A DNA stretch of 51,799 bases from Parabacteroides sp. (GTDB lineage: Bacteria; Bacteroidota; Bacteroidia; Bacteroidales; Tannerellaceae), in assembly GCA_017481945.1 (NCBI GenBank), contig JAFUOJ010000013.1, forward strand, positions 1 through 51,799. Direction: 5' to 3'. The notes below the pieces were generated by a model, which saw only the letters and a list, made by a program, of their open reading frames with translations, was not told where the DNA came from and did no database searches. Both the position numbers and the translations under genes were made by a program. Shown here piece by piece: positions 1 to 51,799 of the stretch. The first letter of the stretch is position 1. Each line of letters opens with the position of its first letter.

Positions 1-3000
1 GGTACAACCGTAGGAACAATGACATTAGGTGATGGTACGTACACGTTGCAAGATGTTCCGGGTGGAGCAAAAGCCGTGTTGGAATTCTCTTACATCGGTT
101 TCAAACCGGTAGAAGTAGTGGTAGGTAACCAGAAGGTTATTAATGTAACAATGACTGAAGACTCGGAGCAGTTGGAAGAAGTTGTAGTAGTTGCTTATGG
201 TACTGCTAAAAAGAAAGACTTGACAGGATCAATGAGTGCAATTGATACTAAAGTGTTGACAGCTCAAAGTTCAGCTTCTACATCTAAGATGTTGGAAGGT
301 TCTGTACCGGGTTTGCAGGTTGCTTCAACAGACGGTCAGCCGGGTGTCGACATGGGTATCCGTGTACGTGGTGTTAGTTCTGCAGTCGGTGGTAGTGCAA
401 GTGCCTTGGTTGTAATTGATGGTGTGCCAGCTCAGAATGAAAACCCATTGTCAAACTTGAACTCTTCAGATATCGAGAACATCACAGTTTTGAAGGATGC
501 TGCATCAACAGCCCTTTATGGATCTCGTGGTGCGAACGGTGTTGTATTGGTAACAACCAAGAAGGGTAAAAGTGGTCAGACTCGTATCAGTTTTGATGCT
601 CGTTGGGGTTGGAACTCTGTGGGTGCTTTCAATACATCTGGTATGAGAGAGGCTTCTGATTATTATGAGTACTATTGGAGATCTATTTACAACTCTTATC
701 GTTATGGTGTAAATGGTACAGGTATGCCTGGTGTTGACGCAAACGGTTATCCTTATACTAATGTAAATAATCCGAACTATACTCACGAACAGGCAGCTGA
801 ATTTGCCAGCCAGCATTTGTTTAACTATGTAGCTGGTGCAACAAATTCTGAAACAAACTTCCAACGTAATGGTTTGGGTAACTGGATGGCTTACAATGTT
901 CCGGGAGCTATTTATACAATGGCTGGTTCTGGAGCAACAGCTTCAGCTACTATGACAGGTGCTTATTTGGTGGGGTTAGACGGTAAGATTAATCCGAATG
1001 CGCAGTATCTTTATGGTGATGGCGATAGATATGAAGATGTATTGTTGCAAACAGGTTTCCGTCAACAGTATGATGTATCAGCCAGTGGTGGTACAGATAA
1101 AGTGAAATATTATGCATCATTAGGTTATTTGGATGAACCATCTTTCGTTCGTGCTTCAGACTTTAGTCGTTATACAGGTCGTGCAAGTGTAGATGCAGAA
1201 TTGTTCAAATGGTTAAAGGTGGGTGCTAACGTTGGTTATACTAAATCAGAAACTAACTCTATGTCAACTCGTTGGGGACGTAACCCGGGTGCTGCAACAG
1301 GTAACGTGATGATGTATGTAAATGCAACTCACCCAATCGTTTCTGTATGGGCTCGTGAAGCAAATGCTGATGGTTCTATTGGTGGTTATGTATTAGATAA
1401 CGGAGAAAAAGTCGAAGCTGGTTATGCTAATTCAACTTATTCTCCATTAGGACAAACAGACGGTAACCGTACTGCTGCAGATGTTCTTTATGATATCGAC
1501 AGTAATATCAATGAAAACCAGGTTGATTTGTGGACTTCTCGTATGTATGCAGATTTCTCATTCTTGAATGATTTCAAGTTTACAATTAACTTCTCAATGG
1601 ACCAACATCATAATCGTCTGTTGAAATACCGTAACAGCTTGAGTGCATTGGGACAAGGTATTGGTGGTATTATGATTAACAAATATACTCGTACAATTAT
1701 CAATACTCAACAGTTGTTAAGCTATAACAAAGATTTTGGAAAACACCATGTAGATGCAATGGCCGGTCACGAGTACAATGATAATGATTATGAAATTTTG
1801 ACTTGGGGGTCTGCAGATGAATTGATTCCGAACTATATCTCTCCGGGTAACTTCGTAAATCGTTATTCTAATATTACAACTTTCTCTAATCCAAGTTGGT
1901 CTTTAGCAAATGTACGTATGGAATCTTATTTGGCTCGTGTAAATTATATTTATGATGATAAGTATTATTTGTCAGGATCTGTACGTGCTGATGGATCTTC
2001 TAAATTTATGAAAGATAAATGGGGTGTCTTCTATTCTATAGGTGGTGGTTGGCGCTTCACATCTGAAGAATTTATGGAAGGAACGAAGAGTTGGTTGGAT
2101 AATGCTAAATTACGTTTAAGTTATGGTGTGATCGGTAACCAGAATGGTATTGGTAATTATAGTAACCATACTTGGACTTATGGTGTTGGTACTTGGAATA
2201 CAGTATCAAATGGTACAGGTACTGTTAAAGATAATTTGTATTCAATTGGTTATGGTGGTTTGGTTAATGAAGATTTAACATGGGAAAATGTACATACAAC
2301 AGACGTTGGTTTAGACTTTACAGTTTTAGGAGGTCGTTTGTCCGGTACATTTGATTTCTACAACAGCTTGACTACTAACTCATTCTTTAATGAACCTATT
2401 TCAATTTTGGCTGGTTCTGGAAATACAACTCGTCAGCGTAACACAGCAAAACTTCGTAACCGTGGTTTTGAAGTAGATTTGTCTGCAACTATCATAAATA
2501 ATCAGGATTGGACTTGGAATGTAGGTATCAATGGTACTCATTATAGAACTACTTTGGTGGAAGTTCCGGCAACAACAATCCCTGCCCCTAATGCTACAGA
2601 TGATCTTCCTGATGGAACATGGACAGCAAATGGTGAAGGTTGGTCCGCAGCAGGTACAGGCAATGCATCTGGTATTTTCTATTTGCGTGGTGAAGGTCGT
2701 GACTGGTATAACTTGTATTTGTATAAATATGCAGGTGTTGACCAAGAATCTGGTTTGCCTATGTACTGGCACCGTGTAACTTACGATGATGTAAATAATA
2801 ACGGTTCAGGTGATCGTTATGCAGGTAAGCAAATTGGTGAAGATGTAAAGACTACAGTTTCTGCTGATGCTTCTTTGTATGAAATGGGTAGTGCAACTCC
2901 GGATTGGATTGGAGGTTTGAATACATCTCTTCGTTATAAAGATTTTGACTTCCAGGCAGTATTTGCATATCAGATCGGTGGTAAATTCTTGTCAGTTGAA

Positions 3001-3432
3001 TATGCAAATGGTTTGTATCGTTCTTCTTATTTGTCTCGTGGTGCACAGCCTCAGTCAACAGACTTAATAGGTAATACTTGGACTCCGGATAATACAGGAG
3101 CTTACTTCCCAATGCAATGGGCTTCAAATAGCTCTTCTAACTATTATGACGGTTCTACAACTGGTTCTTGGAAGTATACAGATATGTCATTGTTCTCAGC
3201 TTCTTACTTACGTATGAAGAATATCACTTTAGGTTATACTTTGCCTAAATCACTATTGAATAAAGCAGGTATCAGCAAATTACGTGTTTATGCTTCAGCA
3301 GATAACTTGTGGTATATTTCTGCAAAGAAAGGTGTAGACCCTGCTATGTCAATGACAGGTGGTTTGGAAGTTGGACAGTATGTTTATCCGACTATGCGTA
3401 CAGTATCTCTTGGTTTAAATCTTGAATTCTAA
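1..3432 (+). CDS. SusC/RagA-like TonB-linked outer-membrane receptor, 5' end missing
   Basis: The reading frame is open from base 1, so the gene begins upstream of the window; signal peptide and start are absent. It begins inside a carboxypeptidase-regulatory-like domain (GTTVGTM...GDGTYTLQDV). A TonB box follows (EEVVVVAYG), then a plug domain with the family's typical VVIDGVP and ALYGSRGANGVVLVTTK stretches, then about 900 residues of beta-barrel ending in aromatic Phe (SLGLNLEF). In this family the protein forms the barrel of an outer-membrane importer for oligosaccharides or peptides, capped by the SusD partner encoded 23 bp downstream. The substrate cannot be told from sequence, and no glycosidase or regulator is adjacent on this side. 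Confidence 0.96.
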   Translation, partial: GTTVGTMTLGDGTYTLQDVPGGAKAVLEFSYIGFKPVEVVVGNQKVINVTMTEDSEQLEEVVVVAYGTAKKKDLTGSMSAIDTKVLTAQSSASTSKMLEGSVPGLQVASTDGQPGVDMGIRVRGVSSAVGGSASALVVIDGVPAQNENPLSNLNSSDIENITVLKDAASTALYGSRGANGVVLVTTKKGKSGQTRISFDARWGWNSVGAFNTSGMREASDYYEYYWRSIYNSYRYGVNGTGMPGVDANGYPYTNVNNPNYTHEQAAEFASQHLFNYVAGATNSETNFQRNGLGNWMAYNVPGAIYTMAGSGATASATMTGAYLVGLDGKINPNAQYLYGDGDRYEDVLLQTGFRQQYDVSASGGTDKVKYYASLGYLDEPSFVRASDFSRYTGRASVDAELFKWLKVGANVGYTKSETNSMSTRWGRNPGAATGNVMMYVNATHPIVSVWAREANADGSIGGYVLDNGEKVEAGYANSTYSPLGQTDGNRTAADVLYDIDSNINENQVDLWTSRMYADFSFLNDFKFTINFSMDQHHNRLLKYRNSLSALGQGIGGIMINKYTRTIINTQQLLSYNKDFGKHHVDAMAGHEYNDNDYEILTWGSADELIPNYISPGNFVNRYSNITTFSNPSWSLANVRMESYLARVNYIYDDKYYLSGSVRADGSSKFMKDKWGVFYSIGGGWRFTSEEFMEGTKSWLDNAKLRLSYGVIGNQNGIGNYSNHTWTYGVGTWNTVSNGTGTVKDNLYSIGYGGLVNEDLTWENVHTTDVGLDFTVLGGRLSGTFDFYNSLTTNSFFNEPISILAGSGNTTRQRNTAKLRNRGFEVDLSATIINNQDWTWNVGINGTHYRTTLVEVPATTIPAPNATDDLPDGTWTANGEGWSAAGTGNASGIFYLRGEGRDWYNLYLYKYAGVDQESGLPMYWHRVTYDDVNNNGSGDRYAGKQIGEDVKTTVSADASLYEMGSATPDWIGGLNTSLRYKDFDFQAVFAYQIGGKFLSVEYANGLYRSSYLSRGAQPQSTDLIGNTWTPDNTGAYFPMQWASNSSSNYYDGSTTGSWKYTDMSLFSASYLRMKNITLGYTLPKSLLNKAGISKLRVYASADNLWYISAKKGVDPAMSMTGGLEVGQYVYPTMRTVSLGLNLEF

Positions 3433-3455
3433 ATTAATTAAAAAGCGAAGTAAAA

Positions 3456-5144
3456 ATGAAAAAATATATTAAAAATATCTGCGGAGCTTTGGCTGCGGTT
3501 ACAGCATTGACTGCCTGTGATTCCAAGTTGGATCTTACCGATCCAACTAAATTGACGGATGAGCAGATCGAAGGTCTTTTGATAGATGGAACTCCGGAAC
3601 AGCAGCAATTGGTTTTCGGTGGTATGGCTACTGGTTTGAAGAGCTATTTATGCTATCGTGGATCAATTATGTCTGGAGGCTTCTCTAACATATCTATTGA
3701 TAACGAGTGGGTACATAATAATATGTATCGTAATTTGCAGTGTGGTGATATTGTGTATGGTGACGGTGCTCGCCATTCTTCTGGTTGGGGACAGTATTAC
3801 AGAAATAGTGCTGATAACCAATATTGGGATTCAGATAGAGAATCAGAATGTTATGGATTTTGGGCTTCACCGGCTATTTCTATCAGTAAGGCCAATAATA
3901 TCTTGATGTATTTAACAGATGAGGTTATTGAAAAGAGTAATAGCGGTTTATTGAAGCAATATAAAGCACAAGCTTTGGTAATTCGTGGTATGGGTTACAT
4001 GCAATTGATGGAACGTTTTACAAAGGCTTATTTACATGGTGGTCAGAGTGGTCATGGTATGCCAATTTACACTACTTATGGCTATAACGATCCTGTTGCT
4101 CCATCTTCTGCAACTGAGACTTGGAATTTTATCATCAATGACTTAAAAGAGGCCGTTCGTTTATTCAAAGATTCAGGTTTGGGTTCTAATGGATATACAA
4201 TTGGTACAACTCAGGCTGAATGTTATGATATAGACTGTGGTGTTGCTCAATATTTCTTGGCAAAGGCAGCTATGTGGACTGGTGATTACCAGTCTGTTAT
4301 TACTGCAGGTAATGATGTTATGAATGCCTATAATTGGTCTTTTATAAAAGAAGAAAATTATGGTGTTGATAACAGTCGTGTTGCAGGTATCTGTGCAAAT
4401 ACAGATGATATGAGATCTGATGATAATGCATTTTTAAGTATTGCAAAGAATCCAGAAACTATTTTTGGTTGGGATACGGATGCAAACCTTTACAATTGGT
4501 CTTATTTGAATCCGTTTGCTAATGGTTCTGATATGACAAGTCATGCTTATATGCAGATTGACAATGCTTTGTGGGCAAAAATGTCAGATAATGATTATCG
4601 TAAATCTCGTTACATGACTGAAGCCGCAGAATTCCCATATTTTGCAATTATTAGTGGCGATTCAACATGGTATCCGACAAAAGTTCCTGCTTATACTTCT
4701 TTGAAGTGGGCTGCAACTATTGCTTCTGATGAGTCAGCTCGTAAACATGATAGATCAAATTCTGATCAGATTTTGTTCCGTACCTCAGAAGTTGTATTGA
4801 TGTTAGCTGAAGCATATGCTCAGAGTGGTAACGATACAGAAGCAAAGAACACATTGAATAAATTGTTAGCAGCTCGTACTAAAGCTGGTGCTCCGACTAT
4901 GACATGTGACAATACAATGGCAGGTATGTCTACATTGGATATGTGTAAGTTACAGTGGAGATTAGAATGTTGGTTAGAAAATGGTTGGGCATTTTGGAAT
5001 GCTAAACGTTGGAATCAAGTTCCTACTTATGATGGTTCTAACCATTGGAGTGATGGTCGTACAGTTGCTATTGAGAACATGACATGGGAAATTCCTGATA
5101 AGGAAACTCAGACTAACCCACATTGGGCAAGTGTAAGTAGATAA
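3456..5144 (+). CDS. SusD/RagB-like surface glycan-binding lipoprotein
   Basis: 562 residues starting with a lipoprotein signal (MKKYIKN...TALTAC, lipobox Cys21), followed by an Asp/Ser-rich tether. The body is helical with the SusD-type C-terminal region (SEVVLMLAEAYAQSG, then a Trp-rich end with ENGWAFWNAKRWNQVP). SusD proteins sit on the cell surface over the SusC barrel and capture the ligand. The gene follows its SusC partner by 23 bp and is probably co-transcribed. A stem-loop 100 bp downstream ends the unit, so this is a minimal two-gene pair. Assignment to the family is secure; the ligand is unknown. Confidence 0.95.
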   Translation: MKKYIKNICGALAAVTALTACDSKLDLTDPTKLTDEQIEGLLIDGTPEQQQLVFGGMATGLKSYLCYRGSIMSGGFSNISIDNEWVHNNMYRNLQCGDIVYGDGARHSSGWGQYYRNSADNQYWDSDRESECYGFWASPAISISKANNILMYLTDEVIEKSNSGLLKQYKAQALVIRGMGYMQLMERFTKAYLHGGQSGHGMPIYTTYGYNDPVAPSSATETWNFIINDLKEAVRLFKDSGLGSNGYTIGTTQAECYDIDCGVAQYFLAKAAMWTGDYQSVITAGNDVMNAYNWSFIKEENYGVDNSRVAGICANTDDMRSDDNAFLSIAKNPETIFGWDTDANLYNWSYLNPFANGSDMTSHAYMQIDNALWAKMSDNDYRKSRYMTEAAEFPYFAIISGDSTWYPTKVPAYTSLKWAATIASDESARKHDRSNSDQILFRTSEVVLMLAEAYAQSGNDTEAKNTLNKLLAARTKAGAPTMTCDNTMAGMSTLDMCKLQWRLECWLENGWAFWNAKRWNQVPTYDGSNHWSDGRTVAIENMTWEIPDKETQTNPHWASVSR

Positions 5145-5161
5145 AATTGTAACTGAAAATT

Positions 5162-5177
5162 CTCTGTATATACAGAG
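5162..5177. repeat. Perfect 16-bp palindrome and hairpin in the 3' region of the first susCD pair
   Basis: CTCTGTATATACAGAG is a perfect palindrome 17 bp after the susD stop. A second weak stem (GGTTTTATA at 5187-5195 with TATAAAACC at 5206-5214) follows before the likely terminator. These may protect the mRNA 3' end or be an operator; there is no further evidence. Confidence 0.4.
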
Positions 5178-5248
5178 CTAAACATGGGTTTTATACAATC
5201 ACATATATAAAACCATACTAAATTTTTAAATCACTAATAATAAAGTTT

Positions 5249-5280
5249 AAAAGAGCCCATCTGTGAAGATCGGCTCTTTT
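5249..5280. terminator. Bidirectional intrinsic terminator between susD and metY
   Basis: AAAAGAGCC at 5249-5257 pairs with GGCTCTTTT at 5272-5280, with A/T tracts on both sides. It lies between the convergent susD (plus) and metY (minus) genes and can serve both. Confidence 0.85.
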
Positions 5281-5305
5281 GTTGTTTGTATAAGGGGAAA
5301 AATGG

Positions 5306-6586
5306 TTACTGTTTTAGTGCCTGTTCGATGTCTGCGATGATGTCTTCAGCGTCTTCGATACCGACAGAGAGACGGATAAGGTCTGGAGCAACCCCTGCTT
5401 CGATTAATTGCTCGTCTGTCAATTGACGATGGGTGTGGCTTGCCGGGTGAAGGACACAAGTACGAGCGTCTGCTACGTGTGTAACAATACAAATCATCTT
5501 CAAGCTATCCATGAAACGGATTGCCTCTTCGCGAGTCCCTTTCAAGCCGAACGCGATAACACCGCAAGTTCCGTTTGGCATATATTTCTGAGCCAACTCA
5601 TGATATTTATTGCTTTTTAGTCCCGGATAGTTTACCCAAGCGACCTGTTCATTGGCTTCTAACCATTCCGCGATTTGTTGAGCGTTCTTACAATGCTGCG
5701 GCATACGCAAGTGCAAAGTTTCCAAGCCTAAGTTCAATAGAAAAGCGTTCTGCGGTGATTGGATAGAGCCTAAATCACGCATAAGTTGTGCTGTCGCTTT
5801 CGTCATATAGGCCATTTTGCCAAAAGCCTTTGTATAAGTCAAGCCGTGATAAGATTCATCCGGTGTAGTCAATCCGGGGAATTTATCCGCATGAGCTTCC
5901 CAATCGAAATTGCCACTATCTACAACTGCGCCACCGACACTGGTCGCATGACCGTCCATATATTTAGTCGTAGAGTGTGTAACAATATCTGCACCCCATT
6001 CAAACGGACGGCAATTGATAGGTGTCGCAAATGTATTGTCCACAATCAAAGGCACTCCGTGGCTATGCGCAATGCGAGCGAACTTTTCAATGTCCAAAAC
6101 ATTCATTCCCGGGTTAGACATGGTCTCTCCGAACAACGCTTTGGTGTTTGGCTGGAATGCCGCTGCGATTTCCTCTTCAGGAGCGTCCGGATCCACAAAT
6201 GTAACTTCGATTCCCAACTTCTTCAAGGTCACACCGAACAAGTTGAAGGTCCCTCCGTAGATTGTAGAAGAGCAAACCAAATGGTCACCTGCCTGGCAGA
6301 TGTTGAAAACAGCGTAAAAATTGGCTGCTTGTCCGGATGAGGTAAGCATAGCACCCACACCGCCTTCCAAAGCTGCGATTTTGGCAGCTACCGCGTCGTT
6401 TGTCGGGTTCTGCAAGCGGGTATAGAAATAGCCGCTCTCTTCCAAATCGAACAATTTGGCCATTTGTTCGCTGGTGTCATATTTGAAGGTTGTACTTTGA
6501 TAGATCGGTAGAACGCGAGGCTCTCCTTTTTTCGGTTGCCAGCCGCTTTGCACGCAAAGGGTGGCTGGTTTAGATGATTTGTTCAT
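5306..6586 (-). CDS. metY: O-acetylhomoserine sulfhydrylase (PLP-dependent)
   Basis: 426 residues, the usual length for O-acetylhomoserine aminocarboxypropyltransferases of the Cys/Met-metabolism PLP family. The PLP lysine is visible in HSTTKYMDGH (Lys208), the pyridine-nitrogen Asp in VDNTFATP (Asp183), and the GxxLTSSGQAAN loop near residue 80. The enzyme makes homocysteine from O-acetylhomoserine and sulfide in methionine synthesis, in the cytoplasm. The protein opens with TLCVQSGW and has the long middle typical of MetY rather than MetB. It has its own well-formed promoter at 6627-6657, overlapping the stop codon of the upstream MATE gene, so it need not depend on MATE transcription. Confidence 0.93.
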   Translation of the reverse strand: MNKSSKPATLCVQSGWQPKKGEPRVLPIYQSTTFKYDTSEQMAKLFDLEESGYFYTRLQNPTNDAVAAKIAALEGGVGAMLTSSGQAANFYAVFNICQAGDHLVCSSTIYGGTFNLFGVTLKKLGIEVTFVDPDAPEEEIAAAFQPNTKALFGETMSNPGMNVLDIEKFARIAHSHGVPLIVDNTFATPINCRPFEWGADIVTHSTTKYMDGHATSVGGAVVDSGNFDWEAHADKFPGLTTPDESYHGLTYTKAFGKMAYMTKATAQLMRDLGSIQSPQNAFLLNLGLETLHLRMPQHCKNAQQIAEWLEANEQVAWVNYPGLKSNKYHELAQKYMPNGTCGVIAFGLKGTREEAIRFMDSLKMICIVTHVADARTCVLHPASHTHRQLTDEQLIEAGVAPDLIRLSVGIEDAEDIIADIEQALKQ

Positions 6587-6626
6587 TATTAGAATGTTGT
6601 TATTTTGTGTTTGTTAATTTTTTCGA

Positions 6627-6657
6627 CAAAAATACGGATAGTTTGCCTGCTTCACAA
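6627..6657 (-). promoter_or_regulatory. Predicted Bacteroidota promoter of metY
   Basis: On the minus strand a TTG (-33 element, 6655-6657) is followed after 20 bases by TATTTTTG (-7 element, 6627-6634), matching the TAnnTTTG pattern. It is about 40 bp before the metY start and overlaps the end of the MATE gene. Confidence 0.65.
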
Positions 6658-7980
6658 TATCTTTTTCTGCAAAATGCGAAACCAACCGTAGGAAACAATC
6701 CCTTTTAGGATACTTGAGATACTGATAGCCCACCATACACCTTCGATTCCGGCTCCCCAGTGCGTTAAAAGTAGCGCCAGCGGAATGCGTAGGCAGTTGA
6801 AGGTAATACTAATGATCGCCGGAGGCATGGTTCGCCCGGTCCCATAGAACACACCCTGCATTGTAATCTCCAACATCATAAAAAGCATGGAGTATCCGTC
6901 TATGCGGAGGAAAATCCCGCCCGCCTCATAAGCTTTTTGCTCCGGCACGATTAAAGAGAACACTTCGCTTCCCCAGCAGACGAATAACAGCGTGCAAAAG
7001 ACCCCAATCCAAGCCGTCATTTTCAAAGTCGTATGGAAAGCCTGCATAACACGCTCCTGTTTTTTAGCTGCGAAGTTTTGAGCGACAAAAGTACTGAGCG
7101 CAGTACTCAATCCCTGCGATGTATTCCACGCGATGGCTTCGATTTGACCGCCTGCCGTAAGTGTCATCAGCCCGATATGTCCGCCGTAGGTAGAAGCCGT
7201 TCGTCCCATCAGCAAATTAATGACCGCAAAGAGGCTATTGAGCAGTGCGACGGGGAGTCCCAATCGGAAAATCTGCCAACTGTACTTCCTTTTCAGCCGT
7301 ACGAGGAAAGGAATCCCTCCGAACAGCACTCTTTTCCGCTTCAGAAAGAGGAGGAAGAGGATAAACACCGTCGCTTCTGACAACCAGGTCGCCCAAGCTG
7401 CCCCATCCGTCCCTAAATCAAAGCCGAAGATGAACAAAGGGTCGAGTATCATGTTCATAACTAATCCGCTTCCACTGATATAGAAAGGTATCCGGCTCAA
7501 TCCTGCCGCGTTGTAAATTCCGGTGCAGGCTGCAGACAGTAAAATGAACGGGAAGCCTGTCGAGATGATTCGCAAATAGGAGACAGCGCTCTCCGTAATC
7601 TCGGCTTCCAGCTTGAACAATCCAATAGTGGGATAGGCGAGGAGGAAAAGCAGTAATCCCCATGCGATAGAGATAATCAGCGCAATGGTAAGGTTGTGCG
7701 ACGCAAAACTTCGGGCGCTCTCCTCTTCGCGAGCCCCAATACTTTGTGCGACGCTCACTTCGGCTCCCACTTTATTGAGATAAGAGAGGGAGGAGGTCAT
7801 CCACGTCAGAATGCCGACTGCTCCGACCGCTGCTACCGCTTCGCTACCCAATCGGCCTACCCAAGCCATGTCTGTAATGCTATAAGCCATTTGGACAAAG
7901 GAGGTTCCCATGATGGGAATCGCCAATTGGAAAAGTTGTTTTCGTATAGGTCCTTCTGTTAAGTTCTTTGTGCCTTGCAT
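6652..7980 (-). CDS. MATE-family multidrug/cation antiporter
   Basis: 442 residues with about twelve hydrophobic segments in two similar halves, as in MATE exporters. It opens with TEGPIRKQLFQLAIPIMGTSFVQMAYSITD (quoted here only by its positions, residues 8-37), which is the usual N-terminal helix 1 region of this family. MATE pumps use Na+ or H+ gradients to expel organic cations or metabolites from the cytoplasm. The gene starts 29 bp from the nearest unit of palindrome array 1, so the array occupies its promoter region. No clear TAnnTTTG box was found between array and start. The substrate is unknown. Confidence 0.9.
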   Translation of the reverse strand: MQGTKNLTEGPIRKQLFQLAIPIMGTSFVQMAYSITDMAWVGRLGSEAVAAVGAVGILTWMTSSLSYLNKVGAEVSVAQSIGAREEESARSFASHNLTIALIISIAWGLLLFLLAYPTIGLFKLEAEITESAVSYLRIISTGFPFILLSAACTGIYNAAGLSRIPFYISGSGLVMNMILDPLFIFGFDLGTDGAAWATWLSEATVFILFLLFLKRKRVLFGGIPFLVRLKRKYSWQIFRLGLPVALLNSLFAVINLLMGRTASTYGGHIGLMTLTAGGQIEAIAWNTSQGLSTALSTFVAQNFAAKKQERVMQAFHTTLKMTAWIGVFCTLLFVCWGSEVFSLIVPEQKAYEAGGIFLRIDGYSMLFMMLEITMQGVFYGTGRTMPPAIISITFNCLRIPLALLLTHWGAGIEGVWWAISISSILKGIVSYGWFRILQKKIL

Positions 7981-8008
7981 AATCTACGTTTTTTTAATGT
8001 TGAATCTG

Positions 8009-8238
8009 ATAATGTTACTTTACATTATTGGAATTGAATCCTACAAAATAATAATGTAAGTTTACATTATAATGTTTTACCATTGCAATGTAATAATGTA
8101 GATTTACATTATGCCTTTGTATCCTTGCAAGTTGATAATGTAAGTTTACATTATGAGGTTGCACCTCTGCAAGTAGATAATGTAAAGTTACATTATGGAC
8201 TCGTACCACTGTAATGTGATAATGTAAGCTTACATTAT
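8009..8238. repeat. Palindrome array 1: six 20-bp palindromes at exact 42-bp pitch
   Basis: Units start at 8009, 8051, 8093, 8135, 8177 and 8219. Each is ATAATGTAA, two bases, TTACATTAT, or within one to three changes of it. The pitch is exactly 42 bp every time. The 22-bp spacers are only loosely alike; most carry TTGCAA or a variant near one end, and two hold short palindromes of their own (8155-8167, 8240-8251). A decayed seventh unit may lie at 8261. The array fills the gap between the end of the beta-barrel gene (8377) and the start of the MATE gene (7980). There are no cas genes, and the spacers are too similar and short for CRISPR. Confidence 0.93.
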
Positions 8239-8275
8239 GAGATTGCAATCTTGCGAGCTTATTTTGTAAATCAAA

Positions 8276-8349
8276 AAAACGACATTTCAATGGTGAAAAA
8301 TCATTTCCGCATTTCCGGAAACCTTTTTGCAACATTGAAATGTCGTTTT
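8276..8349. repeat. Long hairpin next to array 1, possible terminator of the TPR/barrel operon
   Basis: A 17-base arm at 8276-8292 (AAAACGACATTTCAATG) pairs perfectly with 8333-8349, with a 40-base loop that itself contains TTTCCGGAAA (8312-8321). It begins 38 bp beyond the last clear unit of array 1 and 27 bp after the beta-barrel gene stop in the direction of transcription. A/T tracts at both outer ends make it a plausible bidirectional terminator, but arms and loop are long for that; it may be an end element of the array. Confidence 0.6.
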
Positions 8350-8376
8350 ACAATTTTAGAGTGTCAAAAGATCCAA

Positions 8377-10128
8377 TTAGAAGTTGATATTTACACCGAC
8401 CATTGCGCTAAAGCTCTGCATAGGGTAGCCGTAATATAATTCATACTTCTGTCCCAATACATTGTTGAGCTTTAGGTAAGCGCCAAACGTATCATTGAAT
8501 GTGTACGTGCCGGTTAAGTTCAATTCATTGATGTTGTTCATATCGAAAACGCCTCCGGCTTCGCCCAAGTAGGCTTTACGACCGGTTGCTAAGTAATAAT
8601 CTAAGGAAGCAGAGACTTTTTGAATCGGTCGGACGGTAATTCCGGCTGTGATTTCCATCTCCGGCTTGCCGTAAGCCTCCTCAATATCGTCTACACTCCA
8701 ACTATTATAAACACCTTTCAGGTTTATGTCGAAAAGTTGTTGATAACTATACTTGAGATTCACCCCTCCGAAAGCCTTTTTAGCATCTGCCTGCAGTGTA
8801 GTCAGGCGAGAGAAAGCGCCGGACATAGAATTGTAGGTTGGAATGAAGAATACCTCATTGTTAGTGACTTGATAGCCCCCGAAAATGTCAAACCAGAAAC
8901 CCGGAGCGGCTCCACAGCGCAATCCAACGGTCGCGTCCAAGTAGTTTAAAGAGGGTAACAATTCAACAAAAGGCGCAGCGTAGCGGTTGATAACTGCTAA
9001 CGAGTGTAGACTGTTGGAATACATTTTACCGCCGGCGTTTAGATAGAGTTGAGTCTTGTCGGCAACCTCTACATCGGCAGCAATATTCGGTGAAGCCATG
9101 AATTCGCTCTCGTCGCCGGTTGAAAACATGACGTTCGCGCCTAAACGTACTTTCCAGTTGTCTCCATGTACCTTATAGTAGGGTGATAACATGATTTCGG
9201 CATGGTTTTGGAACTCCATAAGCTCCTCTCCGTTTGCCGTCGGCAGGCTATAATTGAAGTATTCGATGTTTCCACCGATACCAATTCGCTGTTCCCCATT
9301 GAAACGGGCGTTCAAATCGAACTTCACATCGAAAGTCTGTTCGGTAGCTCCGTCATACTCTTTGCTCAAAGCATATTTCTGAGAGAAATTGGTATATCCC
9401 AAATCCAACAGATAGCCGATAGGGGCTTCCTCTTTGGATTCGACACCGATTTTTGCCTGAATCGTCTGGTTAACCTGATTGGTCTCGCGGTCGTAACCGG
9501 CTAACTGCTCTTCGAACGTGTTGGACAGAACCGGATCAGCGATTGGCATGCCGTAATAGTTGAAAGCGGAGTAGCCATACTTGATACCCATGTCTAAAAT
9601 GGCCTTTTCAAAGACATGTTTGAAGTTTAAGCCACCCATATTGTCGTTTAGTTTGGCTTTGATCTTCTCAAGATCCGTATCAATGTATTTCACCTTTCCG
9701 TTGGTAGAGCGATGAGAGAACCAAAGGTTCAAATGATCCTTGTCGGTGCTTAAAATATGGTATCCCAAGTCGCCGTTCAAGTTCAGGTAAGTCCCTCCGC
9801 CGAAGTTGAAGTATCCTTTACGATGGTTATGCTGGATATCCGTCATGACATTGCCTGAAGGCAGGATACTGATCTCCTTTTCCGGGTCTGTAGGGACCGT
9901 ATAAGTAGCGTAGTCGATAGACATCTTTTTGACTTCCGGTTCTTTAATCACCGGAAGGGTATTGACCTTGCTTGCGTCCTGGACAGTCGGGTCGTATTCA
10001 CGCTCCAACGTCATTTCGCGGTTCAAGTTCTCTTTCTCCTTTTCTTTTGTCTCTTGTGCTTGGGCGGTCATTGTGCTTCCTAATAGCACTACAACACACA
10101 AAGCTTTGATTTTATCTACTGTTTTCAT
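8377..10128 (-). CDS. Outer-membrane beta-barrel (TonB-receptor-like) protein paired with a TPR protein
   Basis: 583 residues with a signal peptide ending in AQAQ, a charged linker (ETKEKEKENLNREMTLER), then many alternating amphipathic strands ending in Phe (SAMVGVNINF), which is the signature of an outer-membrane barrel. It has no plug domain or TonB box that I can recognise, so although such proteins are often annotated as TonB-dependent receptors it is not a classical one. It starts 9 bp after the stop of the 1000-residue TPR protein, with a purine-rich ribosome site (AAGAAGAAGAG) in between, so the two are an operon and probably act together in the envelope. Specific function unknown. 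Confidence 0.8.
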   Translation of the reverse strand: MKTVDKIKALCVVVLLGSTMTAQAQETKEKEKENLNREMTLEREYDPTVQDASKVNTLPVIKEPEVKKMSIDYATYTVPTDPEKEISILPSGNVMTDIQHNHRKGYFNFGGGTYLNLNGDLGYHILSTDKDHLNLWFSHRSTNGKVKYIDTDLEKIKAKLNDNMGGLNFKHVFEKAILDMGIKYGYSAFNYYGMPIADPVLSNTFEEQLAGYDRETNQVNQTIQAKIGVESKEEAPIGYLLDLGYTNFSQKYALSKEYDGATEQTFDVKFDLNARFNGEQRIGIGGNIEYFNYSLPTANGEELMEFQNHAEIMLSPYYKVHGDNWKVRLGANVMFSTGDESEFMASPNIAADVEVADKTQLYLNAGGKMYSNSLHSLAVINRYAAPFVELLPSLNYLDATVGLRCGAAPGFWFDIFGGYQVTNNEVFFIPTYNSMSGAFSRLTTLQADAKKAFGGVNLKYSYQQLFDINLKGVYNSWSVDDIEEAYGKPEMEITAGITVRPIQKVSASLDYYLATGRKAYLGEAGGVFDMNNINELNLTGTYTFNDTFGAYLKLNNVLGQKYELYYGYPMQSFSAMVGVNINF

Positions 10129-10137
10129 CTCTTCTTC

Positions 10138-13100
10138 TTAGTTCTTAAGTTTACCCAATCTGTTTTCAATCATAGCAGCAATGTCATCGTCCTCCTTGTA
10201 GTTGTTTTGCAAGCTTGTGAGGTATTGACGAGCTTGGAAGTCGTCTCCTTGACGGATATAGATGTCGGCAAGCAGGATGAAGCCGCGTGCTAACCAGTAT
10301 TGATGAGGCGTTCCGTTTTCAATGAAGTTCATCAATACCTTTTCAGCGTTCTTATCATCCTTATTGTCGTAGTACAATTGAGCTAACAGATATTTAGCCT
10401 CTGCTCCGTGTGCTGTACGGGTGTCTTGACTCAAGACTTTCAGGTCTGCCAGGGCTTTATTGGCCTGTTTCTGGTCGATATACGCTTTTGCGCGGACGTA
10501 ACGGGCTTCGGATTCGATTTCAGGAGAGAGCTTTGCCGTCTTTAATAAATCTTCTGCGGCTAAGAGCGCCTCTTTCTGCTGACCGGTTTGCAAAGCGCAG
10601 CGCATTACGCCTAAACGCGATGCCTGTTTGTTCTCCGGACTCTCGGCAACAATTTGCAGACGCTTGAAGCTTTCCAATGCAGCGGCGTAGTCTTTGTTCA
10701 AATATTCGATTTCAGCTGAACGCGCCACGGATTCCTCCATGTATTTGGTATCCCCGCTTGCAATCACGGCTTTAAAGCGTTGAAGTGCTTCGTCATATTC
10801 CTTTTGTGAGAATGCGATACTACCTAAATAGAAGTTGGCGTTGGAACTGAATGCCCCGTCGGGGAAAGTCTGCAAATAGTTGACTAAACTACGACGTGCT
10901 CCGGCATTATCGCCACGCATAAAGAGCTTTTCAGCCGCGATGTAGGTCAAAGAATCCTGTTCTCCAACCTCTAAGCGGATATTACCGCCTAAAGAGTTCA
11001 CGTAGTTTGCATAAGCGTTGATGTCATTGAGGTCGATATAAACCGATTTCAAGTCTTGCAAAGCCACTTTTGCCTCTTCACTGCCCGGATAGTTGTTGAT
11101 AACCTGTTTATAAGCTGTTAAAGCTTTCTCAGGTTGGTTATCATTGTAGTAAAGTAATCCTAATTGGATTCCGGCCTTACGAGCCAAGCTGCTTTGTGGG
11201 AATTCACTGATTAATTTCTCGAAAGACTGGGCTGCAGCCGAGCTGTTTTCCAACAGAACGTATGAACGTCCCTTTTCAAACAGTGCGTCATCCACATATT
11301 GAGACTCTGGATATTCGCGAATCAGACGATCCATTGCGTTGATCTTGCCTGTATAGTCTTTTTGTAGTCCTAACAAAAATCCTTTCTGATAAATAGAGTA
11401 ATCACTGGCAGATGGCAACAGCTGAGCGGCGTATGAATAGTTTTCTTCTGCTGAAGCGAACTGGCGATTCTGGTATAAGCAGTCACCGATACGGTTGTAA
11501 GCGTCTGCTAAAGAGGCTGCCTTTTGATTACTTTCCAGATCAACGTATTGGCGGAAGCGATTCAACGCTGCGTCATAATCTTTCAGCTTGAAGTAACTGT
11601 AACCTAAGTTATAGTAAGCCAAAGCATACATATCGGTGTTGCGTTGGCGGGTATTGTTCAGATAAGTCCGGTAGTCAGAGATGGCATTTTCATATTCGCC
11701 TTGACGATAGTAGGATTCACCGCGCCAGAAGTAGGCATCGTTGCGTGCTTCCATGTTGTAGGAACCTAACTTGATTGCCTGGCTGAGCAAATCCACCGCA
11801 TTGTCTAACTGCATGTTGGTGAAAGCCTGCGTACCGAGCTGGAACAAGATGTCTTGCTTCGCTTCTAAAATCTTTGTACTTGGATGTTTAATCTTATTGA
11901 TTGATTTCAGAGCGGCTTCGTAGTTCTTGGTTGTGAGATACACTTCGACTAAGTAGTCGTTTACTTTGTCGGCATACTGTGAATTGGGGAAATCGTTTAA
12001 GAAATCTTCAAAAATAGTTACCGATTCACCGAATCCGGTGAAGGCGGTCTCGTGGATTAACAATGCGTAGTTGTACATCGCCACCTCTTTGATTTGTTTG
12101 TCGAAAGAGGAGGTTGCAGCTGCTTCAAAAGCCATACGGGCATTGTTCTTGTCTTTTAATTTCAAATAAGATTGTCCCAAATAGAGGTAAGCATTTTGAG
12201 TCAAGGCGTCATTCTGGCGAACGGTCTTGCTCAAAGCATTCACAGCACTGCTGTATTTCCCTTTGTTATAGTAGCAGACACCTAAAATGTATAGGTCGCT
12301 ACGTAAAGGATTCTCTGTTGTAGAGACATATTTACTTAATAGTTGGAGTGCTTTGTCTTGATCTCCTAAATGGTAATAAGCGTCTCCGACAATACGGTAC
12401 ATCTCACTGTTATTTTCACTGTTGGGATAGAGAGAGAGAAGTTCTTCGCCCTCTTTCACAACCTTTTCATATTTATTCTGGATAAAATAAATCTGCGTGA
12501 TGTAGTATTGAGATTGTTCGCGGAATTCAGGATTGTCTTTCAAACGGGAGAATTCGATAAGTGCATTATTGTACTTCCCTAAGGCATAGTCGATATAAGC
12601 GACATAGTAAGTAGAGGCAGCTTTGTATTTATCTCCTACTTGTTCAATGCGGGCAAAATAACCACGAGCCTTTTCTAAATCTCCAGTCTGCAATAAAGAA
12701 TAGGCCAGGCGGAATGAGTAGGCCTCTTGTTGCTCCGGGCTTAAGACATCGATGTTTGAATCGTTGAACCAGAAGATTGCTTTCTCATATTCTCCACGCT
12801 CAAAGTGTACGGAGCCGATTAGGAATTTTACTTCATCGCTGTGGCGAGAAGTTGGATAGGCTTCTAAGTAATCTTTTAATAAAGCGTCAGTATTGGGACG
12901 TCCTTGTTCAAAGGCAGCGTAGACTAACATGTAGTCAGCCTCTTGAATTAAGTCTGCGTCGGTGGAATGCTGTTTGTAGGCTTCCAGTTTATCAATACAG
13001 TCCGCATAATTTTTTAAACTAAATAATTCTTTTCCTTCTACAAATAGGCGATTGGGTGCATCAAATTGGTACGACCGTTGCCCATTTGCGACATGACTAC

Positions 13101-13140
13101 CCACTACTATGCACAGTGGAATCAGTATTCTTTTCATCAC
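10138..13140 (-). CDS. Periplasmic tetratricopeptide-repeat protein, 1000 residues
   Basis: A signal peptide (MMKRILIPLCIVVGSHVANG) is followed by TPR-type helical pairs along essentially the whole length; typical units read Y..G..Y..A...F......P. The protein is therefore a long superhelical scaffold exported to the periplasm, where TPR proteins of this type hold partner proteins. It is the first gene of an operon with the downstream beta-barrel gene. A -7 element (TATCTTTG, minus strand, 13201-13208) lies about 60 bp upstream. There are no catalytic motifs. The role is inferred only from architecture and neighbour: assembly or support of an outer-membrane complex. Confidence 0.88.
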   Translation of the reverse strand: MMKRILIPLCIVVGSHVANGQRSYQFDAPNRLFVEGKELFSLKNYADCIDKLEAYKQHSTDADLIQEADYMLVYAAFEQGRPNTDALLKDYLEAYPTSRHSDEVKFLIGSVHFERGEYEKAIFWFNDSNIDVLSPEQQEAYSFRLAYSLLQTGDLEKARGYFARIEQVGDKYKAASTYYVAYIDYALGKYNNALIEFSRLKDNPEFREQSQYYITQIYFIQNKYEKVVKEGEELLSLYPNSENNSEMYRIVGDAYYHLGDQDKALQLLSKYVSTTENPLRSDLYILGVCYYNKGKYSSAVNALSKTVRQNDALTQNAYLYLGQSYLKLKDKNNARMAFEAAATSSFDKQIKEVAMYNYALLIHETAFTGFGESVTIFEDFLNDFPNSQYADKVNDYLVEVYLTTKNYEAALKSINKIKHPSTKILEAKQDILFQLGTQAFTNMQLDNAVDLLSQAIKLGSYNMEARNDAYFWRGESYYRQGEYENAISDYRTYLNNTRQRNTDMYALAYYNLGYSYFKLKDYDAALNRFRQYVDLESNQKAASLADAYNRIGDCLYQNRQFASAEENYSYAAQLLPSASDYSIYQKGFLLGLQKDYTGKINAMDRLIREYPESQYVDDALFEKGRSYVLLENSSAAAQSFEKLISEFPQSSLARKAGIQLGLLYYNDNQPEKALTAYKQVINNYPGSEEAKVALQDLKSVYIDLNDINAYANYVNSLGGNIRLEVGEQDSLTYIAAEKLFMRGDNAGARRSLVNYLQTFPDGAFSSNANFYLGSIAFSQKEYDEALQRFKAVIASGDTKYMEESVARSAEIEYLNKDYAAALESFKRLQIVAESPENKQASRLGVMRCALQTGQQKEALLAAEDLLKTAKLSPEIESEARYVRAKAYIDQKQANKALADLKVLSQDTRTAHGAEAKYLLAQLYYDNKDDKNAEKVLMNFIENGTPHQYWLARGFILLADIYIRQGDDFQARQYLTSLQNNYKEDDDIAAMIENRLGKLKN

Positions 13141-13200
13141 TCCTTAACTTTTATGATACAGATATATATAAATATAACGGTATATGTTGATTCTAAGTTG

Positions 13201-13208
13201 CAAAGATA
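13201..13208 (-). promoter_or_regulatory. -7 element upstream of the TPR/barrel operon
   Basis: TATCTTTG on the minus strand fits TAnnTTTG. No strong TTG is seen 19-20 bp upstream, so only the -7 half is supported. Confidence 0.5.
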
Positions 13209-13262
13209 AGAAATATATACTTTATGTTAAGAAAGAAAAGTAACCAAATGTTTAACATGCTA

Positions 13263-13784
13263 TTACTTTTGATGGCGGTACAAGGAAACGGCTTTTTTGA
13301 TGGATTGTAATCCGAAATCATCTGAGACTATCTGTTTAATAGGGAGGATTACAATTTCGGCTGCGTCATCTTCAGCCTTTGCTCCGATAAAAGAATCAGT
13401 CACACATTCAAAAAACATGTCTACTGTGTGTACGTCAAAGCCACAATAGGGATAGATGTTAGGAATAGAGAAGAGATAACGACAGTCTTTGATTTCTAAT
13501 CCGGTTTCCTCTTTTACTTCTCGGCGAGCAGCTTCTTCGGCTGTTTCATACATATCTACAAATCCTCCGGGTAGATCCAAGGTCCCTTTTGCCGGTTCTT
13601 TTGCCCGGCGTACAAGTAATAATTCTCCTTTTGTGTTTCGAATAAAACAGGCAACAGCAGAGGAGGGGTTGAAGTAGTAGACAAATCCGCAGTTGGTACA
13701 TCGTTTTGATTTTTCATTGTTTACGATAAAAGTTTGTGCTCCGCACTTCGGGCAGAAAGAAAATTGATGAAAAGGATGTGACAT
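13263..13784 (-). CDS. Nudix hydrolase with N-terminal zinc ribbon
   Basis: 173 residues. Cys11-x2-Cys14 and Cys29-x2-Cys32 form a zinc ribbon (CPKCG...CTNCG). A complete Nudix box follows at residues 74-96 (G-x5-E-x7-REVKEETGL), with all metal-binding glutamates present. Nudix enzymes cleave nucleoside diphosphates linked to another group; the ribbon plus Nudix layout resembles the NADH pyrophosphatase-like branch, but the diagnostic SQPWPFPQS-type motif is not seen, so the substrate is open. It stands alone between the TPR operon and the ROK kinase. Confidence 0.88.
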   Translation of the reverse strand: MSHPFHQFSFCPKCGAQTFIVNNEKSKRCTNCGFVYYFNPSSAVACFIRNTKGELLLVRRAKEPAKGTLDLPGGFVDMYETAEEAARREVKEETGLEIKDCRYLFSIPNIYPYCGFDVHTVDMFFECVTDSFIGAKAEDDAAEIVILPIKQIVSDDFGLQSIKKAVSLYRHQK

Positions 13785-13820
13785 AATGTGTGTTGATTTT
13801 TTGGCTGTTAGTAGATATAA

Positions 13821-13862
13821 AAATCCATCGCCGTGGAAATTAGAATCTATGGCGATGGATTT
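13821..13862. terminator. Terminator downstream of the ROK kinase gene
   Basis: AAATCCATCGCC at 13821-13832 pairs with GGCGATGGATTT at 13851-13862; on the minus strand the stem is followed by a T run. It lies just past the stop of the kinase gene. Confidence 0.8.
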
Positions 13863-13883
13863 GTTTTTTACTTCGAAGAAATT

Positions 13884-14843
13884 TTATTTTGCTTCCCAAC
13901 CTAATGCGCTTGCACCTAATACAGCTGCGTCGCTTTCTTTTAATTGAGAGAACAATAATTTAGTTTTTCCTGCGAAAATGTTCAACATGTTTTTGTCCAT
14001 TGCATGTTTGATCGGATTCATGATCAAATCACCTGCTTTAGTTAAACCACCGAACAAGATGATTGCTTCTGGGCTTGAGAATGCAACAAAGTCAGCAAAA
14101 GCTTCACCTAAAATGTTACCTGTAAATTCAAAGATTTCCTTAGCTAATGCGTCATCTTTCATGGCTGCGTCATACACGTCTTTAGATGTGATTTGGTCAG
14201 GATCTAATTCGCGTAATAAGCTGTCATCTTTGCGGATTTCCAAGAATTCACGTGCTGTACGAGCTACACCTGTAGCTGAAGCGTATGCTTCCAAACAACC
14301 TTGACGACCACAACCACATGGACGACCGTTGTTACGGCGCATGATTACGTGACCTAATTCACCAGCAAAACCGTCGTGACCATAAACTAAGTTACCGCCA
14401 ATAACGATACCGCTACCAACACCTGTTCCTAAAGTGATAACGATAAAGTCTTTCATACCACGTGCAGCACCATAAGTCATTTCACCGATAGCAGCAGCAT
14501 TTGCGTCGTTTGTCAAAGCAACTGGAACACCTACTTTCTCGCTGATTAATTGTGCCAATGGAACTTTATGTTTCCAAGGTAAGTTGGGTGCAAATTCAAT
14601 ACATCCGTTGAAGAAGTTTCCGTTAGGAGCTCCAACACCAATACCTTTAATCATTTCAGTTCCACCTGCCTGGTCAATAACTGACATTAAACCATTTGCT
14701 AAAGCAGCAACATAATCATCAATTTCAGTGTATTTACCTGTCTTGATTGAACCACTATACAAGATTGTACCTCTTGCATCTACTACGCCGAAAACAGTAT
14801 TGGTACCACCTATATCAATACCTACTACATAAGGCTTCTCCAT
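13884..14843 (-). CDS. ROK-family sugar kinase (glucokinase-like)
   Basis: 319 residues from the ATG at 14843. A longer in-frame start exists at 14909 but would translate through the promoter, so MEKPYVVGIDIGG is preferred. Motifs: ATP-binding DIGGTN at residues 10-15, catalytic Asp in TNDANA (Asp113), and the ROK zinc site with His165 and Cys176, Cys178 and Cys183 in CGCGRQGCLE. ROK kinases phosphorylate glucose or related hexoses in the cytoplasm. There is no helix-turn-helix domain, so this is an enzyme and not a NagC-type repressor. It would feed sugars freed by the GH3/GH97/GH13 hydrolases of this region into glycolysis. Confidence 0.92.
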   Translation of the reverse strand: MEKPYVVGIDIGGTNTVFGVVDARGTILYSGSIKTGKYTEIDDYVAALANGLMSVIDQAGGTEMIKGIGVGAPNGNFFNGCIEFAPNLPWKHKVPLAQLISEKVGVPVALTNDANAAAIGEMTYGAARGMKDFIVITLGTGVGSGIVIGGNLVYGHDGFAGELGHVIMRRNNGRPCGCGRQGCLEAYASATGVARTAREFLEIRKDDSLLRELDPDQITSKDVYDAAMKDDALAKEIFEFTGNILGEAFADFVAFSSPEAIILFGGLTKAGDLIMNPIKHAMDKNMLNIFAGKTKLLFSQLKESDAAVLGASALGWEAK

Positions 14844-14886
14844 GATTTTATATTTTAGATTAATAATGAAAATCGTTACTGGAAAG

Positions 14887-14916
14887 CAAATATAGGATGA
14901 ATCTGCCAAGCCACAA
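14887..14916 (-). promoter_or_regulatory. Predicted promoter of the ROK kinase gene
   Basis: On the minus strand TTG (14914-14916), 19 bases, then TATATTTG (14887-14894). It lies inside the extended reading frame of the kinase, which argues for the shorter start at 14843. Confidence 0.7.
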
Positions 14917-14968
14917 TGATTTTATTGAAAAAAAACCGAAATAGACGTGAATATGTTTGCTTTATATG

Positions 14969-15346
14969 TTATTTAGCAGGTAATATTTCAATCCAATAAT
15001 CGTCTGGATCATTGATAAAGTATAACCCCATCTCTTTATTTTCAAAACAGACATAGCCTAATTCACGATGATATTCTCTTATGGCGTCATAGTCTCCTGC
15101 AACACGAAAACAAAGGTGACTTTCATTGTCTCCTAATTCGTAAGCTTCTTGTCGGTCGCGTAACCAAGTAAGTTCTAATAAAAAGCCTGTTTCGTTGTCT
15201 GTTAAATAGACCAATGTGAATGAGCCGTCAGCTGCTTCTTTCCGATGGTGTTCTTTCAAACCTAATGCTTTATTATAAAAAGCGATACTTTTTTCTAAAT
15301 CTAAAACGTTGACGTTAAAGTGATCGAATTTACTTTTTATTTCCAT
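14969..15346 (-). CDS. VOC-superfamily glyoxalase-like protein
   Basis: 125 residues with one vicinal-oxygen-chelate fold made of two beta-alpha-beta-beta-beta modules. The four metal-ligand positions of glyoxalase I are present: His9, Glu58, His77 and Glu120 (HFNVN, LLELTW, SHLCF, YWIEIL). This fits a lactoylglutathione-lyase-like enzyme, although Bacteroidales make little glutathione and the real substrate may differ. It follows the MBL-fold gene by 31 bp on the same strand and may share its transcript, making a small detoxification pair. Confidence 0.87.
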   Translation of the reverse strand: MEIKSKFDHFNVNVLDLEKSIAFYNKALGLKEHHRKEAADGSFTLVYLTDNETGFLLELTWLRDRQEAYELGDNESHLCFRVAGDYDAIREYHRELGYVCFENKEMGLYFINDPDDYWIEILPAK

Positions 15347-15377
15347 GATGAAATTTATGATTTATAAAGATGATAAT

Positions 15378-16100
15378 TTAAATAGTTATACTTTCTCCCG
15401 GAGTAGCCATTAAAGCGAAATGACATCCCTGTTTTTCAGCGTAAGTCCCGAAGCTCTTTGTTGTCTCTGGTTGTTCCCAAAAGTGCATAGGAACAAAGAT
15501 TTTTGTTGGTATTTGGGTAATGAATTGTTCTGCACCTCGTGCAAATCCGGTCCCTATGCGTGGATCTACAGGAAACATAGCTACATCTAACTGTTTTATT
15601 TTTGTGACAATGTCGTTTAACTCATTTAAATAATGTTTTTCAGAATGGGTTGCCTCTTCAGGAGTTGATTCGTCTTGCCAATGCCAGTTATTTAAATCTC
15701 CAGCGTGGAAAAAATTTTTTCCTCCTGTGTTTATAAAAAAAGAGACGCCACTATCAGTGGAACCGAATGCTTCAATTCGAAGGTTTTTATCTTCAAAACA
15801 GTCTCCTTTTTTGAGATAGATAGCTTCTTCTTTTCCGGCACGTTTCCTTTTAAGAATATCTTTAGAGAAGATATAGACAATATCTTTTTTCTGTTTTTTC
15901 CATTGTAGGACTTCTGCATTGAAATGGTCGGGATGAAAATGGGAAGCTAATATATATAATGTACCGGGACGATTGAGTAGTTCCTGATGTACAAACCCCA
16001 TATCGGATGATTTCAACGTATCTTTAAAATAGTCCATCAATATGGAAAATCCATTCGCTTCAATAGCAAAACCACTGTGATAAATGTAAGTAAGTTTCAT
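15378..16100 (-). CDS. MBL-fold metal-dependent hydrolase (UlaG-like)
   Basis: 240 residues from ATG at 16100, which has a good ribosome site (AAGGAG, 12 bp upstream). The frame extends to a GTG at 16154, but that overlaps a -7 element and is not used. The metal-binding HFHPDH is at residues 54-59, with later His in FFHAGDLN and PMHFWEQ, as in metallo-beta-lactamase folds of the UlaG/YcbL-like branch that lack the helical insert of true beta-lactamases. Cytoplasmic, with no signal peptide. The substrate is unknown. It is probably co-transcribed with the VOC gene. Confidence 0.88.
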   Translation of the reverse strand: MKLTYIYHSGFAIEANGFSILMDYFKDTLKSSDMGFVHQELLNRPGTLYILASHFHPDHFNAEVLQWKKQKKDIVYIFSKDILKRKRAGKEEAIYLKKGDCFEDKNLRIEAFGSTDSGVSFFINTGGKNFFHAGDLNNWHWQDESTPEEATHSEKHYLNELNDIVTKIKQLDVAMFPVDPRIGTGFARGAEQFITQIPTKIFVPMHFWEQPETTKSFGTYAEKQGCHFALMATPGESITI

Positions 16101-16153
16101 TTTCCTTGTCTCCTTCTTTGTCTTTAAAACAGAGAATTTCTTCTCTTGTTTCA

Positions 16154-16161
16154 CAAAGATA
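16154..16161 (-). promoter_or_regulatory. -7 element of the MBL/VOC transcript
   Basis: TATCTTTG on the minus strand, 54 bp before the chosen start of the MBL gene. The -33 half is not clear. Confidence 0.5.
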
Positions 16162-16249
16162 AAATACTCTTTTTGATACGAGAATGCTATTTGATAATTT
16201 TGTCCGATGGAAAACTATTTTTTCCTTTGTTGCTCACTAAAATACTAAA

Positions 16250-17512
16250 ATGGGAAAAGAGATGAAATTAGGCGATTGGTTGAAACATAAAAGAGATGAG
16301 TGGAAGGTTTGGAGCCACACAAAATCTAAACTTGTTCAACGAAATATTGAATATGCTCGATTGAAAAGAATCAGGAAGCAGACAACTCCTCAATATTCTT
16401 ATTGTAAGAATTGTGGGACGAAGTTGATGGGGATGTATTGTTATCAATGTGGACAATATGCGTTAGATACGGAACAACCTTTCTGGAAATACATTCGTCA
16501 ATATTTTGAAAATGTTTATCAATTTGAAGGGAAAGTGTGGCAAACACTTTATCGTCTATTTGCTTCTCCCGGTTTTCTAACGAAGGAGTTTAATTTAGGT
16601 AAGATTAATTCTTATGTACATCCTTTTAAGCTGTATATGTTTATTGCGACAGTCTTTTTTATGGCTTTCTTTTATATGGCTTCTTCTAAAACAGATAATG
16701 TATTGACTGATACTTTGTTTTCTTCTGAATTAACTGATTTAGAAAATGTGCTTTTTGTTGCTGATACCAGTGTTGTAGTGTTAGAGGCTGAAGTCGTTTT
16801 GGAGAAATTAAAAGAAAGTAAAATTAAAAATATAGATAGCCTATTTCAAATCTCTCCTTTATTAAATAATAATGAGTATTTAAAATGTTCGCAGGTTAAG
16901 TTACCTACTGAATGGGTTGAACATTGCTTGGAGCCTGTTTCACAAAAAGATTTACCCAAAGAATTGAAAAACTTTTTAACAGGGGTGGATGAAAATGTTG
17001 TAGTTTATGAATGGAAGGCTTTAAGAATTCAAAAAGAAAAAACTTTTCAGATAAAAGCTTTTAAAGAGATGTTTATGGCTGATTTATCTAAATATACTCC
17101 CTTTTTGATGATGTTTTTGCTTCCGGTGTTTGCGTTGATGACACGTTGGTTTTTTAGAAAAAGTCAGTTAAACTATATGTCACACTTTGTTTGTGCCTTA
17201 CATATTAATTCAGTTTTTCTGTTACTGATATCAATTCCTTTAGTTGTTTTCTTTTCTGGTGTAAAATCAGCTTGGGTATGGAAGGTCTCTGTTTCCTTCT
17301 TCCTTCTTTATTTATTGGGTTATATGTTAGTTGCCTTTAAACGTGTGTTTGGATTACAATGGTTAAAGACTTTCCAAAAAACTTTAATTGTCTATATCTT
17401 ATTCTATTTGATTTTTATATTGTCAAGTGTAACACTTATTATTTGGCTTCTTTTAATGAAAGCAGAAGAATTAGGCAGTTTTTCTGATGAAATGATAAAC
17501 TTAGGAATTTAA
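16250..17512 (+). CDS. DUF3667-type zinc-ribbon membrane protein
   Basis: 420 residues. A basic N-terminus is followed by a zinc ribbon, Cys52-x2-Cys55 and Cys64-x2-Cys67 (YCKNCG...CYQCGQ), then a conserved soluble patch and about five transmembrane helices (near 126-143, 282-303, 310-333, 338-360 and 380-405). A soluble loop of about 130 residues separates the first helix from the rest. I recall this ribbon-plus-helices layout in DUF3667 proteins of Bacteroidota, which have no established function. An alternative start is Met5 (16262), which has an AAAAGAG in front. It stands alone and ends at a strong terminator. Confidence 0.8.
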   Translation: MGKEMKLGDWLKHKRDEWKVWSHTKSKLVQRNIEYARLKRIRKQTTPQYSYCKNCGTKLMGMYCYQCGQYALDTEQPFWKYIRQYFENVYQFEGKVWQTLYRLFASPGFLTKEFNLGKINSYVHPFKLYMFIATVFFMAFFYMASSKTDNVLTDTLFSSELTDLENVLFVADTSVVVLEAEVVLEKLKESKIKNIDSLFQISPLLNNNEYLKCSQVKLPTEWVEHCLEPVSQKDLPKELKNFLTGVDENVVVYEWKALRIQKEKTFQIKAFKEMFMADLSKYTPFLMMFLLPVFALMTRWFFRKSQLNYMSHFVCALHINSVFLLLISIPLVVFFSGVKSAWVWKVSVSFFLLYLLGYMLVAFKRVFGLQWLKTFQKTLIVYILFYLIFILSSVTLIIWLLLMKAEELGSFSDEMINLGI

Positions 17513-17514
17513 AG

Positions 17515-17556
17515 AAAAGGCTCCCGTTTCTGTTGAGAGAAATGGGAGCCTTTTTT
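17515..17556. terminator. Bidirectional terminator between DUF3667 and GH3 genes
   Basis: AAAAGGCTCCC (17515-17525) pairs with GGGAGCCTTTTTT (17544-17556), and the inner bases extend the stem. It lies between convergent genes. Confidence 0.92.
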
Positions 17557-17562
17557 AGAATA

Positions 17563-19857
17563 TTAGTGTTGAATCTTAGTCGGTACTTTCTGAATAAGAC
17601 TTTTTTTCATGTCGAGAGATAAAGAAGCTTTTATATCTTCTACGGAAGCCCCGATAGATAGTGTATAGGTTCCTTTGTTTGCAACCCAGCTCATTATTGA
17701 TTCGTCAAATGAAGCTAAATCTGAAAGTTGGAAAGTCATTGTAACAGTTGTTGTTTCACCTGGCTGTAAAAGCTTTGTTTTGGCAAAAGCCTTTAATTCC
17801 CGTAAAGGTTTTTCTAATTTACCTTTGGGGGCTGTACTGTATAGCTGTACAGCTTCTTTTCCTGCGACTTTACCGCTGTTCGTTATATCAATTGTAACAA
17901 TACAACTGTTTTTAGACTTCTTCAATTTGGCATTGCCATATTCAAATGTAGTGTATGATAATCCATAACCGAATGGGAAAGCAACAGGCTTTTTGAATGT
18001 ATTAAAATGACGATAACCAACCCAAATGTCCTCTTCATATAAGGTGTAGCCTAAATCTTTTTTTGCCATAACCTCTTTGCCGGGTCTTAATAATTCATCC
18101 CAACTAAATTTCCAATGTTGAGGGAAATTTTTGGAAGAAGGTATGTCGTAATAATCTATGGCCAATGTCATTGGTAATTTACCTGATGGATTGACTTTTC
18201 CTGTTAAAATATCTGCTACCGCATTACCTCCCTCTTGTCCGGGTTGCCATGCCATAACAATACCATCCACTTCATCAGCCCAAGAAGCAATATCCATTGC
18301 TCCACCTGTATTTAAAACTACGATAACTTTTTTCCCTCTCGCGTGAAAAATTTTACTCACGTTAGAAATTAATTCTCGTTCACCGCGTGTCAGTAAATAA
18401 TCGCCCTCTTCATTTTCACGATCTAAAGCTTCTCCTGCGTTACGAGAGATTGTAATAACAGCTTTACTACAGTCTTTTGCCCGGTGTGCAATAAAGAAAT
18501 CTTCAATAATTGCTTCTTGTGGTCTCTTAAATCCGAAGAACCAGTTTTTCCAGTTAGGAATATTGGTCTCTTTCAATTGGATCTCTTGGGCTGTCAAATA
18601 TTTGTTATAGAAGTCATCTACAATAGGATGTGTTTTTACATCTGCATTCCGAAGTCCTTGAATCATATTGATTACGTAGGGCTTATTTACATCTGCTGAG
18701 CCTAAACCATTTGCATAGAAATAATAAGAACCAACACCAAACAATGCGATTGTATCCTCTTTAACTAAAGGAAGGGCTTCTGAGTTATTCTTTAATAACA
18801 CGATACCTTCTGCTGCTGCCTCACGAGATACTTGGGCATGTGCCTTTAAGTCTGGATTTTTGGAAGCTTTGTATTTCTTGAAAGAGGGAGTTTGTAAGAT
18901 GTATTTCAAGACGTGCTTTGCATTTCTATCAACATCTGCCATAGAGAGTGTGCCATTTTTTACCCCTTCAATGATCTCTTGTGTCTGTCTGGGTTCACCT
19001 CCCATCATTAAATCATTACCAGCATGAATACGGGTGACTGTCTCTTTAGGACTTCCCCAGTCGGTCACAACAATACCTTCGAATCCCCATTCATCACGTA
19101 GCAAAGATGTCAATAGGAGAGGACTCTCTTGAGTATGTTCCCCATTTAAACTGTTGTAAGAAGACATGACTGACCAAGGTTTGGATTCTTTTACCGCAAT
19201 TTCAAAGTTCTTTAAATAGATTTCTCGTAAAGCTCTTTGAGAGATACGTGCGTCATTGAACATACGCATAGATTGTTGGCTGTTTGCTGCGAAATGTTTG
19301 ATTGTAGCGCCACCCCCTTTTGATTGCAAACCTTTTACCATTGCTGCTGTCATTTTCCCAGACAATAGTGGATCTTCCGAATAGTATTCAAAATTTCTTC
19401 CACATAGAGGATTACGTTGAATATTAAGAGCCGGAGCTAACAATACATCATAACCATATTCAACCAATTCATCTCCCATCGCAGCTCCAACAGCTTCGAG
19501 AACTTGCGTGTCCCATGTTGAGGCAAGTAGTGTAGCTGTGGGAAAACCGGTACAATAAAGACGTTTGTCACTTCCTGGAATAATCGTGTCAACGCGAACA
19601 CCAGAAGGACCGTCTACCATATAAGTAGAAGGAATACCAAAGCGTTCAAATGGCGCAGTAGTGCCCGCTGCTGTTGCAATAATATTTGCTCCGTCGGAAG
19701 ATACTTGATAACCTACAAGTAAAGTAGCTTTCTCTTCCAAAGTCATCGCAGCTACAATTTTTTCAATAGGATCCTTTCCTAATTGTGGAAGTTTCTTGTT
19801 TTGTGCTTGTGCACTGATTATGATACCAGTACACAACGCAAATAGGATTTTCTTCAT
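17563..19857 (-). CDS. Secreted GH3 beta-glucosidase-type hydrolase
   Basis: 764 residues with a signal peptide (MKKILFALC...SAQAQ). The GH3 N-terminal barrel carries KHFAANSQ (Lys188-His189) and the catalytic nucleophile Asp266 in VVTDWGSP. The C-terminal sandwich domain follows (around 350-620, with LDRENEEGDYLLTR), and then a fibronectin-III-like domain (GKEAVQLYS...KPLRELKAF). This is the full three-domain layout of BglX-type periplasmic beta-glucosidases, which release glucose or xylose from the non-reducing ends of beta-linked oligosaccharides. It begins 8 bp after the stop of purT and so lies in the same transcript, an unusual pairing of purine synthesis with glycan breakdown. Confidence 0.92.
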   Translation of the reverse strand: MKKILFALCTGIIISAQAQNKKLPQLGKDPIEKIVAAMTLEEKATLLVGYQVSSDGANIIATAAGTTAPFERFGIPSTYMVDGPSGVRVDTIIPGSDKRLYCTGFPTATLLASTWDTQVLEAVGAAMGDELVEYGYDVLLAPALNIQRNPLCGRNFEYYSEDPLLSGKMTAAMVKGLQSKGGGATIKHFAANSQQSMRMFNDARISQRALREIYLKNFEIAVKESKPWSVMSSYNSLNGEHTQESPLLLTSLLRDEWGFEGIVVTDWGSPKETVTRIHAGNDLMMGGEPRQTQEIIEGVKNGTLSMADVDRNAKHVLKYILQTPSFKKYKASKNPDLKAHAQVSREAAAEGIVLLKNNSEALPLVKEDTIALFGVGSYYFYANGLGSADVNKPYVINMIQGLRNADVKTHPIVDDFYNKYLTAQEIQLKETNIPNWKNWFFGFKRPQEAIIEDFFIAHRAKDCSKAVITISRNAGEALDRENEEGDYLLTRGERELISNVSKIFHARGKKVIVVLNTGGAMDIASWADEVDGIVMAWQPGQEGGNAVADILTGKVNPSGKLPMTLAIDYYDIPSSKNFPQHWKFSWDELLRPGKEVMAKKDLGYTLYEEDIWVGYRHFNTFKKPVAFPFGYGLSYTTFEYGNAKLKKSKNSCIVTIDITNSGKVAGKEAVQLYSTAPKGKLEKPLRELKAFAKTKLLQPGETTTVTMTFQLSDLASFDESIMSWVANKGTYTLSIGASVEDIKASLSLDMKKSLIQKVPTKIQH

Positions 19858-19865
19858 AAGGTATT

Positions 19866-21047
19866 TTATAATTTGATTTCTAAATTATCCATCATGACAC
19901 CTGTTTTTCGACGAGCATCCGCTACATCTAACCCACGTGCTAATAAAACAGCCATACGACGGTGCCCGTGAACTTCCGGTTTACCAAAGAAGCGCATTTG
20001 AGTATCAGGTTGTTCTAATACTTTGTCTAAATTTCCTAAAGCAAGTTGATTGCTGTCTCCTTCTACTACAACTGCTCGAGAAGCTCCTGCTCCATGAAAA
20101 GCAATGTTCGGGATAGGCAAACCTAAAACAGCGCGTGCATGTAATGCAAACTGTGATAGATCTTGTGTAATCATAGTGACCATACCTGTGTCATGTGGAC
20201 GAGGAGACACTTCACTAAAGATAACATCATCCCCTTTAATAAATAATTCAACTCCGAAAATACCACGACCTCCTAAGGCTTCAGTGATTTTTCCTGCAAT
20301 TTCCCGAGCCTTTTCTTTTGCTGCAGGACTCATTGCTTGAGGTTGCCAAGATTCTCGGTAGTCTCCATCTACTTGTACGTGTCCTACCGGTTCTAAGAAA
20401 GAGGTTCCTCCAATATGGCGAACTGTTAGTTGAGTAATTTCATAATCGAAATTAACAAATCCTTCAACGATAACTTTCCCGGCTCCGGCACGTCCACCTT
20501 CTTGTGCGTATTGCCAAGCTTTATCAATATCTTCTTCTTTACGAATTACGCTTTGCCCATGACCGCTTGAGCTCATAATCGGTTTGACAACACAAGGCAT
20601 ACCGATGGTATGAACGGCTTCTTTAAATTCTTCTTCTGTTTCAGCAAAACGATAAGGTGATGTTGGTAATCCTAATTCTTCAGCTGCTAAACGTCGGATA
20701 CCTTCTCTATTCATAGTCAACCAAGTTGCTCGTGCTGTAGGAATAACATGAAATCCCTCTTTTTCTAATTCCATCAAAGTAGTTGTAGCTATCGCTTCAA
20801 CTTCGGGAACGATATAATCCGGTTTTTCTTTTTCAACGATTTCACGTAGTGCTTTCCCGTCTAACATAGATATAACGTATGAACGATGAGCTACTTGCAT
20901 AGCGGGAGCGTCTGGATATTTATCTAAAGCAATAACTTCTACACCGTAGCGTTGTAGTTCGATTACAAACTCTTTTCCTAATTCTCCAGAACCGCAGAGT
21001 AAAACTTTGGTTGCAGTAGTTGATTTGGGAGTACCAATTGTTACCAT
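19866..21047 (-). CDS. purT: Formate-dependent phosphoribosylglycinamide formyltransferase
   Basis: 393 residues of the ATP-grasp superfamily, the normal length for PurT. Visible are the N-terminal [13 protein letters not shown] nucleotide-type fold, [15 protein letters not shown] in the ATP-grasp lid, and [13 protein letters not shown] near the metal site. PurT makes formyl-GAR from GAR, formate and ATP in purine synthesis, an alternative to folate-dependent PurN. A -7 element lies 41 bp upstream. The GH3 gene follows after 8 bp. Confidence 0.95.
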
Positions 21048-21087
21048 AATTATATGAATGTTATGTTTTTATTTTTAGTTGTGTATG

Positions 21088-21095
21088 CAAAGGTA
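21088..21095 (-). promoter_or_regulatory. -7 element of the purT transcript
   Basis: TACCTTTG on the minus strand fits TAnnTTTG and is well placed for the purT start. The surrounding 284-bp divergent gap (21048-21331) is AT-rich and shows no gene. Confidence 0.55.
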
Positions 21096-21331
21096 CGCTT
21101 AATCCGGTGATTCTATTATAAAAAGTGACTTTATTTATGTAAGATGAGAATTGTTTTTGAAAATCATGCGTACTTTTTCTTTTGTTAATGTTTTGTAATT
21201 ATAAGTACCTTGTGATACATAGTATTGTGTGAAACTATATATTTGCATTGTTGAAAAGAAAAATAGTCTCTATTTGGGTGTAACATTTTTTTAAAATGTT
21301 CGTCTATTAAGATAAAGTAAATATAAATGTC

Positions 21332-22015
21332 ATGATTCACCTGGAAGGAATTAACAAAACGTATTTTAATGGTGCGCCTTTGCATGTTTTGAAAGGTATT
21401 GATTTAGATATAGAGAAAGGGGAGATGGTCTCCATTATGGGGGCATCAGGCTCCGGTAAGTCAACCTTATTGAATATTTTAGGAATCTTGGATACCTATG
21501 ATACCGGGACGTATACATTAAATGGACAGTTGATACGGGATTTGAGTGAAACTCGGGCTGCTGAGTTACGCAACCGAATGATTGGTTTCATTTTCCAGTC
21601 CTTTAATTTGATTTCATTTAAAAATGCAATGGAGAATGTTGCATTACCGCTTTACTACCAGGGAGTCAGTCGGAAGAAGAGAAATGCGATGGCATTGGAA
21701 TATTTGGATATGGTTGGACTGAAGGATTGGGCGGAGCACATGCCGAATGAAATGTCCGGTGGACAAAAGCAGCGTGTTGCTATCGCTCGTGCTTTGATTG
21801 CTAAACCTCAAATTATTTTGGCTGATGAACCGACCGGAGCATTGGATAGTAAAACAACAGTAGAGGTGATGGAGCTACTTCGGAATGTAAATCGGGAAGG
21901 TTTGACTATGGTCATTGTAACTCATGAACCTTCCGTTGCAGAAGCTACTGACCGTATTGTTCGTGTAAAAGATGGTTTGATTGAAACGATAGAAAAAGGA
22001 TTAGGCCATGTTTGA
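21332..22015 (+). CDS. ABC transporter ATPase (MacB/LolD type) of a tripartite exporter
   Basis: 227 residues. Walker A GASGSGKST (37-45), Q-loop near FQSFNL (89-94), signature MSGGQKQR (141-148) and Walker B ILADEPTGALD (162-172) are all intact. It matches the ATPases that serve FtsX-type permeases in macrolide, lipoprotein or peptide export. It is the first of five plus-strand genes and its last 8 bp overlap the first permease gene, which implies translational coupling. Confidence 0.94.
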   Translation: MIHLEGINKTYFNGAPLHVLKGIDLDIEKGEMVSIMGASGSGKSTLLNILGILDTYDTGTYTLNGQLIRDLSETRAAELRNRMIGFIFQSFNLISFKNAMENVALPLYYQGVSRKKRNAMALEYLDMVGLKDWAEHMPNEMSGGQKQRVAIARALIAKPQIILADEPTGALDSKTTVEVMELLRNVNREGLTMVIVTHEPSVAEATDRIVRVKDGLIETIEKGLGHV

Positions 22016-23273
22016 TTTTGATAACTTCCGTGAAATATGGAGTACGATCAAAAAGAATAAACTTCGTACTTTTTTGACTGGATTTTCCGTTGCTTGGGGA
22101 ATTTTCATGCTGATTGTCCTGTTGGGAGCCGGCAATGGTATGAAGAATGGTATTCTGGCAAACTTCCGTAATTTCAGTTTGAATCGGGTAGAAACTTGGA
22201 CACGCTACACGAGTAAACCTTATAAAGGCATGCTAGTGAATCGCCAGATTCGATATAAAGACGAAGATTTAATTGCTATCCCCCGTCAGAATCCTGAAGT
22301 TGATTTAATCACAGCTGTTATTTATCGGACTGATACACTTTCGTATGGAGAAGAATACAATACCTATACTTTACAAGGTGTACATCCCGCAAAAGCTATC
22401 ATAGACAATGTAGAAATGCCAGTCGGTAATGGCCGTTTTGTCAATGAAATTGATGTGCGAGAGAAACGGAAAGTGATTGTTTTGAGTCCTCGTATGAAGG
22501 AGGTTCTTTTTAAAGGAGCTGATCCATTAGGTAAATATATTCAAGTGGGGAGTGTTGCCTATCAAGTAATCGGTGTTTATAAAGCGGAAAATAACAACAA
22601 TGACGCTCCTGCCTATATCCCTTTCAGTACAGCTCAAACACTTTACAAAGGAGGGTATGGTTTTGCTGATATTATTTTTACAGTGAATGGCATTTCTACT
22701 CAAGAAGAATTTGACGCATTTGAGAAACGTTTTCGTCAGCAGTTAGGAGCAAGGCATAAATTTGATCCGGAAGATTTACGTGCCATTGGCATGTGGAGCA
22801 CGTTGGAGAATTTTATGATGTTGAATGGAATGCTTAACGGAATAACTCTCTTTATTTGGATCATCGGTATAGGAACATTGACTGCTGGAATCGTTGGCGT
22901 AAGCAATATTATGTTGATAACGGTACGAGAACGGACCAAAGAGTTCGGTATCCGGAAAGCAATTGGAGCGACACCTTTCTCCATTTTAAAACTAATCATT
23001 ATCGAATCTATTTTGATTACGGCTGTGTTCGGCTATTTAGGAATGATTCTGGGTATTGGCTTAACAGAAGGAATCAATTCATTCATGGAAATGGCTAATG
23101 CCGGAAAAGAGGTCGCACAAGATGATATGAGTATTTTCTTGAATCCGACAGTCAATTTAGGTGTTGCGCTCTCTGCTACGGCATTGATTATTGTTTCCGG
23201 AGTTTTAGCCGGTTATTTTCCTGCTCGAAAAGCAGTTAAAATTACGGCTATTGAAGCTATGCGAAGTGAATAA
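22008..23273 (+). CDS. MacB-like ABC permease 1 (FtsX domain)
   Basis: 421 residues. An N-terminal membrane helix (about 18-40) is followed by a periplasmic MacB core-like domain of roughly 230 residues, then three helices of the FtsX domain carrying VSNIMLITVRERTKEFGIRK. That last motif is the conserved coupling segment of this family. The ATG lies inside the end of the ATPase gene. Together with the similar second permease it probably forms a heterodimer in the inner membrane. Confidence 0.92.
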   Translation: MFDFDNFREIWSTIKKNKLRTFLTGFSVAWGIFMLIVLLGAGNGMKNGILANFRNFSLNRVETWTRYTSKPYKGMLVNRQIRYKDEDLIAIPRQNPEVDLITAVIYRTDTLSYGEEYNTYTLQGVHPAKAIIDNVEMPVGNGRFVNEIDVREKRKVIVLSPRMKEVLFKGADPLGKYIQVGSVAYQVIGVYKAENNNNDAPAYIPFSTAQTLYKGGYGFADIIFTVNGISTQEEFDAFEKRFRQQLGARHKFDPEDLRAIGMWSTLENFMMLNGMLNGITLFIWIIGIGTLTAGIVGVSNIMLITVRERTKEFGIRKAIGATPFSILKLIIIESILITAVFGYLGMILGIGLTEGINSFMEMANAGKEVAQDDMSIFLNPTVNLGVALSATALIIVSGVLAGYFPARKAVKITAIEAMRSE

Positions 23274-23303
23274 ATAAACTAATTAAAAAAACTTTAGAAA
23301 GAT

Positions 23304-24572
23304 ATGTTCCTGTTTGATACAGACCGTTGGGTTGAAATTTGGGTAACGATTACTCGAAATAAAACTCGCAGTTTATTGACCGGATTCGGCGTATTCTGGG
23401 GGATTCTGATGTTGGTTATCCTGTTGGGTTCGGGAAATGGATTCAAAAATGGCGTATTGAAAAATGTGGATGGTTTTTCTACTAATTCCGCATTCTTTTT
23501 CTCGGAACGGACGGGAGAACCTTATAAAGGATATAAAAAGGGACGCTATTGGCAAATGCGGAACCGTGACTTGGAAACCATTCAGAAACGTGTGAAGGGG
23601 GTTCGTTACATCTCTCCGATGATTATGCAGTGGGGTGGACAGAACAACGTGGTGAAAGGACAGAAGTTCGGGACCTATAACGTACGTGGTGTCTATTCAG
23701 AATACTTCAATATCGAGACGCAGCATGTTTTGGAAGGCCGTTTGTTAAATGAGGTCGATATGATTGAAAAACGGAAAGTCTGTGTGATAGGAAGTAGTGT
23801 TAGAGAGGCTCTTTTTACACAGCAGGAAGATCCCGTCGGCCAATACATTCGCGTAAATGGAATCTATTATCAAGTCGTGGGAGTGATTAAACCGAAACCC
23901 CGCGTAAGCATTGGAGGAAGGACGGAAGAAAGTATCATGATTCCTTTTAAGACACTTCAGCAAACTTCCAACCAAGGAGATAAGTTCTGGTTCCTTTGTG
24001 CAACGGCAGAAGATGGCTATTCGTGTGAAAAAATGATGGAAGATATAAAGGACGTATTACGTTCGCAAAACGAAATATCTCCTACCGATGAACAGGCTAT
24101 TAGCAGTTTCACGATAGCAAAGCAGTTTGAAACATTTGATCTGCTGTTTACCGGAATTAATATTTTGGTCTGGTTAGTCGGTATCGGTACCCTTTTAGCA
24201 GGAGTTATCGGGGTTAGCAACATCATGATGGTGACAGTCAGAGAGCGTACCCGGGAGATTGGGGTACGTCGGGCAATCGGAGCAAAGCCCTGGGATATCA
24301 TTTCTCAGATTATGAGTGAGAGTCTTTTATTAACCTCTATCGCCGGATTGCTGGGGTTGAGTGTGGGTGTCTTTTTACTGGATTTGGTGGATAAAGCGCT
24401 GATGAGCGGAGGAGAGGCCTCAAACGATTCTTTCTTCTCAAATCCGGAGATACATATCGGAACAGCTTTTGCTGCTACCCTCGTTCTACTCGTTTGCGGA
24501 TTATTGGCCGGTTTAATTCCTGCGTGGCGTGCCATGCAGATTAAAGCGATTGACGCCATTCGCGAGGAATAA
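23304..24572 (+). CDS. MacB-like ABC permease 2 (FtsX domain)
   Basis: 422 residues with the same layout as the preceding permease: helix near 20-42, large periplasmic domain, then three C-terminal helices with VSNIMMVTVRERTREIGVRRAIGA. The two paralogs start alike (LFDTDRWVEIWVTITRNKTRSLLTGF here) and probably arose by duplication. It lies 30 bp after permease 1 and 51 bp before the membrane-fusion protein gene. Confidence 0.92.
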   Translation: MFLFDTDRWVEIWVTITRNKTRSLLTGFGVFWGILMLVILLGSGNGFKNGVLKNVDGFSTNSAFFFSERTGEPYKGYKKGRYWQMRNRDLETIQKRVKGVRYISPMIMQWGGQNNVVKGQKFGTYNVRGVYSEYFNIETQHVLEGRLLNEVDMIEKRKVCVIGSSVREALFTQQEDPVGQYIRVNGIYYQVVGVIKPKPRVSIGGRTEESIMIPFKTLQQTSNQGDKFWFLCATAEDGYSCEKMMEDIKDVLRSQNEISPTDEQAISSFTIAKQFETFDLLFTGINILVWLVGIGTLLAGVIGVSNIMMVTVRERTREIGVRRAIGAKPWDIISQIMSESLLLTSIAGLLGLSVGVFLLDLVDKALMSGGEASNDSFFSNPEIHIGTAFAATLVLLVCGLLAGLIPAWRAMQIKAIDAIREE

Positions 24573-24623
24573 AAAGAAAATACAAATTGGATGAATCAGA
24601 TAAATAAGTAAAGCAATATAAAT

Positions 24624-25742
24624 ATGAAGAATCGTAACTTTAAGAAAGCCCTACGGATTATTTTCTTGGCTCTGGTTGGAGCTGCTGTTGTTGGTACATT
24701 CTATTTTCTATGGAAGAAAGCACAGCCGGTAATTACCGTTTATGAGTTAGTAACTCCTTCTCGTGACACGATCGAAACGAAAACAGTGGCGACGGGTAAG
24801 GTAGAACCTCGTGATGAAGTCCTGATTAAACCCCAAATGTCAGGTATCATCTCTGAACTGTTGAAAGAGGCAGGTCAGATGGTTAAAGAGGGAGAAATTA
24901 TAGCGCGAATTAAAGTCATCCCGGAGATGGTACAATTAAACAGTGCCGAATCACGTGTGAGAGTCGCTAAAATCAGCTTGGACCAGGTAAGCGCAACCTT
25001 CAAACGGGATGAAGAACTATACAAACAGGGAGTCATCTCTAAAGAAGAGTACGAAACCTCTTTAGCCAATTATAAAAAGGCACAAGAGGAGGCTGAAAAT
25101 GCACAAGACGCTCTTGAAATCATCCGAGAAGGTATCTCCAAACGTTCGACAGCGACCAGTACCACGCAGGTTCGTTCGACAATTACCGGAATGATTCTGG
25201 ATGTGCCCGTAAAGGTTGGAAACTCCGTAATTCAATCCAATACATTCAATGACGGAACTACCATTGCGACCGTAGCCGATATGAGCAATATGATTTTTAA
25301 AGGACAGGTTGACGAGACCGAGGTGGGGCGTATCCACGAAGGTATGCCTATCAAGTTGACTGTCGGAGCGATGGAAGGAAGAGTCTTTGACGCAGAATTG
25401 GAATATGTCGCTCCGAAAGGTGTCGAAGAGAACGGTGCAGTCCTTTTTGAAGTCAAGGCGGCTGTTCACATGCCGAAGGATGCCTTTATCCGGGCAGGAT
25501 ATAGTGCCAACGCGGAGATTGTATTGAAACGGGCTGAAAATGTTTTGTCTGTACCTGAAAGTTGTGTGGAATTTAGCGGAGACTCTACTTTCGTGCAGGT
25601 GATAAAGCAGGAAAAACCTGAACAGGTCTTTGAAAAGCGTCAGGTGAAGGTCGGCTTGTCTGATGGAATCAAAATAGAGATTCAGGAGGGATTGGCTGAA
25701 AATGAAAAGATCCGTGGCGCAGAGATGGATTCAAATAAATAA
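24624..25742 (+). CDS. Membrane-fusion (periplasmic adaptor) protein, MacA/HlyD type
   Basis: 372 residues. It has one N-terminal membrane anchor (about 13-31), a biotinyl-lipoyl-like half motif (GKVEPRDEVLIKPQMSGI), a helical hairpin (around 105-165), the second lipoyl half (STITGMILDVPVKVGN) and a beta-barrel domain. In this family the adaptor bridges the inner-membrane ABC permease and the TolC channel. Its position between the permeases and the TolC gene fits exactly. Confidence 0.94.
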   Translation: MKNRNFKKALRIIFLALVGAAVVGTFYFLWKKAQPVITVYELVTPSRDTIETKTVATGKVEPRDEVLIKPQMSGIISELLKEAGQMVKEGEIIARIKVIPEMVQLNSAESRVRVAKISLDQVSATFKRDEELYKQGVISKEEYETSLANYKKAQEEAENAQDALEIIREGISKRSTATSTTQVRSTITGMILDVPVKVGNSVIQSNTFNDGTTIATVADMSNMIFKGQVDETEVGRIHEGMPIKLTVGAMEGRVFDAELEYVAPKGVEENGAVLFEVKAAVHMPKDAFIRAGYSANAEIVLKRAENVLSVPESCVEFSGDSTFVQVIKQEKPEQVFEKRQVKVGLSDGIKIEIQEGLAENEKIRGAEMDSNK

Positions 25743-25772
25743 TAACACATTCTTTTAATCATCCAGAGAGCA

Positions 25773-27122
25773 ATGAGAAAACACTTTTTATACACTGCGA
25801 TTTTACTCTTTTCCGGTGGCTACGCTTGGGCACAGGAAGCTGTGAAAAAATGGTCTTTGGAAAACTGTATTCAGTATGCCATTGAGCACAATATAGAGTT
25901 GAAACAACGTGAACAGGAACAGGAAAGCAGAAAGGTGGAGCTTCACACCAGCAAACACAGCTGGCTCCCCAATTTGAATGCCAACGTAGGACAGAATTTT
26001 GACTTCGGGCGTTCTCCGTCTAAAACCGGAGTTATTGTAGACCAAAATTCAGCCAATACATCGGCTTCCATCAGCCTGAGTATGCCCATCTTTGACGGGA
26101 TGGAGATTCCCAATACGATTGCTGCTCGCAAATTGAACCTGAAAGCGGCAACCGAGGCACTTAGCAAAGCCAAAGAGGATTTGGCTATCAATATTGCCTC
26201 CTACTATCTGCAAGTTCTATATAATAAAGAGGTGCAGAAGATTGCAGAACTCCAAGTCGCTTTGAGTCAGGAACAGGTGGTGAAAACGGAAGCTTTGGTT
26301 AAGAACGGCAAAGCCCCGGTATCCCAACTGTACGATATGAAAGCGCAGTTGGCCAATGATGAAGTCTCTTTGACGGAAGCACAGAACAACGTCAAACTGG
26401 CGCTACTCGATTTGGCACAGAGTTTAGAGCTGGAACGCGATGGCGAAAACTTTGACATCGTTGTCCCTGAGTTTCAAGACGCAGTTGAACAGTACATGGG
26501 AAGCATTTTACCTCCGGATCAGATTTACAACCATGCGGTTGCTGTCAAACCCCAGATTAAGGAGCAGGAATATCTGTTGGAGGGTCAGAAAAGGATGTTG
26601 AAAGTTGCACAAGCCGGCTATTATCCCAAATTGAACTTTGGGGCAAGCTATAGCAATGGATATTACCACTATTCCGGCGAAGGAGAGTACACCAATCTTG
26701 CTTTCAGCGACCAATTGAAGAATAACGGACGTAAAACGATCGGTTTCAGTCTTAGTATTCCCCTGTTCAACCGCTTCCAAGTACGCAACAGCGTGCGGTC
26801 GGCTCGAATCAATATTCGCAATCAGGAGTTACTCATGGAGAATACGAAGAAAGCCCTGTATAAAGAGATTCAACAGGCCTATTACAATGCGACAGCCGCT
26901 CAAGCGAAGTACATTGCTTCTGATAAATCGGTATTGGCGAGCAAAGAGGCATTTTCCTATGCGGAAGATCGCTATGGGGCCGGAAAAAGTACCGTTTTTG
27001 AGTTTGCAGAAGCCAAAACAAAGTATGCACAAAGTTTATCTGAGCAGGCACAAGCAAAATATAACTTTATTTTCCGTGCCAAGATCTTAGATTTCTATAA
27101 TGGAACTTCTATTTCATTGTAA
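25773..27122 (+). CDS. TolC-family outer-membrane efflux channel
   Basis: 449 residues with signal peptide (ends AWAQ). Two repeated halves each have long coiled-coil helices (for example EQEQESRKVELHTSKHSW and QELLMENTKKALYKEIQQAY) with barrel strands (ASISLSMPIFDG, IGFSLSIPLFNR). This is the outer-membrane factor of the tripartite pump and the last gene of the operon. A stem-loop terminator begins 34 bp after the stop. Confidence 0.94.
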   Translation: MRKHFLYTAILLFSGGYAWAQEAVKKWSLENCIQYAIEHNIELKQREQEQESRKVELHTSKHSWLPNLNANVGQNFDFGRSPSKTGVIVDQNSANTSASISLSMPIFDGMEIPNTIAARKLNLKAATEALSKAKEDLAINIASYYLQVLYNKEVQKIAELQVALSQEQVVKTEALVKNGKAPVSQLYDMKAQLANDEVSLTEAQNNVKLALLDLAQSLELERDGENFDIVVPEFQDAVEQYMGSILPPDQIYNHAVAVKPQIKEQEYLLEGQKRMLKVAQAGYYPKLNFGASYSNGYYHYSGEGEYTNLAFSDQLKNNGRKTIGFSLSIPLFNRFQVRNSVRSARINIRNQELLMENTKKALYKEIQQAYYNATAAQAKYIASDKSVLASKEAFSYAEDRYGAGKSTVFEFAEAKTKYAQSLSEQAQAKYNFIFRAKILDFYNGTSISL

Positions 27123-27155
27123 TTTATAGTTAGACACATTTGCCGATGCAGAAAG

Positions 27156-27190
27156 AGGGGAAATTTCCGCGATGGAAACTTCCCCTTTTA
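27156..27190 (+). terminator. Terminator of the tripartite-exporter operon
   Basis: AGGGGAAATTTCC (27156-27168) pairs with GGAAACTTCCCCT (27174-27186) with one mismatch, followed by a T-rich run. It may also serve the convergent small gene. Confidence 0.85.
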
Positions 27191-27203
27191 CTTTTATTCT
27201 TAT

Positions 27204-27704
27204 TTATCTTTTAAACATATATGAACCGTATAAAGATCTGCCGGTACAAATCTCCATCCCTTTAAATTGATCGTCCTCTACTTTGAAATACGGACTGACA
27301 TCTATGTATAAAAACTTTTGAGATAAATTATACAACTCTTTTTCTATGTTCTTGATTTCAGACTGATACTTTTTGTCTACAGTAAACCGACAATAGCCAA
27401 TCTTCAATTTTTCATTAAAGATAAAATAGAATTTGATATGCTTCAATAGTTCTAATTGATCTTCGCTTAGTTTGTTGAAGTTCTCTTTTACGATAGGAGC
27501 AATCACCTGTTCAGTCAGTGAAATAAAATCACAGCTTGGCATTCTACTGGCCCCTTTTTCTACTTCGACTATATTTTTGGGAGTTAATTCAATCTCATAT
27601 TTCCCAAAGCTTATATTAAAAAACTCTGAAGTTTGAGCAATTGCGAAAACACAATTGCAAAGAATCAAACAAAATATGGATATTGTTTTTCTCATAAGAT
27701 TCAA
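27204..27704 (-). CDS. Small secreted protein of unknown function
   Basis: 166 residues with a signal peptide (RKTISIFCLILCNCVFAIAQ) and a mixed alpha/beta mature part containing two cysteines distant from each other. I recognise no family. The start could also be Met4 (27695). It is encoded just left of palindrome array 2, transcribed away from it, so the array lies upstream of its start. No clear promoter box was found in front of it. Base composition is AT-rich like the array region, unlike the neighbouring exporter. Confidence 0.7.
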   Translation of the reverse strand: MNLMRKTISIFCLILCNCVFAIAQTSEFFNISFGKYEIELTPKNIVEVEKGASRMPSCDFISLTEQVIAPIVKENFNKLSEDQLELLKHIKFYFIFNEKLKIGYCRFTVDKKYQSEIKNIEKELYNLSQKFLYIDVSPYFKVEDDQFKGMEICTGRSLYGSYMFKR

Positions 27705-27815
27705 TTTTTATTTCAGCTTTTGCTGAAATCGGTAAATAAAGTAAACATACAATAGTATGGCTCTAATATAGGTATCTTATTTTAAATTACCAATCCATTC
27801 GTAGGAAATTATCAT

Positions 27816-28117
27816 TTCTACCTTATAGAATCTTTTAAAAACCTGTTTCTTGTGCTTTCTACATGATAGAATCCTTGAGAAACCTGTTTTTTGTGTTTTC
27901 TACAGAGTAGAATTTATAATTGTTGACATTCTGGCGTTTTCTATGTTGTAGAATTAATAAATATTTACGTTTTACTCTTTTCTACATTGTAGAATTAACA
28001 GAAATTGGTTTTCTCATGTTTTCTACGATGTAGAATCCATAATTTACATGTTTTGGAAGCTTTCTACAAAGTAGAATCTGTTATCAACATCAATTGTATC
28101 ATTTCTATGGAGTAGAA
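27816..28117. repeat. Palindrome array 2: eight 15-bp palindromes at exact 41-bp pitch
   Basis: Units start at 27816, 27857, 27898, 27939, 27980, 28021, 28062 and 28103. Each is TTCTAC, three variable bases, GTAGAA, with at most one or two changes (first two units end ATAGAA; fourth and eighth begin TTCTAT). The pitch is exactly 41 bp in all seven steps. The 26-bp spacers are AT-rich and far less alike than the units. The array fills most of the 561-bp divergent gap between the small secreted gene and the DUF6261-like gene. A shorter out-of-phase palindrome TTCTATAGAA-like (TTCCTATAGAA) lies at 28152-28162. Confidence 0.95.
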
Positions 28118-28204
28118 AGAACTTTTACGTGACATTCTGTAAGCAAATTGCTTCCTATAGAAGTAATTTTCTTATAAAATGCTTTCATATTGTAAAATAA
28201 TTTG

Positions 28205-28212
28205 TATCTTTG
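28205..28212 (+). promoter_or_regulatory. -7 element of the DUF6261-like gene
   Basis: TATCTTTG fits TAnnTTTG; a weak -33 match (TTTC, 28183-28186) lies 18 bp upstream. The start codon follows 53 bp downstream, leaving a leader of about 45 bases that holds a 21-bp palindrome. Confidence 0.6.
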
Positions 28213-28220
28213 TAGTAGAA

Positions 28221-28241
28221 ATTTCTCCATAGTGGAGAAAT
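28221..28241 (+). promoter_or_regulatory. 21-bp perfect palindrome at the DUF6261 transcription start, candidate operator
   Basis: ATTTCTCCA (28221-28229), TAG, TGGAGAAAT (28233-28241) is a perfect dyad placed at or just after the expected transcription start. Its inner part TTCTCC...GGAGAA differs from array 2 arms (TTCTAC...GTAGAA) by one base per arm, suggesting binding by a related or the same factor. Confidence 0.6.
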
Positions 28242-28265
28242 GCGTTCTTTAAATTATTTTGATTA

Positions 28266-29087
28266 ATGAAAAAAATTACGAATGTGAGTTTTTTATTGGG
28301 TAGGAATTCAGAATACTACCTAATGTGTCAAAACATGAGTTCGCAAATTACCACAGAATTTGCAGAAAAGTTTAAAATTACACAGGTGTACCAACCTTAT
28401 GTAGAACTGGTTAACAGAGTGAAAGATGTTTATCTTCAAAACCAACAATTTGCCAATACCAAAGCGTTGAATGAAGCTGAAGCCTTAAGTAACAGTTACT
28501 TTTCTACGTTTAAATCCATGTTAAGTAGTTATAAGAATTGGCCGGATGCGGAGAAGCAAACCGCGTATGAGTCAATTTATTATGTTGCGAAACCTTACTG
28601 GAAAGCTTATGCAAAACCCATTGCGGAAAACATCGCAATGCAGATGGATTTAATTTCCTCATTACGTGCTGATAATATGAAGGATTCAGTCACTTTATTG
28701 GGACTGGATACGATTGTGAACGAGATGGAATCGGCAATAATCTCTTGTAACAATTATTATGTAGCACGTGCAGATGAACGGTTGGCCCGCGCTTTAGCCG
28801 ATAAGATGAAGGACTTACGTAAACAGACTGACACAGCCTTTAAGCAATTGGCAGAGGTAATTTCAGCTCTTTTTGTGGTGAATAGCATTGTGACCAAAGA
28901 AACGGAGAAGGTCGCAGAGTTGGAGGCGATGATTGATGGAATCAATGCTGTTCTGTTGGAGTACACGGTGGCAATTTCTCGTAGAGGAAGAGGAGCTAAA
29001 GCGGACGTTGATCCGGGAACACCGCTCCCTGACTCAGAAAATACCGAAACGGATTCGGACGAGGATGAAATGCCGGATGAATTATAA
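28266..29087 (+). CDS. DUF6261-like all-helical protein beside palindrome array 2
   Basis: 273 residues, cytoplasmic (no signal peptide or membrane helix). The predicted fold is almost wholly helical: segments near 30-80, 85-130, 145-190 and 195-230 have heptad-like spacing (for example KMKDLRKQTDTAFKQLAEVI). It ends in a basic patch (SRRGRGAKAD) and a very acidic tail (ENTETDSDEDEMPDEL). From memory this resembles the Bacteroidota-only family DUF6261, which has no known function; a profile search would settle it. It has its own promoter and a dyad in its leader related to the array units. No enzyme motif is visible. The link to the array is inferred from position and shared palindrome sequence. 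Confidence 0.7.
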   Translation: MKKITNVSFLLGRNSEYYLMCQNMSSQITTEFAEKFKITQVYQPYVELVNRVKDVYLQNQQFANTKALNEAEALSNSYFSTFKSMLSSYKNWPDAEKQTAYESIYYVAKPYWKAYAKPIAENIAMQMDLISSLRADNMKDSVTLLGLDTIVNEMESAIISCNNYYVARADERLARALADKMKDLRKQTDTAFKQLAEVISALFVVNSIVTKETEKVAELEAMIDGINAVLLEYTVAISRRGRGAKADVDPGTPLPDSENTETDSDEDEMPDEL

Positions 29088-29118
29088 TGATTCGTTCATT
29101 ATAAGAGAGTTCTGATTT

Positions 29119-29156
29119 AAAAGGCTGTCTCGACCCGCAAAGAGACAGCCTTTTTT
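29119..29156. terminator. Bidirectional terminator between DUF6261-like gene and pstB
   Basis: AAAAGGCTGTCTC (29119-29131) pairs with GAGACAGCCTTTTTT (29142-29156). It serves both convergent transcripts. Confidence 0.92.
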
Positions 29157-29159
29157 AGC

Positions 29160-30047
29160 TCAACTGAAAACACCTGACAGATAATTGCGAGTCAGTTCGT
29201 TTTGAGGATTGTGAAAGACCTGAGCGGCGTCTCCTGCCTCTATCACTTCGCCCATATAGATGAATACTACATAATCCGCAATACGAAGTGCCTGCCTTAA
29301 TGTGTGCGTGACCATGATAATCGAATAATGCTGTTTTAATTTGACAAACAGATCTTCGACAATCTTACTGGAGATCGGGTCGAGTGCTGAGGTCGCTTCG
29401 TCCGCCAAAATGAACTCAGGTTCTACCGCGAGACTGCGTGCAAGGCATAATCTTTGTTGCTGACCAATGGAAAGGCTGGTGGCAGGATCTCGAAGGCGGT
29501 CTTTAACCTCTTCCCACAATCCGACTTCATGCAAATAATGTTCTACCACCTGTTCATGCTTCCATTTTCCTCGAATACCATGAATCCGGCAACCGTAAGC
29601 AATATTATCGAATATGGACATAGGCAGCGGACAGGGACGTTGAGGAACCAGACCTATTCGGCGACGTAATTCGATAAGATCGGCTCCACGACTATGGATG
29701 ACATCTTCTCCTCCTAACAGCACACTCCCATTTATCTTCACCTGTTCGATTGAATCGGTCATGCGGTTGAATGTTTTTAGTAACGTAGACTTTCCACAAC
29801 CGGACGGACCGATGATACAGGTAATTTTATTACGTGGAATCTGTAAATTGACATTTTTGAGAATCGGTTGTTCGCCAATGGACAGATTCAAGTCCCGTAC
29901 CTCAAGAGGTGCTTGCGACTGGGTGTGTGAAAACTTCCTGTCAGGGATAAATTCATGGGAGGAATCTGCTCCTTGGACAGGAGGAGTATGGGGTTGGTTC
30001 GTTGAGAGCTTCAGACTCTCAGACCATCTTTTAAAAGCCTCTATCAT
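29160..30047 (-). CDS. pstB: Phosphate ABC transporter ATPase
   Basis: 295 residues, about 40 longer than most PstB because of an N-terminal extension (residues 1-46) that is Pro/Ser/His-rich. Walker A GPSGCGKST is at 80-88, FNRM just after it as in PstB, and Walker B FILADEATSALDP at 212-224. The signature reads LSIGQQQR (192-199), with Ile where LSGGQ has Gly. PstB powers phosphate import through PstA/PstC. It starts 5 bp after the pstA stop and is the last gene of the operon. No phoU follows. Confidence 0.94.
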   Translation of the reverse strand: MIEAFKRWSESLKLSTNQPHTPPVQGADSSHEFIPDRKFSHTQSQAPLEVRDLNLSIGEQPILKNVNLQIPRNKITCIIGPSGCGKSTLLKTFNRMTDSIEQVKINGSVLLGGEDVIHSRGADLIELRRRIGLVPQRPCPLPMSIFDNIAYGCRIHGIRGKWKHEQVVEHYLHEVGLWEEVKDRLRDPATSLSIGQQQRLCLARSLAVEPEFILADEATSALDPISSKIVEDLFVKLKQHYSIIMVTHTLRQALRIADYVVFIYMGEVIEAGDAAQVFHNPQNELTRNYLSGVFS

Positions 30048-30052
30048 AATGG

Positions 30053-30898
30053 TTATATTTTATTTTTCGAGAATTTGTGTAAAATGAATCGTCCCGCCAG
30101 ACTGATGACTAACACGATGATGGTTAGGACTAAGGCTGCGGCATAGGCTCTATCCTGGACTTCGGCTTGAGGAGCGCTAAGCTGAAAAAAGATAGACAAC
30201 GGCAATGTGGCAGCCGGCTGTGAGAGAGAAGTTGGTATCGAATCGGAAAAACCGGCTGTAAACATTACACCGGCGGCGTCACCAATGGCACGTCCGACAG
30301 AAAGCAGCGTGGCTGTGGCAATACCGGGCGCAATTTGGCGCAACATGACTCCTAACGTCTCCAAACGTGTCGCCCCAAGCGAGTAGGAGGCTTCCAACAA
30401 ATCGCGTGGGAAGTTTTTCGCCACCTCATCCATTGAACGGATCAGGATGGGTATGATGAGCAGAGTGGTCACTAAGATACCGCCTAACAGGGAGGTGCGA
30501 AGTCCGAGCCAAATCATTAATGTGAAGGCAAAAGCTCCGTAAACGATGGAGGGAATGCCGAAAAGGACATCGTAAGCCATCCGGGCGATATAGGCAAATT
30601 TTGAATGGCTTTTCAGAAAAATATTCAGGTAGAAAACCACAGGAATGCTCACCAGAAGACCGAGGAACGTAGACGCAATGACGATGTACAGAGAACCAAC
30701 GATGGCATTCAGAAAACCACCCTCTTTTCCGATATAAAAACCACCACCGGGCAATGAGGATACCATTTCCCAACTGATACAGCTCCAACCACGATGGAAA
30801 ATCGTGTAAATGATTCCAACTACGAAACCTAAAACGGTCAGTAGGGATAAAGCCATCAGAATCTTTATGGCGAACTCTTCGATATATTTGATTTTCAT
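30053..30898 (-). CDS. pstA: Phosphate ABC transporter permease PstA
   Basis: 281 residues with six membrane helices and the EAA-type coupling loop (LLEASYSLGATRLETLGVMLRQIAPGI, residues about 169-195). It forms the inner-membrane channel with PstC. It starts 2 bp after the pstC stop. Confidence 0.94.
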   Translation of the reverse strand: MKIKYIEEFAIKILMALSLLTVLGFVVGIIYTIFHRGWSCISWEMVSSLPGGGFYIGKEGGFLNAIVGSLYIVIASTFLGLLVSIPVVFYLNIFLKSHSKFAYIARMAYDVLFGIPSIVYGAFAFTLMIWLGLRTSLLGGILVTTLLIIPILIRSMDEVAKNFPRDLLEASYSLGATRLETLGVMLRQIAPGIATATLLSVGRAIGDAAGVMFTAGFSDSIPTSLSQPAATLPLSIFFQLSAPQAEVQDRAYAAALVLTIIVLVISLAGRFILHKFSKNKI

Positions 30899-30900
30899 GT

Positions 30901-31788
30901 TTATCTGTTTTTTAATCGGTAAAGAATAATACGAGAAAGCAGATTGAACAGTAATACCACGATGAATAACATCAAAGCGGCAAACATCAGAGCCGACTCA
31001 TAGAGTGGCAATGAAAGCATTTCTCCGTAGTTGTTAGCAATCAGAGCCGGGATGGGATAGCAGGCGTCGAAGAGGGAATGGGGAACTTGAGGTAAGTTTC
31101 CGCAAACCATCAGTACGGCAATGGTTTCTCCCAATGCGCGTGATACAGCCAATACAACAGCAGCCAATATGCCGGGGAGCGAACGGCGAAAGACGACCTG
31201 TTTCGTAGTCTGCCAGTGGGTAGCCCCTAAAGCACGTGACGCGTCTCTTAATTCCTGGGGAACGGTTGAAAAGATCTCAACGAATAGGCTCACTAATAGA
31301 GGAAGGATCATAACGTTAAGGACAATACCTCCTGCCAGTACGGTATATCCCGCTGAGTATTCAACAAAGAAGGGAGCCAACCATTCGGATATCCAGGGAA
31401 CGATCAACAGAGTTCCCCATACTCCATAGATGACAGAGGGAAGAGCCGCTAAAATATCCAATGCCGGATAGACCCATCGCCTGATTCCTGAGTTGGCATA
31501 TTCCGTTAGAAAGACTGCGGTCAGTAAAGATACTGGAAGAGCCAGCAACAGAGCAATAGCCGTAACCCATAAAGTCCCCATAATGAAAGGAAAGAATCCG
31601 AATTGATTTTTGAAAGGTTTCCATTCACTTGCCGAGAGGAGATCCCATAAAGAATGCTCTTCAAAAATTGGGGCTGACTTGACATATAGACCAATACTCA
31701 TTGCTACAACCAGCAACAGGGCGGCTGTAGTAATGAGTAACATCAGGTTACCGGCTACTTTCTCTTTAAAGATACGTGAACGATTCAT
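30901..31788 (-). CDS. pstC: Phosphate ABC transporter permease PstC
   Basis: 295 residues, six membrane helices with the long N-terminal periplasmic loop of PstC (after helix 1, SAPIFEEHSLWDLLSASEW) and the coupling loop LRDASRALGATHWQTTKQVV. It starts 2 bp after the pstS stop, so the four pst genes are tightly coupled. Confidence 0.94.
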   Translation of the reverse strand: MNRSRIFKEKVAGNLMLLITTAALLLVVAMSIGLYVKSAPIFEEHSLWDLLSASEWKPFKNQFGFFPFIMGTLWVTAIALLLALPVSLLTAVFLTEYANSGIRRWVYPALDILAALPSVIYGVWGTLLIVPWISEWLAPFFVEYSAGYTVLAGGIVLNVMILPLLVSLFVEIFSTVPQELRDASRALGATHWQTTKQVVFRRSLPGILAAVVLAVSRALGETIAVLMVCGNLPQVPHSLFDACYPIPALIANNYGEMLSLPLYESALMFAALMLFIVVLLFNLLSRIILYRLKNR

Positions 31789-31790
31789 AG

Positions 31791-32759
31791 TTACTCGTCC
31801 GTTCCGATTAGATCAAGTGAGGCTTGGATTTTCTCTTTAGAGATACCGATGTAACCTGCCGGAATATTTTTCTCCTGTCCTTTGCTCAATACATATTTTA
31901 AAAATGCTTTGATTACGGGATTAGTCGGTACTCCTTTTGTCACTAAATAGAGATCACGTGCTGGAGGAGAAGGGTATTTACCTTCGGCAATAGCTGTGAT
32001 TAATTCATCTTTGGTGTCGTAAAATTTCTCGTCAGGTGTGATGACACCATCGTTGTTACTATCGATAGGAAGGACTAAAATGCCGGCATTCGGTTTATGC
32101 GTATCATTGTCGTATGCGTAACCTATATTATTCAATCCGATACCGTAGATGTCTTTTTGTACTGCGGTGGCAACACCCGGATCTCCAAATACGGCTGTTC
32201 CTCCTAAATCTTCCTGTTTTTTATCCAGCCATTTGGCCCATGTTTCAGCGGCTCCGCAAGCGTCTGAACGAGTATAGGCATGTAGTGGAGTTTTATCCTC
32301 TGTCCCTAATACATCTCCCCAAGTAGTGGCTTCACCTGTGATCCAAATTTTAATAGCGGCTTCGCGAGAAAGTCCTTTGGATAATAATTCGTTCAATTTG
32401 GGATTGTTGGCATTGATTGTCGGAGCGACTGCGTCTTTGGCAACAGCAAATCCAACGGCTCCCTTTTCCTTCTCGGGTGGGTAAATTTCTCGTGAGACCA
32501 TTCCGAGATCGACTACTCCGGCAAGTGCGTCAGTCATTCCTTTCCCTGCACCTCCTGCAGAGACATCAATGCGGACTCCGGGATGTAGTTGTTGAAACTC
32601 TTCGGCCCATTGGATTGCCAATGGATAAAGGGCAAAGGCTCCTGAAAGAGATAGTTCTCCACTTAATTCTCCCTCTTTTGTTTCACGCTTTCCGCCACAA
32701 GAGATAGTGACGATGGCAACCATTACCAAGAAAAGCGAAATCTTAAAAAATCGATTCAT
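31791..32759 (-). CDS. pstS: Periplasmic phosphate-binding lipoprotein
   Basis: 322 residues with a lipoprotein signal (Cys21 in TISCGG). The mature part begins with the phosphate-site motif LSGAFALYPLAIQWAEEF, where Ser and backbone groups bind phosphate, and has SAGGAGKGM (about 67-75), the second phosphate loop. It captures phosphate and hands it to PstCA. It lies 20 bp after the porin gene. Confidence 0.94.
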   Translation of the reverse strand: MNRFFKISLFLVMVAIVTISCGGKRETKEGELSGELSLSGAFALYPLAIQWAEEFQQLHPGVRIDVSAGGAGKGMTDALAGVVDLGMVSREIYPPEKEKGAVGFAVAKDAVAPTINANNPKLNELLSKGLSREAAIKIWITGEATTWGDVLGTEDKTPLHAYTRSDACGAAETWAKWLDKKQEDLGGTAVFGDPGVATAVQKDIYGIGLNNIGYAYDNDTHKPNAGILVLPIDSNNDGVITPDEKFYDTKDELITAIAEGKYPSPPARDLYLVTKGVPTNPVIKAFLKYVLSKGQEKNIPAGYIGISKEKIQASLDLIGTDE

Positions 32760-32779
32760 AACTCAGTCTTTTATTTTAT

Positions 32780-33805
32780 TTAAAACATTGCAAAAAATTG
32801 AAGAGCCAGAAGATGGCTGGATTTACTGGCTTCTACATCTTTATAGGTGTAGTTTACAACCAATCGTAGCGCTTTAATCGGGTAGTAATTCAGCCCGACT
32901 AAATAATCATATTCACGTGTTTGACTGTTGGATTTGTCTTCCTGAAAATAGTCAAACTTAACAACGGGTTGTATTTTGGAATGGACGAAGTAGCTTACTA
33001 CTGCGTAAGCTCCTTCGCTTTTCAGAGTACCTGTCTTTCCATATAAATATTCACTTCTTATTAAAAGGTGTTTGTCTTGCCATTTGATACCGGCACCGTA
33101 GCGGTCTCTATCTTTTTCTTCTCCCTGTTTACCGTATTTACCAAGGTAGCATGAGCCGGCTAAAGAGAGATTCTTACATGGATGAAGGGTAAGTATGCCT
33201 GAGAAATCTTTGTTTTTGTTGTTGTCTTTTAGATTGATTCCGTTACCGTTGAACACCCCGAAAGCATAGTCGAGAAGGTTGTAATCTCCTCGTTTGATCA
33301 AACTTCCGTATAAAGTAATACCTATGTCTCGACCGTTAGCTGAAAGCCCTGACAGGTCAGAGTAATTACATAATTTAGATATACCCATTGAATTTTCTAT
33401 GGTCTCTAAAGTGTGCGGACCGTAGGGATTTTCCAGTGAAAAGGGAATTTTGTATTCTCCGGCTTGGACTGCGATGTAGGGATGGATTTTGTATCGGATA
33501 TAAGCGTCCAGTATTTTGGGTGAATTTACGAACTCAATCTGTAAGCGATAGTCCAATTGAGAGGAAAGATCTCCTTTAAAATCTACTCGGGCTCTACGAA
33601 TGTCAAAACTATGCGAATCATCTGCGGATGAGTACTGGTATCTCATGTTGATGAAGCCCGATATTTTGGGCAGTTTAGAAATAATCTTTTCTAAAGTGGA
33701 TACGCGGGATTCAATAGGGGTAGAGTTAGTTACGACTGAATCCTCTTGTGCTTTTGTAGTGTAAATTGCTGTACAAAAGCAAAATAGAAGCAATAAATTT
33801 TTCAT
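32780..33805 (-). CDS. OprO/OprP-like phosphate-selective porin
   Basis: 341 residues with a signal peptide (ends TKAQ), a short coiled-coil start (ESRVSTLEKIISKL) that in this family can trimerise, and then the typical SFDIRRARVDFKGDL and RLQIEFVNSPKILDAY strands of phosphate-selective porins O and P. It forms the outer-membrane pore and is the first gene of the porin-pstSCAB operon, which supports a phosphate role. A strong promoter match lies just upstream. Confidence 0.92.
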   Translation of the reverse strand: MKNLLLLFCFCTAIYTTKAQEDSVVTNSTPIESRVSTLEKIISKLPKISGFINMRYQYSSADDSHSFDIRRARVDFKGDLSSQLDYRLQIEFVNSPKILDAYIRYKIHPYIAVQAGEYKIPFSLENPYGPHTLETIENSMGISKLCNYSDLSGLSANGRDIGITLYGSLIKRGDYNLLDYAFGVFNGNGINLKDNNKNKDFSGILTLHPCKNLSLAGSCYLGKYGKQGEEKDRDRYGAGIKWQDKHLLIRSEYLYGKTGTLKSEGAYAVVSYFVHSKIQPVVKFDYFQEDKSNSQTREYDYLVGLNYYPIKALRLVVNYTYKDVEASKSSHLLALQFFAMF

Positions 33806-33835
33806 TTTTTCTGTTTATAATTCAAAACTACACTG

Positions 33836-33865
33836 CAAAGGTAGAGATTTAAAAAGTATTTACAA
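33836..33865 (-). promoter_or_regulatory. Predicted promoter of the porin-pstSCAB operon
   Basis: On the minus strand TTG (33863-33865), 19 bases, TACCTTTG (33836-33843). The octamers ACTACACT (33827-33834) and its complement AGTGTAGT (33896-33903) flank it. Confidence 0.72.
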
Positions 33866-33883
33866 GAAATATACTAATTTAAT

Positions 33884-33902
33884 CTACATCTTTTTAGTGT
33901 AG
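33884..33902. promoter_or_regulatory. Candidate operator between the pst operon and the Rrf2 gene
   Basis: CTACA (33884-33888) and TGTAG (33898-33902) form a dyad centred about 50 bp upstream of the pst promoter -7 box and on the path to the Rrf2 gene. It could bind the Rrf2 regulator or a phosphate regulator. Short arms keep confidence low. Confidence 0.35.
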
Positions 33903-33964
33903 TATTTGTTTGGTTAGTATTATTTAATACAAATGAAAAAGCAAAAAGTATATTGGAAAAATGT

Positions 33965-33972
33965 TATCTTTG
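33965..33972 (+). promoter_or_regulatory. -7 element of the Rrf2 gene
   Basis: TATCTTTG, 28 bp before the chosen Rrf2 start. It lies inside the longer in-frame reading starting at 33953, which argues against that longer start. Confidence 0.6.
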
Positions 33973-34000
33973 TGTCAAAACAATCTATTTAATAAAAGAT

Positions 34001-34441
34001 ATGCTCACAAGGAAAACACGTTATGCCATGATGGCCCTTTCTATTCTTGCTGGTCAATATCAGAAAGGTATTGTTACAATAGGGCAGATTGCCGACAGAG
34101 AGCAAATTCCTCAGCGTTTTTTGGAAGGAATATTATTGAAACTGAAAAATGCAGGTATATTAGAGAGTACTCGTGGTAAAGTAGGAGGATACTATCTTGT
34201 AAAAGATCCCAAAGAAGTTACTCTGTTTGATATTGTCTCTATTTTTGAAACATCTGTGAGTCTTTTGGCGTGTGTCTGTCGGGAAAATTACAAATCTTGC
34301 GAGTTTTGTAAAGATGAAAGTATTTGTCCGATTCGTAAGCCCTTTGCTGAAATCTATAAATTGACGATTGAGGTTTTACGACGTACGACTTTGTTTGATT
34401 TGACCACAGAAGAGGTTTTAGATATATCAAATCTTAAATAG
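34001..34441 (+). CDS. Rrf2-family transcription regulator
   Basis: 146 residues from ATG at 34001 (MLTRKTRYAMMALSILA, the usual Rrf2 start). The winged helix-turn-helix (QIADREQIPQRFLEGILLKLKNAG, residues 29-52, then STRGKVGGYYL) is clear. Five cysteines at about 91, 93, 100, 103 and 109 lie where family members bind an Fe-S cluster. Such regulators sense iron-sulfur status, nitric oxide or redox state. It is divergent from the phosphate-uptake operon, sharing a 195-bp gap, so it may regulate itself and perhaps pst; the latter would be unusual. Confidence 0.88.
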   Translation: MLTRKTRYAMMALSILAGQYQKGIVTIGQIADREQIPQRFLEGILLKLKNAGILESTRGKVGGYYLVKDPKEVTLFDIVSIFETSVSLLACVCRENYKSCEFCKDESICPIRKPFAEIYKLTIEVLRRTTLFDLTTEEVLDISNLK

Positions 34442-34478
34442 ATGAAGGTCGGCTTTCAGGGATAAGAGATTGAATGAA

Positions 34479-35389
34479 TTATAATGAACGATTTATTCTA
34501 TGAAATACAAAATGAATCTTTAATAAAAGCGAAGAACATAAGTCAATATGAGAATAAGTAATGAAATCATTATTTTCTGGTAACTTCAAAATCCCATTAT
34601 TAAATAAATCAACATTTAAATTATGAGTAGACTTTTGTAAAACCACTAAAGGAGATATACCATTTTTAGTTATAGAAAAGAGAGTATCATTAGTCGGAAT
34701 ATTTACAAGATATTTATCTTTTGTATTACTCCTGTTACACATTAAAGAAAAACCTGCCTTCCCTTTTATAGTTAATACTGTATCAAAAGAGAAATATTTA
34801 TTGACAATCTCTAAATCTTTATTTATCTGATAAATATAATCTGTTCCATTACCACCTTGATTAGTAAAAAATTACCATCTTCATCTATCATTGAAATTGT
34901 TCTTCCAATTATGTCTTTTACATTTTTCTCTTGTACAAATTCCCCATTTAATTTGTAGGTTAGAATTTTTTTATTTCCACTGTCATATATCCAAATTGTA
35001 GAATCTAATTTACTATAGTGAACACTACTCAAATATTTATACTCTCCAGGTCCCTGTCCCACTTTTTGAATTAGAACCTTTAACTCTCCATTTTTATCAT
35101 AACAATTAATACTCTGAGTTTGAGATTCGCTTACAAGAATTAAATTCTCATTCAAAAATTCAATTTTAGGAGCACGCCCTAATATTGATTTAGAACTGAG
35201 TGGTACTAAATGAGTTGATTTCGCTATACTGTTCCATGTGAAAGTATCTAAAACAGAAGCAGAAAGGTTTTCTGCAATATTAAAAGTTGATACTAACTCA
35301 CTGTTTTTCTCTATAACTTCTACAGTAACAGTTTTCTGTGTACAGCCTATAATAAAGCATACCAAGGATAATAAAAGATACTTCCTCAT
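34479..35389 (-). pseudogene. Frameshifted 6-bladed beta-propeller lipoprotein gene
   Basis: The 5' part (35389 to about 34866) encodes a lipoprotein signal (FIIGCTQ) and propeller strands with the family hallmark VGQGPGEYKYLSSVH. The frame is lost at the six-A tract 34866-34871 and then runs into a stop at 34823. One extra base in that tract would join it to the downstream frame (...NQGGNGTDYIYQ...) which runs to 34479, giving about 303 residues. That is shorter than the usual near-400, so the 3' end may also be lost. It follows the SGNH gene by 20 bp. It could be a true pseudogene, a phase-variable gene or a sequencing error. Confidence 0.78.
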
Positions 35390-35409
35390 AAATCATTAAC
35401 ATTAAATAA

Positions 35410-36219
35410 TTACTCAAAATCTGCAGGAAAAGCTAATAACTGATACATCAAAGCTTTTGCCATACGATAATGTCCTTCTGCATTAGGATGTAAACGATCT
35501 TTCACTTCATTAGCAAAGTAACGAGTATGAGAGTCATACATAGGGAAAAGCCCACAAACGCTATTCAAATCAATCACAGGAACCGCCCAAACATTAGCTG
35601 CCTCCTTTATAGCCTCCACATATTCATCAATATACAAACCTATCCGATTCGGATAAGATTCTTCTGGTTGTATATTCTTCTGCCCAAATTTAGCATACGC
35701 ACGATGAATCGGAGTTAATACTATCACCTGCTTTGTTGGATAATTCATTTTCAAATAAGATAAAACTTGATTGATACGTCCACGAAGCGTTGCATTTTCC
35801 ATCTGAAAATATCTTCTTCTCCGTACCTCTTTAGTGGGTCCCGACACTTCTACCGAATCATATTTTATCGTGTACCATTCACCTAAAGGTACATTCCCAT
35901 AAAAATCATTTGTTCCTGCAAAAATGAGAATCGCGTCAACATCATCTCCGCGTTCCGCTTTCAGTTTTTCTGCCTGTCCTAAAATATCCACCCACTGATG
36001 TCCATTCTTTCCATAAACCAATGGTTCAATACCCAACAATTCATATAGGAACTCCCAATAATTTTTTGTTGTCCCTACATGCCTTTCATCAGTGATAGAA
36101 TCACCTAAATAAGCAACCTTTTTTCCGTACCACTGATTACGCACTGTACCCTCTTGTGCATAAACTTGTATTGAGCTCCAAAAAGTCACTACCACAAAAA
36201 TCAAATTACGAAAATTCAT
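35410..36219 (-). CDS. Secreted SGNH/GDSL-family hydrolase
   Basis: 269 residues with a signal peptide (ends VYAQ). The four SGNH blocks are present: GDSIT (Ser41), a Gly in block II (near KNGHQW), AGTND (Asn104) and DRLHPN (Asp241, His244). These enzymes deacylate esters, in Bacteroidales often acetyl groups on glycans. It is the first gene of a transcript with the broken propeller gene and has a strong promoter match upstream. Confidence 0.9.
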   Translation of the reverse strand: MNFRNLIFVVVTFWSSIQVYAQEGTVRNQWYGKKVAYLGDSITDERHVGTTKNYWEFLYELLGIEPLVYGKNGHQWVDILGQAEKLKAERGDDVDAILIFAGTNDFYGNVPLGEWYTIKYDSVEVSGPTKEVRRRRYFQMENATLRGRINQVLSYLKMNYPTKQVIVLTPIHRAYAKFGQKNIQPEESYPNRIGLYIDEYVEAIKEAANVWAVPVIDLNSVCGLFPMYDSHTRYFANEVKDRLHPNAEGHYRMAKALMYQLLAFPADFE

Positions 36220-36249
36220 ATCTTCATCTATTAATGATAACTAATTATA

Positions 36250-36281
36250 CAAAATTAGACATATCAGCGAAACCGTCCAAA
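36250..36281 (-). promoter_or_regulatory. Predicted promoter of the SGNH hydrolase gene
   Basis: On the minus strand TTTG (36278-36281), 20 bases, TAATTTTG (36250-36257), about 31 bp before the start codon. Confidence 0.72.
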
Positions 36282-36314
36282 GTCTTCCTTTTATTTTAAT
36301 TAAAAATTTTACAG

Positions 36315-36322
36315 TACCTTTG
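36315..36322 (+). promoter_or_regulatory. -7 element of mnmA
   Basis: TACCTTTG, 26 bp before the mnmA start. The -33 half is not evident. Confidence 0.5.
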
Positions 36323-36347
36323 TCTCATTCTTATTCACTATTGAAAT

Positions 36348-37424
36348 ATGGAAATTGCAGCGTTAGTTTCAGGAGGAGTAGATAGCTCCGTAGTCGTTCA
36401 TCAGTTAAAAGAGGCGGGATATGATCCTACTATTTTCTATATCCGAATCGGAATGGAAGATAAAGATGGATATATTGACTGTCCTGCAGAAGAAGATATT
36501 GAGATCACGACTTATATAGCAAAAAAGTATGGATGTCGATTAGAAATTGTTTCTCTACACGATGAATATTGGGATCGCGTAGTTAGTTATACAATTGATT
36601 CCGTTAAACGTGGATTGACACCCAATCCAGATATGATGTGTAACAAATACATCAAGTTTGGTTGTTTCGAGGAAAAATGGGGAAAAGACTTTGATAAAAT
36701 AGCAACAGGACACTACGCTACAACAACCGAAATAGATGGTAAAGTATGGCTCTCAACAGCTAAAGATCCTGTAAAAGATCAAACTGACTTCTTAGGACAA
36801 ATTACCCGTTTACAAATACAGAAGCTGATGTTTCCCATTGGGCATCTGATGAAAAGTGAAGTACGTGCTATCGCTGAACAACAGAAATTACCCAGTGCCA
36901 AACGAAAGGACAGCCAAGGAATTTGTTTCTTAGGTAAGATTAATTATAATGACTTCATCGAACGTTATTTAGGTAAACGCACAGGAAAAATCGTTGAGTT
37001 AGAAACTGGTAAAGTTTTAGGAAAACACAATGGATATTGGTTTCATACCATTGGCCAACGCAAAGGTTTAGGTTTAAGCGGCGGTCCTTGGTTTGTCATC
37101 AAAAAGGATATCAGACGAAACATTATTTATGTTTCTAATGGATATGACCCAGAAACACAATACGGTAAAACAATCAATATGCAAGGATTCGATTTTATCA
37201 CTGAGGACCCTTGGGGAGAATTTACAGATGAGAAAGAGATCACATTCAAAATCCGCCATACTCCAGAGTTTACCCACGGATACATTCGTCGAATAGGAGA
37301 TTTATATCGGATCGAGTCAGACAACAAGATTCAAGGTATTGCTCCCGGACAATATGGTGTAGTTTATGATAAAGACCACCATCTCTGTCTCGGTAGCGGT
37401 ATGATTATTGATGAGACAAAATAA
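36348..37424 (+). CDS. mnmA: tRNA-specific 2-thiouridylase
   Basis: 358 residues. The ATP PP-loop SGGVDSS is at residues 8-14. The two catalytic cysteines are Cys98 ([12 protein letters not shown]) and Cys193 (DSQGICFLG). The enzyme adds sulfur to U34 of Lys, Glu and Gln tRNAs. The region after the PP-loop carries a short acidic segment ([17 protein letters not shown]), a variant seen in the second MnmA-type copy that many Bacteroidales carry; whether another copy exists here is not visible. It is monocistronic with a terminator. Confidence 0.94.
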
Positions 37425-37433
37425 AAATCCAAT

Positions 37434-37488
37434 AAAAAGTCTCTTTAGATTAACTTTTACAAAAGAGAAAACCTAAAGAGACCTTTTT
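37434..37488. terminator. Bidirectional terminator between mnmA and the second propeller gene
   Basis: AAAAAGTCTCTTTAG (37434-37448) pairs with CTAAAGAGACCTTTTT (37474-37488, approximately), with A/T tracts at both ends. It touches the stop codon of the minus-strand propeller gene. Confidence 0.82.
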
Positions 37489-38733
37489 ATTTCCACTTCA
37501 ATATGCCTACAACTTCATTATCGTCATATTTCAATTTATTTGCCATACTTTTAAAAACCGAACTTTTTCCCGTATTTATTTTGTGGTCCTTTATTTTTTC
37601 TGCTGACCAATAAGAACATAATCCATTTTCCCCATATACTTGACTATATGGACTTACAGCCAATCCTCCATCCAAATCATTTATAAATATTCCATCATCA
37701 CATTGAAAAGACATACTATTTGCATCTTTTTTTGAATAAAGTAATTCATATAATGTTACTTTCGATGTTGGTTTCGTTATTACCGAACGATATCTTACAA
37801 TTAGTTCATTATCTGTCTCCATTATACCAGTAATAGACCATGTTAAAAAATCACGACTTAAAAAACCTACCTTAAACTGCTCTTTGGTTATTTTTAAATC
37901 CTCACAATTTATATAACCAATAGGAGTTACCTTAAAATGTTCATTTATCGAGTAAATGGAATCTGTTAGATAATCATAATATCGGATTTCATTTTTATAC
38001 TTCCAAAATACATTTTCTCCCAATGCCAAAGTCTTAAATTGATCACTTTTAATATGTCTACAATCCTCTATAGACTTCAAATTTGTAAAAGCTGAAGAAC
38101 GGCGCTTCGCAATAATCTCTCCCGAGTCAATGTTCAGCACATAATAATCATCATAACCACCCTTTAAAGAAGCAGAACGAGCTATTAACAAATTTCCCTT
38201 ACCGGCAGATATCAATTTTACATCACTTTTACAAGGTATGCTCTTTTATACATCGTGTCATAACCAACAATATGAATTACCCCCTTCCCTGAATCATACA
38301 CATAACATTCTTCTCGCTCATCATCAACAGCAATAGAAAACATAAATAGATATTCTTGAGGCCCTTGCCCTTGATTCATTACATTTCCTATAAAGTGTCC
38401 ATCTTTACGATCAAAAAGTTTCATATCATCTATTATCACTTTTGAGCTTACTGTAAAACCTTTTAATCGCTTTCCTCCACCAATAAGAGATTTATCAGTT
38501 GTTTCCAATGGAACATATTCAATACTCTGAAAAAAGTCACTTAGTTTAAGTTGTCCTTTCTGAGCTTTTTTCATCTCTTTGAACAGATCAATCCGGAAAA
38601 ATGGTTCAGACGCTTGCCCTAAGACTTCACTTTGGATAGAATCTGTTTCGTTTTCTATCGAAACAGCGACTTCTTTCTGTCTGTTACTGCAAGAAATACA
38701 GAGTAGCAATATTAATGCATAAAGTTTATTCAT
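37487..38733 (-). pseudogene. Frameshifted 6-bladed beta-propeller lipoprotein gene, second copy
   Basis: The 5' part (38733-38218, 171 residues) has a lipoprotein signal (LLCISCSN), the region LSDFFQSIEYVPLETT typical of these propellers, and the hallmark NQGQGPQEYLF. It ends in a stop at 38218. The downstream frame (to 37487) continues without a break in sense (...KSDVKLISAGKGNLLIARSA...) if one base is added in the four-T tract 38227-38230 (plus strand). The restored protein would be about 415 residues, a normal length. These secreted propellers are common in Bacteroidales and poorly understood. It has its own promoter, immediately followed upstream by array 3. Confidence 0.8.
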
Positions 38734-38782
38734 AATACCTATTATTATTAATTAAAACGCCTTCTATATATCATATCCATAA

Positions 38783-38813
38783 CAAAAATAAATAACTTTT
38801 TCACTAACAACAA
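38783..38813 (-). promoter_or_regulatory. Predicted promoter of the second propeller gene
   Basis: On the minus strand TTG (38811-38813), 20 bases, TATTTTTG (38783-38790). Palindrome array 3 begins 24 bp further upstream, so the array sits where activator or repressor sites would be. Confidence 0.65.
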
Positions 38814-38836
38814 GGTAATTACAAAAAAGGGAAACA

Positions 38837-39056
38837 AGAATGCTCCAATCTGCCATCACTACGTTTCTCGTGATAGCAGATTGGAGCATTCTTGGGTCTA
38901 TATATTTTTAGAGAGGCAAGAATGGGGCATTCTACTATCAAAATTTTCTTAGTGATACAAGAATGCTGCATTCTGAAGCCAAAACAATTGAAAAGAAAAA
39001 AGAATGCCGCATTCTCGCGTCCCTACAATTAAAGAGAGAGGAGAATGCTGCATTCT
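38837..39056. repeat. Palindrome array 3: six 15-bp palindromes at exact 41-bp pitch
   Basis: Units start at 38837, 38878, 38919, 38960, 39001 and 39042. The last three are perfect AGAATGC, one base, GCATTCT; the third is AGAATGGGGCATTCT. The first two (AGAATGCTCCAATCT and AGATTGGAGCATTCT) are exact complements of each other, and with their spacer form a 25-bp inverted repeat (38835-38859 with 38870-38894, one mismatch, 10-base loop). Spacers are 26 bp and diverged. The array lies between the propeller promoter and the end of glnN. Confidence 0.95.
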
Positions 39057-39093
39057 TACTTAAACACTTTTTAATTTTACCATGAGCCCCCGA

Positions 39094-41283
39094 CTATCGG
39101 ATAAACAACAATTCACGGTATTTGGGTAATGGCCACATTTTGTTGTCGACCATCAGTTCCAATTCATCTATATGATCACGAATCTCGTCCAAATAAGGAA
39201 TTACCGTATCGTGGTAAGCAATTGCTCTACTACGTAAATCGGCTATACGATTTGCTTTCTTACGAGCTTCAATCATTTCATCTGTCATACGAGTTACGGC
39301 ATTGACATGTAGCGAAATCTTACGTACCAAACGACGTGGCTCAGCTGACAGGTCTTCATATTCATCTGCACTAAAAGTTTCTTTTAGCTTCGTAATATTA
39401 CTCAACAACAAGGATTGATAATGAAGAACTACCGGAATGATGTGGTTCATAGACAAATCGCCCAAAACTCGCGCTTCAATTTGTACTTTCTTTATATAAA
39501 TCTCCCACTTCACTTCATTGCGAGCTTCCAACTCTTTTTCGCTTAACACACCGGTTTCTTTAAACATCTGAATGACTTCCGGCTTCAGATAAGCGTCATA
39601 CTGTAAAGGGACACTGTTCTCACAATCCAAACCTCTACGAGCAGCCTCCTCTTTCCAAGCGTCTCCATAACCGTTTCCGTCAAAACGAATCGGTTTAGAT
39701 TCCTTAATATAGGCTTTCAAGACCTCAAAAATAGCGGCTTCTTTACTTTTGCCCTCAGCGCGTAAAGCCTCGACATCCTGCTTGAATTGACGGAGTTGAT
39801 AAGCAACAGCGGAATTTAAAGCTAACATGGCAGAACCACAGTTGGCTGAAGAGCCTAACGCACGGAACTCAAAACGGTTTCCGGTAAAGGCAAAAGGAGA
39901 GGTACGATTACGATCGGTATTATCCAATAGTAACTCCGGTATTTGTCCAAAACCTAAATGCAACCGTTTCTTATCATCTACCTCTATCGCGTCTTCTATC
40001 GAGCTATTTTCGAACCGATCTAAAATCTCTGTAATCTGAGTTCCCAAAAAGGAAGAGATAATAGCCGGAGGAGCCTCATTTGCACCCAAGCGATAAGCGT
40101 TCGAAGCAGAAGCTATACTGGCTTTCAAAAGTGCATTATATTTATAAACAGCCATCAAAGAATTCACGATAAAAGTGATGAACCGTAAATTATCTTCGCG
40201 ATTCTTTCCCGGAGAGAAAAGATTAATACCGGTATCTGTACCCATCGACCAGTTACAATGTTTACCAGAACCATTTACACCCATAAAAGGTTTTTCATGC
40301 AACAAGACCCGGAAGTTATGTCGACGGGATACTCGCTTCATGACAGACATCAGCAGCTGGTTATGGTCATTCGCCAGATTACATTCTTCATAAATAGGAG
40401 CCAACTCAAACTGGTTAGGAGCAACCTCGTTATGACGAGTTTTTACCGGAATACCTAATTTATAGCATTCTGTTTCCAAGTCTTTCATAAACTCTTGTAC
40501 ACGAGAAGGGATTGCACCAAAATAATGGTCATCCAACTGCTGGTTCTTAGCACTTTCATGCCCCACCAAAGTACGCTCCGTCAAAGAGAGATCCGGACGT
40601 GCAGAATAGAGATCTTCATCTACTAAAAAGTATTCCTGCTCCCATCCTAAATAGGTCGTTACTTTATTGACATCTTCATTAAAATAATGACATACATCTT
40701 TAGCGGCACGATTCAATGCCTCAATCGAACGAATCAAAGGAGTTTTATAATCCAAGGCTTCACCGGTATAAGCGATAAAGACAGTAGGAATACACAAAGT
40801 ATCATCTACTATAAAGGCAGGAGAAGAGGGATCCCAAGCGGAATAACCACGAGCTTCAAACGTATTGCGTAATCCGCCATTCGGGAAACTGGAGGCGTCC
40901 GGTTCCTGCTGAGCCAACAATTTTCCACTAAATTCCTCTATCATTCCTCCGTTTCCGTCATGCTCAACAAAAGCGTCATGCTTTTCGGCTGTTCCATCGG
41001 TAAGCGGTTGAAACCAATGCGTATAATGAGTCACACCTTTTTCTAATGCCCACATACGCATACCTGCAGCCACATGATTTGCAATTTCGCGATCAATAGG
41101 GATTCCGTTATCAATAGAATAAGTTAAAGCCTTATAGGTTTCTTTGGAGAGATATTTTTGCATTGCTTTCCGATTGAAAACATTCTCACCATAATATTCC
41201 GATACTTTTTGATTGGGAGTAATAGCTTCCACTGCCTTACGGTTGGATGCCTTCTCCACTGCATTAAAGCGTGAGATTGACAT
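39094..41283 (-). CDS. glnN: Glutamine synthetase type III
   Basis: 729 residues, the size of the long GSIII class found in Bacteroidota and cyanobacteria, compared with about 470 for GSI. Motifs include KHCNWSMGT (ATP and glutamate site), NDHNQLL, NEAPPAIISSFLG and NRTSPFAFTGNRFEFRALGSS. It joins ammonia to glutamate and is the main ammonia-assimilating enzyme in this group. It is monocistronic, with a -7 element about 30 bp upstream; array 3 lies just past its stop codon. Confidence 0.96.
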   Translation of the reverse strand: MSISRFNAVEKASNRKAVEAITPNQKVSEYYGENVFNRKAMQKYLSKETYKALTYSIDNGIPIDREIANHVAAGMRMWALEKGVTHYTHWFQPLTDGTAEKHDAFVEHDGNGGMIEEFSGKLLAQQEPDASSFPNGGLRNTFEARGYSAWDPSSPAFIVDDTLCIPTVFIAYTGEALDYKTPLIRSIEALNRAAKDVCHYFNEDVNKVTTYLGWEQEYFLVDEDLYSARPDLSLTERTLVGHESAKNQQLDDHYFGAIPSRVQEFMKDLETECYKLGIPVKTRHNEVAPNQFELAPIYEECNLANDHNQLLMSVMKRVSRRHNFRVLLHEKPFMGVNGSGKHCNWSMGTDTGINLFSPGKNREDNLRFITFIVNSLMAVYKYNALLKASIASASNAYRLGANEAPPAIISSFLGTQITEILDRFENSSIEDAIEVDDKKRLHLGFGQIPELLLDNTDRNRTSPFAFTGNRFEFRALGSSANCGSAMLALNSAVAYQLRQFKQDVEALRAEGKSKEAAIFEVLKAYIKESKPIRFDGNGYGDAWKEEAARRGLDCENSVPLQYDAYLKPEVIQMFKETGVLSEKELEARNEVKWEIYIKKVQIEARVLGDLSMNHIIPVVLHYQSLLLSNITKLKETFSADEYEDLSAEPRRLVRKISLHVNAVTRMTDEMIEARKKANRIADLRSRAIAYHDTVIPYLDEIRDHIDELELMVDNKMWPLPKYRELLFIR

Positions 41284-41311
41284 ACAGTTTGTTTTTATGT
41301 TATTCCGGGCG

Positions 41312-41319
41312 CAAATTTA
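41312..41319 (-). promoter_or_regulatory. -7 element of glnN
   Basis: TAAATTTG on the minus strand fits TAnnTTTG, 29 bp before the start codon. The -33 half is not evident, which might reflect an activated (nitrogen-controlled) promoter. Confidence 0.5.
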
Positions 41320-41470
41320 CATGAAAACTTTCGTTTTTATATGAGTGAGAAAAAACAATTTTACTTTATCCTAAAGTCTTAAAAGGAAACTTTTTTGTAA
41401 ATAATAATGTTTCATTCTAAAAAAAACAGCATATTTGTCACGAAATTAGAACAAAAACAGAAAATTAAGC

Positions 41471-43150
41471 ATGAAAATGGTAATCTATCAGGTTTTCCCA
41501 CGTTGGTTTGGGAACTTACAATCTAACCTGATAAAAAATGGTAGTAAAGCAGAAAATGGTGTCGGTAAATTCTCCGATTTTACACCGTCAGCTTTAAGCA
41601 AAATAAAAGAATTAGGAACCACTCACGTGTGGTACACCGGAGTTATAGAACACGCTACAAATACGGATTATACAGCTTATCAAATACGAAAAGACCATGC
41701 CGCCGTTGTGAAAGGGAATGCTGGATCACCTTATGCAATCAAAGATTATTACGATGTAGACCCAGATTTGGCAGAAAATGTTCCCAACCGTATGGCTGAA
41801 TTTGAAGCATTGATTCAAAGAACTCATGAGGCTGGATTAAAAGTAATCATTGATTTTGTTCCGAACCATGTGGCTCGTCAATATTATTCTGACGCAAAAA
41901 TGACCTACATAGATGATTTAGGACAAAAAGATAATACCTCTAAAGCTTTTGACCCCAATAATAACTTCTATTATATACCGGGCAGTACGCTCAGCCTTCC
42001 TTTTGGAGCGCAACAAGAGGATTTCGAATACAGTGAATTTCCAGCAAAAGTCACAGGAAATGATCATTTTGATGCCTGTCCCGGACAAAACGACTGGTAT
42101 GAAACTGTAAAATTGAACTATGGAGTAGATTACTTAAACGGTAAAAGCAAACATTTCGATCCGATTCCAAACACATGGACCAAAATGCTGGATATTTTAC
42201 TTTTCTGGGCAAGTAAAGGGGTTGACGGTTTTCGTTGCGATATGGCAGAAATGGTACCTGTTGAATTTTGGGGTTGGATGATACCGAAGGTTAAACAGGA
42301 ACATGATGTATGTTTCATTGCTGAAGTATATAATCCGGCGGAATATCGTAATTATATTTGGAATGGCCATTTCGATTATCTTTATGACAAAGTAGGATTG
42401 TATGATACGTTACGTTCTGTCATGTGTAACCACACTTCTGCTCATACAATCTCTAATTGTTGGCAAAGTTTAGAGGGAATCCAACAAAACATGTTGAACT
42501 TCTTAGAGAATCACGATGAACAACGTATTGCTTCTGCATTCTTTGCCAATGATCCACGCCCAGGTATTCCTGGTATGATCGTTTCCGCTTTAATGAATAC
42601 CAATCCGGTAATGATTTATAGCGGACAAGAATTAGGAGAACCGGGTATGGATGAAGAGGGCTTCAGTGGACGAGATGGACGTACTACTATTTTTGATTAT
42701 TGGAGTCTCACCAGCTTACGAAACTGGATGAATGATAAGACGTTCGACGGAGGGAAATTAACAGAAGAGCAGCGTCAATTACGTAAGACGTATGCCCAAA
42801 TACTAAACATAGCTCAATCTGAGCCGGTCGTTACCAATGGGGTTTTCTATGATTTGATGTACGCAAATCAGAACAACCCTTATTTCAACTCACATCGTCA
42901 ATATGCATTCATGCGTAAATACAAGAATGAGATTTTATTGGTAGTGGTTAATTTTGACAAAGCAGAACAGACTGTTCGTATTCAGATTCCAGAAGAGGTA
43001 TTTAAAACATTGGATTTTGAAGAGAACAAGGCAGCAACTTTAACTGATCTAATGACAGGAGAAAGTTGTATCAGTACGCTGACTGTCGTATGGCCTTATC
43101 AAGTCACTTTACCTGCTTACTCAGGTCGTATTTTAAAATTCACATATTAA
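41471..43150 (+). CDS. Cytoplasmic GH13 alpha-amylase-family enzyme
   Basis: 559 residues without signal peptide. The four GH13 blocks are intact: DFVPNH (128-133), GFRCDMAE (nucleophile Asp257), FIAEVY (acid/base Glu285) and NFLENHDE (Asp349). A C-terminal beta domain follows. GH13 enzymes act on alpha-glucans or maltooligosaccharides; a cytoplasmic location suggests use of imported or stored glucan. It stands apart from the susCD genes. A long AT-rich inverted repeat follows the stop. Confidence 0.93.
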   Translation: MKMVIYQVFPRWFGNLQSNLIKNGSKAENGVGKFSDFTPSALSKIKELGTTHVWYTGVIEHATNTDYTAYQIRKDHAAVVKGNAGSPYAIKDYYDVDPDLAENVPNRMAEFEALIQRTHEAGLKVIIDFVPNHVARQYYSDAKMTYIDDLGQKDNTSKAFDPNNNFYYIPGSTLSLPFGAQQEDFEYSEFPAKVTGNDHFDACPGQNDWYETVKLNYGVDYLNGKSKHFDPIPNTWTKMLDILLFWASKGVDGFRCDMAEMVPVEFWGWMIPKVKQEHDVCFIAEVYNPAEYRNYIWNGHFDYLYDKVGLYDTLRSVMCNHTSAHTISNCWQSLEGIQQNMLNFLENHDEQRIASAFFANDPRPGIPGMIVSALMNTNPVMIYSGQELGEPGMDEEGFSGRDGRTTIFDYWSLTSLRNWMNDKTFDGGKLTEEQRQLRKTYAQILNIAQSEPVVTNGVFYDLMYANQNNPYFNSHRQYAFMRKYKNEILLVVVNFDKAEQTVRIQIPEEVFKTLDFEENKAATLTDLMTGESCISTLTVVWPYQVTLPAYSGRILKFTY

Positions 43151-43159
43151 TAAAGAATA

Positions 43160-43224
43160 GAATTATGATTTATGAAGGGAACCTAAATAGAAGTATTTGG
43201 AAATAAATTCATAAATCATAATTC
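43160..43224. repeat. Perfect 17-bp inverted repeat after the GH13 gene
   Basis: GAATTATGATTTATGAA (43160-43176) and its exact complement at 43208-43224 enclose 31 bases. It may end GH13 transcription, but it is AT-only in character and lacks a GC-rich stem. Similar degenerate copies (ATTCATTATTCATAA) continue just downstream. Confidence 0.6.
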
Positions 43225-43243
43225 ATTATTCATAACTCTTTTG

Positions 43244-43251
43244 TACTTTTG
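43244..43251 (+). promoter_or_regulatory. -7 element of prs
   Basis: TACTTTTG fits TAnnTTTG, 43 bp before the prs start. Confidence 0.5.
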
Positions 43252-43294
43252 CAAACATAACAAATCTATTTACTTAAGATAAATATTCGCAATA

Positions 43295-44236
43295 ATGAGT
43301 GCACAAACTCCTTTCTTGGTATTTTCGGGAACTAACTCCCGATATCTTGCAGAGAAAATTTGCAAGAGTCTTAATTGTCCGTTGGGACAAATGAATATTC
43401 AACATTTTGCAGATGGAGAATTCTCTGTTTCTTATGAAGAGACAATTCGCGGTCGCGATGTTTTCTTGGTGCAGTCCACATTCCCCAACTCAGACAATTT
43501 AATGGAGCTTCTTCTTATGGTAGACGCTGCAAAACGTGCTTCCGCACACTCAATTATTGCAGTTATCCCCTACTTCGGTTGGGCTCGTCAAGACAGAAAG
43601 GATAAGCCGCGTGTATCTATCGGAGCAAAATTAATTGCAGATATGTTAAGTACAGCTGGTGTAAACCGTGTCATCACAATGGATTTACATGCCGATCAAA
43701 TTCAAGGTTTCTTTGATATCCCTGTAGACCACTTACATGCTTCTACAGTATTCCTTGAACACATCAAAACCAGCCTACCATTAGAAAACTTATGTATTGC
43801 AACTCCTGACGTAGGTGGAACAAAACGTGCCAGCACCTATTCTAAATATTTAGGAGTTCCGATGGTTATTTGTCATAAATCTCGTTTACGTGCTAATGAG
43901 GTAGCAGAAATGCGAATCATCGGTGATGTAGCAGGTTTAGATGTCCTGTTAGTAGATGATATGGTTGATACAGCAGGTACAATCACAAAAGCTGCAAATC
44001 TAATGTTGGAAAATGGGGCAAAATCTGTACGCGCTATCGCTAGTCATGCAGTTATGTCTGACCCTGCATCTTCTCGTGTAGATCAATCAGCTTTAACCGA
44101 AATCATCTTCACAGACTCTATTCCTTATGCAAAGAAATGCGAAAAGGTAAAAGTTCTTTCTATTGCAGACATGGTTGCTGAAGCTATCCGCCGCGTATGT
44201 AGTGGAGAATCTATTAGTTCTTTATATGCGATTTAA
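43295..44236 (+). CDS. prs: Ribose-phosphate pyrophosphokinase
   Basis: 313 residues, the normal size. It has RQDRKDKPR (ATP-binding flexible loop region), TMDLHADQIQGFFD (metal site with His) and the PRPP-binding loop VLLVDDMVDTAGT. It makes PRPP for purine, pyrimidine, His and Trp synthesis. Monocistronic, with its own -7 element and terminator. Confidence 0.96.
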   Translation: MSAQTPFLVFSGTNSRYLAEKICKSLNCPLGQMNIQHFADGEFSVSYEETIRGRDVFLVQSTFPNSDNLMELLLMVDAAKRASAHSIIAVIPYFGWARQDRKDKPRVSIGAKLIADMLSTAGVNRVITMDLHADQIQGFFDIPVDHLHASTVFLEHIKTSLPLENLCIATPDVGGTKRASTYSKYLGVPMVICHKSRLRANEVAEMRIIGDVAGLDVLLVDDMVDTAGTITKAANLMLENGAKSVRAIASHAVMSDPASSRVDQSALTEIIFTDSIPYAKKCEKVKVLSIADMVAEAIRRVCSGESISSLYAI

Positions 44237-44281
44237 TAGAGTTTGAATATTATCTATATGATAATTACATATTAACTGTAT

Positions 44282-44315
44282 AAAGGCGGAATAGATACTA
44301 ATTTATTCCGCCTTT
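44282..44315 (+). terminator. Terminator of prs
   Basis: AAAGGCGGAATA (44282-44293) pairs exactly with TATTCCGCCTTT (44304-44315). Confidence 0.88.
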
Positions 44316-44360
44316 GTTATGCCTTCAACTCGTAATAAAACATTTATATTTATACTACTA

Positions 44361-44762
44361 AGTTCTTAGAGAACTCAGTTGAAAAATACTTTTCTTTTTA
44401 GAAAGAATCTCTGATTAAGACTAATTTTTTATTTTCTAAAAAACTTTTATCAAGTTGATCATTTTGAAAACGGGCGCAAGTTATGTAAAAATATTGTAAT
44501 TGCAACTTGTTTTTAGAAAAAATATACTTTTTCACTATAAAATCGTTGTTTTACCTCTATTACATATTCCTAAAAACGAAGCTTAAAATATTTATTTCTG
44601 ATATTTTTTAGAGGAAAGGGGCAGAAAAGAATTACAACTAAAATAATTTTTGGTACTTTTTATACGTAAGATTGGGAGTAAAACACTGATTAAATTACGA
44701 GTAGAAATACAGATAACTTTTTTAACATATTAGCAGACTGCTTACCAAGTTCTCTAAGGACT
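44361..44762. promoter_or_regulatory. AT-rich susC upstream region bounded by two related palindromes
   Basis: The 500 bp before the second susC hold no gene. Near each end lies a 15-bp dyad: AGTTCT-TAG-AGAACT (44361-44375, perfect) and AGTTCT-CTA-AGGACT (44748-44762, one mismatch). Being complements of each other with one change, they could be paired operators for a looping regulator, or ends of an invertible segment. No clear TAnnTTTG promoter was found between them. Confidence 0.45.
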
Positions 44763-44816
44763 ATTATTAAAACGCGTCAATTATTTTGATCTAATCTAAC
44801 TCATAAGAATTGTATT

Positions 44817-47800
44817 ATGAAGAAAAAGTTAATTTTCAGTATTCTATTCCTTTTTATAGGGATTAGTATGATTGTCGCCCAAACGAGAGTTAACGGGACA
44901 GTTACATCAGGAGAGGATGGCTTACCTATCGCAGGAGCCTCTGTCGTTGCCAAAGGTACTACAATTGGAACAATGACAGATATTGATGGTAAATTCACAT
45001 TGAATGTACCTGAAAATGCAAAAATCCTTCAGATTTCATTCGTGGGTATGAAAATGCAAGAAGTTGCAGTAAAACCCGTAGTAAACGTTATGTTGCAATT
45101 AGACGTTGCCAACTTGGAAGAAGTAGTAGTTACAGCCCAAGGTTTAACTCGTAAAGAGAAATCTTTAGGATACGCAACACAACAAGTCAAAGCAGAAGAC
45201 CTACAAGCGGTTCGTCAGACAGACTTAAACAATGCATTGGTTGGTAAAGTTTCTGGTGTCCGTTTCTTAGGAGGTTCTGGTGCAAAGTTCGACGCTGGTA
45301 AAATCGTTTTGCGTGGAACAAGTTCTTTAACAAATGCTGGTGGTAGTGAACCTCTGTACGTTGTTGATGGTGTCATTACAAGTGCAAACTCTGTCAACAT
45401 GGACGATGTTGAATCGGTAAACGTTTTGAAAGGTCCGGCAGCTACAGCTCTTTATGGTTCTCGTGGTGGTAATGGTGCAATCATCATTACAACAAGAAGC
45501 CTTTCTGGTGATAAAATGGAATTCAATGTAAGTCACACACTTGCTTTTGAACAAGTCTATTTACACAACGAACTTCAAGATCAATATGGTGGAGGTTATT
45601 TAGGCGCAGAAGCAGAATTACCTACTTTCCATTACGATGCAAGTAAACATCCAGCCTACCTACAACAGATGGATGGTGTTCGTTACTATGACTACGGAAA
45701 TGACGCCAGCTGGGGACCTGCTTTCAATGGACAAGAATATGCGCCAGCATACGCTTGGGATCCAACAAGCTCTTTGTTTGGAACAACCACTAAATGGCAG
45801 TCAAATATGGATTTAGCAGACTTATTTGACACAGGCGTTTCCAATACAACAAACTTATCATTTGCTCGTTCAGGAAAAGATTACATGACCCGTATCTCGT
45901 TCACAAATGCGGCTCGTGACGGTGTTGCTCCAAACAGTAATGCAGTTCGTCGATTTTTAGCAGCAAAAACTCAGTTTAAACCGGTTGAACGTTTAACCGT
46001 TTCTCTGGACTATAAATACACTTACCGTAAAAACCACAATGCAGCGGTTGAAGGTTATGGTGGAGCAGGAAACGTTCTTTATTCTTATCAACAATGGGGT
46101 CATACAAACGTAGACTTGGGTCAGTTGCGCGATGATTACAAACGTCCAGATGGTTCTTTCCGTTCTTGGAACATCACAAGCCCAACAAACTTGAATCCGA
46201 CTTATCACGAAAATCCGTTTGCATTGTACAATGAAATCAACAATACAGACATTTACCAGTGGAATGTATTTAGTGCCGACGCACAATTAGAATTACCCTG
46301 GAATCTAAAAGCTGGAGTAAAAGTAAACGGAAACATCCGTAACCAACGTTCTGAAGGTAAAATGCCTATGAATATTTTAGGTGAAGTTGCAACCTATGAA
46401 GAAGGACAAAACTCATTAATCGATCTTCAAGTTCAAGGTCGTTTAACTTGGGGAAATCGTTTCTTCGAAGACCGTTTGTCTGTAGACGCAGCTTTATTCT
46501 TAGAAAATAGAAATTATACATACAATGAAGTTAGCGCATTCACACGTGACGGACTTTTCCAAGATAAGTTCTTTAGTACTGCTGCTTCAGTGGGTCTATC
46601 TGGTGGTAACAATTCTAAAACAGACATTAAAGAACAAAGTATCTACGGTACAGGTACTTTAGGTTGGGATGATACTTATTATGTTGATTTTTCTTTACGT
46701 AATGACTGGACTTCAACTCTACACCCTGATGTAAATAGTTATTTATATGGTGGTGTTTCTGCAGCAGTCATCGCAAGTAATTGGTTAAAAGAGGCAGACT
46801 GGTTAGATTTTTGGAAAGTAAGAGCTTCTATGGCTCAAGTTGGTTCTACCATGAGTGCTTACCAAGTATATCCTACTTATAGTGTAAAAGACAGCAACGG
46901 TAATGCTGTTAAATACGGTACACTTTCTAATATGTGGAACAATACAAACTTAAAAGATCCATATATCAAACCAACAGTTTCTACCTCTTGGGAAATCGGT
47001 ACCGAATTTAAGATGTTCAACAATCGTTTGTGGGGAGATTTCAACTTCTACAATCGTGATTCAAAAGATCAAATTATTAATGTAAACACAACTCCTGCAA
47101 GTGGATATAGAACTCGTAAAATGAACGCAGGTTTGATCCGTAACCGAGGTGTTGAGTTCTCTTTAGGAGGTGAATTAATCCGTACAAAAGATTGGAATTG
47201 GGAAATCAATGCAAATATTTCTAAGAACAATAACACATTAGAAGAATTAGTTGAAGGTCAAGATGCTTACCAGATTTATTGGTGGAGTGTAGGTTCACGT
47301 GTATATTCTTGGGCTGAAGTAGGAAAACCAATCGGTGTTATCCGAGGCTCTACATGGAAAAAAGATCCAGAAGGTCGTATCATCCTTTCTGAACGTAGTA
47401 ATCCAAATCATCCTTATGGTCCATATGCACCGTTATTGAATACAAGTGCACAAGAAGAATTAGGAAATATTCAACCTGATTTGACAGGAGGTTTCTCTAC
47501 TTCTCTTCGTTTTAAAGATTTCCGTTTAGGAGCTTCTTTCGACTTCCAGATTGGAGGTGATATCGCTTCTGCAACCAATATGTTTGGAGAAGGTTCAGGT
47601 TTATTATCTTCAACTGTAGGGCTTAACGATAAAGGTAACCCAATCCGTAATAGCGTAGCGAATGGAGGTGGTGTTCGTGTAGACGGTGTTGTAGAAAACA
47701 GCGATGGAACTTATACCCCAGTTACAGCATATGTTGACGCAAATTATTACTATCAATCTCGTAAATGTTATGTTTGGGAAGAATATGTTTATGACGCAAG

Positions 47801-48041
47801 TTATTTAAAACTACGTGAATTGTCTTTGACTTACAATATCCCGACTTCATTTTTGGATCGGACAAAAACAGGTATTAAGAAAGCTAGTTTGGCATTCGTT
47901 GCACAGAATCCTTGGTTAATTTATTCAGGAGTTCCTAATATTGACCCATCAGAAGCAGGAGGTGCAAGCTATAACTATATCGAAGGAGGTCAGGCAGCTT
48001 CTACTCGTTCATTTGGTTTCACTGTAAATCTTACATTCTAA
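44817..48041 (+). CDS. SusC/RagA-like TonB-linked outer-membrane receptor
   Basis: 1074 residues, complete. Signal peptide to about residue 22 (ends IVAQ), carboxypeptidase-regulatory-like domain (about 25-95, VNGTVTSGEDGLPIAGASVV), TonB box (EEVVVTAQG), plug (YVVDGVITS, VLKGPAATALYGSRGGNGA) and a 22-strand-type barrel ending in Phe (FGFTVNLTF). It lacks an extra N-terminal signalling domain, so it is not regulated by its own anti-sigma partner. It forms the import channel with the SusD gene 19 bp downstream. The substrate is unknown. Confidence 0.96.
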   Translation: MKKKLIFSILFLFIGISMIVAQTRVNGTVTSGEDGLPIAGASVVAKGTTIGTMTDIDGKFTLNVPENAKILQISFVGMKMQEVAVKPVVNVMLQLDVANLEEVVVTAQGLTRKEKSLGYATQQVKAEDLQAVRQTDLNNALVGKVSGVRFLGGSGAKFDAGKIVLRGTSSLTNAGGSEPLYVVDGVITSANSVNMDDVESVNVLKGPAATALYGSRGGNGAIIITTRSLSGDKMEFNVSHTLAFEQVYLHNELQDQYGGGYLGAEAELPTFHYDASKHPAYLQQMDGVRYYDYGNDASWGPAFNGQEYAPAYAWDPTSSLFGTTTKWQSNMDLADLFDTGVSNTTNLSFARSGKDYMTRISFTNAARDGVAPNSNAVRRFLAAKTQFKPVERLTVSLDYKYTYRKNHNAAVEGYGGAGNVLYSYQQWGHTNVDLGQLRDDYKRPDGSFRSWNITSPTNLNPTYHENPFALYNEINNTDIYQWNVFSADAQLELPWNLKAGVKVNGNIRNQRSEGKMPMNILGEVATYEEGQNSLIDLQVQGRLTWGNRFFEDRLSVDAALFLENRNYTYNEVSAFTRDGLFQDKFFSTAASVGLSGGNNSKTDIKEQSIYGTGTLGWDDTYYVDFSLRNDWTSTLHPDVNSYLYGGVSAAVIASNWLKEADWLDFWKVRASMAQVGSTMSAYQVYPTYSVKDSNGNAVKYGTLSNMWNNTNLKDPYIKPTVSTSWEIGTEFKMFNNRLWGDFNFYNRDSKDQIINVNTTPASGYRTRKMNAGLIRNRGVEFSLGGELIRTKDWNWEINANISKNNNTLEELVEGQDAYQIYWWSVGSRVYSWAEVGKPIGVIRGSTWKKDPEGRIILSERSNPNHPYGPYAPLLNTSAQEELGNIQPDLTGGFSTSLRFKDFRLGASFDFQIGGDIASATNMFGEGSGLLSSTVGLNDKGNPIRNSVANGGGVRVDGVVENSDGTYTPVTAYVDANYYYQSRKCYVWEEYVYDASYLKLRELSLTYNIPTSFLDRTKTGIKKASLAFVAQNPWLIYSGVPNIDPSEAGGASYNYIEGGQAASTRSFGFTVNLTF

Positions 48042-48060
48042 AATTTAACGAAGAAGAATT

Positions 48061-49521
48061 ATGAAATATATAAAATTTTTAGCGACAGCATTAACTGGTT
48101 TAATGACATTTACCAGTTGTGGGGATTTTGGAGATACAAATGTAGATCCAAACAATCCATCTACCCCAGATACACGTTTCTTGTTTACATACGCATGTAA
48201 GGATGTACCAGACTTTACATTGAATGGTACGTATGATCCTTGGACACAATACTATCCTCAGTATTATGCAGAAAGACAGAACGTTCAATATACAGGTTAT
48301 GCTCAAACCGACTTTAATACGGGTCCTTATTATTATGCAACGATCCGTAACTTGAACACGATTATCTCTTTAAATGAAAATGAAGCGACTTCTGGTCAAT
48401 CCTATGTTGTACAATTAGGAAGTACAGAAAACCAAATCGCAGCTTGTCGTACATTAAGAGCATTTGTTTATATGCACTTAACAGACATTGTCGGTATGAT
48501 TCCTTATTCAGAAGCAGTATTAGGAGATGAAAATATTTTCAATCCTAAATATGATACACAGGAATTTATCTATGAAGATTTGGATCGTGATTTAAAAGAA
48601 GCATATGCTCAATTCAACGAATCAGGAACATTAGACAGAAATTATGATATTTTATATGCAGGAAACATTGCTCGTTGGAAAAAATTAAATGCTTCTATTC
48701 GTATGATGATGGCTATCAAATTATCAGATGTAGATCCTGCAGCAGGGAAAGCCCGTTTTGTCCAGGCTTATGCAGATGGTGGTATTGTTGATAACGATGA
48801 TCGTTTAGAATATAAATATTTAGCAGAAACAGCAAACCAGAACCCTTTATACGACAATGTAATCGTTTCTGGTCGTAAGGACTTCGCTCCTTCTAAAACT
48901 TTATTAGATCAATTAAATGCTTACAATGATCCACGTGTAGAAGTTTATGCAGATCCGAATAGTGAAGGTAAATATGAAGGTGTTCCTTTTGGTATTACTC
49001 AATCTGAAATCGTAAACTATACAGATTGTGCTTCATTCGATCCACGTTTCTATCAACAAAATTCTCCAATGGTATCTATCTCTGCTGCTCATATCTTATT
49101 GATTCAGGCAGAAGCTGCTGTTCGTGGATGGATTTCTGCAGATGCTGAAACATTATATAAAGCAGGTATCGCAGCCTCTTTCGGTTTTTATGATTTAGCA
49201 GATAAATTTGACGCTTATTATGCACAACCAACTATTGCATTTAGTGGTTCAGAACAAGAAAAAATTGAAAAAATCGCTATGCAACGTTGGTTAGCCAACT
49301 TTATGCACGACGGTGTTGAAGCTTGGTCAGATTGGCGTCGATTAAACGTACCTAAATTGAAACCAGGTACAGCTGCAACAGTAACTCATATTCCATATCG
49401 TCGTATCTATTATCCAGATGATTATGCTACAAATGTAGATAATTACAATGCAGCAATTGCAGCACAAGGAGCTGATAATTTTGACACTCGTGTATGGTGG
49501 GATGTTGCACCAAATGAATAA
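48061..49521 (+). CDS. SusD-like surface lipoprotein
   Basis: 486 residues with a lipoprotein signal (FTSC, Cys20). It is of the shorter SusD-like/SusD-superfamily type: VDPNNPSTPDTRFLFTYAC near the N-terminus, AACRTLRAFVYMHLTDIVGMIPYSEA in the middle, and HILLIQAEAAVRGW with RWLANFMHDGVEAWSDWRR near the end. It caps the SusC barrel and binds the ligand. It ends the two-gene unit, which is followed by two stem-loops. Confidence 0.94.
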   Translation: MKYIKFLATALTGLMTFTSCGDFGDTNVDPNNPSTPDTRFLFTYACKDVPDFTLNGTYDPWTQYYPQYYAERQNVQYTGYAQTDFNTGPYYYATIRNLNTIISLNENEATSGQSYVVQLGSTENQIAACRTLRAFVYMHLTDIVGMIPYSEAVLGDENIFNPKYDTQEFIYEDLDRDLKEAYAQFNESGTLDRNYDILYAGNIARWKKLNASIRMMMAIKLSDVDPAAGKARFVQAYADGGIVDNDDRLEYKYLAETANQNPLYDNVIVSGRKDFAPSKTLLDQLNAYNDPRVEVYADPNSEGKYEGVPFGITQSEIVNYTDCASFDPRFYQQNSPMVSISAAHILLIQAEAAVRGWISADAETLYKAGIAASFGFYDLADKFDAYYAQPTIAFSGSEQEKIEKIAMQRWLANFMHDGVEAWSDWRRLNVPKLKPGTAATVTHIPYRRIYYPDDYATNVDNYNAAIAAQGADNFDTRVWWDVAPNE

Positions 49522-49581
49522 TAAAAACCTATCTATAAATTTTCTTTATTAAAAACTAAAGATCAATAGACACATAGGTAA

Positions 49582-49620
49582 GCCCTCTGGTAGGTAGCGA
49601 TATCATCCCAGAGGGCATTT
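49582..49620 (+). terminator. Terminator of the second susCD pair
   Basis: GCCCTCTGG (49582-49590) pairs exactly with CCAGAGGGC (49608-49616), followed by a T-rich stretch. Confidence 0.88.
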
Positions 49621-49625
49621 ATTTA

Positions 49626-49672
49626 CAAAAAGAACGAGGAAATCTCCAGTAGAAAATTTCCTCGTTCTTTTT
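49626..49672. terminator. Second, bidirectional terminator before the GH97 gene end
   Basis: A perfect 17-bp stem, 49626-49642 with 49656-49672 (AAAAAGAACGAGGAAAT and its complement), with A and T tracts at the two ends. It can stop the minus-strand GH97 transcript and back up the susCD terminator. Confidence 0.9.
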
Positions 49673-49694
49673 ATTAAATAAGATCAATCCTTTT

Positions 49695-51620
49695 TTATTT
49701 CTTGAATATCAGACAAGCACCACCACCTGGAGCTAATCGTACAGACAATGGGCTTTGATTATTTACCTGCTTCTGAGAAGTTTTCAAACATTCACGATTC
49801 GTTAAATAATGTGCGTCATCTGCGTCCTCAACAATGTCTACTTGAAAATCCCCATTGGGTAAGAAATGGAGCGGAACTTCTACAGTACGACCAGACTCAT
49901 TCGTTGCAACACCAACTAAATAAGCCTCATCGGTTTCTCTCATCATCACAATATATTCTCCAATTTCACCAGCCAACGTACGACTCTCTTTCCACGGTTG
50001 TTTCTGTGCAGATAAAAACTTCAACAAAGGTGGATATTTACGATAAAACTCCGGAATATCCGGCATAATAGTCACCCCTGAATAAGTAATCAACGTACGT
50101 GCAGCTTCAGCCACAACTGTTGAAGGGACTGGCTGGCTTTCATCTACACGTGTCGTATGTCCTTGACGCAAATCAAACATTCCATTATTCATATCAATAG
50201 GTCCTGCTACCATATTCACAAAAACAGAAGTCACAAAGGTTTTCGGATAAAAAACTTTGTGTGCGTCCAATTGTGCTTGACAATATTCACGTGTAATCGC
50301 ATTCGGCCAAGTACGTGCTTGTCCATACGGATGGACGGGACCATCATGATAATTCACCAACAGATGATTCTTTGCACATAATTCAGTAATCATTTGTGTA
50401 CGTAAATTCTTCTCCTCCTGCGTACCTTTCATAAAACCATATTTCACACCGGCAGCTCCCCATTCTCCATATTGTTTCAAAGTCTCTTCAATTGGGTATT
50501 TTCTTCCACCCACATCATTCAAATAGAGCCAAATACCAACACCCTTTTCTTTACCATAAGCAATAATACGCTGTACATCATTTGCTTTATCCCCCTTTGT
50601 CGGGTCAGAATCAGATTCAAATTCCGGACCATACCAGTTAGCGTCTAAAACCAAATATTTAAAACCGGATTCAGCAGCAAAATCGACCATACGAACCCAA
50701 GAAGGATAAGACATTGTATATTTGAAACCTTCCCAAATAGCTCCATCGATTCGCCAATCCCAAACTGCCATACCGGGTTTTACCCAAGTAGCAAAATCAT
50801 ATTGAGGATCCGGATCTGGATTTAAAAGTTCTATTAAATGAGAATCCACCAAATCTCCCGGCTTCTCTCCATACATAACAACACGCCAAGCCGAAGTATA
50901 ACCCGGCTCCAACGTCCGAGGTTTAGAAGCCACTGAGAAATTAATTTCTCCCTCCTTAGACTCTAATAATAGCGGTTCACCTGTTCTCAAATCCGCTTCA
51001 TGAACTGCCATAAAATGAGAATCACCTGCTTGGAGTATCATAATCGGTAGACGAATCGTATCCGTTTCCGACAATCTTTCCGGACCAATATTATGATTCT
51101 CCTTATTATAATACCAAGCCGTATAGTTTCCTGCAAAGTTGTATGCAGTCAACTCATCTTCCACATTCACAGTTTCTCCTTTTCCTTCCGGAACATGATA
51201 ACGGATTGCCATTCCGTCATCATAACTACGTACGATTAACTGCATTTGCGGTAGCTTACCGGTAGAATTTGATAAATCAATGATCAATTCATTAAAATGA
51301 TCCTTTACAACAGCTCTCTTCCCCCAAAGCGGTTTCCATTCATCGCGTACTTGACGCTTTGAGACATTACTTACTTTCCATCCTGTCGTTGGAATAATTT
51401 CTTCAGCTTCTAATTTAAAACCTAAGGCAGACTCTTTTATCAACTCTTTTCCATTTGCAAAAAAAGAATAGGTTAACAAGCCATCCTCTTGTGGTTGTAT
51501 TGTTACCTGCAAATTACTATCCGGTGAATCTACTTGATATGAGCCATCTCCCCCACAAGCAGTTCCCAGACCCAACCATGCTGTCACCAGCAAGGCTAAA
51601 ATCATACTTTTTTTTCTCAT
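49695..51620 (-). CDS. GH97 glycoside hydrolase lipoprotein
   Basis: 641 residues from ATG at 51620; an in-frame start at 51650 would spoil the signal peptide. Lipoprotein-like signal with Cys22 (LGTACGG). The layout fits GH97: N-terminal beta-sandwich (DSPDSNLQVTIQ to about 270), barrel (WDWRIDG, YLVLDANWYG) and C-terminal sandwich. The segment VNYHDG...ARTWPN carries an Asp after His, at the place where I recall the retaining alpha-galactosidase-type members having their nucleophile. So retaining galactosidase-like activity is possible rather than SusB-type inverting alpha-glucosidase. It is convergent with the second susCD pair and may act on the same glycan. Confidence 0.88.
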   Translation of the reverse strand: MRKKSMILALLVTAWLGLGTACGGDGSYQVDSPDSNLQVTIQPQEDGLLTYSFFANGKELIKESALGFKLEAEEIIPTTGWKVSNVSKRQVRDEWKPLWGKRAVVKDHFNELIIDLSNSTGKLPQMQLIVRSYDDGMAIRYHVPEGKGETVNVEDELTAYNFAGNYTAWYYNKENHNIGPERLSETDTIRLPIMILQAGDSHFMAVHEADLRTGEPLLLESKEGEINFSVASKPRTLEPGYTSAWRVVMYGEKPGDLVDSHLIELLNPDPDPQYDFATWVKPGMAVWDWRIDGAIWEGFKYTMSYPSWVRMVDFAAESGFKYLVLDANWYGPEFESDSDPTKGDKANDVQRIIAYGKEKGVGIWLYLNDVGGRKYPIEETLKQYGEWGAAGVKYGFMKGTQEEKNLRTQMITELCAKNHLLVNYHDGPVHPYGQARTWPNAITREYCQAQLDAHKVFYPKTFVTSVFVNMVAGPIDMNNGMFDLRQGHTTRVDESQPVPSTVVAEAARTLITYSGVTIMPDIPEFYRKYPPLLKFLSAQKQPWKESRTLAGEIGEYIVMMRETDEAYLVGVATNESGRTVEVPLHFLPNGDFQVDIVEDADDAHYLTNRECLKTSQKQVNNQSPLSVRLAPGGGACLIFKK

Positions 51621-51799
51621 AATAAACTGATTAATTCTAACTCCATACAAAAATAAAGATTATTTTTGGAATAATCTTATAATCCGCTAAGAATAAAAAG
51701 TTTATGCGGAAAGTTCAAGAACGAGGTAATGAGTTGGCAACTGTTCTGATTTCTACATACTTGCGTGATTTGCATTGATGTACAACTCATCTTGGAACA
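51621..51799. other. Right edge upstream of the GH97 gene, no gene seen
   Basis: 179 bp with no convincing coding frame. It holds the upstream region of GH97 and a weak inverted pair ATGAGTTG (51729-51736) and CAACTCAT (51783-51790). Confidence 0.4.

Follow-up and report, generated by a model that had tools for sequence, protein, structure and literature searches.

What are the three arrays of regularly spaced palindromes that stand in a 51,799-nt stretch of the Parabacteroides sp. contig JAFUOJ010000013.1, the whole of which is called the window below? An earlier reading of this DNA, made from the sequence alone, had proposed a family of array-specific DNA-binding factors without naming a gene, a nucleoid or segregation element, or else a repeatedly hairpinned transcript. 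We observed that most of the DUF6261 family genes examined are paired with such an array.

The dyad positions confirmed the three arrays at their reported places with exact pitches of 42 and 41 bp. Array 1 (8009–8238) stands before a MatE gene and consists of six 20-bp dyads (ATAATGTAA..TTACATTAT) starting at 8009, 8051, 8093, 8135, 8177 and 8219, with a pitch of exactly 42 bp and a weaker dyad of the TTGCA..TGCAA type at half pitch. Array 2 (27816–28117) has eight 15-bp dyads (TTCTACnnnGTAGAA) running from 27816 to 28103 with a pitch of exactly 41 bp, four of which carry one arm mismatch. Array 3, located downstream of glutamine synthetase III, had been read as six 15-bp dyads. Four of these are clean dyads of the AGAATG..CATTCT type (38919–39056; starts at 38919, 38960, 39001 and 39042, pitch exactly 41 bp), but the first two lattice places are filled by one long hairpin (38837–38893) with an RNA fold of −35 kcal/mol (z −10.95), which has a counterpart with a changed stem sequence in L011, contig C6. 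All three arrays are intergenic as originally described, with the ORF at 8015–8335 overlapping array 1 taken here as spurious. No Rfam covariance model matched the window at the gathering score.

A dyad scan over 1.76 Mb of the source genome and its genus, requiring a minimum of three like dyads at an exact pitch, for which any value between 15 and 150 bp was allowed, detected 55 arrays with many palindromes, while the same scan of one first-order Markov shuffle per sequence detected none, which places the arrays above chance. The expectation of varying palindromes at a pitch of always 41–42 bp held for the palindromes but not for the pitch, which was 21–23 bp in 26 arrays, 40–42 bp in 27, and 66 and 82 bp in the others. 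Because second dyads stand at half pitch (20.5–21 bp) inside many spacers and related 21–23-bp arrays exist, we regard the lattice as one of about two helical turns (∼20.5–23 bp), of which 41–42 bp is the double. The earlier idea that every dyad lies on one face of the DNA fits pitches of 41 or 42 bp, whereas a pitch of 23 bp loses phase. Convergent intergenic placement was found for 8 of the 28 classed arrays (2 more were unclassed) and for 64 of 392 gaps of at least 100 bp.

Tandem repeats that the dyad scan misses are also common in the genus, with 61 rows for periods of 20–26 bp and 16 for periods of 39–48 bp. Such abundance favors a purely mutational origin, in which hairpin-assisted slippage in repeat-rich intergenic DNA would have produced the arrays and quasi-palindrome correction their symmetry, with no function at all. 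We consider this origin highly improbable, as it predicts neither the linkage to one gene family described below, nor a separate palindrome for each gene copy together with the same palindrome at distant loci, nor conserved arm sequence between paralogous arrays. The last of these is seen between array 2 and the paralogous array on contig C6, which aligned over 299 bp without an indel and differed at 5 of 90 arm positions, 35 of 186 spacer positions and 10 of 23 loop positions; the divergence of spacers between preserved dyads noted in the sequence-only reading is therefore real. Arms are thus conserved, and spacers and loops are not. The symmetry of 130 pooled dyads beyond the conserved arms had no excess over shuffles.

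The next gene after array 2 encodes a DUF6261 protein (28266–29087, + strand; PF19775, 273 aa, C-terminal tail MPDEL), which we propose as a candidate binder of the TTCTAC palindrome. Between the array and the gene start lies a promoter-like −7 box (TATCTTTG, 28205–28212, + strand) of the pattern TAnnTTTG, which we take to be that of the Bacteroides promoter consensus. In the window, a DUF6261 gene directly downstream of a 40–42-bp array is seen for array 2 only and not for arrays 1 and 3. The arrangement recurs, and in all a 40–42-bp array was located directly upstream of 14 of the 16 DUF6261 genes examined: 11 of 12 genes in fetched stretches, two of which (L170 and L212) had been picked up by searching for arrays and one of which (L124) has a weak array, and 3 of 4 further genes of the source genome. 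The two exceptions were C41 of the source genome and L135 in G009; for the source genome alone, the upstream array was present at six of seven genes. With automatic gene starts, 8 of 10 DUF6261 genes had an upstream array compared with 34 of 1152 other genes (p = 6e-11). The palindrome differs between the DUF6261 copies of one genome. Most DUF6261 genes thus stand behind a 40–42-bp array with a palindrome of its own, circumstantial support for the suggested family of array-specific factors, whose binding to DNA we infer.

DUF6261 copy number and the density of 40–42-bp arrays were correlated across 20 genomes (rho 0.71, p = 4e-4), and the six genomes without a DUF6261 match had no array in 227 kb compared with 46 arrays in 1530 kb. 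Part of this correlation may reflect general repeat richness, because the number of 21–23-bp arrays also rises with that of DUF6261 genes (rho 0.65). Half-sites were more alike for related DUF6261 proteins, a weak effect measured on 13 of the 16 genes (Mantel r 0.29, p = 0.015).

Among the 47 sampled arrays of 40–42 bp, only 9 adjoin a DUF6261 gene, and most of the other 38 have no established cognate. Some of these gene-free arrays, array 1 among them, share their palindrome with a DUF6261 gene that lies far away. Arrays related to array 1 stand in the source genome at C15:21572-21760, immediately upstream of a DUF6261 gene, and at C15:49734-49958; the TTACATTA palindrome accordingly has its cis gene on C15 and trans sites in window array 1 and at C15:49.7k. 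Likewise, the TTCCAG palindrome has its cis gene on C29 and trans arrays at C16 and C7, and the TTCTAC palindrome of array 2 forms further arrays at C5 and C6. A DUF6261 gene was also found beside the array of L170, a Bacteroidales locus retrieved by the TTCTAC pattern alone, and only one of four TTCTAC-array stretches from Bacteroidales contained such a gene. The AGAATG set including array 3 comprises four loci with no DUF6261 neighbor in the stretches examined, and no partner gene of array 3 was found in the source genome, which is 83% complete. The idea that orphan arrays mark places where a DUF6261 gene has been lost was rejected for C6 because the array there ends close to the end of the next gene.

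Whole arrays have sharply bounded paralogous copies, as seen over the 299 bp shared by array 2 and C6, five copies of one 23-bp element were found, and the sites of array 1, array 3 and C5 are array-free in the closest species. These observations, together with the 38 arrays standing without a DUF6261 gene and a layout of gene, neighboring and dispersed palindromes that matches REPIN-RAYT (PMC3116915), would suit mobile palindromic elements: DUF6261, encoded by the linked gene, would be a mobility factor that disperses the arrays in trans as non-autonomous repeats, with the dyads as its hairpin substrate. We judge this unlikely. A Y1 transposase match was absent from the 83% complete genome, no target-site duplication was established, M1 and N227 were the only invariant columns across twelve DUF6261 sequences, unlike a catalytic site, and arms were kept after copying while spacers drifted, unlike dead transposon copies.

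RNA hairpin strings, in which the arrays would function within transcripts as structured leaders or 3′ elements that affect termination or stability, are favored by folding that is better than that of shuffles (z −2.9 to −10.95), by a −7-like box upstream of the array in C17, G020a and G025c, and by paired changes seen in the long hairpin and, within the TTCCAG set, in the outer arms. However, the box is downstream of the array in the window and in L170, so that its relative place is not fixed, and the arrays of C5 and C16 are flanked by a converging pair of terminator-like hairpins (read by eye); for both reasons, the hairpinned transcript of the earlier reading has become less likely despite the favorable folding. 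Wobble-type and A-C mismatches were about equal in number with strands not oriented (109 and 134; 112 and 106), the 130 pooled dyads had no excess of paired changes, and RNA hairpins need no exact pitch. Taken with this evidence, a function of the arrays in transcripts is very unlikely.

DUF6261 itself is a multicopy family with up to 26 matches per genome in the genus; the C29 paralogue, for example, is 62% identical to the DUF6261 protein of the window. In the members tested, only PF19775 was above the cut-off; ten DUF6261 proteins had no Pfam match to ParB at an E of 0.1, profile matches were near chance with no recognizable DNA-binding domain, and no related solved structure was found. The literature, as far as its text was accessible, yielded a single mention of the family, on another subject. 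A plasmid or phage origin of the system was rejected as DUF6261 had no tblastn match in either the plasmid or the phage collection. The array 2 region had no match in the plasmid collection, a protein scan of viral contigs found no DUF6261 relative, and the TTCTAC pair pattern matched viral contigs once, at 30 bp. Of 645 ORFs of the source genome, nine carry the C-terminal tail P[DEA]E[LI]: six encode DUF6261 proteins and three HU-family proteins. A tail common to both suggests a common partner.

In our best reading, each DUF6261 paralogue would bind a palindrome track specific to it, both next to the gene and where the track is dispersed, and we consider it fairly probable that the 40–42-bp arrays are recognition tracks of DUF6261 proteins. 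A DUF6261 dimer would bind each dyad. Neighboring dimers, held about two or four helical turns apart by the fixed lattice, would touch, giving an ordered complex that runs the length of the array. Binding next to its own gene would provide feedback control. Where tracks are dispersed, as with array 1 ahead of the MatE gene, binding would serve to coordinate control or to organize the DNA locally. Array 2 would act in cis on the DUF6261 gene that follows it, and array 1 would be a trans site of the C15 gene, while array 3 would belong to a set for which no partner was found. More tentatively, and with considerable doubt, paralogous DUF6261 proteins with private exact-pitch tracks might co-diversify with them, spread the tracks to new intergenic sites and dock together with HU-family proteins, via the species-specific C-terminal tail, on one shared machine that organizes, silences or partitions DNA. 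The arrays give DUF6261, a family without a known role, a concrete and testable ligand, and several natural specificity variants per genome are available for comparison. If the binding is true, bacterial chromosomes would hold a set of co-diversifying protein-DNA pairs in which DNA recognition has changed repeatedly and which may be linked to the HU-family expansions of Bacteroidetes.

No named system with these features had come to mind in the sequence-only reading, and likewise none was found in the parts of the literature covered, which included PMC5771137 and PMC6344855. The arrays resemble CRISPR arrays in having regular repeats with varied spacers, but CRISPR was rejected because the whole unit of 41 bp is too short and the spacers are homologous between arrays; the spacers also contain their own dyads, and the neighbor of array 2 is not a Cas gene according to Pfam. 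The HU-HIG and other HU-family expansions of Bacteroidetes, reportedly treated by Burroughs et al. (2017), also concern DNA-binding proteins in the same genomes, some with 21–23-bp arrays upstream and some with a DUF6261-type C-terminal tail. A 40–42-bp array was absent at all 14 HU-type genes, and DUF6261 was not detectably related to the HU family by profile: hhalign gave no HU-domain alignment, aligning only 29 columns near the C-terminus with a probability of 38%.

REPINs, built of repetitive extragenic palindromes (REPs), are thought to be spread by RAYTs, the REP-associated tyrosine transposases. In PMC3116915 and PMC3733652, the REPIN-RAYT system is described as a gene accompanied by its own palindromes, with several pairs in some genomes and the same palindromes dispersed intergenically, and the TTCTAC, TTACATTA and TTCCAG sets share the occurrence of one palindrome both beside the gene and dispersed. 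Membership was rejected because there was no match to the Y1 (HUH) transposase PF01797 in the 83% complete genome; the partner here is DUF6261, and in place of mainly inverted doublets there are arrays of up to eight tandem dyads at an exact pitch of 41–42 bp. Nearest in layout and pitch is the sopC centromere of plasmid F, with 43-bp tandem repeats whose palindromes are each bound by dimeric SopB, and in both the palindromes follow each other in tandem about every four helical turns. While sopC is a plasmid locus with a single palindrome and a single protein, many palindromes and paralogues occur here on chromosome-like contigs, and the linked gene is DUF6261, a protein without a plasmid match, rather than ParA/ParB. 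With an array of its own in front of most DUF6261 genes and similar arrays scattered through the genome, some Bacteroidales seem to possess a not yet described system in which proteins are paired with matching tracks of DNA.

The sequence-only reading had described three palindrome arrays sharing a 41-42-bp pitch in the window. The first two were confirmed in position, unit number and pitch: array 1 (8009-8238) consists of six 20-bp dyads with a pitch of exactly 42 bp and array 2 (27816-28117) of eight 15-bp dyads with a pitch of exactly 41 bp. Array 3, previously taken for six 15-bp dyads, was redrawn as four clean 15-bp dyads with a pitch of exactly 41 bp (38919-39056), preceded by one long hairpin (38837-38893) that occupies the first two lattice places. 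A T-rich run, read by eye, follows this hairpin on the minus strand; the hairpin possibly serves as terminator for glutamine synthetase. Scans of the window with Rfam (gathering score) and for tRNAs gave no matches.

We scanned 662,499 bases of the same genome (the window and stretches chosen without regard to arrays) and 1,098,614 bases of its relatives, including masked sequence for G001 and G002, for runs of three or more dyads, similar in their arms, at an exact pitch anywhere between 15 and 150 bp in half-base steps. The scan detected 18 and 37 arrays, respectively, and none in one Markov-1 shuffle of each sequence, and exact-pitch arrays thus occurred beyond the chance rate; these counts do not give a fair mean density for the genus because arrays were the reason for choosing the window and, once seen in first samples, for lengthening the stretches of relatives G009, G020 and G025, although no sampling was by pitch. 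The expectation of a constant 41-42-bp pitch with varied palindromes must be widened: 27 of the 55 arrays had a pitch of 40-42, 26 of 21-23 and one each of 66 and 82; a stricter setting added one array with a pitch of 46. Tandem Repeats Finder, with rows overlapping the dyad arrays excluded, reported 61 repeats with a period of 20-26, 16 of 39-48, 8 of 82-85, 3 others of at least 69 and 40 of 10-19. In 267,841 bases from genomes of 20 other families in the order, the dyad scan detected no arrays and Tandem Repeats Finder reported a few repeats of 20-24 bp.

The array 2 palindrome (TTCTAC) forms three arrays at 41 bp in its own genome (window, contigs C5 and C6) and two single dyads on C13. Array 2 and the C6 array aligned over 299 bp without a gap, and changes were found at 5 of 90 arm positions, 35 of 186 spacer positions (arms versus spacers, p 0.003) and 10 of 23 loop positions (arms versus loops, p 3e-5), bearing out the claim that dyads are kept while spacers diverge. 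In many arrays a further dyad lies at half pitch. Paired changes were seen in the outer arms of the TTCCAG set, and pooled over 130 dyads they showed no excess over shuffles. TTCTAC pairs with a gap of 12-42 were absent from the 58 relatives searched; among the genomes of 84,980 species the pattern recovered 20 stretches, namely four Bacteroidales records, all with pairs spaced 41 bp apart, and 16 from other groups, with spacings of 28-32 bp in 14 and of 43 and 49 in the remainder. Records from acidobacteria, actinobacteria and gammaproteobacteria (L160, L162, L163, L169, L171 and L179) contain TTCTACnnnGTAGAA pairs spaced 30-32 bp, possibly operators of an unrelated regulator.

A gene of the multicopy family DUF6261 (PF19775, E 2.6e-21; 28266-29087, plus strand) starts 149 bp beyond array 2. 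Its protein matched 25 of 38 genus genomes, with seven matches in its own genome and a maximum of 26. An HMM search of the examined sequences found 12 DUF6261 genes, and Pfam agreed for the window gene and ten others; 11 of the 12 had a 40-42-bp array or tandem repeat within 420 bp upstream, where two genes had entered through array searches and one array (L124) was weak. With three of four further genes from the window's genome, the total came to 14 of 16 (six of seven in that genome). Using automatic gene starts, a 40-42-bp array lay within 400 bp of 8 of 10 DUF6261 genes versus 34 of 1152 other genes (p 6e-11), and one of the two misses (L137) was a mis-called start. Among the four Bacteroidales stretches with TTCTAC arrays, one (L170) contained a DUF6261 gene, directly adjoining the array. 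The cis palindromes, those directly upstream, were distinct between copies within one genome, and some recurred between species: TTCCAG in this genome and G020, and TTTCCGGA on C17 and in G020. Half-site similarity was weakly correlated with protein similarity (Mantel r 0.29, p 0.015) across 13 of the 16 genes, leaving out the array-less C41 gene and two others lacking a clear dyad.

Across 20 genomes, many with small samples, the density of 40-42-bp arrays increased with DUF6261 copy number (rho 0.71, p 4e-4); none occurred in 227 kb from six genomes without a DUF6261 match and 46 in 1530 kb from fifteen with one. The 21-23-bp arrays also increased (rho 0.65; 4 without versus 48 with a match). 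A DUF6261 gene adjoined only 9 of the 47 sampled arrays of 40-42 bp or double that. Palindromes of cis arrays recurred elsewhere in the genome: that of the window gene at C5 and C6, TTCCAG of the C29 gene at C16 and C7, and TTACATTA of the C15 gene in array 1 and at C15:49.7k. Such a cognate gene was found for only some of the non-adjoining 40-42-bp arrays; most others could not be assigned one, and the stretches examined gave none for the AGAATG..CATTCT set at four loci (array 3, C4, C6 and C17).

G023, the closest species, was syntenic at the array 1 and C5 array sites and had no array at either, and its region after glutamine synthetase had no array and a different neighbour; in G030, neither the C5 site nor the glutamine synthetase site had arrays. 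The window DUF6261 protein had no match in either genome. Contig G023:C1 was collinear with the window from about 4.8 to 26.9 kb, followed by the 49.7-51.0 kb part, inverted and adjoining glutamine synthetase; this is a rearrangement including the array 2 region (window 27-39 kb and 49.7-51.0 kb).

Since arms are conserved, loops and spacers are freer and no indel was found, the simplest account of the arrays is probably that every dyad is occupied by a protein dimer that touches its neighbours at a fixed distance. From its linkage, DUF6261 is the putative array-binding dimer. A -7-like box stands before the array in some copies and after it in others, so that any autoregulation by DUF6261 may vary from copy to copy. 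The arrays occupy intergenic regions of tandem, divergent and convergent type, making a role in DNA organisation as possible as a regulatory one.

We found no description of the arrays in the open-access literature searched; work on HU-family DNA-binding proteins outside it may hold an earlier mention of the repeats. Neighbours of the 21-23-bp arrays included a recurring group of three named HU-HIG by Pfam, as well as other recurring groups such as large outer-membrane and glycosidase-like proteins; 21-23-bp repeats upstream of HU-HIG genes were seen at L142:6374-6943, L146:10786-11478 and L122:9339-10073. A 23-bp-pitch element of TCTACTTAnTAAGTAGA dyads (L021:12560-12710; five copies in the window's genome, on C10, C13, C7, C26 and C20) matched 13 of 38 genus genomes, that genome counted, and its dyads were less variable than its linkers. 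Repeats of 20-24 bp lay upstream of 5 of 14 HU-type genes (3 of 11 without the three obtained via the 23-bp element), and 40-42-bp repeats upstream of none of the 14. Neither of two C-terminal tails was present in two of four G025 DUF6261 proteins or in those of G020, G009 and L170. One of them, GIP[NH]P, ended only two DUF6261 proteins and one HU-HIG protein in the scanned G025, G009 and G020 stretches, all in G025. The other, P[DEA]E[LI], ended six of the seven DUF6261 proteins of the window's genome, including the window copy; among 645 ORFs examined from that genome nine carried it, four of these nine having entered the sample as DUF6261 genes. The three besides DUF6261 were HU-family proteins, and some HU-type proteins there lacked it. 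A tail common to both families strongly hints at DUF6261 acting together with DNA-binding proteins.
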